Assembly: GCA_015056205.1 (NCBI GenBank)
Contig: SVGS01000014.1
Span: forward strand, 1-64,000
DNA from: Clostridiales bacterium
Lineage (GTDB): Bacteria > Bacillota > Clostridia > Christensenellales > Aristaeellaceae
DNA length: 64,000 nt
Reading direction: 5' to 3'
This document shows, piece by piece, positions 1 through 64,000 of this stretch. How positions within the stretch are numbered: position 1 is the stretch's first letter; each line of letters opens with the position of its first letter. Under the pieces are notes generated by a model. That model was not told the origin of the DNA. It did no database searches and saw only the letters and a list, made by a program, of their open reading frames with translations. Made by a program: the position numbers and the translations under genes.

Positions 1-2
1 AT

Positions 3-860
3 ATTATAACATATACTCAATTTGAAAGCAAGAGGAAAATCAATAAAATCAACGTTTCCGAGGCGTTTTCAGCGCAAAACTGCCTGCGGATGAGTAGTTT
101 GAGTGCGCATTATCCGACTTTTGGGATCTATAACGGAGAATACAAGGAGCCAGATGCGGATTTTGTATTTTCCACAAATGTGACGATGGCCAACTCCCTG
201 GAATTATTCGACCCGCATACCTGGGATTACATCATTATTGATGAATGCCATCATGCGACAGCGAAAACCTATCGGGATATATTGAAATATTTTGAACCGC
301 AGTTTTTGCTTGGAATTACGGCTACACCGGAACGGATGGATGGGGATGATGTGTTTTCCCTGTTTGACCAGAATGTTCCATATGAGCTGCGGCTTCGGGA
401 TGCGATCATAAATGGCCTGGTTGTACCGTTCAGGTATTACGGAATCCGGGATGAATTGATTGAATATGGTATTGCGGATACAAAAGGACATCGTTTTGTT
501 GAATTGTTTTCGGATGAAAAGCATTGTGACTTTATCTATAAACAGATTGAGGCGCATCGGCAACCTGGGCAGAAACTGAAGGCCTTGGCTTTCTGCCGGG
601 ATATTTCGCATGCAATCCGTATGTCCCAGGCGATGGAAGATTATTATCCCAATGGTACGCGGTATCTGACCGGAAAGAACTCGGTTGGAGAGCGTGTCCG
701 GGCTTATAAGGATTTACAGGATGAAAGTGCCGATCTGCAAATCCTGTTCACTGTTGATATTCTGAACGAGGGCGTCGATATCCCGGGTGTGAACATGGTG
801 CTGTTCCTCCGACCGACAGATGAAAATGGAGACAAGCAAGATCGGATACAGATACAATGA
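3..860 (+). pseudogene. Truncated DEAD/DEAH-box helicase (res subunit type)
   Basis: The frame is open from the window edge, so the N-terminus lies outside or is lost. The visible protein has motif II (IIIDECHHA), motif III-like LLGITATPER, and a second RecA lobe with KALAFCRDI and FTVDILNEGVDIPGVNMVLFL. It stops just after VLFLRPTDE, where related helicases continue into motif VI (QQLGRGLR) and a C-terminal domain. The last dozen residues look like unrelated sequence before the stop at 858-860. I read it as a helicase cut off at its 3' end by a deletion or rearrangement, probably once the first gene of the defence operon that follows. Confidence 0.75.
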
Positions 861-1024
861 TTTCCTTTATCGGCAGCGATATGCACGGATGTCCTCCGAA
901 AAGAATGCCGAAAATGTGGGAGGGAATTGACTGGTTGTATGAACATACGGACAGTGATTACGCGGATTGTGTCGTCAGAAAGAACGCGGAAGACATACTG
1001 GGGATAAAAAAGTATGTGCCCTGA
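857..1024 (+). pseudogene. C-terminal remnant of a PHP-type tyrosine phosphatase (CpsB/YwqE-like)
   Basis: A 55-residue frame overlaps the helicase stop. It contains ISFIGSDMHG and EHTDSDYADCVVRKNAEDIL, resembling the last strand (GSDAH) and helix of CpsB/YwqE PHP-domain protein-tyrosine phosphatases. The rest of the family (about 250 residues) is absent. After it, a second unassigned open frame (1021-1128, about 35 residues, ending LPLLNCWNDQV) runs to 10 bases before the methyltransferase start and may be the lost 3' end of the original upstream gene. These pieces mark a rearrangement scar. Confidence 0.45.
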
Positions 1025-1138
1025 AGGGAATCGTTAATCTGGTTGCGATGAAACGGACTTGGATTGGCTCCGAAGAGGACCGGAAAACAGAACTTCCGCT
1101 TTTAAACTGCTGGAATGATCAGGTATAAGGAGTGAAAG

Positions 1139-1735
1139 ATGGACTGGAGAAAGGAAACCCTGGATTATTATGATCAGGCTCCGGAGAGATTTACTGCCGG
1201 CACACTGACAGCGGACATGTCAGATACCCGTTCCCGGTTTGCTGCACATTTACCGCCGAATGGGCTTATCCTGGACTTCGGCTGCGGTTCCGGCCGGGAT
1301 ACGAAGGCTTTTCTGGAAGCTGGGTTCCGGGTGGAGGCGATAGACGGTTCCGCGGAGTTGTGCACGCTGGCTTCCGCTTATACCGGGATTCAGGTTCAGA
1401 ACATGCTGTTCAGTGAGCTGGATGCAGTGAACCGGTATGACGGGATCTGGGCTTGCGCTTCCATCCTGCATTTACCGCGGACGGAGCTGAAAGATGTTCT
1501 GGGCAGACTGAAAACGGCGTTAAAGACCGGTGGAATATTGTATGCTTCTTTCAAATACGGATCTTTCGAGGGAATGCGAACCGGGCGGTATTTCACGGAT
1601 TTCACGGAGGAGACGCTGAAAGCATTCTGGGAACCGGCTACCTCGATGAAGATTTTTGATCTGTGGATCACGGAGGATGTCCGTCCGGGCAGAAAGGAGG
1701 AAAAATGGATCAATCTTTTGGCACGGAATGGATAG
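1139..1735 (+). CDS. Class I SAM-dependent methyltransferase
   Basis: A 198-aa Rossmann-fold methyltransferase. Motif I is LDFGCGSGRD near residues 45-54, followed by the acidic residue of motif II (VEAIDGSAEL) and a motif IV-like region (YDGIWACASILHL). No DNA-base methyltransferase NPPY or PC motif is visible, so the substrate could be a small molecule, protein or RNA. TAAGGAG lies just ahead of the ATG. Its 3' end overlaps the HNH gene by 31 bases, so the two are probably translated together. Its place beside nuclease and helicase genes suggests a role in defence, which is inference. Confidence 0.8.
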   Translation: MDWRKETLDYYDQAPERFTAGTLTADMSDTRSRFAAHLPPNGLILDFGCGSGRDTKAFLEAGFRVEAIDGSAELCTLASAYTGIQVQNMLFSELDAVNRYDGIWACASILHLPRTELKDVLGRLKTALKTGGILYASFKYGSFEGMRTGRYFTDFTEETLKAFWEPATSMKIFDLWITEDVRPGRKEEKWINLLARNG

Positions 1736-2874
1736 ACCGCGCGTATTACAATATGCTGGACATAGAGAGCTTCCTGCTTATGCTGAAGGATCCATCCTAC
1801 TGCTATAAGTTCTACTGGCTGGAGGCGATCGTCAATCTGATATCAGAAGGAATCCGGGAAACTACTTTCAACGATATCATTGACGAAATGATATGCAGCG
1901 CCTGGTATTCCGTTAGGGAGTTTCATATCCACCTGAGCGGACTTGGCCCAAACGGGGAGGTCAGGGATGGACTGGAACGGGCTGTGCTGACGCTGTCCGA
2001 ACTGAGCGATCTGGCTTCAAACGCGTCAAATGTCGAGATTAAAAATGCGATCCAGAAATATGACCGGGAACTGAAAAAGGCCAAGGAGCAGCTGACAAAT
2101 ATGGTTCCATACCGGGCGATGGCTGGATTCTTTGCCAGCGCCGGGGTAACCGTCCCATGGGATTCCACGGTGAAGATGCGGGAGACAATTTCTTCCTTCA
2201 GCTACGAAGTGACAGCACTGCCGTATACACTGGGGGAGAAAAGCAGACTGTCCAGGGAAGTTGTGTTCCATCCGGACTGGATGAGGATGATCCAGGACTA
2301 TACTGTTTCCATATTGGGATGGATTCAGTATGAGAAGGTCAAATGGCTGCAGAACAACAACCCTGAGGTTCCAGGTTTGGTATATAAGCTGCTCCCTATG
2401 GATGAAAAAATGCGCAAACTGGGGAAAGTGCGGAACCTGTGGGAAGGAGTGCTTGAAATCTGCCAGATATCGGACGTGTTTACCGGGAAACCGGTAGTGG
2501 CAGGGCAATACGATATTGATCATTTTATTCCCTGGTCGTTTGTGATGAATGATGAGCTGTGGAATCTGATGCCCATGGACTCTTCCCTGAATTCCTCCAA
2601 GAGCAACCGGCTGCCAAAGTGGGATCCCTTTTTCAGCCGATTCGTTGACAATCAGTTTCTACTGTACCAACTGATCCATGAAAAACCGGGGATTCACAAA
2701 CTATATGAGGCATGCTGGCGGGATAATCTGCATTCAATCTGGGCAGGGCAGGAATTGTACAGGCCCGGGAACTCGAAGGAAGAATTTGACAGGATTCTGG
2801 GCCGGAATATGCGGCCGGTATATGATTCCGCCCGGCGTCAGGGGTATGAAGTCTGGAACATAAACAAACTATAA
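1705..2874 (+). CDS. HNH endonuclease-domain protein
   Basis: A 389-aa protein. The start at 1705 is chosen over an in-frame upstream codon at 1663 because AAAGGAGG sits directly before it. The N-terminal ~220 residues are helical and unrecognised. The C-terminal part carries an HNH_4-like nuclease: YDIDHFIPWSF near residue 270, WNLMPMDSSLNSSKSN near 290-305, then LPKWDPFF. The D-H pair and the later Asn residues fit the beta-beta-alpha metal site. It overlaps the methyltransferase and lies 35 bases before the DUF6361-like gene, in the same direction. Confidence 0.8.
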   Translation: MDQSFGTEWIDRAYYNMLDIESFLLMLKDPSYCYKFYWLEAIVNLISEGIRETTFNDIIDEMICSAWYSVREFHIHLSGLGPNGEVRDGLERAVLTLSELSDLASNASNVEIKNAIQKYDRELKKAKEQLTNMVPYRAMAGFFASAGVTVPWDSTVKMRETISSFSYEVTALPYTLGEKSRLSREVVFHPDWMRMIQDYTVSILGWIQYEKVKWLQNNNPEVPGLVYKLLPMDEKMRKLGKVRNLWEGVLEICQISDVFTGKPVVAGQYDIDHFIPWSFVMNDELWNLMPMDSSLNSSKSNRLPKWDPFFSRFVDNQFLLYQLIHEKPGIHKLYEACWRDNLHSIWAGQELYRPGNSKEEFDRILGRNMRPVYDSARRQGYEVWNINKL

Positions 2875-2909
2875 TACATATTTAAGGCAGCAGAAAGACG
2901 GTGTGAACA

Positions 2910-4118
2910 GTGCCTGTTGGCTGGATCGATTTTTCAAAGAGTGAACGGAATAAGGTATTGAGCGTGCTGGATCTTCTGTCAGAAAGCGGTACGCTGGACG
3001 AACTGGGAACCGCTCCTGTACGCGATGGTTTTGCGGATCTCTTCTTTCCGGGGACATCAACAATTCAGACACGGGCCAAGTATTTCCTGATTGTGCCGTA
3101 TATTCTGAAAGATCTTGAAAGGGAGAAAGAATCGAATCCCAATCGCCTGCAAAGCATGCTGAACGAGAAAGAGAAAGAGTGTGCGCTTCGCCTTCTGGAA
3201 AAAGAGCCAGATACTTCCGGGATCATCGGAAGCAGATCGCTGAGCCAGGGCGGCTGGGTTAAAAGAACACCTGCAAGCATCTATTGGTCGGGTTTGCGAA
3301 GTTATGGGATTTTTACCGGCGGGTGCTTGTCTCTGCCGGAATATCTCCGGGCTGTCTGTGCTCTGAAAAGCCAGAAAGCAAACTTGAGAAAGCTGGGAAA
3401 TCGTAACGACAATACTGCGGACGATGATCGGGAAACTGATGACTCCGATGCCGGAGGATTATTCCACAGGCAATTCTGGTCTGTTCCCACATACATACCG
3501 GAATGGATGAATCATCTGACACTTCGCCTGACAGAAGAAGAGGGCGCTTATCTGAAGCATCAGATTATCATGACCCATCCGGATTCAATGCTGGCATACA
3601 TTTTGAAGAATAATATGGATTATGTGCCGGCAGTTGAACGTTTCAGGGATCTGGGAAACCTGATGCGGGAATTTCCTGAAGAGATTCAGCAGAATTATGC
3701 TCTGGCATATGCGTTTTCAGAATTTCTTTTCGTACTTCGTATTCAGTACAATCTTATTCTGTCCAACGGTGAAAACAGGAGAGCGAACAGTGAATGGGAG
3801 AACGTTCAGGATCATCTGAGGGAATATGCTGAAATCGATCTTGAAAGTATCATCAGGAAACTGTTCCTTCAGAGGAATCCCGGATTGTGTTATTTCCTCC
3901 GCCAGGCCAGAGATTGTATGAAGACAGAAAACGTGGATGACCTGAAAGATCTGATCAGAAAACGCGAAAAAGATCTGAAGCAGTCAAGAGCCAAAACACA
4001 GCACCCCGGTGAATTTAATCCGGATGAGTGGTACGGAGGAGAATATCTGGATTATCGTTTCAACAATGTGAAAACAATTATCCGGGATATTTTTGAAAGC
4101 GGGGGAAAGCATGTTTAA
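2910..4118 (+). CDS. DUF6361-like protein
   Basis: A 402-aa protein starting at a GTG, with the opening VGWIDFSKSERNKVLSVLDLL that I associate with the DUF6361 family. It then has RAKYFLIVPYILKDLE and a charged C-terminus ending in EWYGGEYLDYRFNNVKTI. Function is unknown. No catalytic motif is evident, so an effector-adaptor or structural role is as likely as an enzyme. Its last 8 bases overlap the PLD gene, and PLD in turn overlaps the helicase, so the three products are probably made together and may form one complex. Confidence 0.6.
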   Translation: MPVGWIDFSKSERNKVLSVLDLLSESGTLDELGTAPVRDGFADLFFPGTSTIQTRAKYFLIVPYILKDLEREKESNPNRLQSMLNEKEKECALRLLEKEPDTSGIIGSRSLSQGGWVKRTPASIYWSGLRSYGIFTGGCLSLPEYLRAVCALKSQKANLRKLGNRNDNTADDDRETDDSDAGGLFHRQFWSVPTYIPEWMNHLTLRLTEEEGAYLKHQIIMTHPDSMLAYILKNNMDYVPAVERFRDLGNLMREFPEEIQQNYALAYAFSEFLFVLRIQYNLILSNGENRRANSEWENVQDHLREYAEIDLESIIRKLFLQRNPGLCYFLRQARDCMKTENVDDLKDLIRKREKDLKQSRAKTQHPGEFNPDEWYGGEYLDYRFNNVKTIIRDIFESGGKHV

Positions 4119-5958
4119 TCCGAACAATGACCGGCTGGATTATGGACAGCTGCTTGCGCCTCCGGCGGAATATGAATTGGATTTTGCAGTTGGCACCACT
4201 TATTCTCTGGATCTGGACGCCTTGGTTGGAGCAAGCCTGTCGCTAAGCCTGTCAGAGGAAACCGACAGTGTCCTTATGAATAATCCTGTCTGCTTACTGG
4301 AGGCACTTCGGGATACCGGGGATAAGGTTGCGCTTTTTTGTGACAGCGGGCAGATCCGTTATCCGAATCATATAAATCATCTTTATATTCTGCTGGAGAA
4401 AATGGTTTTCCCCGTAAAAGTGAAGAAGCAGAGAGGAATGGCAGCCTATCCGTCTTTTCATCCGAAGATGTGGCTGATCCGATACAAAAACAGAAAAAAG
4501 GAATCAAGGTACAGGATCATTGTGCTCAGCAGAAACCTGACTTTTGACAGAAGCTGGGACATGACATGTTCCATGGATGGACAGCCAGATGAAGCCATTA
4601 CCGACAAGAATGAACCGCTGTGTGATTTCCTGCGCTATCTGGCAAGTCAGGTTCCATCCAATGACAATGGAAGAAAGAAAGCCAGGGGAATCCGGTCGAT
4701 GATTCGTGAACTGGATCATGTGATCTTTCGGCTGGAAGATAAGGATCTGAAATGGTTTTATGATTACAGCTTCATTCCGAACGGTATCCCCGGAAGCAAT
4801 GGAAAGAAATATCAAATTGATCAGACACCGCTCTTCAGGAATACCTTTCATGAGATTGTGATTATTTCGCCGTTCCTTTCCGGGGACATCATCCGGAGTT
4901 TCAACGACCGGAATAAAAACTCTCTGATAAAGAACGACCGGTATATGCTGATTACCCGGGGGACCTCTCTGAACAAACTTAGCCCCGATGATATCAGCAA
5001 TTTTGCAGACAATATTTATGCGGTCAAAGAAAAAGTGTCGGACGGGGAAACTGCAATTTCAGAAGGAGCTGAATCTGTTCAACGACAGGATATTCATGCC
5101 AAGGTATACATGATCCGGAAGCATACAGAAACAGATCTGTACCTTGGATCACTCAATGCTTCCCATAACGCAGTGTATGGAAATGTGGAATTTATGCTGT
5201 GCCTGCGTACTTACAGAAGCAATCTGAATATGGATAAAATGAAGGATGCCCTCTTTGGAAAAGATCCGGAAAGTCAGGAGAATCCTTTTGAGAAGATCCG
5301 GCTCAGTGAAAAAAGGGAGCCGGAGGAAGAAGATAAAGCCCATCTCATGGAAACAGTGATCAGGAAAATCAGTCGGTCGGATCCTCATGCGGTGATTTCG
5401 GAGGAAGACAATGGAACCTGCACAGCGGAAGTCAGTTTCGGTATGACTGATACAAATGGTTATCAGATCAGTGTTCAGCCTCTGCTGTCAGCGCAATCTG
5501 CGCCGCTTGCGAATCATATCTGCTTTTCCGGACTGACATTGCTTCAGATATCTGAATTCTATGTTATTACTGTGTCTGACGGTGAAACCGCTGTTTCCAG
5601 GGTGCTGATGATTTCAACCGACGGCCTGCCGCAGGAACGGGAAAAAGCAGTAGTATCCAGTATTGTCAGGGATCAGAACAGTTTCTACCGCTATATCTTT
5701 TTTCTGCTGGGAGAGGAAAACGTGCTGTCGTTTCTGGAAACAGAGGATCTCTCCGGAAAAGGATATTATTCCTTCGGAAAGCAGAACCATTCAATTCCGG
5801 CACTTTATGAAAGAATGCTCAGAACAGCAGCTGCCGCGCCGGAAAAGTTCAGCGGAATCGAATATCTGATGAAGACCATTTCCGAAGACGGGGTTATTCC
5901 GGATGAATTCAGAAAACTCTATGATACATTCAGGAAGGCAGTGAAAAAACGTGGCTAA
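4111..5958 (+). CDS. Phospholipase D-family nuclease-like protein
   Basis: A 615-aa protein. ATG at 4111 is preferred over the TTG at 4093 because GGGGGAAAG precedes it. It has two PLD-type half-sites: FHPKMWLIRY followed by SRNLTFDRSWD near residues 116-150, and IHAKVYMI followed by GSLNASHNAVYGNVEF near 328-360. This HxK...GS/SxN layout is that of PLD-type nucleases such as the NgoFVII group rather than secreted lipases. No signal peptide or membrane segment is seen. It lies between the DUF6361-like protein and the helicase with overlaps on both sides, the usual position for the nuclease of a defence complex. Confidence 0.75.
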   Translation: MFNPNNDRLDYGQLLAPPAEYELDFAVGTTYSLDLDALVGASLSLSLSEETDSVLMNNPVCLLEALRDTGDKVALFCDSGQIRYPNHINHLYILLEKMVFPVKVKKQRGMAAYPSFHPKMWLIRYKNRKKESRYRIIVLSRNLTFDRSWDMTCSMDGQPDEAITDKNEPLCDFLRYLASQVPSNDNGRKKARGIRSMIRELDHVIFRLEDKDLKWFYDYSFIPNGIPGSNGKKYQIDQTPLFRNTFHEIVIISPFLSGDIIRSFNDRNKNSLIKNDRYMLITRGTSLNKLSPDDISNFADNIYAVKEKVSDGETAISEGAESVQRQDIHAKVYMIRKHTETDLYLGSLNASHNAVYGNVEFMLCLRTYRSNLNMDKMKDALFGKDPESQENPFEKIRLSEKREPEEEDKAHLMETVIRKISRSDPHAVISEEDNGTCTAEVSFGMTDTNGYQISVQPLLSAQSAPLANHICFSGLTLLQISEFYVITVSDGETAVSRVLMISTDGLPQEREKAVVSSIVRDQNSFYRYIFFLLGEENVLSFLETEDLSGKGYYSFGKQNHSIPALYERMLRTAAAAPEKFSGIEYLMKTISEDGVIPDEFRKLYDTFRKAVKKRG

Positions 5959-8900
5959 TGTAGCGGAACAGCTCGATGAGATAGAAAAGAGAGTATTCAG
6001 CGGACTGAAGGATTTCCAGCAGGCCACGGTCAACCGTATTGAACAGCTTTATAAAGCCGGACAGCGCCGAGTATTGGTATCCGATGAAGTGGGCCTGGGA
6101 AAAACGCTGATTGCCAGGGGCACCGTGGCTAAGGTTGCCAGACTGCGCAAAGAAGAGGGAGATACTCTTTTTAAGGTGGTCTATGTCTGCTCGAACGGAG
6201 CCATTGCGGATCAGAATCTGCAAAAACTCAGAATTACAAGCGAAGCCAGGGCCGAAAGCGTTTCATCCTCCCGGCTTTCCATGCAGCACCTGAAAATCTG
6301 CCAGCAGGAAAACGATGATGAACTGAAAGACAGATATATCCACCTGATACCGCTTACCCCGGATACTTCATTCCGAATGACATCAGGAACAGGCGTTGTC
6401 GGGGAAAGAGCGCTGATGTTTGTTTTTCTGAGGCGAATTCCTGAATTGCAGGACTATATATCCGAGCTTGAAACCGCAATGACAGATTGTGCGCACAAGG
6501 CGTGGGGCTGGTGCAGGAAAGCTTACGAGGATGCTGCCGCTGAATGCAATCAAAAGTCCGGCGGAAAATACTTTGCTGACATGCTGTCGCTTCTGGAGAG
6601 GGAAATAAAAGCTCCTTGGAAGGACGGAATGACCTACCTGGACAGCCTGATCAGCCTGTGCAGGACTATCCGGGAAAACCAGGGAAAACGTGTCGGAAAT
6701 ACCGGGATCATCGGCCAGCTCAGAATTATTTTTGCGAAGATCAGTCTGGACAAACTGGAACCGGATCTTGTCATCATGGATGAATTCCAAAGATTCAGGT
6801 ACTTGCTGGATGCTGAGAAGAAGCCGGACACAGAAACCGGGATGCTCGCGCAGAAATTTTTCCATTCAGATAAGGTACGGATGCTGCTTCTGTCAGCGAC
6901 CCCTTATAAAATGTATTCGACAATGGAAGAGAGAGATGAAACGAACACAGATGAACATTATGAGGAATTCCTGAATGTCATGGATTTCCTGAATATGGGA
7001 CAGGGCAGGAACAGGCAGTTCCGCACAGTCTGGAAGGATTTTTCCGTTAAGCTGAAGGAACTGACGCTCGGGGACACAACGATCCTGGCCGCAAAAAAAG
7101 CGGCTGAGGATGCAATGTATCAGTCGGTATGCCGCACGGAAAGAATATCCGAAAAAGGAAATGCGGATATTATAGACGACAGCGATAAGCGGATTCCGCT
7201 GCAGGTAATGGAGAATGATATCCGGTCCTATGTGGAAGTACAGAAGCTGCTGGACGAAATCGGCCTCAATGAACATGTGCCGGTGGATTATATAAAGTCC
7301 ACACCGTACCTGATGTCATTCATGAAAGATTATCAGCTGAAGCGGGATATAGAACGTTATTTCATCAATCACAGGGACGAAACGGACAAGATCAATAACA
7401 GTCTGTTCTGGATCAAAAAGAATAGCCTGGACCGTTATGATAAAATACCAAACAACAATGCCCGGCTGGATCATATCATGGATTATGTAATGCGTCAGGG
7501 AGCGGAAAAGCTGCTCTGGGTACCGCCGTCAAAACCGTATTATGAGCTGCAGGGGCCGTTCAGGCAGGCTGAACGATTCACTAAAACACTGATTTTTTCC
7601 TCGTGGGAAATGGTGCCCCGAATGCTGGCAAGCCTGATTTCCTATGAAGCCGAAAGACTGACTGTCGGGGATCCGGCGATCAAAAGGCCGGATCGTGAAG
7701 TGCATTATTTCTATACAGATGAAAAACGTTATCCTCCGGCAAGAATGAACTTTGCTGTCAGGGATGGAAGACCTTCTGGTATGCCATTGTTCTGCCTGAT
7801 CTATCCCTCCGGGTATCTGGCTGGCTGCTATGATCCGATTACGTGTATCAACGCTCATGCCAGGCTTAGGGATATCCGGAAACAGATTAAAACGAAAATT
7901 TCCCAGTCACTGAAGCAGTTTTCATTTCCGGAAAGCGGAAGGCCGGACGGACGATGGTACTATCTCGTCCCCATGCTGTTGGACGGGACGGAAACTGTTC
8001 TCGGCTGGATTTCGGCGGTGGAAGCTGATCTGAATGCAGATAATGAAGACGAAAAGAACACAAAGAGCGGATACAAAGCGCATCTGGATCTGCTCAGAGA
8101 GCTGTTAAGCGGAATCCGGGACGGGCGGATCACGGATCTGGGAAAATATCCGGCGGATTTGTCCGATGTGTTAACCGATATGGCGATAGCCTCTCCGGCA
8201 GTATGCATCCGGCGAACCTATGAGCATTATGCCGCGGAAGGCGAAGCGGTTCCGCTGCTTTTTCCGACCCAGCTGGCAAGGATTTTCCTGAACCGGATGA
8301 ATACGGTTGAGTCAACTGCCGTTGTAGAGATGACCTGTGCCGGAAATCAGAATACGCCCCATTGGAAGAATATGCTGACTTATTGCCGGTATGGGAATAT
8401 GCAGGCTGTTTTTGATGAATATGCGCACCTGATTTCCAGCGGAATTGACCGTGACGGAAACATGGCCGAACGAATTCATGAGCAGATGAAAGATGCCATG
8501 AACATTCGTACAACTACGTACAGAGTTGACACCTATCCCAGTTTTCAGAGACGGATGAAAGGACAAAAGGATAACCAGATCGGATTACGGACCCATTTTG
8601 CGGCTGCATTCACGAAGGGTGAAGAGAAAGAATCGAATACCAACAGAAAAAAAGTACTCAGAAATGCTTTCAATTCGCCATTCAGACCGTTTGTGCTGGC
8701 GACTACCTCCATTGGCCAGGAGGGACTGGATTTTCATCATTACTGCAGACGGATTGTACACTGGAATCTGCCGGCAAATCCGATAGATCTTGAACAGAGA
8801 GAAGGCAGGATCAACCGTTTTGAATGCCTGGCGATCCGGCAGAATATTGCAAAACGCTATGGCAGTATTCCTTTTAAGCATGATATCTGGAACGAAATGT

Positions 8901-9196
8901 TTGAAGCAGCCAGGGATAAGGAAAAAAAGGACGGAATGTCGGATCTTATTCCGTACTGGGGGCTGAAAAAGACAAAAAACATGATCCGGATTGAACGGAT
9001 TGTTCCCATGTATCCTTTCAGCAGAGATGAACTGGCATACGAGCGGCTGATTAAAATCCTTTCCATGTATCGGCTGACTCTTGGACAGGCCAGGCAGGAA
9101 GAGCTGCTGGAGTACCTGTTCCAAAACTGCGATGATCCGGAGAAGCTCCGGAAACTGTTTATCAATCTCAGTCCGTATTACAAAGGAAAAGGCTGA
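5951..9196 (+). CDS. SNF2/DEAD-like superfamily 2 helicase, 1081 aa
   Basis: A large ATP-dependent helicase or translocase beginning at GTG inside the end of the PLD gene. Lobe 1 has the Walker A VSDEVGLGKTLIARG (residues ~43-57), a long insertion, DEFQ in place of DEAH near 276, and LLLSATPYKM near 315. Lobe 2 has TKTLIFSSWEMVPRM, then FVLATTSIGQEGLDFHHYC and NPIDLEQREGRINRF near 920-955 (motifs V and VI). The DEVGLGKT form is typical of SNF2-like and DISARM-type helicases. About 300 residues between the lobes are unrecognised. It is the last gene of the rightward operon and probably drives DNA translocation for the PLD nuclease. Confidence 0.85.
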   Translation: MANVAEQLDEIEKRVFSGLKDFQQATVNRIEQLYKAGQRRVLVSDEVGLGKTLIARGTVAKVARLRKEEGDTLFKVVYVCSNGAIADQNLQKLRITSEARAESVSSSRLSMQHLKICQQENDDELKDRYIHLIPLTPDTSFRMTSGTGVVGERALMFVFLRRIPELQDYISELETAMTDCAHKAWGWCRKAYEDAAAECNQKSGGKYFADMLSLLEREIKAPWKDGMTYLDSLISLCRTIRENQGKRVGNTGIIGQLRIIFAKISLDKLEPDLVIMDEFQRFRYLLDAEKKPDTETGMLAQKFFHSDKVRMLLLSATPYKMYSTMEERDETNTDEHYEEFLNVMDFLNMGQGRNRQFRTVWKDFSVKLKELTLGDTTILAAKKAAEDAMYQSVCRTERISEKGNADIIDDSDKRIPLQVMENDIRSYVEVQKLLDEIGLNEHVPVDYIKSTPYLMSFMKDYQLKRDIERYFINHRDETDKINNSLFWIKKNSLDRYDKIPNNNARLDHIMDYVMRQGAEKLLWVPPSKPYYELQGPFRQAERFTKTLIFSSWEMVPRMLASLISYEAERLTVGDPAIKRPDREVHYFYTDEKRYPPARMNFAVRDGRPSGMPLFCLIYPSGYLAGCYDPITCINAHARLRDIRKQIKTKISQSLKQFSFPESGRPDGRWYYLVPMLLDGTETVLGWISAVEADLNADNEDEKNTKSGYKAHLDLLRELLSGIRDGRITDLGKYPADLSDVLTDMAIASPAVCIRRTYEHYAAEGEAVPLLFPTQLARIFLNRMNTVESTAVVEMTCAGNQNTPHWKNMLTYCRYGNMQAVFDEYAHLISSGIDRDGNMAERIHEQMKDAMNIRTTTYRVDTYPSFQRRMKGQKDNQIGLRTHFAAAFTKGEEKESNTNRKKVLRNAFNSPFRPFVLATTSIGQEGLDFHHYCRRIVHWNLPANPIDLEQREGRINRFECLAIRQNIAKRYGSIPFKHDIWNEMFEAARDKEKKDGMSDLIPYWGLKKTKNMIRIERIVPMYPFSRDELAYERLIKILSMYRLTLGQARQEELLEYLFQNCDDPEKLRKLFINLSPYYKGKG

Positions 9197-9205
9197 GCTT
9201 CAGTA

Positions 9206-10333
9206 CTATTCCAGATATTCCAGCCAGGGGGCAAGCGCTTTTTCCGCATACGTTTCCGCGGTTCGGATCTTCTTCTCATCTTTCAGAAGAGAGAGCTGCT
9301 CATCTGACAACTTCATCTGATCTATCGTGATCAGGCCGTTTACAACACTTATGCTGATTCCCAGTTCTCTGACTTTGGAATCATCGAAGCGGACGGTGAG
9401 GCGATCTCCGTCGGTGGAAATGACCGTACCCATGCCGTAAACTTTGTGCCGGACGGTTTTGCCGGCTGTGATTGTTTCGGAGAGAATCGTTTTTACCTCA
9501 TTCAGCCGGGAAACATCAGCATGAGCTTCATTCAGCGCCTGCCGCAGTTCAGCCGCTTTTTCTTTTTGTGCCTGAATCAACTGACGTTCCGAACTTTTCG
9601 GGACGACATAATGAATGCCTTTAAACAGATTGTACGTGCTGCAGCAATAGATTAAATCGAACAGCAGTATATGCTTTTCAGTATCCGGGTGCATATGATC
9701 CGGATCATAGGCATACCGGCTTGCGGCTGTAGCCATCAGGGCATCGTTAGCCTTGATGGCGGCGAGCGTTTCATCACACATCCGGAAAAAGATATCGAGC
9801 TTTGCAGATTCACCTGACCCCCAGTCGTCATAGAATTCGATGCAATCCGCAAAGGAACGGCAATGGGAAGCTTTATATATGTAATTATGATCTGGATCAT
9901 ACAGGAAAAGATAACCGGTTACGGAATGAAGGTCATCATTGTACAGATAACTGTCAGGGAAATACTTTTCCCGAAGCTGATGGCTCTGATCCAGAAAAGC
10001 ATGGATTGCAGACTGTTTATGCGCTGTATCCATTTCTGATGCCCGGAAAAGTGCGGTAAACATATTTCGGACAGCAGCCGGTTCTTTCCTGGAGAACTCC
10101 ACAAGGCCGCTCAGCGGCTGGGTATAGTTGTCAATGAGGTTTGCGGTAAGCTTTTTGACAGTTTTGAGCCTTTCGGGAAAATCAGCGTCAGAAGAAGCCA
10201 GAGCCACATCCATCATCGGCCGGAAATCATATATGATTTGCCATTTGTAATACTCCCTGTGAACAGGGTTGTTTGTCTCAGAAAAAAGCTCAATATAATG
10301 GCTGATAATTTCCTGCAAATGCTGCTTATTCAT
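9206..10333 (-). CDS. Uncharacterised protein with a UvrD-tail (Tudor-like) C-terminus
   Basis: A 375-aa protein convergent with the helicase. ATG at 10333 is used because GGAGGA lies 7 bases upstream. The first ~270 residues are mostly helical and unrecognised. A short coiled-coil (AQKEKAAELRQALNEAHADV) follows. Residues ~305-350 read KTVRHKVYGMGTVISTDGD then LTVRFDD, the pattern of the small barrel at the C-terminus of UvrD/PcrA helicases and CarD-like proteins, which binds RNA polymerase or other partners. No nuclease or transmembrane motif is visible. It may be an accessory to the defence island or an unrelated neighbour. Confidence 0.55.
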   Translation of the reverse strand: MNKQHLQEIISHYIELFSETNNPVHREYYKWQIIYDFRPMMDVALASSDADFPERLKTVKKLTANLIDNYTQPLSGLVEFSRKEPAAVRNMFTALFRASEMDTAHKQSAIHAFLDQSHQLREKYFPDSYLYNDDLHSVTGYLFLYDPDHNYIYKASHCRSFADCIEFYDDWGSGESAKLDIFFRMCDETLAAIKANDALMATAASRYAYDPDHMHPDTEKHILLFDLIYCCSTYNLFKGIHYVVPKSSERQLIQAQKEKAAELRQALNEAHADVSRLNEVKTILSETITAGKTVRHKVYGMGTVISTDGDRLTVRFDDSKVRELGISISVVNGLITIDQMKLSDEQLSLLKDEKKIRTAETYAEKALAPWLEYLE

Positions 10334-10427
10334 CCTGGGCTCCTCCTTATTTACGCTGCATGAAACCATAAAAAGCATATCACATCAGTGGCTGATTGTC
10401 ACGAAAAGAAAAGATCCTATCGGAGCG

Positions 10428-10456
10428 TAAAAAAGAGGGCTGCATTTCGCAGCCCT
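10428..10456 (-). terminator. Rho-independent terminator, downstream copy
   Basis: Read leftward, an 8-bp stem (AGGGCTGC/GCAGCCCT) with a 5-base loop is followed by a run of T. It duplicates the hairpin at 10621-10650 and ends the broken peptide gene. Confidence 0.75.
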
Positions 10457-10600
10457 GTTTCGGGAATCATAGTATTCTTCCTCGCCGTCCTCTTCCGGTT
10501 CCGTCCCGCCGGACGTCATCGGCTTGTGCGGGACCAGCGGGACGCGTTTTCCCCATCCGCCGCTGACCTGATCCAGGGGTGGCAGCGGATTTTTTACGGC
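10457..10600 (-). pseudogene. Broken copy of a VSGG-leader peptide gene
   Basis: The leftward frame reads NPLPPLDQVSGGWGKR and then an acidic tail (EPEEDGEEEYYDSRNR). Only the end of the double-glycine leader (LDQVSGG) is kept. The frame upstream runs straight into the terminator hairpin of the intact gene at 10682-10873, so the natural start is missing. It also lacks the CxxC core of its neighbours. I read it as a partial tandem duplicate trapped between two copies of the same terminator. Confidence 0.5.
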
Positions 10601-10620
10601 AGTATGCTGAAATGCGGAAA

Positions 10621-10650
10621 AGAAAAAACAGGGCTGCATTTCGCAGCCCT
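10621..10650 (-). terminator. Rho-independent terminator after VSGG-peptide gene
   Basis: An AGGGCTGC/GCAGCCCT stem (10630-10650), read leftward, is followed by TTTTTTCT. It lies 32 bases beyond the stop of the 63-aa peptide gene. Confidence 0.8.
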
Positions 10651-10681
10651 GGTTTGGGTCCTTTATTCCTCCGTAAATCCG

Positions 10682-10873
10682 TCAGAGAGCGGTACTGCTG
10701 CAAATTCTTCCGCAATGGCATTTGAGTTCATACGGCATAAGGGGATCGTCCGTCATGAATCCTCCGCATCTTCTGCAGTATTTTCCAAATGACGCGCCGC
10801 CGCTGACCTGATCCAGCTCTTCCGTGGTCAGTTCGTTCAGCTCTTCCGTGTTCGGTTCCTTCTGCTGATCCAT
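10682..10873 (-). CDS. Double-glycine leader peptide with Cys-rich core, 63 aa
   Basis: A small protein with a clear GGAGGAATAAAGCC ribosome site. The leader is acidic and ends EELDQVSGG, the form of GG-type leaders cut by PCAT/C39 transporters. The predicted core holds CRRCGG and KCHCGRIC, two Cys pairs that could bind zinc, form disulfides or be modified. No C39 peptidase transporter, LanM-like or radical SAM enzyme lies in the window, so maturation, if any, is encoded elsewhere. It could instead be a small zinc-ribbon protein with a leader-like tail. It is followed by a terminator. Confidence 0.65.
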   Translation of the reverse strand: MDQQKEPNTEELNELTTEELDQVSGGASFGKYCRRCGGFMTDDPLMPYELKCHCGRICSSTAL

Positions 10874-11001
10874 GGCTTTATTCCTCCGGTGTCTTTCTAT
10901 CTTCGGGCCGGCGTTTCATGCCGGACAATCATGTATACGCAGGTTCCGGGTATGGTGGCTGCTCGGGGCCGCCGCGGCGGGACCGAAAGAGAAACCGCAG
11001 A

Positions 11002-11226
11002 TCATTCTCTGTTTACCACGGAGCAAATTCTCATATGTTTGTCATATGCCTTGTAATCCTCCGCGGTATAAAGAAGAAAATGCTTCAGGCACCCGGGACA
11101 GCATTTGTCCACACACATGGCTTTTCCATCCCCGATGGACCTTGTGTGGGGATCCTTCGAAAGACCTCCGGATACCAGGTCCAGCAGTTTATCGTCCAGG
11201 GCGTTCATATTCTCTTTGCTTTCCAT
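11002..11226 (-). CDS. Double-glycine leader peptide with C2HC zinc-finger-like core, 74 aa
   Basis: GGGAGGGAG precedes the ATG. The leader is NALDDKLLDLVSGG. The core contains CVDKCCPGCLKHF and, about 12 residues on, HMRIC, giving a CxxC...HxxxC arrangement like a small zinc finger. The YTAEDYKAYDKH segment matches YTEDDARKFEDH of the next peptide, so these two are paralogues with a conserved core and varied tips. Probably cotranscribed with its neighbours and possibly with the holin upstream. Confidence 0.65.
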   Translation of the reverse strand: MESKENMNALDDKLLDLVSGGLSKDPHTRSIGDGKAMCVDKCCPGCLKHFLLYTAEDYKAYDKHMRICSVVNRE

Positions 11227-11274
11227 GCGGTGTCTCCCTCCCGTTTCAGCGAAAATTCACAGCGGCCCGGATTA

Positions 11275-11499
11275 TTAAATCATCAGCGCTTTGCAGCGAG
11301 CCTCATGATCCTCAAATTTTCTCGCATCATCCTCGGTGTAGAGCTTAAACTGCCTCCCGCACGAGGAACAGTGCACGGTCCTGCCGTTATCCATTCCTCC
11401 CGTCGTGAAGATCGTTTCGATCAATTTGCCGGAATAACCTCCGGAGACGCCGTCCAGCTTGTTATCCTCCAGCGGATTCATTTTATCCTTGCCATTCAT
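11275..11499 (-). CDS. Double-glycine leader peptide with C2HC zinc-finger-like core, 74 aa
   Basis: First of the peptide genes in reading order, 117 bases after the holin stop, with GGGAGGCG before the ATG. The leader NPLEDNKLDGVSGG is followed by a core with CSSCGRQFKLYTEDD and HEARC, the same CxxC...HxxxC spacing as the 11,002-11,226 peptide. Secretion through a GG-cleaving ABC transporter is the usual fate of such leaders. Whether this product is an antimicrobial, a signal or an intracellular zinc-binding protein cannot be told from sequence. Confidence 0.65.
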   Translation of the reverse strand: MNGKDKMNPLEDNKLDGVSGGYSGKLIETIFTTGGMDNGRTVHCSSCGRQFKLYTEDDARKFEDHEARCKALMI

Positions 11500-11616
11500 G
11501 ATCCGTTTCGCCTCCCTTTCTGATTCAGGACATATTCTCTGTCAGTGAATACGCAGGAAAACCGCCTCTGGCAGCGTTTTTTTCAAATTCCCCTTTTTTT
11601 CTTTTTTCCGCGGAGA

Positions 11617-12033
11617 TTATGGATTGCGTTCATGCAGCTGGGCAAGGATCTCCCGGAGCTTGTCAGGGATCGGCAGTCCCAGGTAAACGGCGTTCTCCAG
11701 CAGGCTCAGGCCCTCATTGCTCAGGTAAAAGCAGATGACAGCTCCCCGCAGGACGGCTCCGTTGCCAACCACCTGGGTGTCGATGATGTTGGCCACGCCG
11801 GCCAGCATCAGGATCAGCACCTTTTTGCAGATCCCTTTGAAACCAATGGCGCTGGACAGCTTCTTATCCACGACGGCACACATAACGCCGGAGAGATAAT
11901 CCAGCGCCATAAGCACAACCAGGGCAATCAGCAGGCCGTCCACGCCTCCCAGAAACCAGCCGATCCACCCGCCCACGGCGGTGATGGCTGCCTGGATCTT
12001 TGCCCAGACCAGGTCAATCGTAAAATCACGCAT
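11617..12033 (-). CDS. Phage holin (TcdE/Cph1-like)
   Basis: A 138-aa membrane protein. It has hydrophobic segments near residues 28-45 (GGVDGLLIALVVLMALDYLSGV) and 70-105, with the DYLSG signature and the IGFKGICKK region of the Bacteriophage_holin_4 family. It would form the membrane lesion that releases or activates the endolysin encoded just upstream. CAAGGAGG lies before the ATG. It is the last recognisable phage gene of the leftward late operon. Confidence 0.85.
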   Translation of the reverse strand: MRDFTIDLVWAKIQAAITAVGGWIGWFLGGVDGLLIALVVLMALDYLSGVMCAVVDKKLSSAIGFKGICKKVLILMLAGVANIIDTQVVGNGAVLRGAVICFYLSNEGLSLLENAVYLGLPIPDKLREILAQLHERNP

Positions 12034-12064
12034 ATGAAGTTCCTCCTTGTTTTCTTTCTTTGGA

Positions 12065-12937
12065 TCAGGTAACGGCGGATTCGGAGGACATGAAGGCGCC
12101 GGGGTAATCCCGGATCAGGGCGCGGGCCTTATCCTCCGTGAGACAGGGAATATGGACGGTATAGGTGCAGCCGGCGGGGCTCTGCTTCAGGGGCTGCAGA
12201 AAGCGGGACTGCATAAAGCCGTACCAGACGGCCTTCCGGGCGTCCGTGTAGGCGATCCGCGCCCAGGCGTCGTCGACCCGCTTCAGCAGGCGGACGACGG
12301 TGCCGACGGGCACCCGCTCCGTCAGGCCGTAATACAGGCCGGGACCCTTCCGCAGGTTGACGGTTTTGCCGGAGGCGGCGAAGACCCGGGCGTATTCCGC
12401 CTGCGGTTCCGCGGGGGCTTCGGTGGCTTCGGGGGCGGGGGCATCGGAGGCTTCGGTTTCCGGCATTTCCCCGTTCAGCCGCCGGTCCACCGCCTCCCCG
12501 TAGGAGAAGCGGCGGTACAGGCCCACCCGGTTCCAGCCGCCGTTGGGAACGGTGCGGTCCCGGAAGTCGCTTTCGCAGACGCAGCCCCGGGACCGGCTGG
12601 AATGGATGGCGCCGAGGCCCCGGCCGGTCCGGATGCCCATATGGGAGGCGTCCCCGACGCCGTCGCCGCGGAAGCGGGCGGGAGTCGAGGCGGAAGGGGG
12701 CTCCAGGATGAAGAGGAGGGCCCCGGCGGGGATGCAGCCGAAGACCCGCAGGCATTCCTCCGGGGTGCCGGTCCAGGTCATTTCCCGGTACCAGCTGTTG
12801 CTGCCGCCCAGATTCATGGACAGGCCGCAGTCCGCCATGCAGCGTTCGACAAAGGCCTGGCAGTCCATGGCGGAATAGCTGCGGCCCAGATAGGGAAAGC
12901 CCGCGGAGGCAAAGTCCGCGGCAGAGATCGTATTCAG
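12065..12937 (-). CDS. Endolysin: NlpC/P60-like hydrolase with SH3-like tail
   Basis: The first ATG (12868) would delete the N-terminus. A longer frame begins at CTG 12937, giving LNTISAADFASAGFPYLGRS before the catalytic MDCQAFVERC, with AAGGTGAT upstream and a CTGA overlap with the preceding stop. The predicted protein is 290 aa. The active Cys is in DCQAF and the His in DASHMGIRTG, as in NlpC/P60 peptidases that cut peptidoglycan stem peptides. After a Pro/Ala/Glu linker comes an SH3b-like domain (KTVNLRKGPGLYYG). It pairs with the holin for lysis. Confidence 0.8.
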   Translation of the reverse strand: MNTISAADFASAGFPYLGRSYSAMDCQAFVERCMADCGLSMNLGGSNSWYREMTWTGTPEECLRVFGCIPAGALLFILEPPSASTPARFRGDGVGDASHMGIRTGRGLGAIHSSRSRGCVCESDFRDRTVPNGGWNRVGLYRRFSYGEAVDRRLNGEMPETEASDAPAPEATEAPAEPQAEYARVFAASGKTVNLRKGPGLYYGLTERVPVGTVVRLLKRVDDAWARIAYTDARKAVWYGFMQSRFLQPLKQSPAGCTYTVHIPCLTEDKARALIRDYPGAFMSSESAVT

Positions 12938-13368
12938 GACGGATCACCTTCTGTCATAAGATGGATTCCCGCGGGAACGGGAAGGCAGGATTCCGGGGGA
13001 CCGGGGAGGGGCGCGGCGAGGGTTACCGTGACCGAGCCGTCGCCGTGATCATTGAGGTCGGCCCCCGGAGCGATATCGGAGAGGAGGGCCGGAACGGTTT
13101 CATTGGTTCCGTCCCAGCGGAAGAGCCGGAGCCGGGCCTGAAGCCAGGCCCGGTAAGCCTCGTCCCCGGCGCCCTCCGGCCGGGGGAGGCCCAGGGAGGC
13201 GCCCAGGACGTCCAGCTGCGCCCCGGCGGCGGAGGGAAGGGAGAAGGCCTCCGGCAGGCTGCGGACCAGGGCCTGCAGGTCTTCCGCCTGCCGGAGCACC
13301 GCGGCGGCCAGGGCGGAAAAGCGGGGGAGTTCCCGCAGGGCGGAGGAAAAGAGGGAAAGATACTGCAT
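12934..13368 (-). CDS. Phage tail protein, DUF2313/YmfQ-like
   Basis: A 144-aa baseplate-associated protein with LPEAFSLPSAAGAQLDVLGASLGLPRP and EAYRAWLQARLRLFRWDGT, the layout of DUF2313/YmfQ proteins that follow baseplate J in contractile phages. AAAGGAG precedes the ATG. In most such phages the next gene is a tail fibre. Here the next gene is the endolysin, so no receptor-binding protein is encoded at the expected place. Confidence 0.7.
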   Translation of the reverse strand: MQYLSLFSSALRELPRFSALAAAVLRQAEDLQALVRSLPEAFSLPSAAGAQLDVLGASLGLPRPEGAGDEAYRAWLQARLRLFRWDGTNETVPALLSDIAPGADLNDHGDGSVTVTLAAPLPGPPESCLPVPAGIHLMTEGDPS

Positions 13369-13395
13369 GGCTGCACTCCTTTCGTTTTGCCCGCC

Positions 13396-14319
13396 TCAGG
13401 AGAGGGTTTCGAAGGACACGGTATCCGGGCGGGCGGTCAGGCGCTCGTTCCAGGCGCAGGGATAGACGTCGCCGTGAGCGCCCCGGGAGGTGGAGGTGAG
13501 GATGTCGCCGATCATGAAGGTGCGCATCCGGGAGGCGGGAACCGCGCCGTAGCAGACGCCGTAGAGCTCGGAAACCACGAGGGGCCGGCCGATGCCCAGG
13601 CCCTGGATGAATTCCGCCACGGCGGTCCGCATCGCCTCCTGCACGGAGGGATCATAGCCCTCCAGGGGGCGGATGCGGATGACGACGGTGACCAGCCAGG
13701 AATCGGGCCGGGAGAAAAAGACGGTGTGCGGACGGTCCCGCGCGTCGGGGACGTCGTCGGAGGCGCTGCCCCAGGTCGCGATCCCCGGCGCTTTTTTATC
13801 GAAGATCGTCCGGGCGATATCCGCCGGCCTTCCGCCGTAGACCACGCAGGCCAGGGCATGGGGCGGGATGCCGTCCGCGCTTGCCTGATCCGTTTCGTTG
13901 ACGGCGACGGAGACATCCGACACATAGGGCAGGGAGCGGAGGGCCGCCTCCAGGCTGTCCCGGGAGGCGCAGGCAAGGGCGGCGCGGGCGGCCCGGATCC
14001 GCAGGCGCAGGGAGGCGTCCGTTTCGGTTCCGCTCTGCAGCGTCCGCCGGGAGAGGCCGAAGAGGGAGGCGAGCAGATCCAGGGACCGGCCGGCGGCGTA
14101 ATCCGGATTCCGGGAGTTATAATCCTGGAGCACCAGGGCGGAGGTATCGTCCAGCGCCCGGGCGAAGACGGAGAGCAGCTGGTAATCCGGGGTGGATTCA
14201 TCCAGCACGGCGTCCGCGCCGAAGATGCTCCGGTAGGCGGCCAGCAGATCCTCGAGGCGGTCCGCGTAGGTGGGCAGGCGGACGCCGGTTTCATCGATAC
14301 AGGGGACAAAATAAGCCAT
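13396..14319 (-). CDS. Baseplate J-like protein
   Basis: A 307-aa protein with the J/gp47 hallmarks: an N-terminal TYADRLEDLLAAYRSIFG, then YQLLSVFARALDDTSALVLQDYNSRN, and a central RTLQSGTETDASLRLRIRAA leading to VSDVSVAVNETD. It forms the baseplate wedge with the gp25-like protein. ACGGAGG precedes the ATG. Length is normal for the family. Confidence 0.85.
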   Translation of the reverse strand: MAYFVPCIDETGVRLPTYADRLEDLLAAYRSIFGADAVLDESTPDYQLLSVFARALDDTSALVLQDYNSRNPDYAAGRSLDLLASLFGLSRRTLQSGTETDASLRLRIRAARAALACASRDSLEAALRSLPYVSDVSVAVNETDQASADGIPPHALACVVYGGRPADIARTIFDKKAPGIATWGSASDDVPDARDRPHTVFFSRPDSWLVTVVIRIRPLEGYDPSVQEAMRTAVAEFIQGLGIGRPLVVSELYGVCYGAVPASRMRTFMIGDILTSTSRGAHGDVYPCAWNERLTARPDTVSFETLS

Positions 14320-14344
14320 GGGTACCTCCGTTTCAGGCGCGGGT

Positions 14345-14713
14345 TCAGAAATCGTTCAGGGACAGGGACAATCCGGCGGAGCCCTCCGCCGTGACCAGCC
14401 GGCAGGAAAAGCGGAAGGCGCCGCCCTCCGCGCGGGCGGAAACCTCCTCCAGGGCGAAGACGCCCTCCGTTTCCAGCAGGTAGGCGGAAAAATAAGCGGA
14501 GAGGGCCGGCTCGTCCGCGGCGGTCAGCCGGCCGGTTTGCAGCATGCGGAGAATCTGGCAGCCCCGGTCCGGGTTTTCCCACCATTCGCCCCGGAGGAGC
14601 TTCAGGCGGTAGAGGGCGTGCTTCGCGACGGCCTCCGCGCCGGAAACCAGGCAGCGGCGGGAGGAAACCGGCAGGATATCGCCGGAGGCGTCGGAGGGGC
14701 GGATCAGGGGCAC
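14345..14713 (-). CDS. Baseplate wedge protein, gp25/GpW-like
   Basis: A 122-aa protein with AVAKHALYRLKLLRGEWWENPDRG, matching the LRLFRGEWFLDP signature of gp25-like wedge proteins. GTG 14713 is preferred for its GGAGGTGAT site, though a CTG at 14707 in a CTGA overlap is also possible. It partners baseplate J. Confidence 0.75.
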   Translation of the reverse strand: MPLIRPSDASGDILPVSSRRCLVSGAEAVAKHALYRLKLLRGEWWENPDRGCQILRMLQTGRLTAADEPALSAYFSAYLLETEGVFALEEVSARAEGGAFRFSCRLVTAEGSAGLSLSLNDF

Positions 14714-15099
14714 GCGGCATCACCTCCGGACAGGGCGGACGGGGCGGGGCGGAAGCCCGTGAAGGCGAAGGCATCCGACAGGTCGTGGCGGCGCGGGGAT
14801 ACGGGATCCGCCTCCTGCCCGGTGGCCCACCAGCCGTCGATGGCGGCGTCCGCGAAGACCACCAGGCAGAAGTCGCCCGGAGAAACGGACATGAGATCCG
14901 GGAGGGGCAGGAAGACCGGCACATCCCGGAGGAGGGGCAGGGAGCGGCCGGAGGCGGAGCGGATCATGGGCCGGACGACGGCGGCGCGGGAAACGGGATC
15001 ATAGCTTTCCACCCGGCCCGGCAGGGCGCAGTGCAGGGAGGCGAGCAGGTCCTGCTTCAGGGCGGCGAGGGTTTCCGGCGGGAGGGAGGGATCGGGCAT
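14704..15099 (-). CDS. Tail spike/puncturing protein (Gp138 N-terminal OB-like)
   Basis: A 131-aa protein with GRVESYDPVSRAAVVRPMI, VPVFLPLP, SPGDFCLVVFADAAIDGWW and PRRHDLSDAFAFTGFRP. This matches the Gp138_N OB-fold of membrane-piercing spikes. Only the OB-fold is present; the beta-helical tip of larger spikes is missing, so the tip may be a separate or very short element. GAAAGGAGG precedes the ATG. Confidence 0.75.
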   Translation of the reverse strand: MPDPSLPPETLAALKQDLLASLHCALPGRVESYDPVSRAAVVRPMIRSASGRSLPLLRDVPVFLPLPDLMSVSPGDFCLVVFADAAIDGWWATGQEADPVSPRRHDLSDAFAFTGFRPAPSALSGGDAACP

Positions 15100-15118
15100 G
15101 GGGGGCCTCCTTTCTGAA

Positions 15119-15889
15119 TCAGGGGAGAGGATCCGGTTCGACCAGGAGCTGGCTGTTCCAGGGGCCGGAGAGGGTATCCGCGTCGACGGAGCGGCGCAGG
15201 ATCAGGCCGGTGGTTTCCCGGCCGCGGAAGGAGAGGCGGATCCGGCGGCCGACGGGCCAGCCGGCGGGGCGGGTCGAAAGAATCAGGCGGCCGCGGGTAT
15301 ACACCGGCTGATCCGTCAGGTCGGCTTCGGAGAGCTCCGCCTGAACCGGGGCGCCGGGGGAGACGGCGATCAGGCCGGAGGGGGTCAGGCAGCCCCGCGC
15401 GCCCGCGGCGGACAGCAGGGTTTCGATCAGCTCCCCCGCCCGGCCGGAGAGGGCGCAGCCCCGGGAAAAGACCGGGCCGGGCGGCAGGGGATTCAGGAGA
15501 TGCCAGGGGGTGCCGGAGGCCTCCAGCACCAGACGGATCAGTTCCTCCGGGGAGCGGCCCGCCTCCGCGGAGAGGGAGATTTCCGCCTCCCAGAGATCCA
15601 GCCCCAGGGAGAAGCCGGCGACCGTCCAGACCCCGCCGGAGCCGGCGGGTAGCTGCTGAACCTCCTGGAGGCTGCCCCGGGCCAGCTCTGCCCCGTCCCG
15701 GAGCAGGACGATTTCCTTGCCGGTCCGCAGGGCGCCGTGGCCGGATTCGGAAAGGTTCAGGATGCCGGCGGTCCAGAGCGCCGGATAGAGGGAGAGGCCG
15801 GCGGCGCCCCGCAGGCGGACCCGGCAGCCCCGGGAGATTTCCGTTCCGTCGATTATTACAGTCAGTTCCCGATTATCTGCTTTCACCAT
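15119..15889 (-). CDS. Baseplate hub protein (XkdQ-like)
   Basis: A 256-aa protein with an N-terminal beta domain (LTVIIDGTEISRG), GWTVAG-like central strands (GGVWTVAGFSLGLDL) and GRLILSTRPAGWPVGRRIRL towards the end. Size and position fit a gpD/XkdQ hub that joins tube to spike. It has a strong AGGAGGTGAAAG site. The 125 bases before it in reading direction contain the first copy of the 60-bp repeat. Confidence 0.6.
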   Translation of the reverse strand: MVKADNRELTVIIDGTEISRGCRVRLRGAAGLSLYPALWTAGILNLSESGHGALRTGKEIVLLRDGAELARGSLQEVQQLPAGSGGVWTVAGFSLGLDLWEAEISLSAEAGRSPEELIRLVLEASGTPWHLLNPLPPGPVFSRGCALSGRAGELIETLLSAAGARGCLTPSGLIAVSPGAPVQAELSEADLTDQPVYTRGRLILSTRPAGWPVGRRIRLSFRGRETTGLILRRSVDADTLSGPWNSQLLVEPDPLP

Positions 15890-15920
15890 CTTTCACCTCC
15901 TGCATATTCCAGGAACGCGC

Positions 15921-15980
15921 TTCCCGCAACCTCAATTGTCGCAGAGGCGTTACGGCCACCTCTGCTCTGTTTCGGTTGAG
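15921..15980. repeat. 60-bp dispersed repeat, copy 1
   Basis: 58 of 60 bases match copy 2 at 23905-23964. It contains an internal GCAGAGG/CCTCTGC stem and outer CTCAA/TTGAG ends. It abuts a hairpin (15980-16027) whose two arms are exact complements and whose right arm is the end of the baseplate plug gene, stop codon included. Confidence 0.85.
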
Positions 15981-16027
15981 AACGCGCTCTGAAAAATTTC
16001 CGCCACCGGCGGTTTCAGAGCGCGTTC
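15980..16027 (-). other. Hairpin that copies the 3' end of the plug gene
   Basis: Arms 15980-15994 and 16013-16027 are a perfect 15-bp inverted repeat (GAACGCGCTCTGAAA). The right arm holds the last codons and stop of the gene at 16015-16389. A third partial copy (GAACGCGCT) lies at 15913-15921, on the far side of the 60-bp repeat. No T run follows, so it is not a classical terminator. Confidence 0.8.
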
Positions 16028-16389
16028 CCCCAAAAAACCCTAAACTGCTTCAGGGTGGATTCCGCGGGGTCGGGGGTTTCCGGGCTCTCCGCCGCCCGCA
16101 TGACCCAGAGGGAGCCCAGGCCCCGGCTGTCCCGCAGATGGGCAAAGGGGGCGAAGAGATCGTTCACCTCGCCCAGGGAGCAGATCAGGGGAATCTGACG
16201 GACCAGCAGCTCACCGGAGGCGTGATCCCAGAGGGAGAGCATCCACTGGTCCGGGGCGGGGAAATAGCGGAGCTCGATCCGGGCCTGGAAGGGTTCCCCC
16301 TCCAGGGTCAGATCCAGGGTGAAAACCTGGCGGGGGTCATCGGTGACCGGCAGAATCAGATAAAGGGAAGCGCGGGCGGAATCCGGCAT
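16015..16389 (-). CDS. Baseplate plug-like protein (DUF6983 type)
   Basis: A 124-aa protein with the signature of small contractile-phage baseplate plugs: FTLDLTLEGEPFQARIELRY, then WMLSLWDHASGELLVRQIPL and a C-terminal GLGSLWVM. AAAGGA lies before the ATG. The stop codon falls inside the hairpin described at 15980-16027. Confidence 0.6.
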   Translation of the reverse strand: MPDSARASLYLILPVTDDPRQVFTLDLTLEGEPFQARIELRYFPAPDQWMLSLWDHASGELLVRQIPLICSLGEVNDLFAPFAHLRDSRGLGSLWVMRAAESPETPDPAESTLKQFRVFWGNAL

Positions 16390-16425
16390 ATCGGTCAGTC
16401 CTTTCTGAAAAAACGGGGGAAGGGT

Positions 16426-17022
16426 TCACAGCCGCACGCCGGCCCGGCGGGCCATCTGCTGCAGCGGGGAGAGCACGGCGGCGGAGGATCCGCCCCCGCC
16501 GCTCCCGCCGCCGGAGGAGGGGGCGCCGGAGGAAACCACGGTGGAGGGCACCTCGTTCGAGACCGTCTGCACCGCGCCGGCGGAGGCGGTATTGACGATG
16601 ACGGAGCTGTTGTCCTTCGCCCGGCCCCAGCCGAAGTGGCTGGTTTTCGTAAAGGTCAGGGTGCCGGACCAGCCGGCCTGGGAGTATTCATCCTGAACGG
16701 CGGTGAAATCCGTCAGCACCATGTTGTCGAAGGTCTTCAGGGGGGTGACCAGGGTGCAGAGATACCGGCCCATCTTGATGCCCTCCAGGCAGGCGATCAT
16801 CCGGGCGGACCAGCCATCCTGGCGCATGGCGTCGGACTCGGCCACGGTCAGGGTGACCTGGGCCGGCTGGTTCCGGACGCCGTTGAGGAAATCCGTGCCG
16901 ATGGCCTGGTCCGAGCCGGAGGCGACCAGGGAGGAATAGGCGTACTGAACCGAGATCACGCCGCAGAAATGATACTGGTAATCGATTCCCGAGGCGAGGA
17001 CATAGGCGGAGGAACGGGTCAT
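16426..17022 (-). CDS. Phage baseplate or tail structural protein
   Basis: A 198-aa protein. The N-terminal ~140 residues form a compact beta-rich domain (IDYQYHFCGVISVQYAYSSL, CLEGIKMGRYLCTLVTPLKT). A Ser/Gly-rich linker and a short end, LSPLQQMARRAGVRL, follow. Position between tape measure and plug suggests a tail-end or hub-adaptor role. The start overlaps the tape-measure stop as ATGA. I cannot assign a precise family. Confidence 0.5.
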   Translation of the reverse strand: MTRSSAYVLASGIDYQYHFCGVISVQYAYSSLVASGSDQAIGTDFLNGVRNQPAQVTLTVAESDAMRQDGWSARMIACLEGIKMGRYLCTLVTPLKTFDNMVLTDFTAVQDEYSQAGWSGTLTFTKTSHFGWGRAKDNSSVIVNTASAGAVQTVSNEVPSTVVSSGAPSSGGGSGGGGSSAAVLSPLQQMARRAGVRL

Positions 17023-17762
17023 GAGAGGGCTCCCTTCAGCGTTCGCTGCAGATAATGCTCCGCCAGGTCATAGACCGAGCGGCCGACGGCCTCCGCCTGG
17101 GAGGCGGCGGCGTTCACCGTGATATTCACCGGCGCCTGGACGAGGGAGGCCGGAGCGCCCGCGCCCGCGGCGGAGAGGGCGGGGGCGGCGGAGAGCAGGC
17201 CGGCGGCGGAGGCCGGGCGGCCGAGGACGCTCTCCCGGGCGGAAGCGGAAAGCTCCGAGAGCAGCCGGCGCAGCAGGGGCACCGCGATGGCCTCCTTCTG
17301 CACCGGGATGATATATTCCGTCTGGCCGTCCTCCGCCACCTCCGTGCGGGTACGGGTGGTAAAGCGGCCGCCGGCGGAGGCCATGATGCCGGAGGCGCCG
17401 GAGGCCACGCCGCCGCTGCGGCCGGAGGCGTCCGCGCCGGGGACCGACACCCGGGCGCTGAGCTTCAGGGTGGTGCCGGAATAGGCCGCCTGGATCGAGG
17501 CCAGGGCGGTGCTGGCCGCGGCGATCACCGCGGAGGCGTCCGCGGTCAGGCGGAGGTTCAGGGCGCCGGAGGCCTGAAGGGCGGTCAGGGCTTCGGCCGC
17601 CGTGGAGGAGAGCAGCGGCTTCAGGGAGGCGCGGGCCGCCGCGAAGGCCCGGGAAAGATCCTCCGCCAGGGCTTTGTTTTCCTTCAGGATCTCCTGCAGG
17701 CGGCCGACGCCGCTTTCATCCACCTCGACGCCGAAGGACGCCAGAAATTCCTGCATGGCCAT
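17019..17762 (-). CDS. Very short tape-measure-like protein, 247 aa
   Basis: It sits where the tape measure is expected, directly after the frameshifted chaperone. It begins with a helical segment (GRLQEILKENKALAEDLSRA), then a Gly/Ala/Ser-rich middle and a helical C-terminus (AVGRSVYDLAEHYLQRTL). Phage tape measures usually run to 500-1500 residues. At roughly 1.5 angstrom per residue this one would set a tail of only some tens of nanometres. It could instead be a remnant. AAAGGAG precedes the ATG. Confidence 0.55.
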   Translation of the reverse strand: MAMQEFLASFGVEVDESGVGRLQEILKENKALAEDLSRAFAAARASLKPLLSSTAAEALTALQASGALNLRLTADASAVIAAASTALASIQAAYSGTTLKLSARVSVPGADASGRSGGVASGASGIMASAGGRFTTRTRTEVAEDGQTEYIIPVQKEAIAVPLLRRLLSELSASARESVLGRPASAAGLLSAAPALSAAGAGAPASLVQAPVNITVNAAASQAEAVGRSVYDLAEHYLQRTLKGALS

Positions 17763-17775
17763 AGGGGTTCTCCTT

Positions 17776-18365
17776 TCAGCGCTCCGCGGCGCGGGCTTCG
17801 TTTTCGTTCCGGACCTGGATCAGCTCCGCCGCGTCCAGCAGATCGTCCAGGGTATAGGTGCCGTCCCAGAGCTCGTGCTGCCGCCAGAGCCCGGCGGCCA
17901 CCGGCAGAAACAGGAAGGCATCCAGGTTCGGCGCTTCCGCCGTCAGGAACCGGGCCGGGCGGGCGGCGAATCCGACCGGCTTCCGGCGAAAAAACCGTCC
18001 AGGCTCCAGACGATTTCCTTCAGGGTCAGGGAGAGGGCTCCCGCCGGATCATACTGCAGATCCGACCAGGACCATTCGCCCAGCTGCATGACCGGCTGCC
18101 AGCCCGCGTCCAGCAGCACCTCCGCCTGCTCCAGGCAGCGGACCATGAGGGCGCGGAGCTCCTCGTCCGAAAGGGAGGAAAAAAGAAGCTCCCCGAGATC
18201 CGGGGAGGGCGTGTCCGCGGCTCCGGGATCCGGGGAAGGATTCCGGTCCGCGCGGGCCAGCAGGCGCAGCAGGCAGGCTCCGGAAAGGGCGTCCAGCTTC
18301 CGCAGCCGGAAGGTAAAGGGTTTTCCGCCCACCGGGAGCTGCAGGGTTTTCGTAATCTGTCTCAT
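17776..18365 (-). CDS. Tail assembly chaperone with predicted -1 frameshift extension (XkdN-like)
   Basis: The zero frame runs 18365-17943 (140 aa, RQITKTLQLPVGGKPFTFRL...). Near its end the codons GGT TTT TTC form the slippery string T-TTT-TTC at 17994-17988. A -1 shift there opens a frame continuing with RRKPVGFAARPARFLTAE and LDAFLFLPVAAGLWRQ to a stop at 17776, giving about 196 aa. The extra frame has sensible protein composition and ends 14 bases before the tape-measure start. Programmed frameshifting between tail chaperone forms is well known in long-tailed phages. Confidence 0.75.
17988..17994 (-). promoter_or_regulatory. Predicted -1 ribosomal frameshift site
   Basis: The heptamer T-TTT-TTC, in the X-XXY-YYZ pattern, is in the zero frame of the tail chaperone, 43 bases before its stop. 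The -1 frame is then open for about 70 codons. Confidence 0.7.
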
Positions 18366-18375
18366 CATACACCTC

Positions 18376-18807
18376 CTACTGTTCCGTGATGCTTGCGGCC
18401 AGCAGGGTATAGGTCAGGTTGGTGGAGGAGCGGTCGAAGGTACGGTCCGGGATTTTCTGGGGCGTCACGCCGGTGCAGAGCAGGGTGAAGCCTCCCGCCT
18501 GGTCCGTGATCGTCAGCGTGGTCAGATGAAAGAAGTCCGGGCGGCCGGTGCCGCGCAGATAGCGGCACCATTTGCGCAGGAAGTCGTCCGCGATGGAATT
18601 CTGGGGCACCTCCAGGGTGATGATGCCGTTCTCCGCCTTCAGACGGTTGATGATGACCGTGCCGTCCGCCGTCATGGTATGGGCGGACAGATCCCCGGCA
18701 TAGGAGACGACCATGCGGCCGCGGCCGCAGAGGTGGAGATTGGCGGTTCCCACATAGGGATGATAAAGAACGGCTTTGGTATCGGCCAGGGAATAAACGT
18801 TGTACAT
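18376..18807 (-). CDS. Tail tube protein (XkdM-like)
   Basis: A 143-aa protein between sheath and chaperone, the invariant place of the tube gene in contractile phages. Strand-rich, with MVVSYAGDLSAHTMTADGTVIINRL and ITLEVPQNSIADDFLRKWCRYL, matching tube proteins that stack as hexamers. CAGGAGG precedes the ATG. Confidence 0.75.
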   Translation of the reverse strand: MYNVYSLADTKAVLYHPYVGTANLHLCGRGRMVVSYAGDLSAHTMTADGTVIINRLKAENGIITLEVPQNSIADDFLRKWCRYLRGTGRPDFFHLTTLTITDQAGGFTLLCTGVTPQKIPDRTFDRSSTNLTYTLLAASITEQ

Positions 18808-18833
18808 GGGCAGCCTCCTGAGAATGAACGGTT

Positions 18834-19958
18834 TCAGCCCTGCACCCGGACGGCGATGACGACCGATTCCAGGGAGCCGGCGAGGGTGAGGGCGACATGG
18901 ACCGGCATGGCCCGGCGGGCGGCCCGGTCCGCGTCGGACTGATCGTCGTAGGGATCTGCCCAGAGGGCGAAGCCGTTTTCCACCGGATCCCCCGCGGAGA
19001 GGGGGCCGGCGTCCGCGCCGCGCCAGGCGGCGGTGGCCAGCACGCCCATGGCGGTATAGCCGATCAGGACTGAGGAGAAGCGGTTGATGAACTGGGCGGA
19101 GGCGTCGTCCGTCTGGGGCAGGCGGTCCGGGTTCTCCGCCAGGAGCGCCACGGCCGCCTCCTGCAGATCCGAGACGATCCGGTCCAGATACAGCCGCTCA
19201 TCATAGCGGACGCCGCCGGACAGGCAGCCCGGCTCCAGCAGCCGGTGGGTATAGCCCCGGGTGAGATAGACATTGCAGGAAAGGTCCTTCAGGGTCCGGA
19301 CCTGGGAAGCGGTCAGATCCGAGGGGGCGATCCCGGCCACGGACTTGTAGCAGAGGGAAAAGGCCGTGTCCGGATGGGTCTGCTCCAGGCCCATGGCCGT
19401 GCCCAGCACCGCCCCGATATCGCTGACGGTTTCCGCGAAGAAAGCGAAGACCCGGCTCAGGGAGGCGGCCCTCAGGGCGGAGAGCAGGCCGCCGGGGGCC
19501 GCGGCTTCGGCGACGGAGCCGGTGACCGGAACGAAGAGGACCATGGGATGCTCCGCGGCCTCCACGGCCCGGGCCAGGGCGCAGAGGGCTTCCGGCGTTT
19601 CCTCCCCGGCGAGGCAGAGGCCGTAGAAGGCGGAGGTCCGCTCCAGCACCGCCTCCAGGGCTTCCGCCGGGGTCTCCGGTTCCGCGGGATAAAGGGAGCA
19701 GAGCAGCCGGGAGGGGGCCGGGGAGGCGCCGAAAACCTTCCGGGCGGTCTGAACGGGAACGGAATCCTCCGCGAAGCCGAGGGCGGCCAGCTCTTCGGCC
19801 GCCCGGGCGGCGGACTCGAAGGAGAGGAGCCGGAGCTCCTCCCGGAAAGCGGCCTCCGGCAGGGGGGCCAGCAGGAGCGGCGTATCGAAGACCGTCGGGG
19901 AAGCAGCCGCGGAGGAGGCCGTCACCGTGACATGGACAATGGGATCAATGGAAAGCAT
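18834..19958 (-). CDS. Contractile tail sheath protein (DUF3383-like)
   Basis: A 374-aa protein. The C-terminal half has the sheath-like order DLTASQVRTLKDLSCNVYLTRG, YDERLYLDRIVSDLQEAAVALL and ARRAMPVHVALTLAGSLESVVI. The presence of a sheath identifies a contractile (myophage-type) tail. Length is short for the family but normal for DUF3383-like sheaths. Confidence 0.75.
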   Translation of the reverse strand: MLSIDPIVHVTVTASSAAASPTVFDTPLLLAPLPEAAFREELRLLSFESAARAAEELAALGFAEDSVPVQTARKVFGASPAPSRLLCSLYPAEPETPAEALEAVLERTSAFYGLCLAGEETPEALCALARAVEAAEHPMVLFVPVTGSVAEAAAPGGLLSALRAASLSRVFAFFAETVSDIGAVLGTAMGLEQTHPDTAFSLCYKSVAGIAPSDLTASQVRTLKDLSCNVYLTRGYTHRLLEPGCLSGGVRYDERLYLDRIVSDLQEAAVALLAENPDRLPQTDDASAQFINRFSSVLIGYTAMGVLATAAWRGADAGPLSAGDPVENGFALWADPYDDQSDADRAARRAMPVHVALTLAGSLESVVIAVRVQG

Positions 19959-19980
19959 GCGTGTTTCCGCCTTTCATGTT

Positions 19981-20490
19981 TCACTCGTTTCGTTTGACCT
20001 CCCAGGAAAAGGCGCCGTACAGTTCGCCGGTGCGGAAGAGGGGCTTATTGAAGCCCTTGCCCGGGACCCGGACGCCCTTGCGGGCGGCGCGGTTATATAC
20101 CCAGCCGCCGGAGACGGTGACCGGGGCGTTCGGCGGGGAGACGCCCGCGTCGATATACGCGCGGATGCCGTCGGCGCCGGCCCGGCCGGCCGCCTCAAAC
20201 CCGGCGGCGACGCCGGCCTCCTCCCCGGAGAAGGCGGCTTCCGCGGCGCTGCGGAGAGCTTCCGCCATCGCCTGGCGGACCTCCGGCCGGGCCAGGGCGG
20301 GAGCAACCACCGGCCGGGGCGGAATGCGCATCAGCGGGGAACCGTGCTCCTGGATGGCGAGAACGCGGCGCAGCCGGGCGCCGGCGGAATCGGGAAGGCC
20401 GACCTCCACCCGGGTTTCCGACAGGGCTTTTACGGCCCGGAGCAGGGCCTCCGTCCGCCGGGCGTCCTCCTTTACGGTGAGCCGGATCAT
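19981..20490 (-). CDS. Phage neck/tail protein (HK97 gp10-like)
   Basis: A 169-aa protein; the ATG at 20490 overlaps the previous stop as ATGA after GGAGGA. It begins with RLTVKEDARRTEALLRAVKAL and includes RVLAIQEHGSPLMRIPPRPVVAPAL, the EYG/HGTPxIPPRPF-type signature of HK97-gp10 and virion-morphogenesis proteins. It probably sits at the head-tail joint. Confidence 0.65.
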   Translation of the reverse strand: MIRLTVKEDARRTEALLRAVKALSETRVEVGLPDSAGARLRRVLAIQEHGSPLMRIPPRPVVAPALARPEVRQAMAEALRSAAEAAFSGEEAGVAAGFEAAGRAGADGIRAYIDAGVSPPNAPVTVSGGWVYNRAARKGVRVPGKGFNKPLFRTGELYGAFSWEVKRNE

Positions 20491-20897
20491 CCGCCGGCTC
20501 CTTCCGGCGCTTCCGCTTCTTCTGTTTCTTCCGCATCCAGCCGGACGGCCAGGGCCCGGTACAGGCCGAAAGCGCTCCAGGGACGGACTTCCACCACCCG
20601 CCACGTTCCGCCCTGCACCCGGATCCGGTCCGCGGCGAGGAAGGAGCCGGCGGCGGGGCCGTTTTCCCCGGCGGAAAGGGAGGCGGTGGTATAGATCCGG
20701 ATCATTTCCTCCCGGGTTTCCTCGCCGGGGGAGAGGCGGAGGGCTTCCGCCGGGGCCGGGTGAACGCAGCCCACGACCGGAAAGGTGCGGGAGAGGGGAA
20801 GCAGGGAACCGTGGTCCCGTCGGTAGCTGGTGCGCTCCACCGTGAAGGGGACGGCGCCCAGATCGGGATCCAGCAGCGCTTCGCGCAGATCATTCAC
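20487..20897 (-). CDS. Phage connector-like protein, 136 aa
   Basis: The start is a GTG in a GTGA overlap after GGGAGGAAT; longer upstream frames lack a ribosome site. The protein begins VNDLREALLDPDLGAVPFTV and contains RIRVQGGTWRVVEVRPWSAFG. Position between the terminator-like protein and the gp10-like protein suggests a head-tail completion role. No firm family. Confidence 0.5.
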   Translation of the reverse strand: MNDLREALLDPDLGAVPFTVERTSYRRDHGSLLPLSRTFPVVGCVHPAPAEALRLSPGEETREEMIRIYTTASLSAGENGPAAGSFLAADRIRVQGGTWRVVEVRPWSAFGLYRALAVRLDAEETEEAEAPEGAGG

Positions 20898-21457
20898 GGG
20901 GATTCCTCCCTTCCGCGGGGGCTTCCGGAGGGGTGCAGAATCACCGCCGGCGCCTCCGAAAGGGGAGTCAGTGGGGAAAAGGAGGGGAGACGGAGCCGGA
21001 AGCGGAAGAAAACGGTCAGATCCGCCCGCTTCCGCCACAGGGAACCGGCCTCTTCGTGGAGGACGGTGGGGAGCGGTGGGGACGGAATCGGATAGACGCC
21101 CTGCCGGCGCAGCAGCGCCCGGGGCTCCTCCGGCCCGTCCAGGAACAGAAAGCAGCGGATGGTGTGGGCGTGCTCGACGCAGTGGGGCCCGTAGCAGACC
21201 ACCAGCAGCCGGAAGCCGGGAAAGGCCTCCGTGACCGGACGGCCGTTTTCCAGGCGGCAGGTCTGCCAGCAGTTTTCGCTGCCCGGGTCCTCCAGCAGGG
21301 CATAGCAGACCAGATCCCGGTCCCGGGGCAGGCGGGGGGCGTTTTCCGGATCCTGATAGGCGGGAACGATCAGCTCCGCGGCCTCGGGGCTGCCGGGATC
21401 CAGCCCCAGGCAGGCGGAAAGCACCCGAAAGAAAAGCATGGAAAAATCCTGAAACAT
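20894..21457 (-). CDS. Neck/tail terminator-like protein
   Basis: A 187-aa protein opening with MFQDFSMLFFRVLSACLGLD and holding AYQDPENAPRLPRDRDLVCYALL. Such openings and the ENAPRP motif resemble the LIC_12616/gp12-like neck terminator family. Its last 4 bases overlap the next gene. Confidence 0.55.
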   Translation of the reverse strand: MFQDFSMLFFRVLSACLGLDPGSPEAAELIVPAYQDPENAPRLPRDRDLVCYALLEDPGSENCWQTCRLENGRPVTEAFPGFRLLVVCYGPHCVEHAHTIRCFLFLDGPEEPRALLRRQGVYPIPSPPLPTVLHEEAGSLWRKRADLTVFFRFRLRLPSFSPLTPLSEAPAVILHPSGSPRGREESP

Positions 21458-21476
21458 CGATTGAAATCCCTCCGGT

Positions 21477-21881
21477 TCAGGGAATATAAAGGGGAGAGGC
21501 GTGCTGGCGGATCAGGGTCAGCAGCTGCAGCCCGAACCCGGTTTCCGACAGGTCGGCCAGGGCGGTGGAGGCGGAGGAGAGGGAATCGGAGGAGGCATAG
21601 GTGACCTGCACCTCGCCGACCTTCCGGGAGGCCACGGGGCGGCTGCTCCGGTTCCGCCCGGCGGAGGAGAGCAGGAGCAGGGAGGGCTCCGCGCCCTCCG
21701 GCGCCGCCGTGAAGGCATACAGGGTCAGCAGATGGGCCGCGAAAAGCCGGCGGGCCGGCTCCCGGTCCGCCCCGAAGTCCGCGAACCGCGCGTTGGCCCG
21801 GGAAAGGGCGTCCGCCAGCACCGCCGGGGGAAAAAGATGATCAAACTGGGGATAGAAAGCGAGAAAATCTTCCTGGGTCAT
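21477..21881 (-). CDS. Head-tail adaptor, DUF4054-like
   Basis: A 134-aa protein: LAFYPQFDHLFPPAVLADALSRAN, then RRLFAAHLLTLYAF and VGEVQVTYASSD, ending in LLTLIRQHASPLYIP. This is the layout of DUF4054/gp6-like adaptors that sit under the portal. CGGAGG precedes the ATG. It follows the terminator of the LRR gene, so it needs read-through or its own promoter. Confidence 0.7.
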   Translation of the reverse strand: MTQEDFLAFYPQFDHLFPPAVLADALSRANARFADFGADREPARRLFAAHLLTLYAFTAAPEGAEPSLLLLSSAGRNRSSRPVASRKVGEVQVTYASSDSLSSASTALADLSETGFGLQLLTLIRQHASPLYIP

Positions 21882-21903
21882 GGGGACCTCCGGGCATGAA
21901 AAA

Positions 21904-21929
21904 GCCCGGACCGTAAAGACGGCCCGGGC
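21904..21929 (-). terminator. Rho-independent terminator after the LRR gene
   Basis: Read leftward, GCCCGGGCCGT/ACGGTCCGGGC forms a long GC stem around CTTT and is followed by TTTTT. It closes the LRR gene as a separate transcription unit inside the late operon. Confidence 0.85.
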
Positions 21930-21965
21930 GGAACGATGACTCCGCTTTGCGGGGACAGGGGAAAA

Positions 21966-23363
21966 TTACCGGGTTTCGTAGGTCAGGCGAAGCGTCTGGC
22001 AGATCTCCTCCGCCTTGGAGCCGGCGGGAACGGAGAACACGGCTTCGGGACACTGGATAAAGGCGTCCGGCGCCATGACCGAGAGGCTTGCCGGGAGGGA
22101 GACGCGCCGCAGCGCCTGGCAGTACATGAAGGCCTCCTCCGCGATATGGGTGACGCCCTCGGGAATATCAATCTCCGTCAGGCCGGCGCACAGGCTGAAG
22201 GTATTCCGGTTAATCAGGGTCAGGGAGGCGGGCAGCTTCAGGGAGGTCAGGCCGATGCAGCCGTAGAAGGCGCTTTCGCCGATGACGGACACGTTGTCCG
22301 GAATCGTCAGCTCCGTCAGGCTGCGGCAGCCGTAGAAGGCGTCCCGCTCGATCTTGCTGAGGGTTTCCGGCAGCTCGAGATGCTGCAGGGATTCGGCGCC
22401 GTTAAAGGCGCTCTGGCCGATGACCGCCAGCTTCGGGGAAAGATGCACCTCCGTCAGGCTGCGGCAGTCGGCGAAGAGGCCGGCGTTCATGGAGGTGACC
22501 TTATCCGGCAGGGTGACGGCAGTCAGATTCCAGCAGCCCCGGAAGGCGTTGATACCGATCAGCTTCACATTGGCGCCCAGGGTGACGGAGGTCAGCCCCT
22601 TGCAGTTCCGGAACAGGCCGGTGGGCAGGGACTTGACGCTGTCCGGAAAGCTCATGCTTTCCAGGGCGCTGCAGCCGAAGAAGGCTTCCGATGCCAGGGA
22701 GGGATATTTCTCCGGCAGGTTAATCCCGCGCAGGCGCTCGCACAGATAGAAGGCCCGGCGCTCAATGGAGGTTACCGAGGCCGGAACCGTGACCGTCTTC
22801 AGGCGGGGATTGCCGTAGAACGCCATGGTGCTGACCGATTCCGTTCCCTCCGGAATATCGTAGGCGGTCGCGGTCAGGGAGGAGGGGTAGCTGATCAGGG
22901 CATGATCCGCCCGGTTGAACAGCACGTTGTCCTTCACCTCCAGCAGGGGGTGGTCCGCGGACACGTGAATGGCTTCCAGAGAATCGCAGCCGATGAAGGG
23001 GTTATAGCCGATTTCCCGCAGGGAGGAGGGGAAGGTGACGGACTCCAGGAAGGTGCTGTAGGCGAAGAGGCCCGACCCCATGCTGACGATGCCTTCCGAG
23101 AAGGTCACGTTGACCAGGTCGTTGTTCCAGGAGAAGGCGCCGTCCGCGATCATGGAGACCGGGTGCCCGTCCAGCTCGGCGGGAACCGTCAGATCCTCGT
23201 CGCTGCCGTAATACTTCGCCAGGCTGATGGTGCCGTCCGCCAGGGGCAGATAATCATAATCGCCGCTCACCTGATAAATCGTGGTATCCGCGGAAGCACC
23301 GAAGGAAGAAAAGGAAAACAGGAGACAAAGCAGAAGCCATGCCGCCGTCAGTCGGATTTTCAT
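21966..23363 (-). CDS. Secreted BspA-like leucine-rich-repeat protein
   Basis: A 465-aa protein with an N-terminal signal peptide (KIRLTAAWLLLCLLFSFSSF, cleavage near GASA). The rest is a run of LRR_5 (BspA/TpLRR) repeats of ~23 residues such as LTELTIPDNVSVIGESAFYG and LESVTFPSSLREIGYNPFIG. Such proteins bind host cells, mucus or other bacteria. ATG 23363 follows a G-rich site. It has its own sigma-A promoter and terminator and lies between capsid and adaptor genes, so it is an inserted moron rather than a structural gene. No anchor or sorting signal is visible. Confidence 0.85.
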   Translation of the reverse strand: MKIRLTAAWLLLCLLFSFSSFGASADTTIYQVSGDYDYLPLADGTISLAKYYGSDEDLTVPAELDGHPVSMIADGAFSWNNDLVNVTFSEGIVSMGSGLFAYSTFLESVTFPSSLREIGYNPFIGCDSLEAIHVSADHPLLEVKDNVLFNRADHALISYPSSLTATAYDIPEGTESVSTMAFYGNPRLKTVTVPASVTSIERRAFYLCERLRGINLPEKYPSLASEAFFGCSALESMSFPDSVKSLPTGLFRNCKGLTSVTLGANVKLIGINAFRGCWNLTAVTLPDKVTSMNAGLFADCRSLTEVHLSPKLAVIGQSAFNGAESLQHLELPETLSKIERDAFYGCRSLTELTIPDNVSVIGESAFYGCIGLTSLKLPASLTLINRNTFSLCAGLTEIDIPEGVTHIAEEAFMYCQALRRVSLPASLSVMAPDAFIQCPEAVFSVPAGSKAEEICQTLRLTYETR

Positions 23364-23398
23364 TCCATATTCCCCCCCATCATCGGTGTGCACCTATC

Positions 23399-23427
23399 AT
23401 CATAACCTTTTTTTACCTGATCGTCAA
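23399..23427 (-). promoter_or_regulatory. Sigma-A promoter of the LRR gene
   Basis: Read leftward: TTGACG, 17 bases, TATGAT. It lies about 35 bases before the LRR start, next to a partial hairpin (CCTGA...TCAGG plus A-rich stretch). Confidence 0.8.
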
Positions 23428-23435
23428 TTGAAAAA

Positions 23436-23840
23436 TCAGGTTTCGGGCGGGGCGCTTCCGGAAGAACGGTCCGGGGTTCCGGCGGGGAGCGCTTCGGGGT
23501 TCTTTCCGGAAGGCCGGTTCGGAGTTTGGGCGGGGAGCGCTTCGGGGTTCTTTCCGGAAGAACGCCGGGGAGCCGGGGAGCGGCGGGCCGCGCCGCCGGA
23601 TTTTTTGCCGTCGGCGCCCGTGTGCCGCAGGGGATCCTGCTCCAGGGCGCGGAGGGCTTGCTGATCCGGATGGACGGCCGCTTCCAGGGAGCCGTCCTCC
23701 ACCAGCAGGCGGAAGAGGGGATCGCCGCGGATGGCCTCCGGCGCCTCGACGAAGGTGAGGCGCCGGGAGGGCGTGACGGTGAACAGGGGGGCGCCGGTTT
23801 CGTCATGGAACTCGGCGCAGACTCGGGAGAGAATCAGCAT
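23436..23840 (-). CDS. Small phage protein with repeated SGKNPEALPA tail
   Basis: A 134-aa protein encoded right after the capsid. The N-terminal ~75 residues (SRVCAEFHDETGAPLFTVTP, AIRGDPLFRLLVEDGSLEAA) resemble the small conserved proteins that follow capsid genes in PBSX-like phages. The tail has two copies of SGKNPEALPA within a Pro/Ser-rich low-complexity region, encoded by near-identical DNA repeats, so length may vary between strains. AAAGGAG precedes the ATG. Confidence 0.5.
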   Translation of the reverse strand: MLILSRVCAEFHDETGAPLFTVTPSRRLTFVEAPEAIRGDPLFRLLVEDGSLEAAVHPDQQALRALEQDPLRHTGADGKKSGGAARRSPAPRRSSGKNPEALPAQTPNRPSGKNPEALPAGTPDRSSGSAPPET

Positions 23841-23904
23841 AATAAAAAAACTCCTTTTCGGTTGAGATCCCAGGCATTTGACATTTTCCGCAATGGGGAA
23901 TGTA

Positions 23905-23964
23905 TTCCCGCAACCTCAATTGTCGCAGAGGCGTTACAGCCGCCTCTGCTCTGTTTCGGTTGAG
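23905..23964. repeat. 60-bp dispersed repeat, copy 2
   Basis: It differs from copy 1 (15921-15980) at two positions only, and both changes fall in the loop of the internal GCAGAGG/CCTCTGC stem. It directly follows the capsid gene and abuts a hairpin that copies the capsid gene end. Confidence 0.85.
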
Positions 23965-24011
23965 ATCTGAGGTTTTAAAACTTCCCCCACAGGGGGTTAA
24001 AACCTCAGATC
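23964..24011 (-). other. Hairpin that copies the 3' end of the capsid gene
   Basis: Arms 23964-23978 and 23997-24011 are a perfect 15-bp inverted repeat (GATCTGAGGTTTTAA) around a CCCCC/GGGGG inner stem. The right arm includes the capsid stop codon. The design matches the hairpin at 15980-16027 although the sequence differs. Confidence 0.8.
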
Positions 24012-24685
24012 CCATCCATATACCTCACAGTCGTGGGATAGAGGAAGCGGACTTCGGAGAACTGGGCGGTGTAGGGGATTTTATAGCGCATTTCGCTGAA
24101 CTCGGTGCCCATGCGGCGGAGGGGCTGGGTCAGGTTGAAGCAGATGCGGTCCACCCGGTTCATGTAAACCACCATGCGGTCCCGGCCGCCGCTGCCAGCG
24201 CCCCGGCACCACTTGCAGGGGGAGATGATCAGATCGCCGCCCTGCTGGCGGGACAGGTTGTTTTCCAGCACGTAGGTCAGGATGCTGCGCTCGGAATCGT
24301 CGGAGACCTTCCGGGTCACCAGCTGGCCGAACTGCTCCACCGGCACCAGAATGTGGTTCGGCAGGGCGTCGGAGGAGCAGTCGTTGTCCGTCCAGACGTC
24401 GGAGATGATCTGGTTCACATCCCGCAGGATCTGGTCCGCGGTCTTGCCGGACCACTGGGTGTCCACCCCGCCGCCCGTGGCGGGCAGCGCCATGGTGCGG
24501 ATCACGTCCGGATTGTTGCACAGGCCGGTGGACTTCGTCTTTTCGAAGCCCCGGTAGACGTTCCGGTCGATCACCTTGTCGCAGTGCAGGCGGATGCCCT
24601 TATCCAGGAAGGTCTGGGGATCCCGGCCCACCTGCCTCATTTTTTCGCTCTCCATGACGGAGAACCCGGGAATGGCACGGTCGAT
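24005..24685 (-). pseudogene. Major capsid protein, C-terminal part (split gene)
   Basis: 226 residues beginning IDRAIPGFSVMESEKMRQVG and containing VIDRNVYRGF, STGLCNNPDV and LSRQQGGDLIISPCKWCRGA, the features of DUF2184-type HK97-fold capsid proteins. The N-terminal 109 codons lie 21 kb away at 45828-46154. The frame extends a further 17 codons upstream into element DNA by chance. Joining the halves at the shared AT gives an intact 335-codon gene. Confidence 0.8.
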
Positions 24686-24694
24686 ACAAGAAAA
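24676..24694. other. Left attachment junction (att core at 24684-24685)
   Basis: CACGGTCG-AT-ACAAG: left of the AT is capsid coding DNA, right of it is element DNA. Reuniting the outer halves gives the capsid site (leftward GAAATTG-AT-CGACCGTG). Reuniting the inner halves gives a site centred on TTGTATACAA. Confidence 0.75.
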
Positions 24695-24759
24695 CGATGC
24701 ACCCCACTCGCCTTTCTGGGGTGCAAATAGGTGCAAGACCTATCGAGTGGGGTGCATCG
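24695..24759. repeat. Inverted repeat at the left element end
   Basis: CGATGCACCCCACTCG at 24695-24710 is perfectly inverted at 24744-24759. Two further GGGGTGCA copies lie nearby (24718-24725, 24772-24779). Between the att core and the recombinase stop, this is a likely recombinase or accessory-protein binding region, or a transcription stop. Confidence 0.7.
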
Positions 24760-24778
24760 TGTGATCGTATGGGGTGCA

Positions 24779-26353
24779 TCAGTCAACCTGGATCTCTTCG
24801 CCGGTGCTCAGCGTAAAGCGTACATCCTTTTTCCCGTAAACCGTCACCTGGTCGATCAGCGTTGCCCAGAGCTCGGTGCTGAACTCTGAAACCGTATCGG
24901 GCATCTGCTCAACCGCGTCAATGAAATCCGCAATCCGGCGGTTCCGCATTTCCTTGTCCCGGATGCGAGTATCCAGCCGGGTCAGCTTTTCCTCCGCCTT
25001 CTTGTACTTTCCAGAAAGCTCATCGTACTGCTTGATGTACTTCACCTGGTCCTGCGCCTCTTTGGCATTCCGGTCGATCAGGGCCTGCAGCCTGTCTGCG
25101 AGAAGGTTCCTTTCAATCTCCAAGTCAGCACGCTCCTTTTCCAGTTCCTCTGTCCCACCGACAAGGGTCTGCAGTTCTCGGAGGTTAGTGATGATCTCGT
25201 CCCGGTCGATTGAAAGCTTCCGGCAGACCTTCAGGAAGTCTGCTTCAATCCTGTCCTCATACAGATGCGGCATCCGGCAAATTTTGGTTCCCTTGTATTT
25301 GTTGTTGCACTGCCAGATGACCCGGCGGTATTTGTCGTTACTGTGCCAGACCTTAGGCCCGAAGGTTGCTCCGCAGCATCCGCAGAAGATCTTCCCCGAG
25401 AAAATGGTCTGGCCTTGGAGCGGCCTGTTCTTTCTCCGGAGAATCTCATCCTGGACTCGTTTGAAGGTCTCCGGGGGAATGATCGCCTCGTGATCCTGCT
25501 CGATGTGGTACATGGGGACCTGACCTTGGTTCTTGATGGGTGTCTTATGCAGGAAGTCCAGCGTGTATGTCTTCTGAAGGATTTTGTCACCCATATAGGT
25601 CTCGTTCGTCAGGATTCCTGCAATCGTCACATCCCGCCAGTTCTTCTTACCCGCTGGTGTTGGTATGCCTTCCTCTGTCAGGATTTTTGCGATCTTGTTG
25701 TAGGAGTACCCTTCCAGAAACAGGCCATAAATCTTTCGGACAACAACTGCCTGCTCCTTATTGATAACCGGTGTTCCATCAGGCCCTTTATCATATCCAA
25801 GAAAATGAGCGTACCCAAGGCTGTACTTTCCGTCAGCTGCTCTTTTCCGCTGACCCCAGCGCACGTTCTCGGAAATGCTCCGGCTTTCTTCCTGAGCCAG
25901 GCTGCTCATGATGGTCAGCAGGAGTTCCCCCTTGGAATCAAACGTCCAGATGTTTTCCTTCTCGAAGTAGACCTCTGTTCCATGCTCTTTCAGCTTCCGA
26001 ATGGTGGTCAGGCTGTCCACGGTATTACGGGCAAAGCGGCTGACCGACTTCGTTACGATCAAATCGATCTTGCCGTCCAGCGCATCCTCCACCATCTGCT
26101 GAAAGCCTTCCCGGTGTTTTGTGCTGGTAGCGGAGATTCCTTCATCTGTGTAAACTCTGACGAATTCCCAGTCATTTCGGCTCTGGATGTAGTTCGTGTA
26201 GTAACTGACCTGGGCCTCGTAGCTGGATTGCTGTTCTTCCAGTTCTGTGGAAACCCGTGCATATCCGGCGACCTTCCGTTTCGTCCCGTTACTGATCGGT
26301 GCTGATGTGGTCCGGTCGATTGTTGCCGGTATGACCCTTACCTTTTTTGCCAT
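24779..26353 (-). CDS. Large serine recombinase, 524 aa
   Basis: Resolvase-type catalytic domain with YARVSTE (Ser35 as nucleophile), SVSRFARNTVDSL and RWGQRKRAADG. A recombinase domain (GYSYNKIAKILTEEGI) follows, then a zinc ribbon (FCGCCGATF ... WQCNNKYKGTKIC) and a long coiled-coil near residues 400-470, the layout of TnpX/Bxb1-type integrases. It overlaps the second recombinase by 16 bases and lies 94 bases from the att core, so it is the best candidate for integrating and excising the element. Confidence 0.9.
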   Translation of the reverse strand: MAKKVRVIPATIDRTTSAPISNGTKRKVAGYARVSTELEEQQSSYEAQVSYYTNYIQSRNDWEFVRVYTDEGISATSTKHREGFQQMVEDALDGKIDLIVTKSVSRFARNTVDSLTTIRKLKEHGTEVYFEKENIWTFDSKGELLLTIMSSLAQEESRSISENVRWGQRKRAADGKYSLGYAHFLGYDKGPDGTPVINKEQAVVVRKIYGLFLEGYSYNKIAKILTEEGIPTPAGKKNWRDVTIAGILTNETYMGDKILQKTYTLDFLHKTPIKNQGQVPMYHIEQDHEAIIPPETFKRVQDEILRRKNRPLQGQTIFSGKIFCGCCGATFGPKVWHSNDKYRRVIWQCNNKYKGTKICRMPHLYEDRIEADFLKVCRKLSIDRDEIITNLRELQTLVGGTEELEKERADLEIERNLLADRLQALIDRNAKEAQDQVKYIKQYDELSGKYKKAEEKLTRLDTRIRDKEMRNRRIADFIDAVEQMPDTVSEFSTELWATLIDQVTVYGKKDVRFTLSTGEEIQVD

Positions 26354-27546
26354 GAACGTTTCCTCCCGTTAGTCATTTCAAGTTCCAGATGATCATCGAA
26401 CAGGACGATCCGTTCGACCTGTCGCTTCAGTTTGTGCACGATTTCTTCCTCTCCAATAGCCGTCTGTACAGCAGCCATCAGTTCCTCATCCCGCCAGTTC
26501 TTGCAGTCGCAGCTCTTTTTGATTCTCCTGGCATCACATGTCCAATACCGGAACTGGCCTTGTGCAGTGCTGTGCATGAAAGCCTTTGACCCGCACTTCC
26601 CGCACCAGACCATCCCGCTGTAGGCACTGGGGTTTCTCTTCTCATGAAGCTGATCCTTGCCGCGTTCCTTCCGCATTGCCTGAGCGGCGGCAAAGGTGTC
26701 CGGATCTATGATTGCCTCGTGATGATCGTCCACACGGTACTTTGGAAGCTCCCCGTAGTTGATCCTCTGCTTGTGAGGCTTGTATGCATAGACCTGCTGG
26801 TAGATCTGGCACCCTGTGTATTCTTCGTTGCTGATCATTTTTCGGAGAGTCTGCGGAGAAAAATGCTTTGTCCCCCGGACGCTTCTTATCTCCTTTTCAT
26901 CCAGTTCTGTTGCAATTTCCCGAAAGGACTTCCCGGAAAGATACTCAGCAAAAATAAACCGGACGACTTCTGCTTCGTCCGGTTCGATTACCCGTTCATC
27001 GCCTTCCCAGCGATATCCATACAGCTTCAGGTGCGCGTGTGGTTTACCTTGCTCATAGTTTTTTCGCACTCGCCATTTGATGTTCTGCGATAGACTGATA
27101 CTTTCCTGTTCGGCAAAGCTGGCCAGGATAGAAAGCATCACCTCGCCATCCGAAGTGAAGGTGTTCACGTGTTCACGCTCAAAGCGAACCTCCACGCCCA
27201 GTTCCTTCAGATGGCGAACCGTCGCCAGCAGATCAACCGTATTTCTGGCAAATCTGGATATAGACTTCGTCAGGATGATGTCAATCTTTCCTGCTTCACA
27301 ATCAGCGATCATCTTCTGAAAGCGCTCACGCGGTTTTGTGTCTGTACCGGTAATGCCCGCATCAATGTAAACGCCGACATACTCCCATTCTGGCGTTCCC
27401 TGGATCAGGTTGCTGTAGTAGCTAACCTGCGCGGACAGTGAATGCATCAGCTGCTCTGTATCAACAGAAACACGTGCATAAGCCGCCACTCTTTTCCGCT
27501 GAAACTGTTTGATCTGTCTGGTTTCAATCCGTTTTACGGTCGACAT
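26338..27546 (-). CDS. Second serine recombinase, 402 aa
   Basis: ATG 27546 follows AAAGGAGG. It has a catalytic domain with YARVSVD (Ser27), SISRFARNTVDLL, a recombinase domain (SFREIATELDEKEI) and a zinc ribbon (VWCGKCGSKAF ... YWTCDARRIKKSC). It lacks the long coiled-coil of its neighbour, a feature linked to synapsis control in large serine integrases. The pair may act together or as integrase and excision partner. Translationally coupled to both neighbours. Confidence 0.9.
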   Translation of the reverse strand: MSTVKRIETRQIKQFQRKRVAAYARVSVDTEQLMHSLSAQVSYYSNLIQGTPEWEYVGVYIDAGITGTDTKPRERFQKMIADCEAGKIDIILTKSISRFARNTVDLLATVRHLKELGVEVRFEREHVNTFTSDGEVMLSILASFAEQESISLSQNIKWRVRKNYEQGKPHAHLKLYGYRWEGDERVIEPDEAEVVRFIFAEYLSGKSFREIATELDEKEIRSVRGTKHFSPQTLRKMISNEEYTGCQIYQQVYAYKPHKQRINYGELPKYRVDDHHEAIIDPDTFAAAQAMRKERGKDQLHEKRNPSAYSGMVWCGKCGSKAFMHSTAQGQFRYWTCDARRIKKSCDCKNWRDEELMAAVQTAIGEEEIVHKLKRQVERIVLFDDHLELEMTNGRKRSWQKR

Positions 27547-27772
27547 GTTGTCCCTCCTTTCCACGTTGCATTGACGCTCGCTCCTGGGAATTAGTCAAGT
27601 TATATTCGAGGATCAGGCCATCAGAAACCGGCTTGTATTTCATCTTCATTTTCCGGTCCATCCGCCAGTATTCTCGGTTGGAGATTGTTTTCTCCATCAG
27701 CATTCTTCTCGTCTGAATCATGGTCAGGGTGTAATGGCACTCCCGCCGGAACTCGTGTTTTGACAGCTTCAT
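27524..27772 (-). CDS. Small SHOCT-like protein, 82 aa
   Basis: Paralogue of the 65-aa protein encoded at 27813-28010. Shared pattern: ExxxECxxxxTM, MLxKxxIS, EYxxMxxKMKxKYxPVSDGLI. The helix with an initial short-chain motif resembles SHOCT domains. GGAGG precedes ATG 27772; the 3' end overlaps the second recombinase by 23 bases. Probably an accessory or regulatory protein of the recombinase cassette. Confidence 0.6.
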   Translation of the reverse strand: MKLSKHEFRRECHYTLTMIQTRRMLMEKTISNREYWRMDRKMKMKYKPVSDGLILEYNLTNSQERASMQRGKEGQHVDRKTD

Positions 27773-27812
27773 GCGCAACCTCCACAGTGGATTCGTTACG
27801 TCGTATTAATCC

Positions 27813-28010
27813 TCAGTTTTCGGCAGCTTGCAAGTCTGATTCTGAAATTAATCCGTCAGAAACAGGATGGTATTTCTGCTTCATTTTGTCGCGCATCTGG
27901 CAGTATTCATCTTGGGAAATCAGGCCCTTCTTCAGCATGCTTCGTACATGACTCATCGTGATCGAAAAAAGGCATTCATTCTGAAACTCCTGCTTCGCCA
28001 ATTCCATCAT
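27813..28010 (-). CDS. Small SHOCT-like protein, 65 aa
   Basis: Begins in an ATGA overlap with the stop of the HTH/zinc-ribbon gene. It carries ECLFSITMSHVRSMLKKGLI and KMKQKYHPVSDGLI, closely matching the following gene. The two probably arose by tandem duplication. Function is not established; steady association with serine recombinases suggests a recombination-directionality or regulatory role. Confidence 0.6.
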   Translation of the reverse strand: MMELAKQEFQNECLFSITMSHVRSMLKKGLISQDEYCQMRDKMKQKYHPVSDGLISESDLQAAEN

Positions 28011-28414
28011 TGCTCACCCCCGAACCGGTCACGGATGTAGCAATCATGAGAGCAGTATTTCCGGTTACGGCTGCCATAGGCCGAGAAGGTCTTCCCACAG
28101 ACAGGACACACGGATTGCCGGAGCGATTCACGCCGGAGTTGATTCGGATGAGAATTCCACCATTTGTACCGGCAGGAATCTGAGCAGAATCTCTTTGTTT
28201 TCCGTCCCGGAATCTGCCGGATTTCTTCACCGCACTGTGGGCATGAAAAAACCGCTGCTGGCTGATCAGGTTCTTTCTGATCATCTGCGGCGGTCATTCG
28301 CTTCAGATAGGATTTAACCGTATTTTCGGATATCCCGATCTGTGCGGCAATTTTCCTGTACCCCAGTCCCTTCTCGCTGAGACTGGCAATCTTCTGTTTC
28401 TCTTGGGCCGTCAT
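28007..28414 (-). CDS. HTH plus double zinc-ribbon regulator, 135 aa
   Basis: ATG 28414 follows GGAGGA. The N-terminus is a sigma-70 region 4-like helix-turn-helix (GLGYRKIAAQIGISENTVKS). Two Cys-rich ribbons follow: CPQCGEE ... CSDSC and CPVCGKTF ... CSHDC. First gene of the recombinase cassette, so it probably controls its expression or recognises element ends. Confidence 0.7.
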   Translation of the reverse strand: MTAQEKQKIASLSEKGLGYRKIAAQIGISENTVKSYLKRMTAADDQKEPDQPAAVFSCPQCGEEIRQIPGRKTKRFCSDSCRYKWWNSHPNQLRRESLRQSVCPVCGKTFSAYGSRNRKYCSHDCYIRDRFGGEQ

Positions 28415-28459
28415 CGAGCAGTCCTCCAATCGTTTGATCGTTTGACTACTCACGCCCAA

Positions 28460-28798
28460 AAGTCAGGGGATTTTATAAGTGAAGCTCAGAAAAATAATGA
28501 GGGCACCTCCCACATAGATACCACGAGTCGCACAGCACTTTCATGCCGGAGGAAATAAGCTTGAATCTGGGTATCTCCTATTTCTCCTTCAGAAAAGCCT
28601 GCTCATGGTTTCGTACAGATGATCGATAGAAATCGGCTTTTCCGTGAAAGCATCTTGTCGATAATATCGTCGGCTCCTTCCCTTCGGAGAATGAACTGAT
28701 TGAATCTGCCCGTCCCCTGGTGCGGCTCCAGGGAATCCACGGCGAACTGATGCCCGAACTTTCCTCCTTCAGCTGGAACAGAAAGTGAGAACAGAGTG
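28460..28798. other. Gap with a decayed gene end
   Basis: No intact gene. A rightward frame from about 28652 to a stop at about 28790 encodes HLVDNIVGSFPSENELIESA and then PLVRLQGIHGELMPELSSFS, protein-like but unassigned and without a start. The part nearer 28460 is AT-rich and may hold the leftward promoter of the recombinase cassette, though I could not fix one. Confidence 0.4.
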
Positions 28799-29464
28799 AT
28801 GCGGATCCTGGCTATTTCAGACGAACCCTCCAGCAAGCTGTGGGGGGACCGGTGCAGGGAGGCCCTCTCCGGAGTGGACCTGATCCTCTCCGCGGGGGAC
28901 CTTCCCTCTTCCTACCTGTCTTTCCTCACCTGCTTCACGAACGCGCCGGTCGTCTATATCCACGGAAATCACGACGACCGCTACAGCGAGAGTCCGCCCG
29001 AGGGCTGCCTGTGCGCGGACGGCAAGATTGTGATGATCAACGGCGTCCGGATCCTCGGCCTCGGCGGCAGCTTCCGCTACCGGCCGGACGGTGTGAATAT
29101 GTACACGGAGCGTGAAATGGCTTCCCGCATTGCTTCCATACGCCGGAGGGTGAGAGCCGCCGGCGGCGTCGATATCATCCTGACACATGCGCCAATCCGC
29201 GGGCTCGGCGATGAGGACCATCCCTCGCACCGCGGCTTCGAATGCTTCAAGCCGATGCTGGACCGCTTCCGCCCCGCCGTGATGGTCCACGGCCATATGC
29301 ATCAGTCCTACACCGCGTTTTTCCAGCGGGAGCGCGAATACCACGGCATTCCGGTTATCAACGCGTCAACATCCTATGAGTTCGATCTTCCCGAGACTCC
29401 GGACAGGAAGGACCCCACCCGCCGCGGACTCCGCTACATGAAAAAAGCGAGCCGGTTCGAATGA
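28799..29464 (+). CDS. Metallophosphoesterase
   Basis: A 221-aa calcineurin-like phosphoesterase. Metal-binding motifs are AISDEPS (site I, with E where D-x-H is usual), SAGDLPSSYL, YIHGNHDDRY, LTHAPI and VHGHMH. The altered first motif is also common in the related clostridial group. ATG 28799 is used; a GTG immediately precedes it. It points away from the sugar operon and ends in a strong terminator. Substrate unknown. Confidence 0.8.
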   Translation: MRILAISDEPSSKLWGDRCREALSGVDLILSAGDLPSSYLSFLTCFTNAPVVYIHGNHDDRYSESPPEGCLCADGKIVMINGVRILGLGGSFRYRPDGVNMYTEREMASRIASIRRRVRAAGGVDIILTHAPIRGLGDEDHPSHRGFECFKPMLDRFRPAVMVHGHMHQSYTAFFQREREYHGIPVINASTSYEFDLPETPDRKDPTRRGLRYMKKASRFE

Positions 29465-29481
29465 ACCGGCCCGTTTTTTTG
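29452..29481 (+). terminator. Terminator after the phosphoesterase
   Basis: A GCCGGTTCGAATGAACCGGC stem spanning the stop codon is followed by CCGTTTTTTT. It also separates the convergent GH3 gene. Confidence 0.85.
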
Positions 29482-29505
29482 CGGTCTTTCCGGACCGGAG
29501 AAGGC

Positions 29506-32145
29506 TTACGTCTCCTTCACCGCCACCGGCACGCCGCGTGTTACTGTTTTTCCTTCATAGGTCACCGCCACGGTGATCAGGGCCGTTCCGGGAGCCTTGG
29601 CGGTTACATGGCCACATGCATCCACTTCCGCCACCGACGGATTCGAAGAGGTGTACACCGGGGGATACTTCTTCGGGCACAGGCGGGTGGTATCCTCCAG
29701 CCTGGCCACCGTTCGGATCTGGCCTTCCTCTCCAGGCAGATAGCAGTATTTGTCCAGCTCCGCGTAAACCACGGAAAGCGGAGCGTCCCATTCGCCCACG
29801 ATGGCGAATCCTTCGCTGCAGGGCAGATCCGCGCTGCTGCGGCCCACTTCCACCACATAGTCCCCGGGGATAATCCGCATCTTCTGCCGGAAATCATCCC
29901 AGAAGGTCACGTCACGCAGCGGCACTTCGATGGTCACCGTCTTTGTTTCGCCGGGTTCCAGGAAGATCTTGGTGAATCCCTTCAGCTGCCGGAAGGGCTT
30001 GTTGTAGCCGGGTTTCTCGCCGAAGCGTTCGTCCACCACCTTGCGGATGTACAGCTCCACGATTTCCTTCCCTGCCACTTTCCCCGTGTTGGTCACGTCC
30101 ACGCAGGCCGTCAGGCTGGTTCCGTTGGGAACCTCCTTCTCCTTCAGCCGCAGGTTTGCGTAATCGAAGGTGGTATAATGAATTCCGTATCCGAAGGGGA
30201 ACCGGGGTTCCTCGTCCAGGTACCAGTATGTCCGTCCGTGATCCTGGGTAAGCACGTCCGCCTTGCGGATACCGTAGTCATTGATGTTGGGCAGCTGGCT
30301 GTCATCCTTGTACCAGGTGGCGGTAAGCTTGCCGTTGGGGTTCACCTTTCCGAAGAGCACATTGGCGATAGCCGTGCCCTGGCTCTGTCCCGCGTAGGTG
30401 GCGCACACCAGCGTATGGCACTTGTCCAGCACCGGATCGCCGATGGTGCCCATCACCGTCAGCACCACCACGGTATTGGGATTGGTTTCCAGCATCTTCG
30501 CGATCCGCTCTCCCTGGCCGTTGGGCAGCGCGATGGATTTCCGGTCCGCGCCTTCGGATGCGGTACCTGCGTCCGTGCCGGCCACCATGATTACCAGATC
30601 TGCGTCCTTGGCCGCTTCCAGGGCCCTTGCGAACATCTTTCCCTGGTCGCCCTTCCGTTCAGGATCTTCCGGCCCGGCGTAAGGCACATACTCCGGCAGG
30701 TCATATTTTTCCCGGGTATCCTCGTGCTTCTCGATGCCCATGGCGGACATCATCATCTGCTGCACCTGCTGCGGGTCCACGCCCGGAATGCTCATCAGAT
30801 CCAGCAGGCCTCCGCCGTATTCCTTCTGGGCGTTCCAGCCCTTTTCGTAAATCACCTGCGCGTCCGTATCCGCCAGCTCGTTGCGGATTCCGTCCAGTGC
30901 CTCCACGTTGTACCGGGTATCCAGTCCGCCGCCTACGCCGAAGGACCCGCAGGAATAGCCGCCCAGTTCCCGGAACTTCGCGTTGGGGCCCACTACCAGC
31001 ACCTTCCGGAGGCCTTCCTTCTTCAGGGGCAGCATTCCCTTTTCGTTCTTCAGCAGCACGATGGTATCGTTGGCCATATCCACCGCCAGGTCATCATGCT
31101 CCTTGCTGGCCATCTGCTCCGCTCCCAGGCTGTCCCAGGGCGTGGATCCCTTGGGATCGAAGATGCCCTGACGGAACAGGGAGCGGACATTGCGGATCAC
31201 GTTTTTGTCAATCTGGTCTTCCGTGATCAGGCCCTGTTTCACCGCGTCCATCAGGTGAGCCCGGTGCTCTCCGCCGCAGGAGATGTCGCACCCGGCGATC
31301 AGCGTTCCGGCGGAAGCCTCCTCCAGAGTGTTGTAGTAGTAGTGTCCGACGCCTTCCTTCTGTCCCAGGGCCAGATGACCGGCGTTATAGGTTTGCTGCA
31401 CCGCGCCGCAGTCGGAGGTTACGTAGCCTTCGAAGCCCCACTCTTCCCGCAGCAGCCGGCCCATGACCCATTCGCTGGCGCCGGCGGGCACGCCGTTGAT
31501 CCGGTTGTAGCTGATCATGGTGGACTCCGCTTTTCCTTCCCGGAAAGCGTATTCAAACACCCGTGCGTAGTATTCCCGGATGGTCTTTTCATCCGCGAAG
31601 GAGATACCGGTGTTTCGGTTGTTCTCGCTGCTGTTGAGCATATAGTGCTTCGGGGTGGCCGCCGCCTTGACGTATTTCGGATCCTCATCCGCTCCCTGGA
31701 AGCCCCGGATATAGGCTGCCGCCATCTTGCCTCCCAGGAAGGGATCCTCGCCGAAGTTTTCGTCGGACCGTCCATTCCGGGGATCCTTGCTCAGGTTGAT
31801 GGTGGGGCACCAGAAGCTCAGGCTCTCGTCCCCGATGTTGTGGGCCGCCCGGATTTCATCCGAAACCGCCTTTGTCACCTTGCCGATCTTTTCCGTGTCC
31901 CAGCTCTGGCCCATGGCCAGGCATACCGGGAAGGAGGTTACGTTGTAGGACTTGTCGTTCACATAGTTCAGGGCGTTGATCCCGTGGCTGGCCTCGTTGG
32001 AATAATGCCATCCAGGGATGCCCAGCCGGGGAATCGGGCAGGTCCACGTGCCGCACCAGGCGATTTTTTCTTCCAGTGTCATCCGGCTGACCAGGTCTGC
32101 CGCCCGCTCTTCGCAGGAAAGGGATGTGTCTCTGAATTTTTCCAT
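29506..32145 (-). CDS. GH3 beta-glycosidase (beta-glucosidase/xylosidase type)
   Basis: An 879-aa GH3 enzyme. The N-terminal barrel starts MTLEEKIAWCGTWTCPIPRLG and has the nucleophile Asp in GYVTSDCGAV near residue 245. The second domain has AGTDAGTASEGADRKSIALP and WYLDEEPRFPFGYGIHYT. After a fibronectin III-like domain comes a Big_2-like Ig fold (SSNPSVAEVDACGHVTAKAP) at the C-terminus. No signal peptide, so it acts inside the cell on imported oligosaccharides. Last gene of the sugar operon. Specificity between glucose and xylose cannot be set from sequence. Confidence 0.85.
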   Translation of the reverse strand: MEKFRDTSLSCEERAADLVSRMTLEEKIAWCGTWTCPIPRLGIPGWHYSNEASHGINALNYVNDKSYNVTSFPVCLAMGQSWDTEKIGKVTKAVSDEIRAAHNIGDESLSFWCPTINLSKDPRNGRSDENFGEDPFLGGKMAAAYIRGFQGADEDPKYVKAAATPKHYMLNSSENNRNTGISFADEKTIREYYARVFEYAFREGKAESTMISYNRINGVPAGASEWVMGRLLREEWGFEGYVTSDCGAVQQTYNAGHLALGQKEGVGHYYYNTLEEASAGTLIAGCDISCGGEHRAHLMDAVKQGLITEDQIDKNVIRNVRSLFRQGIFDPKGSTPWDSLGAEQMASKEHDDLAVDMANDTIVLLKNEKGMLPLKKEGLRKVLVVGPNAKFRELGGYSCGSFGVGGGLDTRYNVEALDGIRNELADTDAQVIYEKGWNAQKEYGGGLLDLMSIPGVDPQQVQQMMMSAMGIEKHEDTREKYDLPEYVPYAGPEDPERKGDQGKMFARALEAAKDADLVIMVAGTDAGTASEGADRKSIALPNGQGERIAKMLETNPNTVVVLTVMGTIGDPVLDKCHTLVCATYAGQSQGTAIANVLFGKVNPNGKLTATWYKDDSQLPNINDYGIRKADVLTQDHGRTYWYLDEEPRFPFGYGIHYTTFDYANLRLKEKEVPNGTSLTACVDVTNTGKVAGKEIVELYIRKVVDERFGEKPGYNKPFRQLKGFTKIFLEPGETKTVTIEVPLRDVTFWDDFRQKMRIIPGDYVVEVGRSSADLPCSEGFAIVGEWDAPLSVVYAELDKYCYLPGEEGQIRTVARLEDTTRLCPKKYPPVYTSSNPSVAEVDACGHVTAKAPGTALITVAVTYEGKTVTRGVPVAVKET

Positions 32146-32163
32146 CGGTCTTCTCCTTTTTTC

Positions 32164-32949
32164 TTATATTGTATGGGCGTTTTTCCGGATCCCGCCCATG
32201 GACCATGCGTAGTCAAAATGCATTTTCCGTGCCCGGGCGGCCGCGCTGTCGGACAGGATACCGCTCTCGCACAGGAACAGGATCTGCCGGCCCGGCTCCT
32301 GTTTTTCCAGCCAGTCTTCCAGAGAATAGAAGGGCACGTTCTCCGCGCCTTCCATATGCCCCTTCTCAAATTCCTCCGCCGGCCGGAGATCCGCCAGGGC
32401 CGCCCCCTCCCGCAGCCGTTCCGCCGCGAAGGACCAGGAAACCCGGTACTGGGCCAGCCGGCCGGTCTCCATCCGGTATTCCCTGCCGGAGCGGAACACA
32501 ATCCGCAGGCATTCCTCCTGCATCTCCGCCCGTACCGGTTCTTCCGGCAGGTTCATGATCCGGAGGCACTTGGGGCAGTCCGGCAGCACCGCGGCCTGCG
32601 GCCCGTCCGTAATCAGGAACATCTGCCGCTCCCGCTGCGCAAAGAGCAGCGCCAACGGGCGGCCCCGGAGCCGGTTTCCGTCCGGGTCCGTCAGGTTCCG
32701 CTCCTCCCACACGCTGCCGGAGATGGAGGTAAAGAGATGTGGTCTTCCGTCCTCATCCGTTCCCGCCGCCCAGAACTGGCCGTCCGCGGCGGCAATGGTC
32801 GTGAATGCACACGCCGGGTAATATCCCCGGTATTCCCTGTTGAACGCCAGCGGGTGCCAGCCGTCTTCCCTTTGGCTGTACAGTTCCCCGCTTTCCCCCA
32901 GGGCCAGCCGGATCTCCCGGAGACCGCATTCTGCTGTCATTTCTTCCAT
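32164..32949 (-). CDS. Uncharacterised protein with C-terminal rhodanese-like domain
   Basis: A 261-aa protein. The first ~170 residues are strand-rich with repeated Trp/Phe motifs (WAAGTDEDGRPHLFTSISGS). Residues ~183-253 form a rhodanese domain: ALADLRPAEEFEKGHMEGAE, NVPFYSL, and the active-site Cys in ILFLCESGILS. It overlaps the GH120 stop by 13 bases and precedes GH3 by 18, so it belongs to the sugar operon. A sulfur-transfer domain in a glycoside operon is unusual and its role is unclear. Confidence 0.6.
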   Translation of the reverse strand: MEEMTAECGLREIRLALGESGELYSQREDGWHPLAFNREYRGYYPACAFTTIAAADGQFWAAGTDEDGRPHLFTSISGSVWEERNLTDPDGNRLRGRPLALLFAQRERQMFLITDGPQAAVLPDCPKCLRIMNLPEEPVRAEMQEECLRIVFRSGREYRMETGRLAQYRVSWSFAAERLREGAALADLRPAEEFEKGHMEGAENVPFYSLEDWLEKQEPGRQILFLCESGILSDSAAARARKMHFDYAWSMGGIRKNAHTI

Positions 32950-34988
32950 AGGATCCGATCCAGTTCATCCGGCTGCACGAAGGGGCCGGGCAGGGTTCCG
33001 AGACCCCGGTGATCGCCGAAATAGTCTTCATTGAAGATGATGGCCGTTCCGTCCGGATTCTCGTAACGCTCTTCCGGCTCAAAGGCCTTGCCCAGAATGT
33101 CGCTGGTAATGATGCCCGCCCGGAAGTCCTTCAGCAGTTCATACACGTTGGTCTTCAGGCGCAGCGCGCCGTCCTTTTCCTCCAGTTCCACCGTCACCTT
33201 GCCGCTTTCGTCCACCAGCTTGTTCTGCTCCCGGTTCCAGGGCTTCGCCCCGTTGAAATAGGCGTTGCCGTCGATCCATACGGGCAGGTGTTCAAAGTGA
33301 TAGTCCATCAGCTCGATCATGGTCATCATGTCCGCCCGCTCGCCGATCCGGAACTTTTTGATCCACTCCTCGTAGGTGGGATACTCATCCCAGACGAAGT
33401 TGCCGCAGCGGTCGTTCTCCACCGCGTTGAATCCCATGGACTCGGAGGCCTTCGGGTTCAGATCGAAGGGCGCGTTCTGAATGAAGATGTTGTTGTACAC
33501 CCGGTTGTCCCCGTGCAGGATCGTCATAAAGCCGGCCACTTCCGTCCTGTGGGGAATATGGTAGGGGGTATAGCGGCGCTGGGAGGCGCCCTTGGAGGTC
33601 ACCATGTCCGTTCCGGCGCCCACGGCGGTAAACGCGCCGGCGATCAGGTTGTGCACCACGGCCACGCCCTGGGTTGCCCAGCGGACGGAGGCTTCGCTCA
33701 GCAGGATGTTGTTGTCGATCAGCGTGGGCCCGTGTCCCACCTCCACGAAGATGTCCTGGCTCATCCGCATGGGGGACGGCGGCACAAACTTCGGCGGGAA
33801 GTTGTCGTGCATCAGGTTCTGGGTGAATCGGGTTCCCTGGGCCTGCCAGTCCGTCCAGATGCCCATGGTGCAGTGATGAATGTGGTTCCGCCGGAAGATC
33901 ACGTCGATGGCCGCGTGGAACTTGATGCCGCCCATCTCGGCGCCTGTCAGCTGCTGGGAATTGTTGATGTTGTGGATATGGTTGTCCTCGATCACGGAGA
34001 ACACGCAGCCCATCCGGCCCACGATGCCCGCCTGGCCGCAGTCGTGGATATGGCAGCGGCGGACGGTATGGGAGCCCACGGTTTCCTTCGTCCATCCGTC
34101 ATACTGGGCGATGCACACCGCGTCCCGCTCCATCTGGGTGGGGCTCTTTACGTGCTTGTTGCTGAAGTAGTTGTCGTTCTCCTTCTCCGTCTGGTGATAG
34201 TTCCCGAAGGAGATGCCGCAGCAGCGGGAATTGGAAATGTCGCAGTCCTCAATGATCCAGCCCTTGGACCAGTGGGATCCGATCATGCCGTCCTGGTAGG
34301 CGGCAGGGGGCGCCCAGTTGGTGGCGGCCTTGTCCACTTTGAAGCCGCTCAGGGTGATGTATCCGATATATTTCTGATCCGGCATGAAGCACTTGTTCCG
34401 GACGTTGATCTCCACGCATTCTTTATTGGGGTCGTGATCGTGGAAGTTGGCATAGATAACGGTCTCCTTCTCCCCCACTTCCGCGTACCATTTGTAGATG
34501 GACAGTTCCGGCTGCCAGGAGGGGGCGAACACCTCTCCCTTCAGGCATTCCTCCAGGGTGAAGGCTTCATAGAACATCTGATCGTTCATGTACACCGCGC
34601 CCCGGTACATGTCCAAAATCTTTCCGGTGGCCGGATCCTTTGGATAGAAGTACCAGTCGCCGGCCACGGGGAGCGCATAGGGATTGTATCCGTTGAATAC
34701 GCCGTTGTCCACCTTCGCGACCCAGGTGGTTCCCTGGTACTTTTCCCACCCGGTGAGAATTTCCGCGCCGGTGATCCGGGCTCCCAGGGGTTCCGTGGAC
34801 CGGTATTCGATCCGGGCATCCTCCCGTCCGGCGTTCCTGGGATTCACATATTCCCTGTAAATGCCCGGGGCTACCCAGACCGTATCTCCCGGCTTTGCCA
34901 CCCGGGCCGCGTCGTCGATATGCTTGAAGGGCCGGTCCTCGGTTCCGATTCCCTGCATCGGGGCATTCACGTTCACATAGATGTTCAT
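32937..34988 (-). CDS. GH120 beta-xylosidase-like right-handed beta-helix protein
   Basis: A 683-aa protein with clear family-120 motifs: DTVWVAPGIYREYVNPR, NPYALPVAGDWYF, WAPPAAYQDGMIGSHWSKGW, GIWTDWQAQGTRFTQN and DIFVEVGHGP. In characterised GH120 xylosidases the Asp of DWQAQGTR and the Glu of VEVxHGP are the catalytic pair; both are present near residues 378 and 415. No signal peptide. It would release xylose from imported xylo-oligosaccharides. ATG 34988 is favoured over 34994 for ribosome-site spacing. Confidence 0.85.
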   Translation of the reverse strand: MNIYVNVNAPMQGIGTEDRPFKHIDDAARVAKPGDTVWVAPGIYREYVNPRNAGREDARIEYRSTEPLGARITGAEILTGWEKYQGTTWVAKVDNGVFNGYNPYALPVAGDWYFYPKDPATGKILDMYRGAVYMNDQMFYEAFTLEECLKGEVFAPSWQPELSIYKWYAEVGEKETVIYANFHDHDPNKECVEINVRNKCFMPDQKYIGYITLSGFKVDKAATNWAPPAAYQDGMIGSHWSKGWIIEDCDISNSRCCGISFGNYHQTEKENDNYFSNKHVKSPTQMERDAVCIAQYDGWTKETVGSHTVRRCHIHDCGQAGIVGRMGCVFSVIEDNHIHNINNSQQLTGAEMGGIKFHAAIDVIFRRNHIHHCTMGIWTDWQAQGTRFTQNLMHDNFPPKFVPPSPMRMSQDIFVEVGHGPTLIDNNILLSEASVRWATQGVAVVHNLIAGAFTAVGAGTDMVTSKGASQRRYTPYHIPHRTEVAGFMTILHGDNRVYNNIFIQNAPFDLNPKASESMGFNAVENDRCGNFVWDEYPTYEEWIKKFRIGERADMMTMIELMDYHFEHLPVWIDGNAYFNGAKPWNREQNKLVDESGKVTVELEEKDGALRLKTNVYELLKDFRAGIITSDILGKAFEPEERYENPDGTAIIFNEDYFGDHRGLGTLPGPFVQPDELDRILWKK

Positions 34989-35054
34989 GTGCATCCTCTC
35001 CTCTCTGAATCTGGTGTCTTTGCCGGAAGCGTTCTGGCCGGGTTGAATAAGGAA

Positions 35055-35094
35055 AGCGGCGGAATCAACATCATCGTTGAGACCGCCGCGTCAG
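35055..35094 (-). terminator. Hairpin between permease and GH120 gene
   Basis: Leftward, a GCGGCGG/CCGCCGC stem with an inner TCAAC/GTTGA stem is followed by TTTCC. It may be a partial terminator tuning enzyme against transporter level. Confidence 0.55.
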
Positions 35095-35165
35095 TTTCGT
35101 TTTTTGCAGCTGTTCTTTTCCCCGCCCCCGGGCAGGGATCTCACAGAGCCGGTCTCATAGGATCT

Positions 35166-36179
35166 TTACGCGAGATTGCCGGCGGATTTGAAGTCTGTTT
35201 CACACTTTTCCTTGAAGGCCTTGTCCGCCCGCATCCGTTCAAACAGGCCGGCGTTGGCGGAGATCACCAGCAGCACCAGCAGGAACACGCCCTGGACGAT
35301 ATCCCGCACGGTGGCGGAAAGACCCATGGACACGAACCCGTTGGACAGCATCTTCATGGTGAAGGATCCAAGGACAACGGCAATGGATGTGTCGCAGTAT
35401 TTGGAGATAAACAGGGCGATGAACATGCCCATGAAGCCGTCCATCATGATGGTCATGGATCCCATGGCGGCAACATTCCGGACCTCGCCGGCACTGGAAA
35501 CGTACAGCACCGCGCCGACGCCCAGGAACAGTCCGCTGATGGTGAATACCGCAAACTTGATCCGGTCGGAATCCAGACCTACGGAGTTGGCGATGGCCTG
35601 GTTGGAGCCGATGGCTCTCAGGTTGTGGCCGAAGGCCGTTTTGTTATAGATAATGTAGAAGACCGCCGCCGTGATGCCCAGCACCCAGAAGCACCAGGGC
35701 TGCTTGTTCAGGATCGTGATGGCGCCGTTCAGGTTGACGCCGTTGGGATAGATCACCTTCGGCAGGGATTCCCACACCAGCATCATACCGATGGACATCA
35801 CAATGCAGGGTACCCGCATCAAATTGTACAGGACTCCCTCCAGCGCGCCTTCCGCCACGCAGATGAGGATGCAGAAGACTACCAGGGCAGGCCAGCCGAG
35901 GCCGGTTGCCTTCGCCAGATTTCCGCCGATGATGCCCGCAAAAAGCATCATGCCGCCTGCCGAGAAGTTGATCATTCCCACGTTCATGGACATGATCAGT
36001 CCGTAGCAGATAATGGAGGCGGAAACGGACTGACGCAGGGTGGTGATCAGCATCCGGGTGCTGGCCGTCCGTCCGTTGGTCAGAAGGGCAAAGATCGCCC
36101 ACATTCCTACGGGAATAATCAGGCTTTTGACTGCGTTGAGCAGAAACTTTAATGCTTTGTTCTGTGTCTTCAAGTTCAT
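35166..36179 (-). CDS. Sugar ABC transporter permease (ribose type)
   Basis: About 337 aa (start uncertain: 36179 or 36188). A BPD_transp_2 permease with 8-10 hydrophobic segments and the signatures GMMLFAGIIGGNLAKATGLG and FGHNLRAIGSNQAIANSVGL. It would form the membrane channel with the other permease of the operon. The N-terminus is basic and cytoplasmic. Confidence 0.85.
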   Translation of the reverse strand: MNLKTQNKALKFLLNAVKSLIIPVGMWAIFALLTNGRTASTRMLITTLRQSVSASIICYGLIMSMNVGMINFSAGGMMLFAGIIGGNLAKATGLGWPALVVFCILICVAEGALEGVLYNLMRVPCIVMSIGMMLVWESLPKVIYPNGVNLNGAITILNKQPWCFWVLGITAAVFYIIYNKTAFGHNLRAIGSNQAIANSVGLDSDRIKFAVFTISGLFLGVGAVLYVSSAGEVRNVAAMGSMTIMMDGFMGMFIALFISKYCDTSIAVVLGSFTMKMLSNGFVSMGLSATVRDIVQGVFLLVLLVISANAGLFERMRADKAFKEKCETDFKSAGNLA

Positions 36180-36230
36180 TCTCCTCATCAAAGAAAGGAT
36201 TATCACAGCCGCCGGTCCGCTGCCGGGAAC

Positions 36231-36257
36231 CCGGGAGGCGCCGGAAGCGCCTCCCGG
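36231..36257 (-). terminator. Hairpin after the sugar-binding protein gene
   Basis: A CCGGGAGGCGC/GCGCCTCCCGG stem follows the binding-protein gene without a long T run. Such hairpins commonly stabilise the binding-protein mRNA so that it is made in excess. Confidence 0.55.
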
Positions 36258-36297
36258 TCAGAATCATTGGTTATTCTTTCCGAATAAGGAATCCGTC

Positions 36298-37461
36298 TTA
36301 CTTGATCAGGCCTTCATGCCGTTTGATCACATCGTCCAGGCTGTAGTTCTCCGCGTCCTTTTCCAGATCTGCGTAGGTCACGTCGGGATTGAAGACCAGC
36401 ATCATCCGGGAAATTTCCTCCGCGGTGTACGGCGGAATATCGGATTCAACATACTTGCAATAGTTCTCATAGTCTTCATAGGAGGTGATCTCCAGGTATT
36501 TCCGGGTCAGGGGCTGGGTCTTGTCCGGAATCATCTGCACGCCGTCATGCACGTAGTTGTACAGGATCGCAAAAGCCACCATGACCGTGGGGTACTGGCC
36601 GCCGCAGGTCCACAGCTGCACGCCATTCTGGAAATACACGCCCGTCTGGGAAGCGATGTCCACCGTGGTATACTTCACGGAGCCGTCCGTCAGCATCTCG
36701 GATTCCAGTGCGGAATAAACAGCGTCGGAGGAAGCGGTGGAAACATAGCCGTCCATGATCCCGCCGAAGGAAGCCGCAAAGGTCGGAATATCATCCTGCG
36801 CAAGACCGATGCTGTAGGAGTCTGCCAGCAGCTTCATGTCCGGATGCGCGGCGATGAAGTCCCTCATGGCCTTGGCCCGGTCGTCGTGGGATTTCACAAA
36901 GCCCTGGGTCAGACCGGAGAAGCAGATGTTGCGGCAACCCGCATCGTACAGCACTTCCAGGCAGCGGGTGCCGGCCCAGTAGTCAGCGTCCACAACGCCG
37001 CCCAGATAGTAGGGATTGGCTGCCATGCCCTGCACTTCATTCTCCGCGGAGGGGAAACCGCAGGCGGAGATGAAGGGCACCTTGTACTTTTCGCAGACGC
37101 TCAGCAGCGCCTGGGAACCGCCGACGTAGATCACGCCGTCAACATCTCCGGCTGCCAGCACGGATTCCAGATTGCTCACAGCTTCATCACCCTGGCCGGA
37201 TTCAAAGAAGAAAGGTTCAATGTTGAACGCTTTGCACAGGTAGTCGAAGCAGAGGCGGAACTGCTGTCCCAGCTTGTCGGTGAAGGAATAGTAGGAGAAG
37301 GCGAATTTATAGCGGGGCAGACCGTTCAGAATGTCCTGATCCAGCATGGAGGTGTCCGGATCCGCGAAATAGACGTCGCCGGTACCGGCCACTTCAGCGG
37401 TGGCGGAGACGATTCCCAGTGCCAGGCACAGGGCGAGGAGGAGAGCGATGAATTTCTTCAT
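36298..37461 (-). CDS. Sugar ABC transporter substrate-binding protein
   Basis: A 387-aa type I periplasmic-binding-fold protein. Signal peptide KKFIALLLALCLALGIVSATA, then two Rossmann lobes (GVIYVGGSQALLSV, CRNICFSGLTQG). A lipobox Cys is not apparent: cleavage looks like signal peptidase I after SATA, unusual for a binding protein of a single-membrane Gram-positive. It captures the oligosaccharide or sugar for the two permeases and the ATPase. GAAAGGA precedes the ATG. Confidence 0.8.
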   Translation of the reverse strand: MKKFIALLLALCLALGIVSATAEVAGTGDVYFADPDTSMLDQDILNGLPRYKFAFSYYSFTDKLGQQFRLCFDYLCKAFNIEPFFFESGQGDEAVSNLESVLAAGDVDGVIYVGGSQALLSVCEKYKVPFISACGFPSAENEVQGMAANPYYLGGVVDADYWAGTRCLEVLYDAGCRNICFSGLTQGFVKSHDDRAKAMRDFIAAHPDMKLLADSYSIGLAQDDIPTFAASFGGIMDGYVSTASSDAVYSALESEMLTDGSVKYTTVDIASQTGVYFQNGVQLWTCGGQYPTVMVAFAILYNYVHDGVQMIPDKTQPLTRKYLEITSYEDYENYCKYVESDIPPYTAEEISRMMLVFNPDVTYADLEKDAENYSLDDVIKRHEGLIK

Positions 37462-37527
37462 GGTTTTCTTTTCCTTTCTGTGTTGTATATTTGTTTGCCG
37501 CCCAGCGGCATTGGAACCTGGTTGAAA

Positions 37528-38529
37528 TCAGCTGACCAGCTTGCCGGCGCTCCGGTCATAGCTCAGCGCAACGATAATCACGAACAGAATGCCCTTCACG
37601 CCGCTGACCAGCAGGGCGTCCAGACCCCACAGCTGCAGGCCGTTGGACAGGCAGGTCACCGTCAGTGCGCCGATAATGGCGGACAGGATCCTGGATTTTT
37701 CGCCGCCGGTCATGGGGAAGCCGCCCAGCACGATGGCCATCATGATGTTGAATTCGTAGCCGTTGCCGGAATAGGCGGATACGGTTCCGGCCCGGAAGAA
37801 GGCGAACACGGAAGCGATGCCCACGCAGGTGCCCATCAGCAGGTAGGCCATGAAGATCACCCGGTTCTTGCTGACCCCGGCCTGCTGGGCCGTCAGCATG
37901 TTGCCGCCCAGAGCCTTGTTGTATTTGCCGATGGTGGTGTAGTTGAACAGGTAGATGCCCAGGGAGATCACCACGGCCAGGATCACGGCCTTGATGGCTG
38001 TGTTGTTCATGAACGCGTAGTCCGAGAACAGAATCGAGATATCGCTGTTGGTAGTCGCCGTCTTCAGAATGCCGGTAAAGGAGGTACGCACCGTCATGGA
38101 TCCGATGAATACCGGCACGCTCAGCAGCAGGGAGATGGCCGCCGTGCAGCTGGCGCCGATCACACATACCGCCACGCAGGCCAGGATGCAGATGGGAAGC
38201 GGTACTCCCGCCAGAATCAGCAGTCCGCACACCAGCTGGGCCACGCCGGACACCGCGCCGATGCTGAAGTCCATGCCTCCGTGGGCATACACGAAGGAGG
38301 ATCCCACCGCGATCATGATCAGCACGAAGCCCTGGTTGATCAGATTGCCGATGTTATCCGCGGAAACGAATTTTCCCTGGGTAACGATGATGAAGAACCC
38401 TACGATAAAAATCAGGCCGAAATACGGTACGATGGAATTGATCAGTGCCTTCCGGGCCGCTTTCTTTTCCAGCGCCGCCTGAATGGCCTCGTTTTTCTCG
38501 TTGTGTCTGATTGCGTTATTGTCAGCCAT
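37528..38529 (-). CDS. Sugar ABC transporter permease (ribose type)
   Basis: About 333 aa, BPD_transp_2 family, with VYAHGGMDFSIGAVSGVAQL, IGKYNKALGGNMLTAQQAGV and MAIVLGGFPMTGGEKSRI. The start is placed at ATG 38529 for spacing from AGGTG. Partner of the other permease, giving a heterodimeric channel. Confidence 0.85.
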   Translation of the reverse strand: MADNNAIRHNEKNEAIQAALEKKAARKALINSIVPYFGLIFIVGFFIIVTQGKFVSADNIGNLINQGFVLIMIAVGSSFVYAHGGMDFSIGAVSGVAQLVCGLLILAGVPLPICILACVAVCVIGASCTAAISLLLSVPVFIGSMTVRTSFTGILKTATTNSDISILFSDYAFMNNTAIKAVILAVVISLGIYLFNYTTIGKYNKALGGNMLTAQQAGVSKNRVIFMAYLLMGTCVGIASVFAFFRAGTVSAYSGNGYEFNIMMAIVLGGFPMTGGEKSRILSAIIGALTVTCLSNGLQLWGLDALLVSGVKGILFVIIVALSYDRSAGKLVS

Positions 38530-38544
38530 CATCTTCACCTGCCC

Positions 38545-40056
38545 TTAAATAATGTACTCAATGACGGTCTTCTCGCTCAGCTCTTCGCTGCGCATCAGTT
38601 CCTTGGTAAAATGACCGTCCTTGAACAGCATGATCCGGTCGCTCATTCCGATCAGTTCCAGCAGCTCCTCGGAGATCATGATGATCGCCTTTCCCTGCCG
38701 CTTCAGATCCATCATCAGCTTGTACATATCCGCCTTGACGCCCACGTCGATACCGCGGGTGGGGCAGTCCAGAATCAACACGTCCGATGTGGTTCCCAGC
38801 CACTTGGAGAAAACCACCTTCTGCTTGTTGCCGCCGGAGAGTTCCTTCACCAGCTGTTCTCCGTTCCGGCACTTGATGGACATGACCTTGATCTGTTTGT
38901 TCGTCAGTTCCTTTTCGCTCCTGGGGGAGATATAGCCCAGGGCTTTTTTCATGTTCCGCAGGGAGGGCAGTACGATATTGTTTTTGATGGAAGCGCCCAG
39001 AATGACCGATTCTTTGTCCCGGTCCTTTGAAACGTACGCCATGTTGTAGCTTACGGCCGTCACCGGGTCCGTCACCGGCTTTTTCTTTCCGTCCTTGATG
39101 ATGTTGACTTCGCCGGTCAGGGGCTTCTCAATGCCGTAGAGCACCTTGCCCAGCTCGTGCATGCCGCAGTCGGACAGGCCGCCGAAGCCCAGGATCTCGC
39201 CCTTGTGCAGCTTCACGTCCACGTTCTCAAACCCGTTGCGCAGGGAGATGTGGTCCGCCTGCAGCACCACTTCGTCGCTGCTGGTGCCGTCAAAGTCGTC
39301 CCGGTAGTAGCTGCCTGCCAGCTCCCGGCCCACCATCAGCTTCCGCATCAGCTCGATGGACATCTGTTCCTTGTTCAGCGTGTCGATGATGACTCCGTCC
39401 CGCAGAACCGTAATGGTGTTGCAGACCTCCATCAGCTCGTCCAGGTCGTGGCTGATGAAGAGCACGGCCTTGTTCTCTTCATGAAGGCGGTTGATCAGGT
39501 TGTAGATCAGGCGGCGGCCCTTGGTAGCCAGCGCGGTGGTGGTCTCGTCGATGATCAGCAGATCCGGATTGGTCGACATGGCCCGGGCGATCTCCACGAT
39601 CTTCCGGTCTTCAAAGTTCAGCATGTCAATGGGCATGCTGCCCTTGATCTCCGGCGCGCCGATATCCGCCAGCACCCTGTCCGCTTCCGCGTTGATCTTC
39701 TTCCAGCTGAGGAGTCCGCCCTTGGCAAACTGTTCCAGCCGGCCCGCGAAGATGTTGGCCGCCACGGTAATCCCGCTGATGGTACCCATTTCCTGAATGA
39801 TCATGCTGACCCCGTGCTCCTGGGCGTCCACCATGCTCTTGGGATGGTATTCCTGTCCCTTCAGGATAAAGGTGCCGCTGTCCTCCTTCTGCGCTCCCGC
39901 GACAATGGACGAGAAAGTGGATTTACCCGAGCCGTTCTCTCCGATCAGACCCCGGATCTCCCCCAGACTGATGTCCACGTCCACGTCGATCAGGGCCCGC
40001 GTGGCGCCGAAGTTCTTGTTCACGCCGCGTGCGGAAAGCAATAGATTCTCGCTCAT
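38545..40056 (-). CDS. Sugar ABC transporter ATPase (RbsA type, two domains)
   Basis: About 503 aa with two nucleotide-binding domains. Domain 1: Walker A GLIGENGSGKST, Walker B LLIIDETT, with a degenerate signature (MLNFEDRKIVEI). Domain 2: degenerate Walker A region (EILGFGGLSDCG) and intact signature ELSGGNKQKVVFSKWL with LILDCPTRGIDVG. This complementary decay is normal for RbsA/MglA proteins, which energise uptake of pentoses and related sugars. Confidence 0.9.
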   Translation of the reverse strand: MSENLLLSARGVNKNFGATRALIDVDVDISLGEIRGLIGENGSGKSTFSSIVAGAQKEDSGTFILKGQEYHPKSMVDAQEHGVSMIIQEMGTISGITVAANIFAGRLEQFAKGGLLSWKKINAEADRVLADIGAPEIKGSMPIDMLNFEDRKIVEIARAMSTNPDLLIIDETTTALATKGRRLIYNLINRLHEENKAVLFISHDLDELMEVCNTITVLRDGVIIDTLNKEQMSIELMRKLMVGRELAGSYYRDDFDGTSSDEVVLQADHISLRNGFENVDVKLHKGEILGFGGLSDCGMHELGKVLYGIEKPLTGEVNIIKDGKKKPVTDPVTAVSYNMAYVSKDRDKESVILGASIKNNIVLPSLRNMKKALGYISPRSEKELTNKQIKVMSIKCRNGEQLVKELSGGNKQKVVFSKWLGTTSDVLILDCPTRGIDVGVKADMYKLMMDLKRQGKAIIMISEELLELIGMSDRIMLFKDGHFTKELMRSEELSEKTVIEYII

Positions 40057-40090
40057 GCCTGCAACCAACCTCCTGTATGATGTAGTTCCT

Positions 40091-40122
40091 GCCGCCCCGG
40101 CCCCGTTTCCGGGGCCGGCGGC
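40091..40122 (-). terminator. GC-rich hairpin after the GH2 gene
   Basis: A GCCGCCGGCCCCG/CGGGGCCGGGGCGGC stem around GAAA with no T tract. Probable mRNA-stabilising or attenuating hairpin between GH2 and the transporter genes. Confidence 0.5.
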
Positions 40123-40141
40123 ATGAAGATGTTTCCCTTGT

Positions 40142-42556
40142 TTATTTCGCGCGGATGGTAACGGTCACCGGCTCCAGGCCTTCCGCCTCCACCTTCAGCG
40201 TGATGTCCCCGGCGCCGCAGGGGCGGATCACCGCCACCGCCCGGCCGTCGAAGGAGGTAAACTGTCCGGCGCTGAACTTCTCTTCGCTGGTGGGTTTTCC
40301 GGTGCCCAGGGCGATGAGTTCGCCGCATCCGGTGACGGAAGCTTTGATCAGCTTCTCCGCCGTGTTCTCCACGATGCCGTTCTCCGCCTTCAGCAGGATC
40401 TCCACGTAGCTCAGGTCCGTATCGTCGGCGCGGATCTCGTCCCGGTCCGCTTTCGCTTCCAGATGGACGGAACCTTCCGCGCTGCGGAGCGTGTACCGGC
40501 CGGTTTCCTTCCCGTCTTTGCAGACCACCGCGGTCAGTTCACCCGGCTCATAGGGGATATCCGCAAAGCCTTTGAATTCCTTCAGCTCGCCCTTCCCGGC
40601 TTCCTTCCCGTTCAGCAGCAGGACGAAGCTGTCGCCGTCGCCGAACACGTTCACCCGCACGGTCTTCCCTTCGTATCCCTTCCAGCTCCATCCGGAGTAG
40701 GCGTTGAAGGTTTCCCACATGCCGGAGATCAGGGTCTTCCCGTAGTTCCAGGGATAATCTACCGCGATGTAGGGTTCCTTCCGCTGGCCGAAGACGATGG
40801 CCCGGTAGTAGCTCATGGGCCGGCGGAAACCGGTGATGTCGATATCCGAGCAGTAGGCGATGTACCAGGGATAGGCACCCATAAAGCCCTTGGGGGCTCC
40901 GTCCTCTTCATATTCCATCTTGCCGATGCCCGCTTCGCCGATGTAGTCCCACCCGGTCCAGGTGAAATCGCCGATGGCGGTGGGGTTGGCGGTGATCACC
41001 GCCCAGTTCTCCGCGATCCGCAGCGGCGTGGTTTCGCTGCCCACCAGCACCCGGTTCGGGAAGAGCTTCTTGTCCAGCTCGTAGCGGCTTGTGGCGTAGT
41101 TGTAGCCGCAAACGTCCAGCAGGTCGAAGCTTTCCCGGGTGGCCTGGGTCACCAGCTCGGAATTGTTCAGCTGGGCCATGGCGTCCCCCAGGTTGGTCAT
41201 GGTTTCGTTGATCTCCGCCCCCTGCTGGCCTCCCATCATGGCCGCCAGCTGGTCCATCACCGCCAGCATGGTATTGATGGCGTTCATTACGTAGCGGGTG
41301 GTGTCCAGGGAGCGGATCTTCTCCGCGATTTTCCTGCCCCAGTCCGCCCCGTTGGGGGTGCCGGTTTCCGGAATCTCGTTGCCGATGGAGTACAGCACCA
41401 CGGAGGGATGGTTGAAATCCTTCCCCACGAACCGCTCCGCCTGCTCTTCCCAGAAAAAGGGGAAGGAGGTGGCGTAGTCATAGCTGGTCTTGTTCCGGGT
41501 CCACATATCGCTGAACTCGTCCATCACCAGCATGCCCTTCCGGTCGCAGGCGTCCAGGAACGCTTTGCTGATGGGGTTATGGGCGCTGCGCACCGCGTTG
41601 AATCCCGACGCTTTCAGAATCTCCACCCGGCGTTCCTCCGCCCGTTCAATGGCCGCGGCGCCGATGAGTCCGTTGTCATGGTGCACGCAGGCACCCCGCA
41701 GCTTGATGCTCTTTCCGTTGATCCGCAGTCCGTGCTTCGGATCCAGCTGCAGTTTCCGCACGCCCAAGTGGCAGCCATCCTCATCCAGGATTTGATCCCC
41801 CTGCACCAGGCAGGTCTGGACGCTGTAGAGATAGGGATCCTCCACGTTCCACAGATGGGCGTTTTCCAGATACAGCCGCTGCTGCACTTCCGTCTTTTCC
41901 CCCGGCCAGGCTGTGATCAGGCTTTCACCGCAGATGACGTCCTTCCCTTCCGCGTCCCGGATCACGGTCTTCACAAGCACCGGCGCGGTGCGATGGCCCC
42001 GGTTTTCCACCGTCATGCGGATCAGGGCGGTGGTGCCTTCCTCGTCGATCTCCGGCGTGGAGACCCGGTAGCTGTCCGGCACCACGTGAATCAGATCGGA
42101 AACCAGGATCTTCACGTTCCGGTAGACCCCGGCGCCGGAATACCAGCGGGCGTCCGACGCTGTATGGAAGCTGACGGAAATCTTATTCTTTGCCCCGTAG
42201 CGGAGGAAGCGGTTGGCCTCCACGTAGAAATTGGAATACCCGTGGGGGAACCCGCCGGCGTAGTCACCGTTGATATGCACGGAGGCGTTCATGTAGACGC
42301 CTTCGAACTCCAGCACCACCAGCTTGTCCGCCCATTCCGCCGGCACGTCGAATTCCTTTTCAATGGCCTCGGCTACGTAGGGATAATAGGCGTTGCCGCC
42401 GCCGCTGGGGCTGTCCGCGCTCCGGTTTTTGTCCAGCATGGAATCAAAAGGAAGCGTCAGATCCTTCGTTTCTGCCGCTCCGACGCCTCCGATCAGCGCC
42501 GCCAGGCCGGTGGGCGCTGCCGTCTTCCAGTTCTTGTTAAAGCTTGTTCTGATCAT
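40142..42556 (-). CDS. GH2 family glycosidase (beta-galactosidase-like)
   Basis: An 804-aa GH2 enzyme, first gene of the operon. The sugar-binding domain has GVYMNASVHINGDYAGG and ARWYSGAGVYRNVKI. The barrel has GACVHHDNGLIG, SAHNPISKAFLDACD, the acid/base Glu in SIGNEIPE, the nucleophile Glu in VLVGSETTP, and FTWTGWDYIGE. A C-terminal DUF4982-like and Ig-like region follows (FGDGDSFVLLLNGKEAGKG). No signal peptide. Likely trims galactosyl or other side groups from hemicellulose oligomers; exact substrate unknown. Confidence 0.85.
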   Translation of the reverse strand: MIRTSFNKNWKTAAPTGLAALIGGVGAAETKDLTLPFDSMLDKNRSADSPSGGGNAYYPYVAEAIEKEFDVPAEWADKLVVLEFEGVYMNASVHINGDYAGGFPHGYSNFYVEANRFLRYGAKNKISVSFHTASDARWYSGAGVYRNVKILVSDLIHVVPDSYRVSTPEIDEEGTTALIRMTVENRGHRTAPVLVKTVIRDAEGKDVICGESLITAWPGEKTEVQQRLYLENAHLWNVEDPYLYSVQTCLVQGDQILDEDGCHLGVRKLQLDPKHGLRINGKSIKLRGACVHHDNGLIGAAAIERAEERRVEILKASGFNAVRSAHNPISKAFLDACDRKGMLVMDEFSDMWTRNKTSYDYATSFPFFWEEQAERFVGKDFNHPSVVLYSIGNEIPETGTPNGADWGRKIAEKIRSLDTTRYVMNAINTMLAVMDQLAAMMGGQQGAEINETMTNLGDAMAQLNNSELVTQATRESFDLLDVCGYNYATSRYELDKKLFPNRVLVGSETTPLRIAENWAVITANPTAIGDFTWTGWDYIGEAGIGKMEYEEDGAPKGFMGAYPWYIAYCSDIDITGFRRPMSYYRAIVFGQRKEPYIAVDYPWNYGKTLISGMWETFNAYSGWSWKGYEGKTVRVNVFGDGDSFVLLLNGKEAGKGELKEFKGFADIPYEPGELTAVVCKDGKETGRYTLRSAEGSVHLEAKADRDEIRADDTDLSYVEILLKAENGIVENTAEKLIKASVTGCGELIALGTGKPTSEEKFSAGQFTSFDGRAVAVIRPCGAGDITLKVEAEGLEPVTVTIRAK

Positions 42557-42647
42557 GGGGCTCCATCCTTTCTTCCGTTTGGGTGATGGGTTCCTGTGAT
42601 TCTGCCTTTAACCGATCCAGACTCATTTTAGTTATGTTACGTAATTT

Positions 42648-42705
42648 CTTTACAAAACGGATTATACGTGCAGGTTGTCTGTTTGTAAATAGATTTTTGT
42701 AAAAA
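42648..42705. promoter_or_regulatory. Candidate ROK operators (TTTGTAAA motifs)
   Basis: TTTGTAAA appears at 42682-42689 and TTTGTAAA again at 42695-42702, with an inverted TTTACAAA at 42648-42655. Two copies overlap the -35 of the leftward promoter. This spacing suits repression of the sugar operon by the ROK protein. Confidence 0.5.
42661..42689 (-). promoter_or_regulatory. Promoter of the sugar operon
   Basis: Read leftward: TTTACA, 17 bases, TATAAT, about 105 bases before the GH2 start. The -35 overlaps a TTTGTAAA repeat. Confidence 0.75.
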
Positions 42706-42737
42706 AATATATATTTTTTTACCATTTGATCTTTCTC

Positions 42738-42766
42738 TTGACCTGAGATCAGTTGCCTTCTATAAT
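42738..42766 (+). promoter_or_regulatory. Promoter of the ROK repressor gene
   Basis: TTGACC, 17 bases, TATAAT, a near-consensus sigma-A promoter 43 bases ahead of the ROK start and divergent from the operon promoter. Confidence 0.85.
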
Positions 42767-42808
42767 GAGGGCAGCAAAGGCATCGTTGCTGAAAGGAGAA
42801 TAGCAGGT

Positions 42809-44080
42809 ATGGAACTGCCGGTTTTGAAAGATATAGAACAAAACCTCTCTATCCCGGACCGGGTTCTTCACTGCTTCCTGGACGGAGGATCCCACGACGT
42901 AAATGAAATAGCCGCGGCGGTGGGCGTCAGCCGGCAGACGGTAATGAAGTTCCTTCAGTTTTTTATGAGGGATCAGCTGATTGTCGTCGAAGGAAAAGGT
43001 GCTTCCGGGGCCAGCGGCGGGAAAAAGCCGTTGCTTTATTCCCTCTCCACTACCCTGTATCTGCTCTGCGTCACCCTGTGGAATGAAGCCTTCCGCATCA
43101 ATCTGTTCAACATCCGCGGGGATCTGATCGACCGGATTTCCCTGTATATCCCCCTGCCGGAAACAGCGCAGGCCGCCGCGGACAATATCGGTCAGCTTTC
43201 CGCCATGCTGCTGGAGAAAAACGGGATTTCCCTTTCCGATGTCAAAGGCGTCAGCGTTTCCGTTCCGGGAACGGTGGACCGGAAGACCAATATGCTGGTC
43301 TACAGTCCCCCGGCCCACTTCTGGGGTCCCAACATCCCCCTGGCTGAGTATCTGCAGCCTTTCTTTTCGGACTCCACCATGATCTTTATCGAATCTCCCG
43401 AGAAAATTCATACCGGCATGTACTATCTGGAGCCCAGATACAACCGGACCCGTCTGGTGGTGCTGGCCGTTGCCCACGACGTGGTTTCCGGCTGCCTCAT
43501 GGAGAACGGGCATATTCTCAACGGCACCCATTCCCTCATCGGTGAACTCGGGCATATGACCGTGGATCCCGATGATTCCGAGGAATGCGAATGCGGTTCA
43601 CATGGCTGTCTGCAGAAGATGATGTCTCTTCCCCGGCTCTGGCGGATCCTCCGCCGGGAGGGGCCGGCCTTTCCGGATTCTCCCCTGCTGGCAGGCGATG
43701 GCGCCCCCACCTACCGGGAGATCCTGACCGCCGCCCGGGACGGGGACGGCCTGGCTCTCCTGTGCGAAGACTACATGGTAAAGCAGCTCTCCGTCCTGCT
43801 GCATAACCTTTCCGTCTTCTTTGACCCGGATTATGTGATTTTTGCCGGAAAGGACTTCCCCGTGAGCAGCGCCTTCATCGATAAGCTCTACAGCCGGATC
43901 AGTTCCTTCCGGTTTTTCCAGAATGGAGTAAAGCCTTTTGAGATTCTCTTTGATGATGTGGATCTGATTGAACGGGACGCCACAGGCTCCATGCTGACCC
44001 TCCGCTGGCGGCTGCTCCGCAGCGCGGACGCCTATCTGCACCTGGATATGGAAGGCTTTATTTATCCCACCCCGATGTGA
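42809..44080 (+). CDS. ROK-family transcriptional repressor (XylR-like)
   Basis: A 423-aa protein with an N-terminal winged helix (DVNEIAAAVGVSRQTVMKFL) and a ROK sugar-kinase-like body. The zinc motif ECECGSHGCLQK near residues 258-270 matches CxCGxxGC of ROK proteins. The ATP site is weak, as in repressors. It is divergent from the GH2-ABC-GH120-GH3 operon and probably senses xylose or a related sugar. GAAAGGAG precedes the ATG. Confidence 0.85.
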   Translation: MELPVLKDIEQNLSIPDRVLHCFLDGGSHDVNEIAAAVGVSRQTVMKFLQFFMRDQLIVVEGKGASGASGGKKPLLYSLSTTLYLLCVTLWNEAFRINLFNIRGDLIDRISLYIPLPETAQAAADNIGQLSAMLLEKNGISLSDVKGVSVSVPGTVDRKTNMLVYSPPAHFWGPNIPLAEYLQPFFSDSTMIFIESPEKIHTGMYYLEPRYNRTRLVVLAVAHDVVSGCLMENGHILNGTHSLIGELGHMTVDPDDSEECECGSHGCLQKMMSLPRLWRILRREGPAFPDSPLLAGDGAPTYREILTAARDGDGLALLCEDYMVKQLSVLLHNLSVFFDPDYVIFAGKDFPVSSAFIDKLYSRISSFRFFQNGVKPFEILFDDVDLIERDATGSMLTLRWRLLRSADAYLHLDMEGFIYPTPM

Positions 44081-44203
44081 TCATTCTCCGGCCGCCGGCG
44101 CCGGATCCTCCCCGCAGTATTTCGCCATGAAATCCTCCGCTTTCAGCGGCCGGTCAAACAGGTAGCCCTGCAGGAGCACCTTGCCGAAGTGCTTCAGGTA
44201 ATC
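44081..44203 (-). pseudogene. C-terminal remnant of an EAL-domain protein
   Basis: Read leftward, 40 codons: DYLKHFGKVLLQGYLFDRPL then KAEDFMAKYC. The QGYLFxRPLxxEDF pattern is the last strand and helix of EAL cyclic-di-GMP phosphodiesterases. The rest of the gene is absent; the break lies at about 44203, exactly where the XRE remnant begins. Confidence 0.6.
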
Positions 44204-44462
44204 TTACAAATATCTTAGCCACATTGAAAACAGTGTTAAATTCCCCAGTCTGGAAATGCTTGTATGTCTTTCCCGAGAGCTTGATGTGTCACTTGATTAT
44301 CTCATCAGTTCTGATTCAGATCAGACAGCAGATTTCTATGACTCTGCAGAACAGATAAATCAATTGCTTGCCACAAGTTCCCCGGAGGAGTATTCGTTCC
44401 TGATAGAATTAATCACTTTTGTACAAGATCGCATGAAGAAACACGACCTTCTCCCTCACTGA
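44204..44462 (+). pseudogene. C-terminal remnant of an XRE-family regulator
   Basis: The frame SYKYLSHIENSVKFPSLEML then ELDVSLDYLISSDSD matches the end of a helix-turn-helix_3 domain (IExGxxxPSLExLxxLAxxLxVSLDYLL). The first helices and start are missing. After it, 44463-44640 holds a leftward open frame (QIYAEYRKAERKVIKELSKE) without a recognised family. Confidence 0.65.
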
Positions 44463-44641
44463 ACCAATAAACCAACAACATCCAACTTAAACATTATCGG
44501 ATTCATCGTTCATGTCTGAAGTGCTCTAACAGCTTCACTTTCCTGTGCAACACCATCAGCTGTAGAATCCATTTCTTTTGAGAGTTCCTTGATTACTTTC
44601 CGTTCTGCTTTTCTGTATTCCGCATAAATCTGATCTTTGAG

Positions 44642-45094
44642 GATGGTGTCTCCGCCTACCGTGACAAACTAAAGAAAAGTGTTGAAGAGGACGCTACGAA
44701 ATTGTTCCGTGGGATCAGCAGCGACCCCGATTATGTAGCATTGCAGATCAATGATAAGTATGGTTTATCAATTGTTCATAAGGATGGAGATCTTATTCCC
44801 TTAAGGTCTTCTGGTTTTGAGCATGTTGTTGCATTGTCTTTGATAGGTGCGCTTCATAAAAATGCTCCATTGAGTGGGCCAATCATTATGGACTCTCCGT
44901 TTGGAAGACTGGATCCCACTCATAAACGGAATATAACGAAATCACTTCCCCAAATGTCTGATGAAGTAATCTTGCTGGCGTATACCGATGAAATTGACGC
45001 TGAGCTCGCAAGAAGCCTTCTCGGTAGCAACTTAAAGAAAGAGTATCGGTTACGGAAATATGGTTCTTTCCATACGGAAATCGAGTCGCAGTAA
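44642..45094 (+). pseudogene. C-terminal remnant of a DndD/SMC-like ATPase
   Basis: About 150 codons, open upstream without a start. It contains GFEHVVALSLIGALHKNAPL (signature-helix region) and IIMDSPFGRLDPTHKRNITK (Walker B and D-loop), then EVILLAYTDEID. The DSPFGRLD...TDEI order resembles the end of DndD, the ATPase of DNA phosphorothioation. The coiled-coil and Walker A parts are missing. Confidence 0.6.
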
Positions 45095-45108
45095 GGGAGG
45101 AAAACAGC

Positions 45109-45462
45109 ATGAATGACATTATTAATTTCCGCTTATCGAAAGAAGCGAACGATGTGGCGGATCAACTTGTTGCAACAGGTAAATTCGACCATGGTACATC
45201 CGCAGCAAAATTTGCTTTTGCTTATGCAGTAAAAAACTATTATGGTCACTTTGACCCCGCAACATATGCCGTCACAGATGGTTTCGGAACTAACTATAGT
45301 GTTGGTTCATTTAATGATCTTGCCCCATATGTTCTCGTCCTATATCCCCAAACAGAAACTCCTTACATCTATGTCAGAGCATTGATTAATTATGGGCTTG
45401 TGAAAATCGGAGAAATTATAAAAGAAAAAGGAATGCCTGCAATTTACTCATTGTGCGATTAA
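45109..45462 (+). CDS. Small uncharacterised protein next to the DndD-like remnant
   Basis: A 117-aa protein with AGGGAGG before the ATG, 14 bases after the ATPase remnant. It opens IINFRLSKEANDVADQLVAT, like the start of ribbon-helix-helix or DndE-type small proteins, and ends ALINYGLVKIGEIIKEKG. It appears intact. It may be the last gene of a lost defence operon. Family not identified. Confidence 0.5.
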   Translation: MNDIINFRLSKEANDVADQLVATGKFDHGTSAAKFAFAYAVKNYYGHFDPATYAVTDGFGTNYSVGSFNDLAPYVLVLYPQTETPYIYVRALINYGLVKIGEIIKEKGMPAIYSLCD

Positions 45463-45573
45463 CTATTCCTCCGGCTTTGGCAACACGTGCGCCTCTGTTG
45501 CCCCTCATCAGTCCGGGTTGAGCACAAACCCGATCGGCACGGCGTAGGCGGCACGTCGGGCCAAATAGGGCCG

Positions 45574-45601
45574 AAAAAAGGCCGCTTCGATTGAAGCAGC
45601 C
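45574..45601 (-). terminator. Terminator at the right element end
   Basis: Read leftward, GGCTGCTTC AATC GAAGCGGCC then TTTTTT. It would stop transcription entering from the truncated capsid gene. Confidence 0.75.
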
Positions 45602-45606
45602 TACTG

Positions 45607-45696
45607 TCACACGATTCCCGGTAAACTATCACACGTTCCCATTGTACGGTCACACGATTCATTTCCGGTATCGTGTGACCTTTTGGCTTCGTGTGC
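45607..45696. repeat. Iteron-like array of TCACACGATTC at the right element end
   Basis: Direct copies start at 45607, 45629 and 45650. Inverted copies (ATCGTGTGAC, TTCGTGTGCT) lie at 45670 and 45688. Spacing is about 20 bases, two helical turns. A related ATCGTGTGAT lies at the left end (24757-24766). Probably binding sites for a recombinase or its partner. Confidence 0.65.
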
Positions 45697-45815
45697 TGGT
45701 ATGCACCCATTTGCCTAGATCTCCATAAAACCCAGCCCTTTTCGACGATCAAAACTACAGCCGAGAACAGACTCGAATCCCGCAGACCTTTTGATTTCAA
45801 AGGCTCCGGGCCGTT

Positions 45816-45836
45816 TTTGCATTGTATCAATTTCTC
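45816..45836. other. Right attachment junction (att core at 45826-45827)
   Basis: TTGCATTGT-AT-CAATTTCTC: element DNA to the left, capsid coding DNA to the right of the AT. The capsid frame reads leftward through the core into element DNA and continues by chance to 45459. Confidence 0.75.
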
Positions 45837-46154
45837 CATGTTTAGGAAGGACATATATTCCGCAAAGTTGAAGGTGCGGGCGACGGACTTGGACATATCC
45901 GCCTGGATGACGGGGATGTCCGTGGCGGCCTCGAAGAAGAGGTTGTCGTCCTCGCCGCCGGTGGAGGCGTAGGAGACGCCGATGGTGGCGATGGATTCCA
46001 CCAGGCCGTCGCCGGTGATGACCGGCATATCCCGGGGCCAGTCGGTGCCGGAAAGGGGTTCCAGGATGGTGTCATCCACCTTTTCCAGCTCTTTGATCAG
46101 AAAGGTGTAGGAGTCGTCGGCGGTCAGGCGCCGGGACAGGGGCGTGAGAATCAT
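45828..46154 (-). pseudogene. Major capsid protein, N-terminal part (split gene)
   Basis: 109 codons from ATG 46154 (AAAGGAGG upstream): ILTPLSRRLTADDSYTFLIK ... DIPVIQADMSKSVARTFNFA ... SFLNMEKL. The rest is at 24005-24685. As it stands the product would carry a long nonsense tail read from element DNA. Loss of this gene product would prevent head assembly. Confidence 0.8.
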
Positions 46155-46187
46155 GGGATACCTCCTTTGTGAATGCATCGGGCGGGA

Positions 46188-46670
46188 TCAGATCAGATTG
46201 CGGGAGAGGATCACCAGCTCGGCGCAGCCGTCCCCGATGTCCGCGGAGCGCCGCCAGGAGCAGTTGGCCAGCCGGATGGTTTCATTCTCCGTCTCCTCCG
46301 TGGTGAAGGAGCCGTCCGCCAGGGTCAGCCACACCGCCCCGCCGGGCTCGCAGGCCTCGTTTTTCAGGGATACCACCACCGCGCCCCGGACCAGGATATC
46401 GACGGGATCGTTTCCGGCGTAGGGGGCGGTATTCGCGCCGTAGACCTCCGGCGCTCGGGAGGGGATGCGGACGGCGATGCCCACAAAGCGTCCGAAGGCG
46501 GAGTCCGCCTGCGTCAGGGTGACGCCGGAGCCGTCCGCGCTGAGGAAGACCGGGGCGCCCGGCGGGATCGGGGCGTCTCCGGCGTTGGGAAGGGAAACGA
46601 TGACGGCGTCCGCAGAGCGGGAGACCGCTCCGGGAACGCCGTGCAGGAAAGAGGAAAGAACCTGGCTCAT
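46188..46670 (-). CDS. Structural cement/decoration protein (DUF2190/Gp24-like)
   Basis: A 160-aa beta-rich protein next to the capsid. It has GDAPIPPGAPVFLSADGSGV, GRFVGIAVRI, NDPVDILVRGAVVV and a C-terminal CAELVILSRNLI, fitting small head-decoration proteins. AAAGGATGA precedes ATG 46670. Confidence 0.65.
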   Translation of the reverse strand: MSQVLSSFLHGVPGAVSRSADAVIVSLPNAGDAPIPPGAPVFLSADGSGVTLTQADSAFGRFVGIAVRIPSRAPEVYGANTAPYAGNDPVDILVRGAVVVSLKNEACEPGGAVWLTLADGSFTTEETENETIRLANCSWRRSADIGDGCAELVILSRNLI

Positions 46671-46677
46671 CACTTGA

Positions 46678-47517
46678 TCATCCTTTCTTCATGTTGATAT
46701 TCCGGCTGGCAATGATCCGGCGTCCGAGCTCGCCGGGATCCGCCGCCGGACGGGCGGAACGCGCCAGCGCGGCATAGGCCCGGCCGTCCCCGGTCCTGCG
46801 GCGGGCGGGCGCGGCGTGGGCCTTCAGCGCCCGCAGGGCGGCGTCGGCGGCGGAAGCCTGCTGGGCCCGGGGCAGCCGGGCAATGACGGGGCGCAGGGCC
46901 CGGACGGCGGAGCGCACCAGGGCGTCGGCGGCCTCCCGGGTTTCCTCACCGGTTCGGGCTTCCTCCGCCAGCGCCGTTTCCTCCGCGGCCTCCGCTTCGG
47001 CGCTGAGATAGCCGGAGGGGGTCACGCCCGCTTCCCCGGCCTCCCGCAGGGCGGCGGCCAGGTCCTCCTTCAGGGCTTCCTCCGGGTCCTCCTCCGGCAG
47101 CAGATCCGCGGGGGACAGGCCGGAGGCGGCCTGCGCCAGGGGATCCTCATCCGAGCCGGCGGGCAGCGGCGCTTCGGCCGGGGCGGCGGCTTCGGAAAGG
47201 GGACAGGTTTCCAGCAGGGCGATGATCCGGTCCAGGCGGGAGAGGATCTCCGCCTCCCCGTCGCCGGCGGCCAGGGTTTCCTCCGCCGGAGCGGCGGGCG
47301 CTTCCTCCGCCGGAGCGGCCTCCACGTTCACCTCCAGGTTCACATCCGCCGGGGCGGCCGGGGCTTCCTCCGCCGGGGCGGCGGCTTCCATCAGGGCGAG
47401 TACCTCCGGCAGCTCCTCCGGGGACAGGTCGTTGCCCCGGATGGCGGAGGCGACCAGCTTCCGGATCAGGGGAGAGGAGGCCGCGGGGGATACGGTTTTC
47501 TGAACAGACTTTTTCAT
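46678..47517 (-). CDS. Internal-start scaffold protein
   Basis: ATG 47517 lies inside the protease frame and has its own AAAGGAG 10 bases upstream. It would encode 279 aa beginning KKSVQKTVSPAASSPLIRKL, nearly all helical and acidic. A nested in-frame scaffold is a known arrangement in tailed phages. Translation from this site is inference. Confidence 0.6.
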   Translation of the reverse strand: MKKSVQKTVSPAASSPLIRKLVASAIRGNDLSPEELPEVLALMEAAAPAEEAPAAPADVNLEVNVEAAPAEEAPAAPAEETLAAGDGEAEILSRLDRIIALLETCPLSEAAAPAEAPLPAGSDEDPLAQAASGLSPADLLPEEDPEEALKEDLAAALREAGEAGVTPSGYLSAEAEAAEETALAEEARTGEETREAADALVRSAVRALRPVIARLPRAQQASAADAALRALKAHAAPARRRTGDGRAYAALARSARPAADPGELGRRIIASRNINMKKG

Positions 47518-48075
47518 GGGATGGGTACTCCTTTCTTTTTTACAGGGCGGACGGTGGTCCCGGATCGCGACCCGGGGGCCGGCCCGTCCGTGATCGACGA
47601 CGGCGATATGGTTGCCGCGGATTTCCCGCTGGATCCAGCGGCCGTTTTCCTGCGTCAGGGTGTAGGTATAGCCGCAGGAGATTTCCCGCTTTCCCGCCAG
47701 GATCCGGCGGATCACCCCGGGATCGGTGATGACCAGGTCCGCCAGCAGCAGATTGCTGTCGGGGCCTTCGCCCCGGCGGATGTTCTGGGCATGGCCCTTC
47801 TGCAGCCGGTGGATGTTTTCGGCGGTCACGCCTTCGGGATCGGCGGGATGGTCCTCGGTGACCGGCTTTCCCTCAAAGGAGGCGATGCAGGCGGGGGAGA
47901 AAACCTCCTCCGGCAGCCGGTGCACCGGCACCCGGTGGGGGGAAAAGGGCAGGCCCAGCTCTCCGGTCAGGTATTCCTGCACGCCGACCCGGGCTACCGG
48001 CACATTCCGGCAGATCAGATAGCCTTCGGCGCTGCGGGCCATATTGGGGCTGAGCTTTTCGGCAAAGTAGAGCAA
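46678..48075 (-). CDS. Prohead protease (DUF2213-like) fused to scaffold region
   Basis: A 465-aa protein from a TTG start after AAAGGA. Residues 1-175 are the DUF2213 protease-like domain (GYLICRNVPVARVGVQEYLT, GKPVTEDHP, EISCGYTYTL, RGNHIAVVDHGRAG). Residues 187-465 are Ala/Glu-rich and helical with APAEEAPAAPA repeats, typical of scaffold. An internal start (next entry) would make the scaffold alone, as in lambda C/Nu3. Confidence 0.75.
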   Translation of the reverse strand: MLYFAEKLSPNMARSAEGYLICRNVPVARVGVQEYLTGELGLPFSPHRVPVHRLPEEVFSPACIASFEGKPVTEDHPADPEGVTAENIHRLQKGHAQNIRRGEGPDSNLLLADLVITDPGVIRRILAGKREISCGYTYTLTQENGRWIQREIRGNHIAVVDHGRAGPRVAIRDHRPPCKKERSTHPMKKSVQKTVSPAASSPLIRKLVASAIRGNDLSPEELPEVLALMEAAAPAEEAPAAPADVNLEVNVEAAPAEEAPAAPAEETLAAGDGEAEILSRLDRIIALLETCPLSEAAAPAEAPLPAGSDEDPLAQAASGLSPADLLPEEDPEEALKEDLAAALREAGEAGVTPSGYLSAEAEAAEETALAEEARTGEETREAADALVRSAVRALRPVIARLPRAQQASAADAALRALKAHAAPARRRTGDGRAYAALARSARPAADPGELGRRIIASRNINMKKG

Positions 48076-48121
48076 GACGGTGCTTCCTTTCTGAGAATCA
48101 TAGGCATTCCGGGCATACGGA

Positions 48122-49393
48122 TCAGAGAACCCCCAGATCCCGGAGACGGAGGCGGGCTTCCGCCTGGGTCAGGAGCCCGGCCTCCCGGGCCTGGGCCAGG
48201 GCCTGGATCTGCTTTTGCAGGATTTCCGCCTGCTCCAGGGGACTGGGGGTCATCAGGGGAGGAAAGGTGAATTCCAGCCGGTCCGGCGCCTCGCCCCACA
48301 GGCTCAGGCACATGACGGGCAGCAGCTTTTCCAGGGCGGGGCGGAGGTGCTTCTCCTGCATGTCGGCGATGAGCTCGTAATAGGTTTTCAGGTCGCTTTC
48401 CCCGGTGGCGTTCATGCCCTGGGGGCTGCGGCCGAAGAGGCGGGTGGCGGGAATGCCGGAGGCGCCGGCCATATCCAGCATGAAGGCCTCATAGACGTCG
48501 GAGAGGCCGGCAAAGGAGAAGGGGTGGCTTTCCAGGGAGTCCCCGGCGGAGAGCAGCTGGAGGCCAAAGGAGGTGCGCAGGGCGTTTTCCCGGGCGATGG
48601 CGTCCAGCACCCGGCTCTTCTGCTGATCCGTGCCCATGGCCAGGATCTCGCCGAAGTCGCCCATCCGCAGGGTGGTGATGTTCGCCTGGAAGACCAGCTG
48701 GGCGATGTTGGCGGAGGTGGCGTTGCGCTTCTGCAGCTCCTCCCAGAGATGCTCAAGCTCGCTGGCGCCCCAGAACATTTCTCCGATCTCCTCGCCGCGG
48801 GGCAGATCCCGGCCGGTGAAGCGCAGCACGCGGCTGTGGTGCACCCGGAGGAAGGCGGGGCCGGAGGCGGAGGCCTCCAGCTGCAGGTCATAGAAGAGGG
48901 GATAGCCGAAGTCCGGGTCGTTCAGATCCTCCTCCAGCTCGGACGAGGGCAGGACGCCGGAAACCCGGTCCCGCACCAGGAGCCCCTGAAAGCTGCCGGG
49001 CATGACCGTATCCGGATCCAGGGGCTCGTCCAGCCGGTCCTCCTGCCCGGCGATCACCATCAGGGCGCAGGCGCCGCCGTAGAGCCGGGCCCAGCGGATG
49101 GCGGAGGTGATCTCCCGGCGGATTTCGTGGCGGGCTTCCAGGCGGCGCAGATCCTCCGCCTGCTGCGGCGGCAGGGCGCCGGCCAGGGTATACCAGCCCC
49201 GGGTCATATCCTCGCAGGGCATGTCGATGATCCGCTTGGCCAGCCAGGATTCCCGGTACAGGGCGGTCAGCAGGGAGGGGGTCAGCGGCGCGGCCCGTTC
49301 GTAGGTGCCGCCGCTCAGCAGGGCGGAGGCGTCCCCCAGCCCCGCCAGGGGATTGCTGTAGCCATCGGCGGCCCGTTTCTTTCGGTTGCTCAT
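48122..49393 (-). CDS. Portal protein (DUF1073-like)
   Basis: A 423-aa protein with the portal order: WLAKRIIDMPCEDMTRGWYT, ARLYGGACALMVIAG, HHSRVLRFTGRDLP, and RLFGRSPQGMNATGESDLKT followed by YYELIADMQEKHLRPALEKL. It forms the dodecameric DNA gate. Its ATG overlaps the large terminase stop as ATGA. Confidence 0.85.
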   Translation of the reverse strand: MSNRKKRAADGYSNPLAGLGDASALLSGGTYERAAPLTPSLLTALYRESWLAKRIIDMPCEDMTRGWYTLAGALPPQQAEDLRRLEARHEIRREITSAIRWARLYGGACALMVIAGQEDRLDEPLDPDTVMPGSFQGLLVRDRVSGVLPSSELEEDLNDPDFGYPLFYDLQLEASASGPAFLRVHHSRVLRFTGRDLPRGEEIGEMFWGASELEHLWEELQKRNATSANIAQLVFQANITTLRMGDFGEILAMGTDQQKSRVLDAIARENALRTSFGLQLLSAGDSLESHPFSFAGLSDVYEAFMLDMAGASGIPATRLFGRSPQGMNATGESDLKTYYELIADMQEKHLRPALEKLLPVMCLSLWGEAPDRLEFTFPPLMTPSPLEQAEILQKQIQALAQAREAGLLTQAEARLRLRDLGVL

Positions 49394-50622
49394 GATTCAC
49401 CTCGGCGGAATCGGTCGGTGCGGGTATGGCAGAGATAGCGCAGCGCGTCCATGGCGTGGTCCTTCTCCTTCAGGGGCCTTTCCTCGCCCCGGCGGCGGGC
49501 CTTCTCGTCCCAGAGATAGCTGTGCATTTCCGCCAGCAGGCAGGGGCAGCGGCTTTTTTCCACCATGACCTGGCGGCGGCCGATCAGCACGGCGGTGGTC
49601 GCGATGCCCTCCCGGACGTCGTTTCGGGCGTCCTGCACCCGGAAGCCCCGGTTCCGGAGCTCCGCCTTGAAGGAGGCGGCGCTCGGGTCCACGATGACCT
49701 GCACATTCCGGTCTCCGCCCAGAAAGGCGGCCAGGTCCTCCGCGTATTCCGCGTCCGTTTTCTGCCGCTGGGTGCGGGAGGAATCCCAGTAGTATTCTCC
49801 GGCGATCCAGAAGGTATGGCCGTCGTCCCGCACGTCCAGGAATACGCAGGGGTTCACCGTGCCGTAGTCCACGGCGGCGAAGCGGCGCATGCCCCGGTAG
49901 CGGGCGGGGGAGGAACACAGATAGGTGTTCGCCTCATCGTCCCACATGGGATAGACCGCGCCCTCGGCGCTGACCCATTCCCCCAGGATATACTGGCGGT
50001 AAAAAACGCCCTGAAAGGAGCGGGCGTAGCTTTCCCGGATCGCCGGGGAGAGGGTCAGATTGTCGTCCATGGTGAAATGCAGGCGGTAGAGGCCGATTTC
50101 CTCCGCCCGGTCGATGAAGTCCGTCTTGATGAAATGCCAGGCGCCGTTGGGGTTGCAGTTCATGAAGATCCGGCTGCCCTCCACGGAGCAGCGGCCGATC
50201 ATCTGGTCCACGAAGGACCGGGGGAAGAGGGCGACCTCGTCGGCGTAGGCGCCGCAGGCGGTCATGCCCTGGAGCTTGTCCTGGGCGTTATCCTTGTCCG
50301 CGCCGAAGAGGTGATAGATATTGGCGCCGATCACCAGCCGGGACTCGCTCCGCTTCCACTCCCAGGGAATCGAGAAGGTTTCCAGCATGCGGAAGAGGGG
50401 GGAGAGCACGTTCCGCCGGAGCGCCCCGCCCGTGACCCCGGCGATGATGAAGTCGCCCCCGCGGAAGGAGGTCAGGCTCCACAGGAGGAAGGAAAGAATC
50501 ATGGCCACCGTTTTGCCGGAACGGATGGCCCCGTCGGCCAGCATCATCCGGTAATGCTCGCAGCCGGATCCCGGGCGCCACCACAGGAGGGCCTGCCGCT
50601 GCTTCCGGGAGAAGGGCTTCAG
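49390..50622 (-). CDS. Terminase large subunit (PBSX type), CTG start
   Basis: The first ATG (50547) would miss conserved residues. The frame upstream reads LKPFSRKQRQALLWWRPGSG, typical of the family N-terminus, from a CTG at 50622 in a CTGA overlap with the small subunit stop; no ATG, GTG or TTG is available. The predicted protein is 410 aa. Walker A is DGAIRSGKTVAM, the Walker B region is ACGAYADEVALFPR, and the nuclease domain includes RFAAVDYGTVNP and VQVIVDPSAASF. Confidence 0.85.
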   Translation of the reverse strand: MKPFSRKQRQALLWWRPGSGCEHYRMMLADGAIRSGKTVAMILSFLLWSLTSFRGGDFIIAGVTGGALRRNVLSPLFRMLETFSIPWEWKRSESRLVIGANIYHLFGADKDNAQDKLQGMTACGAYADEVALFPRSFVDQMIGRCSVEGSRIFMNCNPNGAWHFIKTDFIDRAEEIGLYRLHFTMDDNLTLSPAIRESYARSFQGVFYRQYILGEWVSAEGAVYPMWDDEANTYLCSSPARYRGMRRFAAVDYGTVNPCVFLDVRDDGHTFWIAGEYYWDSSRTQRQKTDAEYAEDLAAFLGGDRNVQVIVDPSAASFKAELRNRGFRVQDARNDVREGIATTAVLIGRRQVMVEKSRCPCLLAEMHSYLWDEKARRRGEERPLKEKDHAMDALRYLCHTRTDRFRRGES

Positions 50623-51017
50623 CTCGAAGGGGGCGATGAGAACAGCTCCTCCATGGCTTCCTCCGGCGCCTGGACCGCGGCGGTGAAGGCGCGGATCGCG
50701 GCCTCGGTCCGGGCTTTTTCGTCATCTCCGCCCATGGCCTGCAGACGGTTGAACTGCTGCGTGATCAGGGTGGCGCTCTTCTTCAGCTGATCGAACAGGG
50801 CCCGGCGGATGGCGATGAAGCCGTCCTGGCGGATCATGGGGATCATGACATCCAGGGGCTTCCGGTAGGTTTTCCTGCACCATTTTTCCAGGGCAGGCAG
50901 GGGAACGCCGAGATAGCCCAGGATCTCGGCGGGCTCGCACTGGAGGGCGACCAGCTCCTCGAAGAGGGGACGGGTCAGCTCCCGGCGCAGGCCTTTCAGA
51001 ACAGGGGGATCGGACAG
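50619..51017 (-). CDS. Terminase small subunit, CTG start
   Basis: The frame from CTG 51017 gives 132 aa: LSDPPVLKGLRRELTRPLFE, a helix-turn-helix-like CEPAEILGYLGVPLPALEKW, then IRRALFDQLKKSATLITQQF. AAAGGAG lies 9 bases before the CTG. The frame has a stop just upstream and no ATG, GTG or TTG until 50846, which would delete the DNA-binding half. First gene of the late operon. Confidence 0.75.
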   Translation of the reverse strand: MSDPPVLKGLRRELTRPLFEELVALQCEPAEILGYLGVPLPALEKWCRKTYRKPLDVMIPMIRQDGFIAIRRALFDQLKKSATLITQQFNRLQAMGGDDEKARTEAAIRAFTAAVQAPEEAMEELFSSPPSS

Positions 51018-51041
51018 GGAAAATCACTCCTTTCCGCATAC

Positions 51042-51068
51042 AAAAAGGGCCCCGCCATCGCGGGACCC
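51042..51068 (-). terminator. Terminator-like hairpin in the leader of the phage late operon
   Basis: Read leftward, GGGTCCCGC GATG GCGGGGCCC followed by TTTTT, only 25 bases before the terS start. A second stem (GGGGCGG/CCGCCCC) lies at 51078-51098. Both lie downstream of the promoter at 51116-51144. Confidence 0.75.
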
Positions 51069-51115
51069 GGGGAAGGGCGGGGCGGAGAACCGCCCCTGCC
51101 TTTTCGGACAGCATG

Positions 51116-51144
51116 AGAATATCACAGGCCGGGATGGTTATCAA
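51116..51144 (-). promoter_or_regulatory. Candidate late-operon promoter
   Basis: Read leftward: TTGATA, 17 bases, TATTCT, about 100 bases before terS. A transcript would pass through two hairpins, one terminator-like, before the first gene. Confidence 0.6.
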
Positions 51145-51207
51145 TAGCCGCGGCCGTCCGTTTCTTTCCGTTTTTTCCCGTTTTTGTTCGCTTTTGAGAG
51201 GAGACGA

Positions 51208-51268
51208 GGGAGACAGGGGACGGTTCTGCGTCTCCTAAAAGGAGACACAGAACCGTCCCCTGTCTCCC
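51208..51268. repeat. REP-like palindrome (GGGGACGGTTCTG type)
   Basis: Two 28-base arms (51208-51235 and 51241-51268) pair with one mismatch around TAAAA. Their centre carries GGGACGGTTCTG and AGACAGGGG, a motif family that occurs in many bacteria as REP-like palindromes. Partial copies (CCCCTGTCTCC, CCTGTCTCC) continue to about 51303. Confidence 0.75.
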
Positions 51269-51315
51269 GTCTCCCGCGTCCCCTGTCTCCTCGCCTGTCT
51301 CCCTTTTGAAAACGC

Positions 51316-51345
51316 TTGACAGCCGTCTTTTTGCAATGTTAGTAT
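51316..51345 (+). promoter_or_regulatory. Promoter of glgB
   Basis: TTGACA, 18 bases, TAGTAT, followed by an untranslated leader of about 130 bases before glgB. Confidence 0.6.
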
Positions 51346-51484
51346 ACAATCAGAGAATTCGTTCCGGGAGGGCAGGGGAAACGCAGCCGCAGCTTCCCGG
51401 CCGAAGGGCAGAGAAAACTGAAGACCGCAGAGACAACTGAAGCATTCGGGCAAACTGAAATAGCGAAGCAGGAGGAAAACTTCC

Positions 51485-53401
51485 ATGGCCGAAGAGAATT
51501 CCCGTGTATTCAGCGATTTTGACAGCTTTCTGTTCCATCAGGGCACGAACTACGAGATCTATCAGAAAATGGGCGCGCATCCGACGGAGGAGGGGGGCGT
51601 CGCCGGAACCCGCTTCACTGTCTGGGCGCCGAACGCGCAGTACGTTTCCGTGATCTGCGCCAAAACCGGCTGGGAAAACGAGCAGTGGATGAGCCGGAGC
51701 ATGTGGGACCAGGGCGTCTGGGAATGCTTCCTGCCCGGGGTCGGGGCGGGGGACGCCTACCGCTATGTGATCACCGGGGCGGACGGGGTGAAACGGTACA
51801 AATCCGATCCCTATTCCTTCTGGTACGAGAAGCGGCCCAACAACGCGTCCATCGTGATGCCGCTGGACACCTATGAGTGGCACGACGGGGAATACCAGAG
51901 CCGGCGGGACAACACCAGGGTGCTGGAAAAGCCCATGTCCATCTACGAGGTGCACCTGGGCTCCTGGAAAAAGGGATACCAAGGGGACTGGGATGAGGAC
52001 GGCTTCCTGAACTATACCCAGCTGGCGGACGATCTGACCCGCTACATGCAGTATATGGGCTTCACGCACATCGAGCTGATGGGCATCTGCGAGCATCCCT
52101 TCGATCTTTCGTGGGGATATCAGGTGACCGGATATTACGCCCCCACCAGCCGCTACGGCACGCCGGACGATTTCCGCTTTTTCGTGGACCGGATGCATCA
52201 GGCGGGGTTCGGCGTGATTCTGGACTGGGTGCCGGCCCATTTCCCGAAGGACGAATTCGCCATGGGCTGGTTCGACGGAACGCCCCTGTATGAGGGCAGC
52301 GATCCGCTCCGGCGGGAGTTCCCGGTCTGGGGCACGCTTTCCTTCGACCACACCAAGCCGGAGGTCCGCTCCTTCCTGATCGCCAACGCCATCTACTGGA
52401 TCCGGGAATTCCATGTGGACGCCCTGCGGGTCGACGCCGTGGCCTCCATGCTGTACAACGACTATGACCGGAACGAGTGGCGGCCGAACATGTTCGGCGG
52501 GCGGATGAACCTGGAGGGCATGGACTTCCTGCGGCAGCTGAACACCGAGGTATGCGGCCGGACCACCGGCTATCTGATCGCCGAGGATTCCTCGCCCGAA
52601 TGGGGCATCACGGAGGACGTGAAGCGGGGCGGCCTGGGCTTCACCTTCAAGTGGAACATGGGCTGGATGAACGACACGATCCGCTACTTCAACCTGGATC
52701 CCGTCTACCGGAAATGGCATCACGGCCAGCTGACCCACGTGGTGGATTACGCCTTCTCGGAGAATTACGTGCTGGTGCTGAGCCACGACGAAGTGGTCTA
52801 CGGCAAGGGCACCATGGTCAACAAGGCGCCGGGGGACATTCAGTCCAAAATGGGCCAGCTGAAGGCGCTCTACACCTGGCAGTTCACCCACCCGGGGAAG
52901 AAGCTGCTGTTCATGGGACAGGAGTTCGCCCAGGAGCGGGAATGGAACGTGAAGGAAAGCATCGACTGGCATCTGGTGGACGAGTTCGGCCACCGGGACG
53001 TGATGCAGTGCGTGCGGAACCTGGTGGGCCTGTACAAGATGTATCCCAGCCTGCACTGCGACAGCAAAAACCCGGCGACCTTCGAATGGGTCAACCGGGG
53101 CGACGCGGACCGGAACATTCTGGCCTTTATCCGCCGGAATCCCTGGGACTATAACGGCGCGGTGCTTTGCATCCTGAATCTGTCTCCGGTCACCTATTAC
53201 GACTACAGCGCCGGCGTACCCTTCGGCGGCCTGTACAAGCGGGTGTTCAGCACCTATGACAGCCTGCCCGGGCAGGGCAATCCGGCGGACGGCATTCCGC
53301 CGCTGACCGCGGAATGGAACGAGTGCGACGGCTATTCCCACCGGATCACCTACAGCCTGCGGCCCTTCGAGTGCATCGTGCTGGAATTCCCGAACGGCTG
53401 A
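51485..53401 (+). CDS. glgB: 1,4-alpha-glucan branching enzyme
   Basis: A 638-aa GH13 enzyme that makes alpha-1,6 branches in glycogen. Order: CBM48-like N-domain (GTRFTVWAPNAQYVSVICAK), VHLGSWKKGY, the nucleophile in DALRVDAVASML (~residue 315), the acid/base in LIAEDSSPEW (~366), and LVLSHDEVVYGKG (~433). The C-terminal beta-domain ends in RPFECIVLEF. CAGGAGG precedes the ATG. Length is normal. It stands alone, without other glycogen genes nearby. Confidence 0.95.
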   Translation: MAEENSRVFSDFDSFLFHQGTNYEIYQKMGAHPTEEGGVAGTRFTVWAPNAQYVSVICAKTGWENEQWMSRSMWDQGVWECFLPGVGAGDAYRYVITGADGVKRYKSDPYSFWYEKRPNNASIVMPLDTYEWHDGEYQSRRDNTRVLEKPMSIYEVHLGSWKKGYQGDWDEDGFLNYTQLADDLTRYMQYMGFTHIELMGICEHPFDLSWGYQVTGYYAPTSRYGTPDDFRFFVDRMHQAGFGVILDWVPAHFPKDEFAMGWFDGTPLYEGSDPLRREFPVWGTLSFDHTKPEVRSFLIANAIYWIREFHVDALRVDAVASMLYNDYDRNEWRPNMFGGRMNLEGMDFLRQLNTEVCGRTTGYLIAEDSSPEWGITEDVKRGGLGFTFKWNMGWMNDTIRYFNLDPVYRKWHHGQLTHVVDYAFSENYVLVLSHDEVVYGKGTMVNKAPGDIQSKMGQLKALYTWQFTHPGKKLLFMGQEFAQEREWNVKESIDWHLVDEFGHRDVMQCVRNLVGLYKMYPSLHCDSKNPATFEWVNRGDADRNILAFIRRNPWDYNGAVLCILNLSPVTYYDYSAGVPFGGLYKRVFSTYDSLPGQGNPADGIPPLTAEWNECDGYSHRITYSLRPFECIVLEFPNG

Positions 53402-53414
53402 CGGAAAGAAAACG

Positions 53415-53639
53415 TCAGCTGAGCATATCGGCCACGGACGCCGTGCCCGGATCGAGCTTCAGCATCTTCGCGGCGAAACCGCGGATACACTCCGCGAAGC
53501 GCTCCACGCTTCCAAGGTCGTATTTTTCGGCGTTGTAGTTCAGCCGGACGCCGAAGGCGTCCTGACCGTCGAGAATCTCGACATCCAGAAATGCCCCACG
53601 GAGGCCATGCGCCGGCTCCGGAACGGAAACCCGGGGCAA
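53415..53639 (-). pseudogene. Possible remnant of an NRPS condensation domain
   Basis: A 74-codon leftward frame directly after pyrG: FGVRLNYNAEKYDLGSVERF then AECIRGFAAKML. The LxYNxxxYD...VERFxxxxxxxL pattern resembles the C-terminal part of condensation domains, but the rest is missing and no adenylation or carrier domain is near. It may be a small independent protein. The assignment is tentative. Confidence 0.35.
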
Positions 53640-53641
53640 AA

Positions 53642-55237
53642 TCAGGACAGGGCGGCGCGGATGAAGCCGAGGAAGAGGGGATGGGGCTTGTTCGGACGGC
53701 TTTTGAACTCCGGATGGAACTGGACGCCCACGAAGAAGGCTTCCCCGGGAATCTCCACCGTTTCCACCAGCCGCCCGTCGGGGGAGAGGCCGGAGAGGCA
53801 GAGCCCCGCTTCGGCCAGTTTTTCCCGGTATTCGTTGGCAAACTCATAGCGGTGGCGGTGGCGCTCGCTGATCTCCGTGCGGCCGTAGCACGCGGCGATC
53901 ACGGTGCCTTCCCGCAGGACGCAGGGATACCGGCCCAGCCGCAGGGTTCCGCCCTTATCGATCTCCTCGCTCTGGCCGGGCATGAAATCAATCACCCGGT
54001 ACGGGGCGTTTTCGTCGAATTCCCGGGAATCGGCTCCGGCCAGGCCGGCGGCGTTCCGCGCGAATTCAATGACGGCCACCTGCATACCCAGGCAGATGCC
54101 GAAATAGGGCAGGTGATGCTCCCGGGCATAGCGGGCGGCCAGGATCATGCCTTCGATGCCCCGGGATCCGAAACCGCCGGGGACGATGATGCCCTGCAGG
54201 GAGCCCAGGACGCTGTCCGCGTTCTCCTCCGTGATCCACTCGGAATCGATCCACTCAATCTCCACCTTCACATCCTGGGCATAGCCGGCGTGGCGCAGCG
54301 CCTCGGCGACGGAGAGATAGGCGTCGTGCAGCTGGACGTATTTTCCCACCAGGCCGATGACCACGCGCCGTTTCTGATGGCCGATGCGGTCCACCAGGGC
54401 CTCCCAGTCCGACAGATCCGGTTCCCGGGTCACAAGGCCCAGTTCCCGGCAGGCGACCGCCGCCAGGCCGGCTTTTTCCAGCATCAGGGGGGCGGCGTAG
54501 AGGGTCGGCAGGGTGGTGTTTTCAATGACGCAGTCTTCCTTCACATTGCAGAAATGCGCGATTTTGGAGAAGATGGAGGCGTCCGTGATTTTTTCATCCG
54601 CCCGGAGCACGATGATATTCGGGCTGATGCCCATGCCCTGCAGCTCCTTGACGCTGTGCTGGGTGGGCTTGGACTTGTGCTCGCCGCTGGCCTTCAGATA
54701 GGGAACCAGCGTGACGTGGATATACAGGGCGTTTTCCCGCCCTGCCTCCAGCCCCACCTGGCGGATGGCCTCGATGAAGGGCTGGGATTCAATATCGCCG
54801 ATGGTGCCGCCGATTTCGGTGATCACCACGTCGGCGTCGGTTTTTTCCCCGACCCGGTAGATGAAGCGCTTGATTTCGTCGGTGATATGCGGAATGGTCT
54901 GCACCGTGCTGCCCAGATAGCCGCCCTGCCGCTCCCTGTGGATGACATTGGAATACACCTTGCCGGTGGTCAGATTCGAATATTTGTTCAGATCCTCGTC
55001 GATGAAGCGCTCATAATGGCCCAGATCCAGATCCGTTTCCGCCCCGTCCTCCGTGACATAGACCTCGCCGTGCTGATAGGGGCTCATGGTGCCGGGGTCC
55101 GCGTTGATATACGGATCCAGCTTCTGGGCCGCGACCTTCAGCCCTCTGGCTTTCAGCAGCCGGCCCAGGGAAGCGGCCGTGATTCCCTTGCCCAGGCCCG
55201 ATACGACTCCGCCGGTTACAAAAATATACTTTGTCAT
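53642..55237 (-). CDS. pyrG: CTP synthase
   Basis: A 531-aa amidotransferase that makes CTP from UTP using glutamine. N-terminal synthetase domain: [54 protein letters not shown]. Glutaminase domain: [30 protein letters not shown] (nucleophilic Cys ~381) and [12 protein letters not shown]. Last core gene of the glmS-purA-purB-pyrG run, 19 bases after purB. Confidence 0.95.
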
Positions 55238-55256
55238 CCGTCCCCGTCCTTTCTGC

Positions 55257-56672
55257 CTACAGGTCGATTTCGTCCGCCTGCGGCGCCGCGTCTGTCAGCA
55301 TGGGGCGCACCAGGTCCAGAAACCGGGAAACCTGTTCGCCGCAGCGTCCGGTAAAGTTTTTCGGATCCAGGAGGGCTTCCATCTCCGCCAGGGAAAGGCC
55401 GAAGCGGTGCTCGGCGGCCAGCCGGGCCAGCAGATCGCAGTCCTCGCCGTTTTTCATCCGGGCGGTGGCCTCCATGGAGCACCGGCGGATGATTTCATGC
55501 AGCTCCTGCCGGTCACCGCCCTTTTTGACCGCCTCCATCAGCAGGTTTTCCGTCGCGATGAAGGGCAGGTATTCCCGCAGTGTTTTATCCACGATTTTTT
55601 CATTCACCCGCAGGCCGCCGGCCACGTTCCGCGCCAGCCGCAGCACCGCGTCGGCGCAGAGGAAGCCCTCCGGAAGGGAGATTCTCCGGTTGGCGCTGTC
55701 GTCCAGCGTGCGCTCCATCCACTGGGCGGAGGCGGTCATCGGCGCGTTCAGCGCGTCGGCCATCAGATACCGGCTCAGGGAACAGATCCGCTCGCAGCGC
55801 ATGGGATTCCGCTTATAGGCCATGGCGGAAGAGCCGATCTGGTTTTCCTCGAAGGGCTCCTCCACCTGCCGGTCGTGCTGCAGGAGCCGGAGGTCCGTGG
55901 CCATGCGGCAGGCGCTCTGGGCGATGGAGGACAGGGCGTTCAGAATCCGGCTGTCGGTTTTGCGCGGATAGGTCTGGCCGCAGACCTCATAGCAGGCGTC
56001 AAAGCCGAAATCAGCCGCCAGCGCGCGGTTCAGGGCATCGGTTTTCGCGCCGTCCCCGCTGAACAGGCTCTGGAAGCTGGCCTCCGTGCCGGTGGTGCCC
56101 CGGCAGCCGAGGAAACGGATGTTTTCCAGGGCGAAATCCACCTCGCGCACGTCGCTCAGGAAATCCTGCATCCACAGTGCCGCCCGCTTGCCGAGGGTCA
56201 CCGGCTGGGCCGGCTGATAATGCGTATAGCCGAGGGTGGGCAGATCCTTATACCGGTCCGCGAAGCGGGCCAGGGCCTCCAGCACGCCCAGCAGCTCCTT
56301 TCTCAGATACCGCAGGGCGTCCCGGTACAGAATCAGGTCGGCGTTATCCGTCACGTAGCAGCTGGTGGCCCCCAGATGCAGGATGCCCGCTGCTTCGGGA
56401 GCGGCCTGGCCGTAGGCATAGATATGGGCCATGACGTCGTGGCGGACTTCCTTTTCCCGCCGGCGCACACAGTCGTAGTCGATATCCTCCTGATGCGCTT
56501 CCAGCGCCGCCACCTGTTCCTCCGTGATGGGCAGGCCCAGGTTCCGCTCCTCCCGGGCCAGCGCGGTCCAGAGCTTCCGCCAGGTCCGGTACCGGGTATC
56601 GGCGGAAAAGAGCCGCAGCATATAGTCCGAGGCATACCGGGAGGCCAGGGGTGATTCATACCGGTCGGTCAT
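55257..56672 (-). CDS. purB: Adenylosuccinate lyase
   Basis: A 471-aa fumarase/aspartase-superfamily enzyme acting twice in purine synthesis. Motifs: [39 protein letters not shown], and the flexible signature loop [20 protein letters not shown] 56672 overlaps the purA stop as ATGA, so the two AMP-forming steps are coupled. Confidence 0.95.
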
Positions 56673-57964
56673 TTTTCTTCCCTCCGTGTTTCCCGGATAA
56701 TGATCCGGTCCCGTTCCGCGCCCACCGAGATATAGACGATCGGGCATCCGACGGCTTTTTCAATCAGGGTAACGTAATCCTTCGCGGCCCGCGGCAGATC
56801 CTCCCAGCGGCGCACGCCGGAGATATCGCACTGCCAGCCTTCCGCGTATTCGATGACCGGCTCCGCGGCGTTCAGCTCCGTGGGGAAGGGGAAGTCATCG
56901 GTTTCCGCTCCGTTCACCCGGTAGCGGACGCAGACCGGGATGGTTTTCCAGGCGCTGAGCACATCCAGCTTGGTCAGGGCGATGGCGGTCGCTCCCTGCA
57001 TTTCCGTGCCGTAGCGGGTGGCCACCAGATCGATGGGGCCGACCCGGCGGGGCCTTCCCGTTTTTGCCCCGTATTCCGCCCCGGCCTCCCGGAGCTTCTC
57101 CGCCTCTTCGCCGAAGAGCTCGCAGACGAAGGGGCCTTCACCCACGCAGGTGGAATAGGCCTTGACCACGCCGATCACCTCCTCCGTCCGCAGGGACGGC
57201 AGGCCGGCGCCGATGGGGGCGTAGGCCGCCAGTGTATTGGAGGAGGTCGTATAGGGGCAGATGCCGTAATCCAGATCCCGCAGGGCGCCCAGCTGGGCCT
57301 CGAAGAGCATGCGCTTTCCTTCGGCGCGGGCCTGTTTCAGGTACCGCCCCGTATCGCAGACAAAGGGCTTCACGGCCTCGCCCCATTCCCCCAGCCACGC
57401 TTCCAGCTGCTCCAGGGTGACCGGCTGCGCGCCGTAAACCCGGGTCAGCGTCAGGTTTTTCCACTCCAGCAGATCCCGCAGATGGGCGTGCAGCTCCTCC
57501 GGATGAAACAGCTCGCCGGCCAGCACCGTCTTCTTCTGGTACTTGTCCGAATAGAAGGGGGCGATGCCCTGCTTCGTGGATCCGTACTGCTTATCGGCCA
57601 GCCGGGCTTCTTCCAGCGCGTCCAGATCCCGGTGCCACGGAAGCAGCAGGGAGGCCCGGTCGCTGATCTTCAGATTCTCCGGCGTGACGGGAACGCCCCG
57701 GGAGGCGACCTCCCGGATTTCCCGGATCAGGTTTTCCGGATCCAGGGCGACCCCGTTTCCCAGCACGTTGACCACGCCGTCATGAAAGATGCCGGAGGGA
57801 AGGAGATGGAGGGCAAACTTTCCCCGGTCGTTGATGACCGTGTGCCCGGCGTTTCCGCCGCCCTGATAACGGATCACGATATCATAGTTCTCCGTCAGCA
57901 GATCCACGATCCGGCCTTTGCCTTCGTCGCCCCAGTTGATTCCGACAATCGCACAGTTACTCAT
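56669..57964 (-). CDS. purA: Adenylosuccinate synthase
   Basis: A 431-aa GTP-dependent enzyme forming adenylosuccinate from IMP and aspartate. The N-terminal loop NWGDEGKGRIVDLL and YQGGGNAGHTVI are the catalytic and GTP-binding signatures; VGPIDLVATRYGT and TKLDVLSAW are further family blocks. It follows glmS by 56 bases. Confidence 0.95.
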   Translation of the reverse strand: MSNCAIVGINWGDEGKGRIVDLLTENYDIVIRYQGGGNAGHTVINDRGKFALHLLPSGIFHDGVVNVLGNGVALDPENLIREIREVASRGVPVTPENLKISDRASLLLPWHRDLDALEEARLADKQYGSTKQGIAPFYSDKYQKKTVLAGELFHPEELHAHLRDLLEWKNLTLTRVYGAQPVTLEQLEAWLGEWGEAVKPFVCDTGRYLKQARAEGKRMLFEAQLGALRDLDYGICPYTTSSNTLAAYAPIGAGLPSLRTEEVIGVVKAYSTCVGEGPFVCELFGEEAEKLREAGAEYGAKTGRPRRVGPIDLVATRYGTEMQGATAIALTKLDVLSAWKTIPVCVRYRVNGAETDDFPFPTELNAAEPVIEYAEGWQCDISGVRRWEDLPRAAKDYVTLIEKAVGCPIVYISVGAERDRIIIRETRREEK

Positions 57965-58020
57965 GAAAAAACCGCCCCTTTGCTTTCTGAATTCACGGGA
58001 GTTCCGGGTTTCCGCCGCTT

Positions 58021-59889
58021 TTATTCCACCGTCACGCTTTTGGCCAGATTGCGGGGTTTATCCACGTCCAGCCCGCGGTTGACGCTGGTGTAATACCCCA
58101 GCAGCTGCAGGGGGACGATGGCCAGGGAGGCGATGAAATGCTCATCGGTTTTCGGCACATAGACGGTGAAATTGACCGAATCCTCCACGGAGAAGTTGCC
58201 GTTGGTGGTCAGCCCCATCAGATAGGCGCCGCGGCTCTTGCATTCCAGCATGTTGCTCAGGGTCTTTTCGAACAGGCTGCTCTGGGTCAGCACACCGATG
58301 ACCAGGGTGTTCTGCTCGATCAGGCTGATGGTGCCGTGCTTCAGCTCGCCCGCGGCATAGGCTTCCGAATGAATATAGCTGATTTCCTTCATCTTCAGGC
58401 TGCCTTCCAGGCTGATGGCGTAATCCAGGCCCCGGCCGATGAAGAAGATGTCGTGGGTGTTGGCGATCTTGGAGGAGAACCACTGCAGCCGCTGCTTTTC
58501 CTCCAGCACCCGGCTGATCTGATCCGGGATCGCCTGCAGCGCCGCGATCAGCTCCCCGCTTTTTTCCTCCGTAATCGCGCCGCGCACCAGCGCCAGCCGC
58601 ACCGCCAGCGCGTCCATGGCGATCAGCTGGGCGCTGTAGGCCTTGGTGGTCGCCACGGCGATCTCCGGCCCGGCGAGGGTATAGAGCGTATGATCCGCTT
58701 CCCGCGCGATGGTGGAGCCGATCACGTTGACCACCGCCAGGGTGAGCGCGCCCCGCTCCTTCGCGACCCGCAGGGCGGCCAGGCTGTCCGCCGTTTCGCC
58801 GCTCTGGGAGATGACGATGACCAGGGTGTCCGGGGAGGAGGGAATGCGCCGGTACCGGTATTCGCTGGCCAGCTCCACCCGGACCGGAACGCCCGCGAGA
58901 TCCTCAATCACATACTGGGCGGCCACGCTGACGTGCCAGGCGGAACCGCAGGCCGCGATATCAATCTGGCGGATGCCCCGGAGAATATCGTCTGTCAGCC
59001 CGGTGGCGGACAGATCGACCGCCCCGTCCCGGATCAGGCTGTTCAGCGTATCCCGGACGGCCCGGGGCTGTTCATGGATTTCCTTGAGCATGAAATGCTC
59101 GTAGCCGTCCTTCTCCGCGGCGGCGGTATCCCAGGTGATCTCCGTCAGGGGGAGCTGTACCTCGTCGCCGTTCAGGTCGTAAAACAGGACCTCGCCGGGG
59201 CGGATCCGCCCGACCTGCAGATTGCCGATATAATACACCTGGCGGGTGAACTTCAGGATCGCCGGCACATCGGAGGCCAGAAAGGAGGCGCCCTCCGATG
59301 TGCCGATCACGAGGGGGGAGTCCTTCCGGGCGACGAAGATTTCATCGGGATAATCCCGGAACATCAGCGCCAGGGCATAGCTGCCCCTCACGCGCACCAT
59401 GGTCCGCGTGATCGCGTCCACCGGGCCGATCTTATACTTCTTGTAATAATAGTCCACCAGCTTGACGGCGACTTCCGTATCCGTATCGCTGTAGAACGTG
59501 TAGCCGTGGCGCAGCAGCTTTTCCTTCAGCTCGGTGAAGTTCTCGATAATGCCGTTATGCACGCCCACCACGTCGCTTTCCACCGGGCCCGAGCCGGAGC
59601 CGGAGCAGTTGCCGCTGACATGGGGATGGGCATTGACCATGCTGGGATCCCCGTGGGTGGCCCAGCGGGTATGGCCGATGCCGCAGGTGCCGGGCAGAGC
59701 CCGCCCCTGATCCGTCTTGTCCGCCAGGTGGTACAGCTTTCCCAGCGCCTTGACCACCTCGGCGGGGGCACTTCCGTCCCGCACCGCCAGCCCGGCGGAG
59801 TCATAGCCCCGGTATTCCAGCCGGGACAGCCCGTCCAGCAGAATGGGGGCCGCCTGATCGCGCCCCGTGTATCCGACGATTCCGCACAT
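58021..59889 (-). CDS. glmS: Glutamine-fructose-6-phosphate aminotransferase
   Basis: A 622-aa enzyme making glucosamine-6-phosphate for cell-wall synthesis. N-terminal class II glutaminase with Cys2 (MCGIVGYTGRD) and HTRWATHGDPSMVNAHPH. Two SIS isomerase domains follow (IAACGSAWHVSVAAQYVIED, VISQSGETADSL) and the C-terminus is LAKSVTVE. It heads the leftward operon with purA, purB and pyrG, all nitrogen-rich biosynthesis. Confidence 0.95.
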   Translation of the reverse strand: MCGIVGYTGRDQAAPILLDGLSRLEYRGYDSAGLAVRDGSAPAEVVKALGKLYHLADKTDQGRALPGTCGIGHTRWATHGDPSMVNAHPHVSGNCSGSGSGPVESDVVGVHNGIIENFTELKEKLLRHGYTFYSDTDTEVAVKLVDYYYKKYKIGPVDAITRTMVRVRGSYALALMFRDYPDEIFVARKDSPLVIGTSEGASFLASDVPAILKFTRQVYYIGNLQVGRIRPGEVLFYDLNGDEVQLPLTEITWDTAAAEKDGYEHFMLKEIHEQPRAVRDTLNSLIRDGAVDLSATGLTDDILRGIRQIDIAACGSAWHVSVAAQYVIEDLAGVPVRVELASEYRYRRIPSSPDTLVIVISQSGETADSLAALRVAKERGALTLAVVNVIGSTIAREADHTLYTLAGPEIAVATTKAYSAQLIAMDALAVRLALVRGAITEEKSGELIAALQAIPDQISRVLEEKQRLQWFSSKIANTHDIFFIGRGLDYAISLEGSLKMKEISYIHSEAYAAGELKHGTISLIEQNTLVIGVLTQSSLFEKTLSNMLECKSRGAYLMGLTTNGNFSVEDSVNFTVYVPKTDEHFIASLAIVPLQLLGYYTSVNRGLDVDKPRNLAKSVTVE

Positions 59890-59919
59890 GATTCAATCCT
59901 CCGGCAAATGAAGAAGGCA

Positions 59920-59951
59920 AAGGGATCCTGTACATGACGCCTTTGCCTTGC
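59920..59951 (-). promoter_or_regulatory. Leader hairpin before glmS
   Basis: AAGGCAAAGG pairs with CCTTTGCCTT around a 12-base loop in the ~65-base leader of glmS, ending about 30 bases before the ATG. The leader is too short for a glmS ribozyme, and no ribozyme core was seen. Confidence 0.55.
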
Positions 59952-59959
59952 CTGTGGAA

Positions 59960-59988
59960 ATCATACCACGTTATGAAACTGATGTCAA
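59960..59988 (-). promoter_or_regulatory. Promoter of glmS
   Basis: Read leftward: TTGACA, 17 bases, TATGAT, giving a start near 59952. Confidence 0.85.
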
Positions 59989-60038
59989 TACGTTATAATA
60001 CATCCTATGCGTTGGAGCGGTTTCGGCCGGGGAAGGCC

Positions 60039-60851
60039 TTACCGGTTCAGCAGCATCCGGTCGTTGGCCAGCTCCCGGCCGCTGACTTTTTCAAACTGGG
60101 CGAGCAGGTCTTCCACGGTCATATGCCGTTTCTGCTCCGCGTCCAGATCCAGGATCACGTTTCCCTCATGCATCATGATCGTCCGGTTGCCCATGGCCAG
60201 GGCGTCCTTCATGTTATGGGTGACCATGAGGGCGGTCAGGCTGTTTTCCTGAATCAGCTGAGCGGTCAGGCGCAGCACCTTTTCGGCCGTTTTGGGGTCC
60301 AGGGCGGCGGTATGCTCATCCAGCAGGAGCAGCTCCGGCTGTTTCAGGGTGGCCATCAGCAGGGTCAGCGCCTGGCGCTGGCCGCCGGAGAGCAGGCCGA
60401 CCTTGCTGCTCATACGGTTTTCCAGCCCGAGCTCCAGGGAAGCCAGCTTTTCCCGGTACAGGGCGCGTTCCCGGGAGGTGATGCCCCAGCGAAGGCCGCG
60501 GGGCTGCCCCCGCCGGATCGCCAGGGCCAGGTTTTCCTCAATATTCATGGAGGCGGCCGTGCCGGTCATCGGGTCCTGAAAAACCCGCCCCAGGAACACC
60601 GCGCGCCGGTGCTCCGGCAGATGCGTGATGATCCGGTCGCTGAGGAGAATGTCGCCGCTGTCCACCGGAAAGGTGCCGGCGACGGCATTCAGCATGGTGC
60701 TTTTGCCGGCGCCGTTGCCGCCGATGACGGTGACGAAATCCCCCTTGCGCAGATTCAGACTGAGGCCGGACAGGGCTTTTTTCTCCATGGTGGTTCCCGG
60801 ATTGAAGGTTTTATACACATTCCGGAGGATCAGCATATCCGGATCAGACAC
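60039..60851 (-). CDS. ABC transporter ATPase (TrpZ-like)
   Basis: A 270-aa ATPase: Walker A VIGGNGAGKST, signature VGLLSGGQRQAL, Walker B LLLLDEHTAALD and H-loop VTHNM. The start is GTG after GGGAGGGA, overlapping the permease stop by 8 bases. The DEHTAALDP form is characteristic of ATPases paired with PF04392 binding proteins. Confidence 0.85.
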   Translation of the reverse strand: MSDPDMLILRNVYKTFNPGTTMEKKALSGLSLNLRKGDFVTVIGGNGAGKSTMLNAVAGTFPVDSGDILLSDRIITHLPEHRRAVFLGRVFQDPMTGTAASMNIEENLALAIRRGQPRGLRWGITSRERALYREKLASLELGLENRMSSKVGLLSGGQRQALTLLMATLKQPELLLLDEHTAALDPKTAEKVLRLTAQLIQENSLTALMVTHNMKDALAMGNRTIMMHEGNVILDLDAEQKRHMTVEDLLAQFEKVSGRELANDRMLLNR

Positions 60852-61788
60852 GGCTCGTCCCTCCCTTCATCTTCCGGGCGGTGACCTGCGCTTTCCAGTG
60901 CGGCATGGCCAGGAAGAGGGCTACCACCACGGCGGTCAGGAGCTTCAGGTCGTCCGTGTTCAGGCCGAGCCAGAGCACGATCTGGATGACCAGATAATAG
61001 ATGATCGCGCCGAAGGATACGGCCAGCAGCTTCAGGGCGAAATTCCGGAACAGTTTGCCGAAAATCACTTCTCCGATAATGACGGCGGCCAGGCCGATCA
61101 CGATGGCGCCGCGTCCCATGGACACGTCCGAGAAGCCCTGGTACTGGGCCATCAGCGCGCCGCAGAAGGCCACGAGGCCGTTGCTGATCATCAGGCCGAT
61201 CACCTTGCCGTGGCTGGTATTGATGCCTTGAGCCCGGGCCATCTGCTGATTCGCTCCGACGGCGCGCAGGCCGCAGCCGTATTCCGTGCCGAAGAACCAG
61301 TACATGAGGCCGATCAGCACGGCGGTGATCAGCAGCATCAGCCAGATCGGGTTTTCCAGGGTGAAGCTGCCCACATTCCGCAGGGAAACCAGCATGTTCT
61401 TATACTTGTTGATGCTCAGGGGAACGTTGGCCCGGGAGCCCAGATCCGTACCGATGCCCTGGATCCGAAGGTTGACGGAGTAGAGGGCAAGCTGGGTCAG
61501 GATTCCGGCGAGGATGGCGGGAATGCCCATGGCCGTATGGAAAAGACCGGTTACGGCGCCGGCCGCCATGCCGGCCAGGAAGGCGATCAGCGCCGCCAGC
61601 CACGGATGGACGCCGTTCGCGATCAGGATGGCCGCGACCGCGCCCCCGGTGGCAATGGAGCCGTCCACCGTCAGATCCGCGATATCCAGAATGCGGAAAG
61701 TGATATACACCCCGATCGCCATGATGCCCCAGATCAGGCCCTGGGCAACGGCGCCCGGCAGTTGATTCAGCAATTGCGCGAAGTTCAA
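60844..61788 (-). CDS. ABC transporter permease (TrpY-like)
   Basis: A 314-aa membrane protein from TTG after GGGAGG. BPD_transp_2 type with LIWGIMAIGVYITFRILDIA, LTVDGSIATGGAVAAI and LRAVGANQQMARAQGINTSH. It pairs with the ATPase and binding protein on either side. Confidence 0.85.
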   Translation of the reverse strand: MNFAQLLNQLPGAVAQGLIWGIMAIGVYITFRILDIADLTVDGSIATGGAVAAILIANGVHPWLAALIAFLAGMAAGAVTGLFHTAMGIPAILAGILTQLALYSVNLRIQGIGTDLGSRANVPLSINKYKNMLVSLRNVGSFTLENPIWLMLLITAVLIGLMYWFFGTEYGCGLRAVGANQQMARAQGINTSHGKVIGLMISNGLVAFCGALMAQYQGFSDVSMGRGAIVIGLAAVIIGEVIFGKLFRNFALKLLAVSFGAIIYYLVIQIVLWLGLNTDDLKLLTAVVVALFLAMPHWKAQVTARKMKGGTSRV

Positions 61789-61801
61789 GGATTTTCCTCC
61801 C

Positions 61802-62767
61802 TTATTCGATGGGCAGATAGCCTTCCGGAATGGTGATGTTCAGCTCCGCCGCGTTGGCCGCGTTGTACTTTTTGGTAAACTGCGGCGCGTAGGCGATGGG
61901 CATGGAGGCGATATCGGCGCCGTTCACCAGAATGTCATATGCCATTTCGCCGGTCTTGTAGCCGATGTCATAATAGCTGATGGTCAGCGTCGCGACACCG
62001 CAGCCGGCGCAGATGCCTTCCTCCCCGACGACCACCGGCACTTTGGCCGGAAGCACAATATTGGCGATGGCTTCCGTGTTTCCCGCGGCGGTATTGTCGG
62101 TGGGGATATAGAGCACGTCGCATTCGGTGGAGGACTGGACGACGGAGGCCAGGTCGTTGGAATCATTGAAGCCGTAACGCCGGCATTCATATCCCATCGC
62201 CGTCAGATATCCTTCGATGGTCTTGATCTGGAAGATCGAATTGGGCTCGGCGCTGCAGTAGATCAGGCCGACGGTTTTGGCGTCCGGGAAGAGCTCCTGA
62301 ATCATGGCCGCCTGGCCGTCGAGGGGAGCCAGATCGCTGGTGCCGGAGACGTTCATGCCGGTGGCGCCTTCCGGGGTCAGCTCGATTTCCATGGCGGATT
62401 CATAATTGGTGATGGAGGTGGCGAGAACCGGAATATCTGCCGTGGCGGTGGCGCAGGCCAGCATGGCCGGCGTCGCGTTGGCCATGATCAGATCCACCGG
62501 GCGGGAAACCAGCCGGCTCGCGATCTGCGCGCAGTTATTCGAATCGCCGGAGGCGTTGCCTTCGTCGAAAACAACCCTGTCGCCCAGCTTTTCGGTCAGG
62601 GCATCCTTAAAGCCCTGGGTCGCCTGGTCCAGCGCCGGATGCTGAATCAGCTGCAGAATCCCGACGGTATAGGTTTTTTCCTCGGCGGACGCGATGAGGC
62701 AGGCGCCGCAGAGCAGGGTCAGAGCCATCAGCAGGGAAACGAACGTTTTGATGCCGTGCTTTTTCAT
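61802..62767 (-). CDS. ABC transporter substrate-binding protein (PF04392, TrpX-like)
   Basis: A 321-aa binding protein with a signal peptide (GIKTFVSLLMALTLLCGACL, cleavage near ASA). The body has YTVGILQLIQHPALDQATQG, PVDLIMANATPAMLACA and VGLIYCSAEPNS, the ABC_sub_bind pattern. Ligands in this family include tryptophan, tyrosine and possibly other small compounds. A consensus lipobox is not evident, although two Cys lie in the hydrophobic stretch. Confidence 0.8.
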   Translation of the reverse strand: MKKHGIKTFVSLLMALTLLCGACLIASAEEKTYTVGILQLIQHPALDQATQGFKDALTEKLGDRVVFDEGNASGDSNNCAQIASRLVSRPVDLIMANATPAMLACATATADIPVLATSITNYESAMEIELTPEGATGMNVSGTSDLAPLDGQAAMIQELFPDAKTVGLIYCSAEPNSIFQIKTIEGYLTAMGYECRRYGFNDSNDLASVVQSSTECDVLYIPTDNTAAGNTEAIANIVLPAKVPVVVGEEGICAGCGVATLTISYYDIGYKTGEMAYDILVNGADIASMPIAYAPQFTKKYNAANAAELNITIPEGYLPIE

Positions 62768-62858
62768 GGTGAAACCTCCTGTTTTTTGATCTGAGTCTTT
62801 TATCTTTCTTCCGTCCGGGAAGAAAAACCGGAAAGAAAACCGGAAATAAAACTGGCGT

Positions 62859-62888
62859 ATTATAGAATTCTGACGATTCGCTTGTCAA
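62859..62888 (-). promoter_or_regulatory. Promoter of the TrpXYZ-like operon
   Basis: Read leftward: TTGACA, 18 bases, TATAAT, about 90 bases before the binding-protein start. Confidence 0.8.
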
Positions 62889-62924
62889 TCAGGAGAGCGC
62901 CGGAAATACAGACAGAAAACAACA

Positions 62925-62956
62925 GGCTGCTTCCGGAGAGCGTTCCGGAAGCAGCC
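62925..62956. other. Strong hairpin in the 62.8-63.1 kb gap
   Basis: GGCTGCTTCCGGA pairs with TCCGGAAGCAGCC. It lies between the amt terminator and the TrpX-like promoter. No T run follows on either strand; it may be a second stop for amt or a small dispersed palindrome. The rest of this gap (62957-63060) shows nothing I can assign. Confidence 0.5.
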
Positions 62957-63060
62957 GGCTGGGTGTCTGTTCCGCGGAAAGCTCAGCGGGAGCCCTGCGG
63001 AAGCTGTCGGACGAGCAGGTAAACGGCATCGGTTTCTCTTACCGGCCGATGGCCGGCTTC

Positions 63061-63089
63061 AAAATCCCCCCTCAAGATCATTGAGGGGG
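63061..63089 (-). terminator. Terminator of the amt-P-II gene
   Basis: Read leftward, CCCCCTCAA TGATC TTGAGGGGG followed by ATTTT, about 55 bases beyond the stop. Confidence 0.75.
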
Positions 63090-63143
63090 GGTGAATCGCC
63101 TGCGGCGCTGACTTGTCCATCCGGGGAGTGGTGCCGTTTTTCT

Positions 63144-64000
63144 TTATTCTTCCGACTGGAGGGCGTCATAACCCTCCTCGCCCGTGCGGACGCGGATCAC
63201 GTTTTCCACATCCTGCACGAAGATCTTGCCGTCGCCGATGTGGCCGGTATACAGCACGCTGCGGGCGGTTTCGACCACCTGGCTGACCGGCACCTTCGTC
63301 ACGACGATATCCACCTGCACCTTCGGCAGCAGGGTGACCTCAACCGGCGTGCCGCGGTAATATTCGGGCTTGCCCTTCTGCATGCCGTAGCCCATGACGT
63401 TGGTAACGGTCATACCGGTAATACCGATTTTGTTCATCGCCTGCTTCAGGCTTTCCAGGCTGGCCGGCCGGCAGATAATCTGGACGCGGGTATATACCGG
63501 TTCGCCGGGCGCCTTTTCGGGCTTCGTCCGTACGGCGGGAGCGGCGGGAGCGTCAGCGGAAGCCGGGGCGGGAGAGACGGCCGGGACCATTTCCGCCGGG
63601 GCTTCATAGCCCTCCTCCGGATTGATGACGAATCCGGAATAAGCCGTCACGAGGCCGTGCTCGCTGCGGTCCAGGCCCATGACTTCGTCCGCGGCGTCCG
63701 CCCGCAGGCCGATGGTCTTTTTGATGATCAGGAACACGACGGCGATGACCGTGGCTGTCCAGGCGATGGTGGCCAGCACGCCGAGAGCCTGGATGCCGAG
63801 GAAGCGGAATCCGCCGCCGTAGAAAACGCCCTTCATGGTGGTTCCACCGGTGGCGAACAGGCCGGTCAGAACGGTGCCGAGGCATCCGCAGACGCCGTGC
63901 ACGGAAATCGCGCCCACCGGGTCGTCGATTTTGACCACCTTGTCGAAGAATTCCACGGCGAGGACGATCACGAAGCCGCAGGCCAGGCCGATCAGGGCCG
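63144..64000 (-). CDS. Ammonium transporter fused to a P-II regulatory domain (5' end outside)
   Basis: The visible part is the last third of an Amt channel (DPVGAISVHGVCGCLGTVLT, GFRFLGIQALGVLATIAWTA) ending in MGLDRSEHGLVTAYSGF, then a ~55-residue Pro/Ala linker, then a complete P-II domain. The P-II part has the T-loop Tyr in GKPEYYRGTPVEV, LLPKVQVDIVVTKVP and the B-loop TGHIGDGKIFV. P-II proteins normally block Amt as separate trimers; here sensor and channel are one chain. Coding continues past 64000. Confidence 0.9.
   Translation of the reverse strand, partial: ALIGLACGFVIVLAVEFFDKVVKIDDPVGAISVHGVCGCLGTVLTGLFATGGTTMKGVFYGGGFRFLGIQALGVLATIAWTATVIAVVFLIIKKTIGLRADAADEVMGLDRSEHGLVTAYSGFVINPEEGYEAPAEMVPAVSPAPASADAPAAPAVRTKPEKAPGEPVYTRVQIICRPASLESLKQAMNKIGITGMTVTNVMGYGMQKGKPEYYRGTPVEVTLLPKVQVDIVVTKVPVSQVVETARSVLYTGHIGDGKIFVQDVENVIRVRTGEEGYDALQSEE

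Follow-up and report, generated by a model that had tools for sequence, protein, structure and literature searches.

A mobile element with paired serine recombinases probably uses codon 103 of a phage-type major capsid gene as a recurrent integration site in Clostridia

We have analysed a window of 64,000 bases, the first part of an 83,357-base contig from a draft clostridial genome (2.94 Mb, 46 contigs, 91% complete), in which a phage-like cassette of the contractile-tail type is resident and has its major capsid gene split into two halves lying ∼21 kb apart on the minus strand. Comparison with empty sites, with other occupied sites and with closed forms in public DNA indicates that the gene was very probably interrupted by an element that carries two large serine recombinases and entered codon 103 at a TT dinucleotide, through conservative site-specific recombination. 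The split gene and its interruption by a serine-recombinase element had been pointed out in an earlier note on this DNA, and both were borne out, the former by PF09950 and phrog_264 matches and the latter by the two large serine recombinases that adjoin the C-terminal half. Because the target belongs to a genus-wide cassette that is used by several elements, temperate phages among them, the capsid site resembles a standing integration site in the first place, a switch being no more than a possibility.

Results

A putative TT crossover in codon 103 of the capsid gene

The C-terminal part of the gene (219 codons plus the stop codon, 24005..24664, minus strand) was recognised in a profile search by PF09950 (4.7e-56) and phrog_264 (2e-45), the submitted frame being 24005-24736. 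The N-terminal part (103 codons, 45846..46154, minus strand), whose last codon takes its third base from element DNA, was identified by tblastn to relatives and by phrog_264 (2.2e-06; submitted frame 45828-46178). The N-terminal half covers columns 22-108 of the phrog_264 profile, ahead of columns 113-321 in the C-terminal half. The genome contains one copy of each half, and no second, intact capsid copy was found in this 91% complete assembly.

The crossover was located by alignment with empty sites. In a contig from yak jejunum (L035, which by its coordinates is the locus G437:C197), whose head genes match those of the window at 92-96% identity, the capsid gene is uninterrupted; the N-terminal flank of the split gene aligned with it up to and including a TTC, the C-terminal flank began at the same TTC and the two flanks overlapped in TTC only. 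Since one of the interrupted relatives (G036) reads TTT at the crossover where the others read TTC, the core common to all is TT, present on the minus strand at 24663..24664 in the C-side junction and at 45847..45848 in the N-side junction. These alignments thus place the crossover, in all likelihood, at TT within the 103rd capsid codon. The AT proposed before as the sequence shared by the two ends was ruled out by the alignments with L035 and other relatives, and the MEKL-IDRAIPGF joint derived from it did not stand either, since LNMEKL and IDRAIPG are encoded by the element ends, from which that joint takes 14 extra residues; instead of the 335 codons proposed, the uninterrupted gene of L035 encodes a protein of 321 residues. 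The restored joint reads EYMSF-SVMES. The concern that homologous capsids might need extra residues at the joint was also examined, and none were needed: the intact L035 capsid matched the solved capsid 8hdt (9.3e-15) without a gap at this position. That excision would give one open frame, as first predicted from the window, is in agreement with the empty sites and closed attP forms in public DNA, and it is well supported that precise removal of the element would leave an intact capsid frame. A reading based on RNA or protein splicing was set aside because these closed DNA forms exist.

The element combines an integration module with sugar-use genes

The inserted element, one TT copy included, comprises 21,184 bp (24665..45848), as delimited by the empty sites of L035 and other relatives, by the same ends in a second genome (G010) and by the closed attP forms. 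Two large serine recombinases of 524 aa (24779..26353) and 408 aa (26338..27564) are encoded on the minus strand next to the C-terminal half of the capsid gene. Both contain Resolvase, Recombinase and Zn_ribbon domains and an ARVS motif, which we take to hold the catalytic serine, and both frames are open with this catalytic motif present. Their relatives with a solved structure are YokA of SPbeta, the TP901-1 integrase and TnpX, which they resemble in the Resolvase-type catalytic domain, accompanied in the window proteins by Recombinase and zinc-ribbon domains, and from which they differ in their arrangement, one end of the element having two full-size recombinases in tandem. Relatives of recombinase 1 were also seen in G007 (68%) and G008 (54%), which carry elements as well.

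The integration module also includes, on the minus strand, a small SHOCT-type gene of 112 aa (27675..28010; the homologue in the viral contig G330 is SHOCT_2) and an HTH protein (28007..28459; Pfam HTH_23) that is 95-97% identical in the phages with an attP. An in-frame stop interrupts the SHOCT-type gene in the window and in the viral contig L082, and the gene is free of it in G330, G331, L086 and the visible part of G010. Should this be the gene for the directionality factor, excision could be compromised.

The cargo was assigned to GH3, a rhodanese-like protein, GH120, two permeases, a binding protein, an ABC ATPase and GH2 (29506..42556, minus strand), and to a ROK-family regulator (42809..44080, plus strand). 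Two further plus-strand features are shared with G010 at 100% identity: a PbeC/DndD-like remnant of the C-terminal 130 aa (44702..45094), corresponding to the end of the complete 664-aa gene in G010, and a 117-aa protein (45109..45462). No phage structural gene and no primase turned up in those element proteins that were scanned, nor was any packaging or capsid-redirecting gene recognised there.

The target cassette is nearly universal in the genus

The phage structural genes occupy the minus strand from ∼51.0 to 11.6 kb of the window. Upstream of the capsid gene lie a structural protein, a maturation protease, a portal, a large terminase and a small-terminase candidate (46188..51015, minus strand), and downstream of it neck, tail sheath, baseplate, holin and other genes (11617..23840, minus strand). 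The cassette is of the contractile-tail type. A decay of the tape-measure candidate, suspected from gaps in nucleotide alignments, was dropped, as its frame encodes 247 aa compared to 254-296 aa in relatives. Cellular genes lie past 51.4 kb, for instance a CTP synthase and a glgB-like gene, the latter named from its sequence.

Related records, mostly of uncultured Clostridia, were sampled from the gut of goat, sheep, yak and other hosts. The cassette was present in 11 of 12 near-complete relatives from the genus (at least 90% complete and at most 5% contaminated; 8/9 in a first genome set and 3/3 in a second one) and in none of 24 genomes from other families of the order. No integrase match (PF00589 or PF07508) was found within 370 kb of the cassette in the three genomes G022, G035 and G002. 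When the upstream flanks were compared, omitting two that were overly short, 9 of 13 (8 distinct contigs; the window's own flank not counted) contained one or both of two common stretches at 36-100% identity; these stretches were absent from L040, L052, L054, G010 and the window. Among 18 selected loci the intact capsids showed a median dN/dS of 0.24 (153 pairs), which suggests that purifying selection acts on them. Near-universality, the lack of integrase matches in the three genomes, the common flanks and the dN/dS values fit a cassette that would be vertically kept and perhaps domesticated. Speaking against this, the flanks of the window, L035 and G010 differ from those of the other relatives, and some genomes of the genus carry the cassette in several copies. 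As the cassette is nearly universal in the genus, it probably represents a dependable, dispensable landing site for elements.

Uninterrupted capsid genes meet at the core codon

A search for the C-terminal half in 45 genomes of the genus (37 + 8) gave matches in 31. An uninterrupted capsid copy was found in 25 of these, some of which also have further copies or fragments. The remaining six comprise four genomes with the C-side end of the element at the core (G000, which is the window genome, G001, G036 and G010), one whose contig stops at the core (G004) and one with a capsid fragment only (G013). A search for intact homologues spanning the junction had been suggested as a check on the initial proposal; both halves were present in 21 loci (from 19 genomes) of the 30 compared, and they met at the core codon in all 21, including one locus (L025) in which the core codon itself is substituted and unaligned. 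The same was true of eight further copies in six genomes, two distant copies of G434 (42% identical) being excluded from the count.

Seven contigs ended inside the C-terminal half, and two of them, G004:C57 and G015:C92, broke off exactly at the core base. Assemblers tend to break contigs where two continuations exist. Occupied and empty sites may therefore coexist in the G004 and G015 samples, where a mixture of strains and excision would look alike. The N-terminal half was not found in G004.

Near-identical ends occupy the same codon of diverged capsids

The C-side end of the element was located at the same capsid codon in the window genome, G001, G036 and G010, and the N-side end at the same codon in the window genome and G010. 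The C-terminal capsid halves of the three interrupted relatives are 68-80% identical to that of the window, and recombinase 1 is 98% identical in G001 and 99% in G010, while the 212 aa of it that are available for G036 match at 100%. Near-identical ends at one codon of capsids with 68-80% identity indicate that insertion is repeated and site-specific, presumably carried out by the adjacent pair of serine recombinases. These identities point to movement between hosts rather than descent together with the capsid gene. Out of 396 genomes drawn across the order, two, the window genome and G001, contained the exact C-side end (G036 and G010 are outside the draw); out of the 45 genus genomes, two, the window genome and G010, contained the exact N-side end. 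Two contigs from other IMG samples (L082 and L083) contain the same occupied allele as the window at an identity of at least 99.9%.

The earlier note had considered that related strains might show fixed pseudogenisation. Loss was seen in one of the three interrupted relatives. The G001 contig lacks the N-terminal half and the protease, and its recombinase 1 is missing the first 13 residues, followed by an unrelated gene; this copy as assembled therefore cannot be restored, and the arrangement could also be a misassembly. In the window both capsid halves are stop-free and differ from L035 mainly at synonymous positions, with dN/dS values of 0.133 and 0.037. These low values are no proof of selection after insertion, because the C-terminal half of the deleted G001 copy gave 0.035 against its nearest intact relative; dN/dS was discarded as uninformative on this point.

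One module and pair of ends are associated with different interiors

The C-side end was also found in six viral contigs. Three of them (L084, L085 and L086) join it directly to the N-side end, as expected of attP, two (L082 and L083) join it to a capsid of the window type, and one (L087) joins it to another sequence shortly before the contig end, so the capsid site is not exclusive. Public DNA thus contains all four recombination forms: attL and attR (window and G010), attB (25/31) and attP (3/6). A short direct core, TT, with attB and attP that are unlike each other and with attB, attL, attR and attP all observed, is the pattern of large serine recombinases.

L084 and L085 lie in the 71-kb contig G330 and the 52-kb contig G331, which have ∼15 kb in common at 90%; tape measure, tail and DNA polymerase proteins were recognised among ten proteins scanned in G330. 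A further contig, G334 (66.5 kb), matches G333 at 99.98% identity along 44.6 kb and encodes a portal, ClpP, an HK97 capsid and a tape measure, the last sharing 98.6% identity with its G330 counterpart. At position 47790 the contig abuts the C-terminal half of a cassette capsid, which begins at the core codon. Its recombinase pair is diverged (the relative of recombinase 1 is 74% identical), its end sequence is unlike that of the window and the contig shows this single junction.

What the window element and the attP phages have in common is limited to 3.8 kb next to the recombinases and 0.37 kb at the opposite end, module and ends being 94-96% identical. With the G010 element, split over two contigs and therefore known in part, the window element shares 1.2 kb at the N-side end, reaching into the PbeC-like gene. 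This gene is complete in G010 (664 aa, 2.8e-223), where a frame that on visual inspection resembles a helicase comes next, along with two methyltransferases; in the window the 130-aa remnant gives way to the GH3, GH120 and GH2 enzymes, a sugar transporter and the ROK regulator. The interiors therefore differ, corresponding to sugar use in the window, Pbe-like defence in G010 and a temperate siphophage in G330/G331 and in G334. Taken together, the comparisons suggest that one recombinase module with its ends serves temperate siphophages, a defence island and a sugar-utilisation island.

Discussion

In the mechanism that we favour, a two-recombinase element would integrate at TT in codon 103 of the cassette capsid gene. 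As the gene is split while the element is integrated, the cassette should not build heads in that state, and precise excision (attL x attR) would yield the 321-residue frame and a circle with attP. The recombinase pair presumably acts on these att sites, and the window copy may still be able to excise; it is reasonable to suppose that particle assembly would depend on excision and that particles would follow it.

Several other readings have to be weighed. A plain insertion that is now fixed, in which the capsid was used once as attB, the element is unable to leave, the cassette is dead in the strain and no switch exists, is a serious contender whose chance we put somewhat below even. It would account for the stop codon that breaks the small SHOCT-type gene, for the decay of such copies as seen in G001 and for the same occupied allele, at an identity of at least 99.9%, in the other IMG samples of L082 and L083; it is harder to reconcile with two open recombinase frames that keep their catalytic motifs, with stop-free capsid halves whose differences from L035 are mainly synonymous, and with closed attP forms of the same ends elsewhere.

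At the other extreme, the cassette might be a domesticated particle system with a true switch, codon 103 being its standing attB and the module being shared by siphophages and unrelated islands. Elements in the capsid gene would then silence the particles during lysogeny and release them on excision, to the benefit of the host or of the element, and the particles would perhaps carry the excised islands. Whether taken as a switch alone or in this full form, the proposal is in our view rather unlikely. The presence of the cassette in 11 of 12 near-complete relatives, the absence of integrase matches within 370 kb in three genomes, common stretches in 9 of 13 flanks, purifying selection on intact capsids and the exact restoration of the frame all argue for it, and are offset by the differing flanks of the window, L035 and G010 and by the several cassette copies of some genomes, more like mobile prophages. 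A regulatory role of the capsid interruption is possible.

That the island is a phage satellite, mobilised by related siphophages having the same recombination module, seems a little less probable again. Module and ends at 94-96% identity to those of the attP phages, and an element in whose scanned proteins no phage structural gene was found, would be expected of a satellite; packaging, primase and capsid-redirecting genes were, however, not recognised among the same proteins, and 21 kb of sugar cargo is, to our knowledge, unlike known satellites. An assembly artefact or misjoined contig, conceivable in a draft of 46 contigs, is highly improbable given that the same C-side junction is present in two independent viral records (L082 and L083) and that G010 has the C-side as well as the N-side junction.

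The insertion site that we favour, at TT in capsid codon 103, can be set beside known systems. The skin element in sigK, the Listeria comK prophage and the Staphylococcus hlb phage interrupt cellular genes that are restored by precise excision. Comparison with sigK and comK elements had been made from the start, and it holds for the restoration of the frame that precise excision would bring about; it is incomplete in that the target here is a phage-type major capsid gene within a genus-wide phage-like cassette used by several elements.

The closest known case, as far as the consulted parts of the source extend, is that of the helper-embedded PICIs, such as 11capE in prophage 50icd (Tommasini et al. 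2023, PMC10111431). According to these parts, their insertion sites are late genes of prophages, the capsid gene being the most frequent one, their excision restores the gene, one integrase clade repeatedly targets such genes, and they rely on tyrosine integrases and AlpA in Enterobacteriaceae and related groups. The window element likewise sits in a late gene, the capsid gene, of a phage-like cassette. In contrast to the PICIs as described there, it has tandem large serine recombinases and an HTH protein, it occurs in Clostridia, no tyrosine integrase or AlpA was found among its scanned proteins, the genes between the ends are those of a phage, of defence or of sugar use, and no integrase match lies near the target cassette in the three genomes tested. 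Within the limits of that source, the window element would be a serine-recombinase variant whose site is common to phages and cargo islands.

In E. coli, according to the part of PMC8112680 consulted, prophages insert into prophages, the resident one supplying the attB of another phage, at sites in an effector-associated region and near an integrase gene; a term search of the main text found neither ‘capsid’ nor ‘serine recombinase’. Resident phage-type genes provide the attB in both situations, and our case differs in having the capsid gene as the site. No such capsid-gene case was present in the part of PMC8987985 consulted, and the portion of the open-licence literature covered yielded no account of a clostridial capsid gene that contains a serine-recombinase element.

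The interruption described here would extend capsid-gene insertion from enterobacterial satellites with tyrosine integrases to serine-recombinase elements of Clostridia, in which phages and metabolic or defence islands appear to share one integration module and one site inside the capsid gene of another phage. It also offers two large serine recombinases that occur naturally as a pair and have an attB that is both conserved and defined, and a directly testable case of a mobile element that would disable, and perhaps reversibly release, a resident system of phage-like particles.

Gene content and repeats of the cassette

At the lysis end of the contractile-tail cassette, the holin gene (11617-12033, minus strand) encodes a protein 89% identical to the holin of the siphophages carrying the attP and 91% identical to that of G334, the siphophage contig abutting the C-half of a cassette capsid gene, and of its near-identical contig G333. 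No match to this holin was found in the loci of the other relatives compared. Adjoining the lysis genes, three small peptides of 63-74 aa with a VSGG motif are encoded on the minus strand (10682-11499); they resemble double-glycine leader peptides. Past the lysis end, in DNA of lower GC, PADLOC identified an HNH protein followed by the defence proteins ZacA, ZacB and ZacC (1663-9196, plus strand).

The head-tail module contains a repeat-rich gene (21966-23393, minus strand; phrog_35892), the repeats of which are presumably of the leucine-rich type, and several relatives carry homologues close to the same place. In three genus relatives (G022, G035 and G002), the head-tail part of the cassette includes several kb of extra genes. 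The G022 tail module contains a sodium/calcium exchanger frame (L076:4549-5514). A 94-base repeat is present in two copies of 86% identity inside the cassette (15921-16014 and 23905-23998); positions 23958-24017 match it partially in inverted orientation.

Siphophages and a further junction of the element

In the integrated siphophage G334 there is a third serine-recombinase frame, which is 720 aa long (L189:10546-12708). Type I restriction-modification genes lie beside the attP of siphophage G330 (L179:13177-19739). In another viral contig, the sequence joined to the same end of the element corresponds to neither the capsid nor attP (L087:3976-4160), and this junction possibly represents a secondary site of the element.
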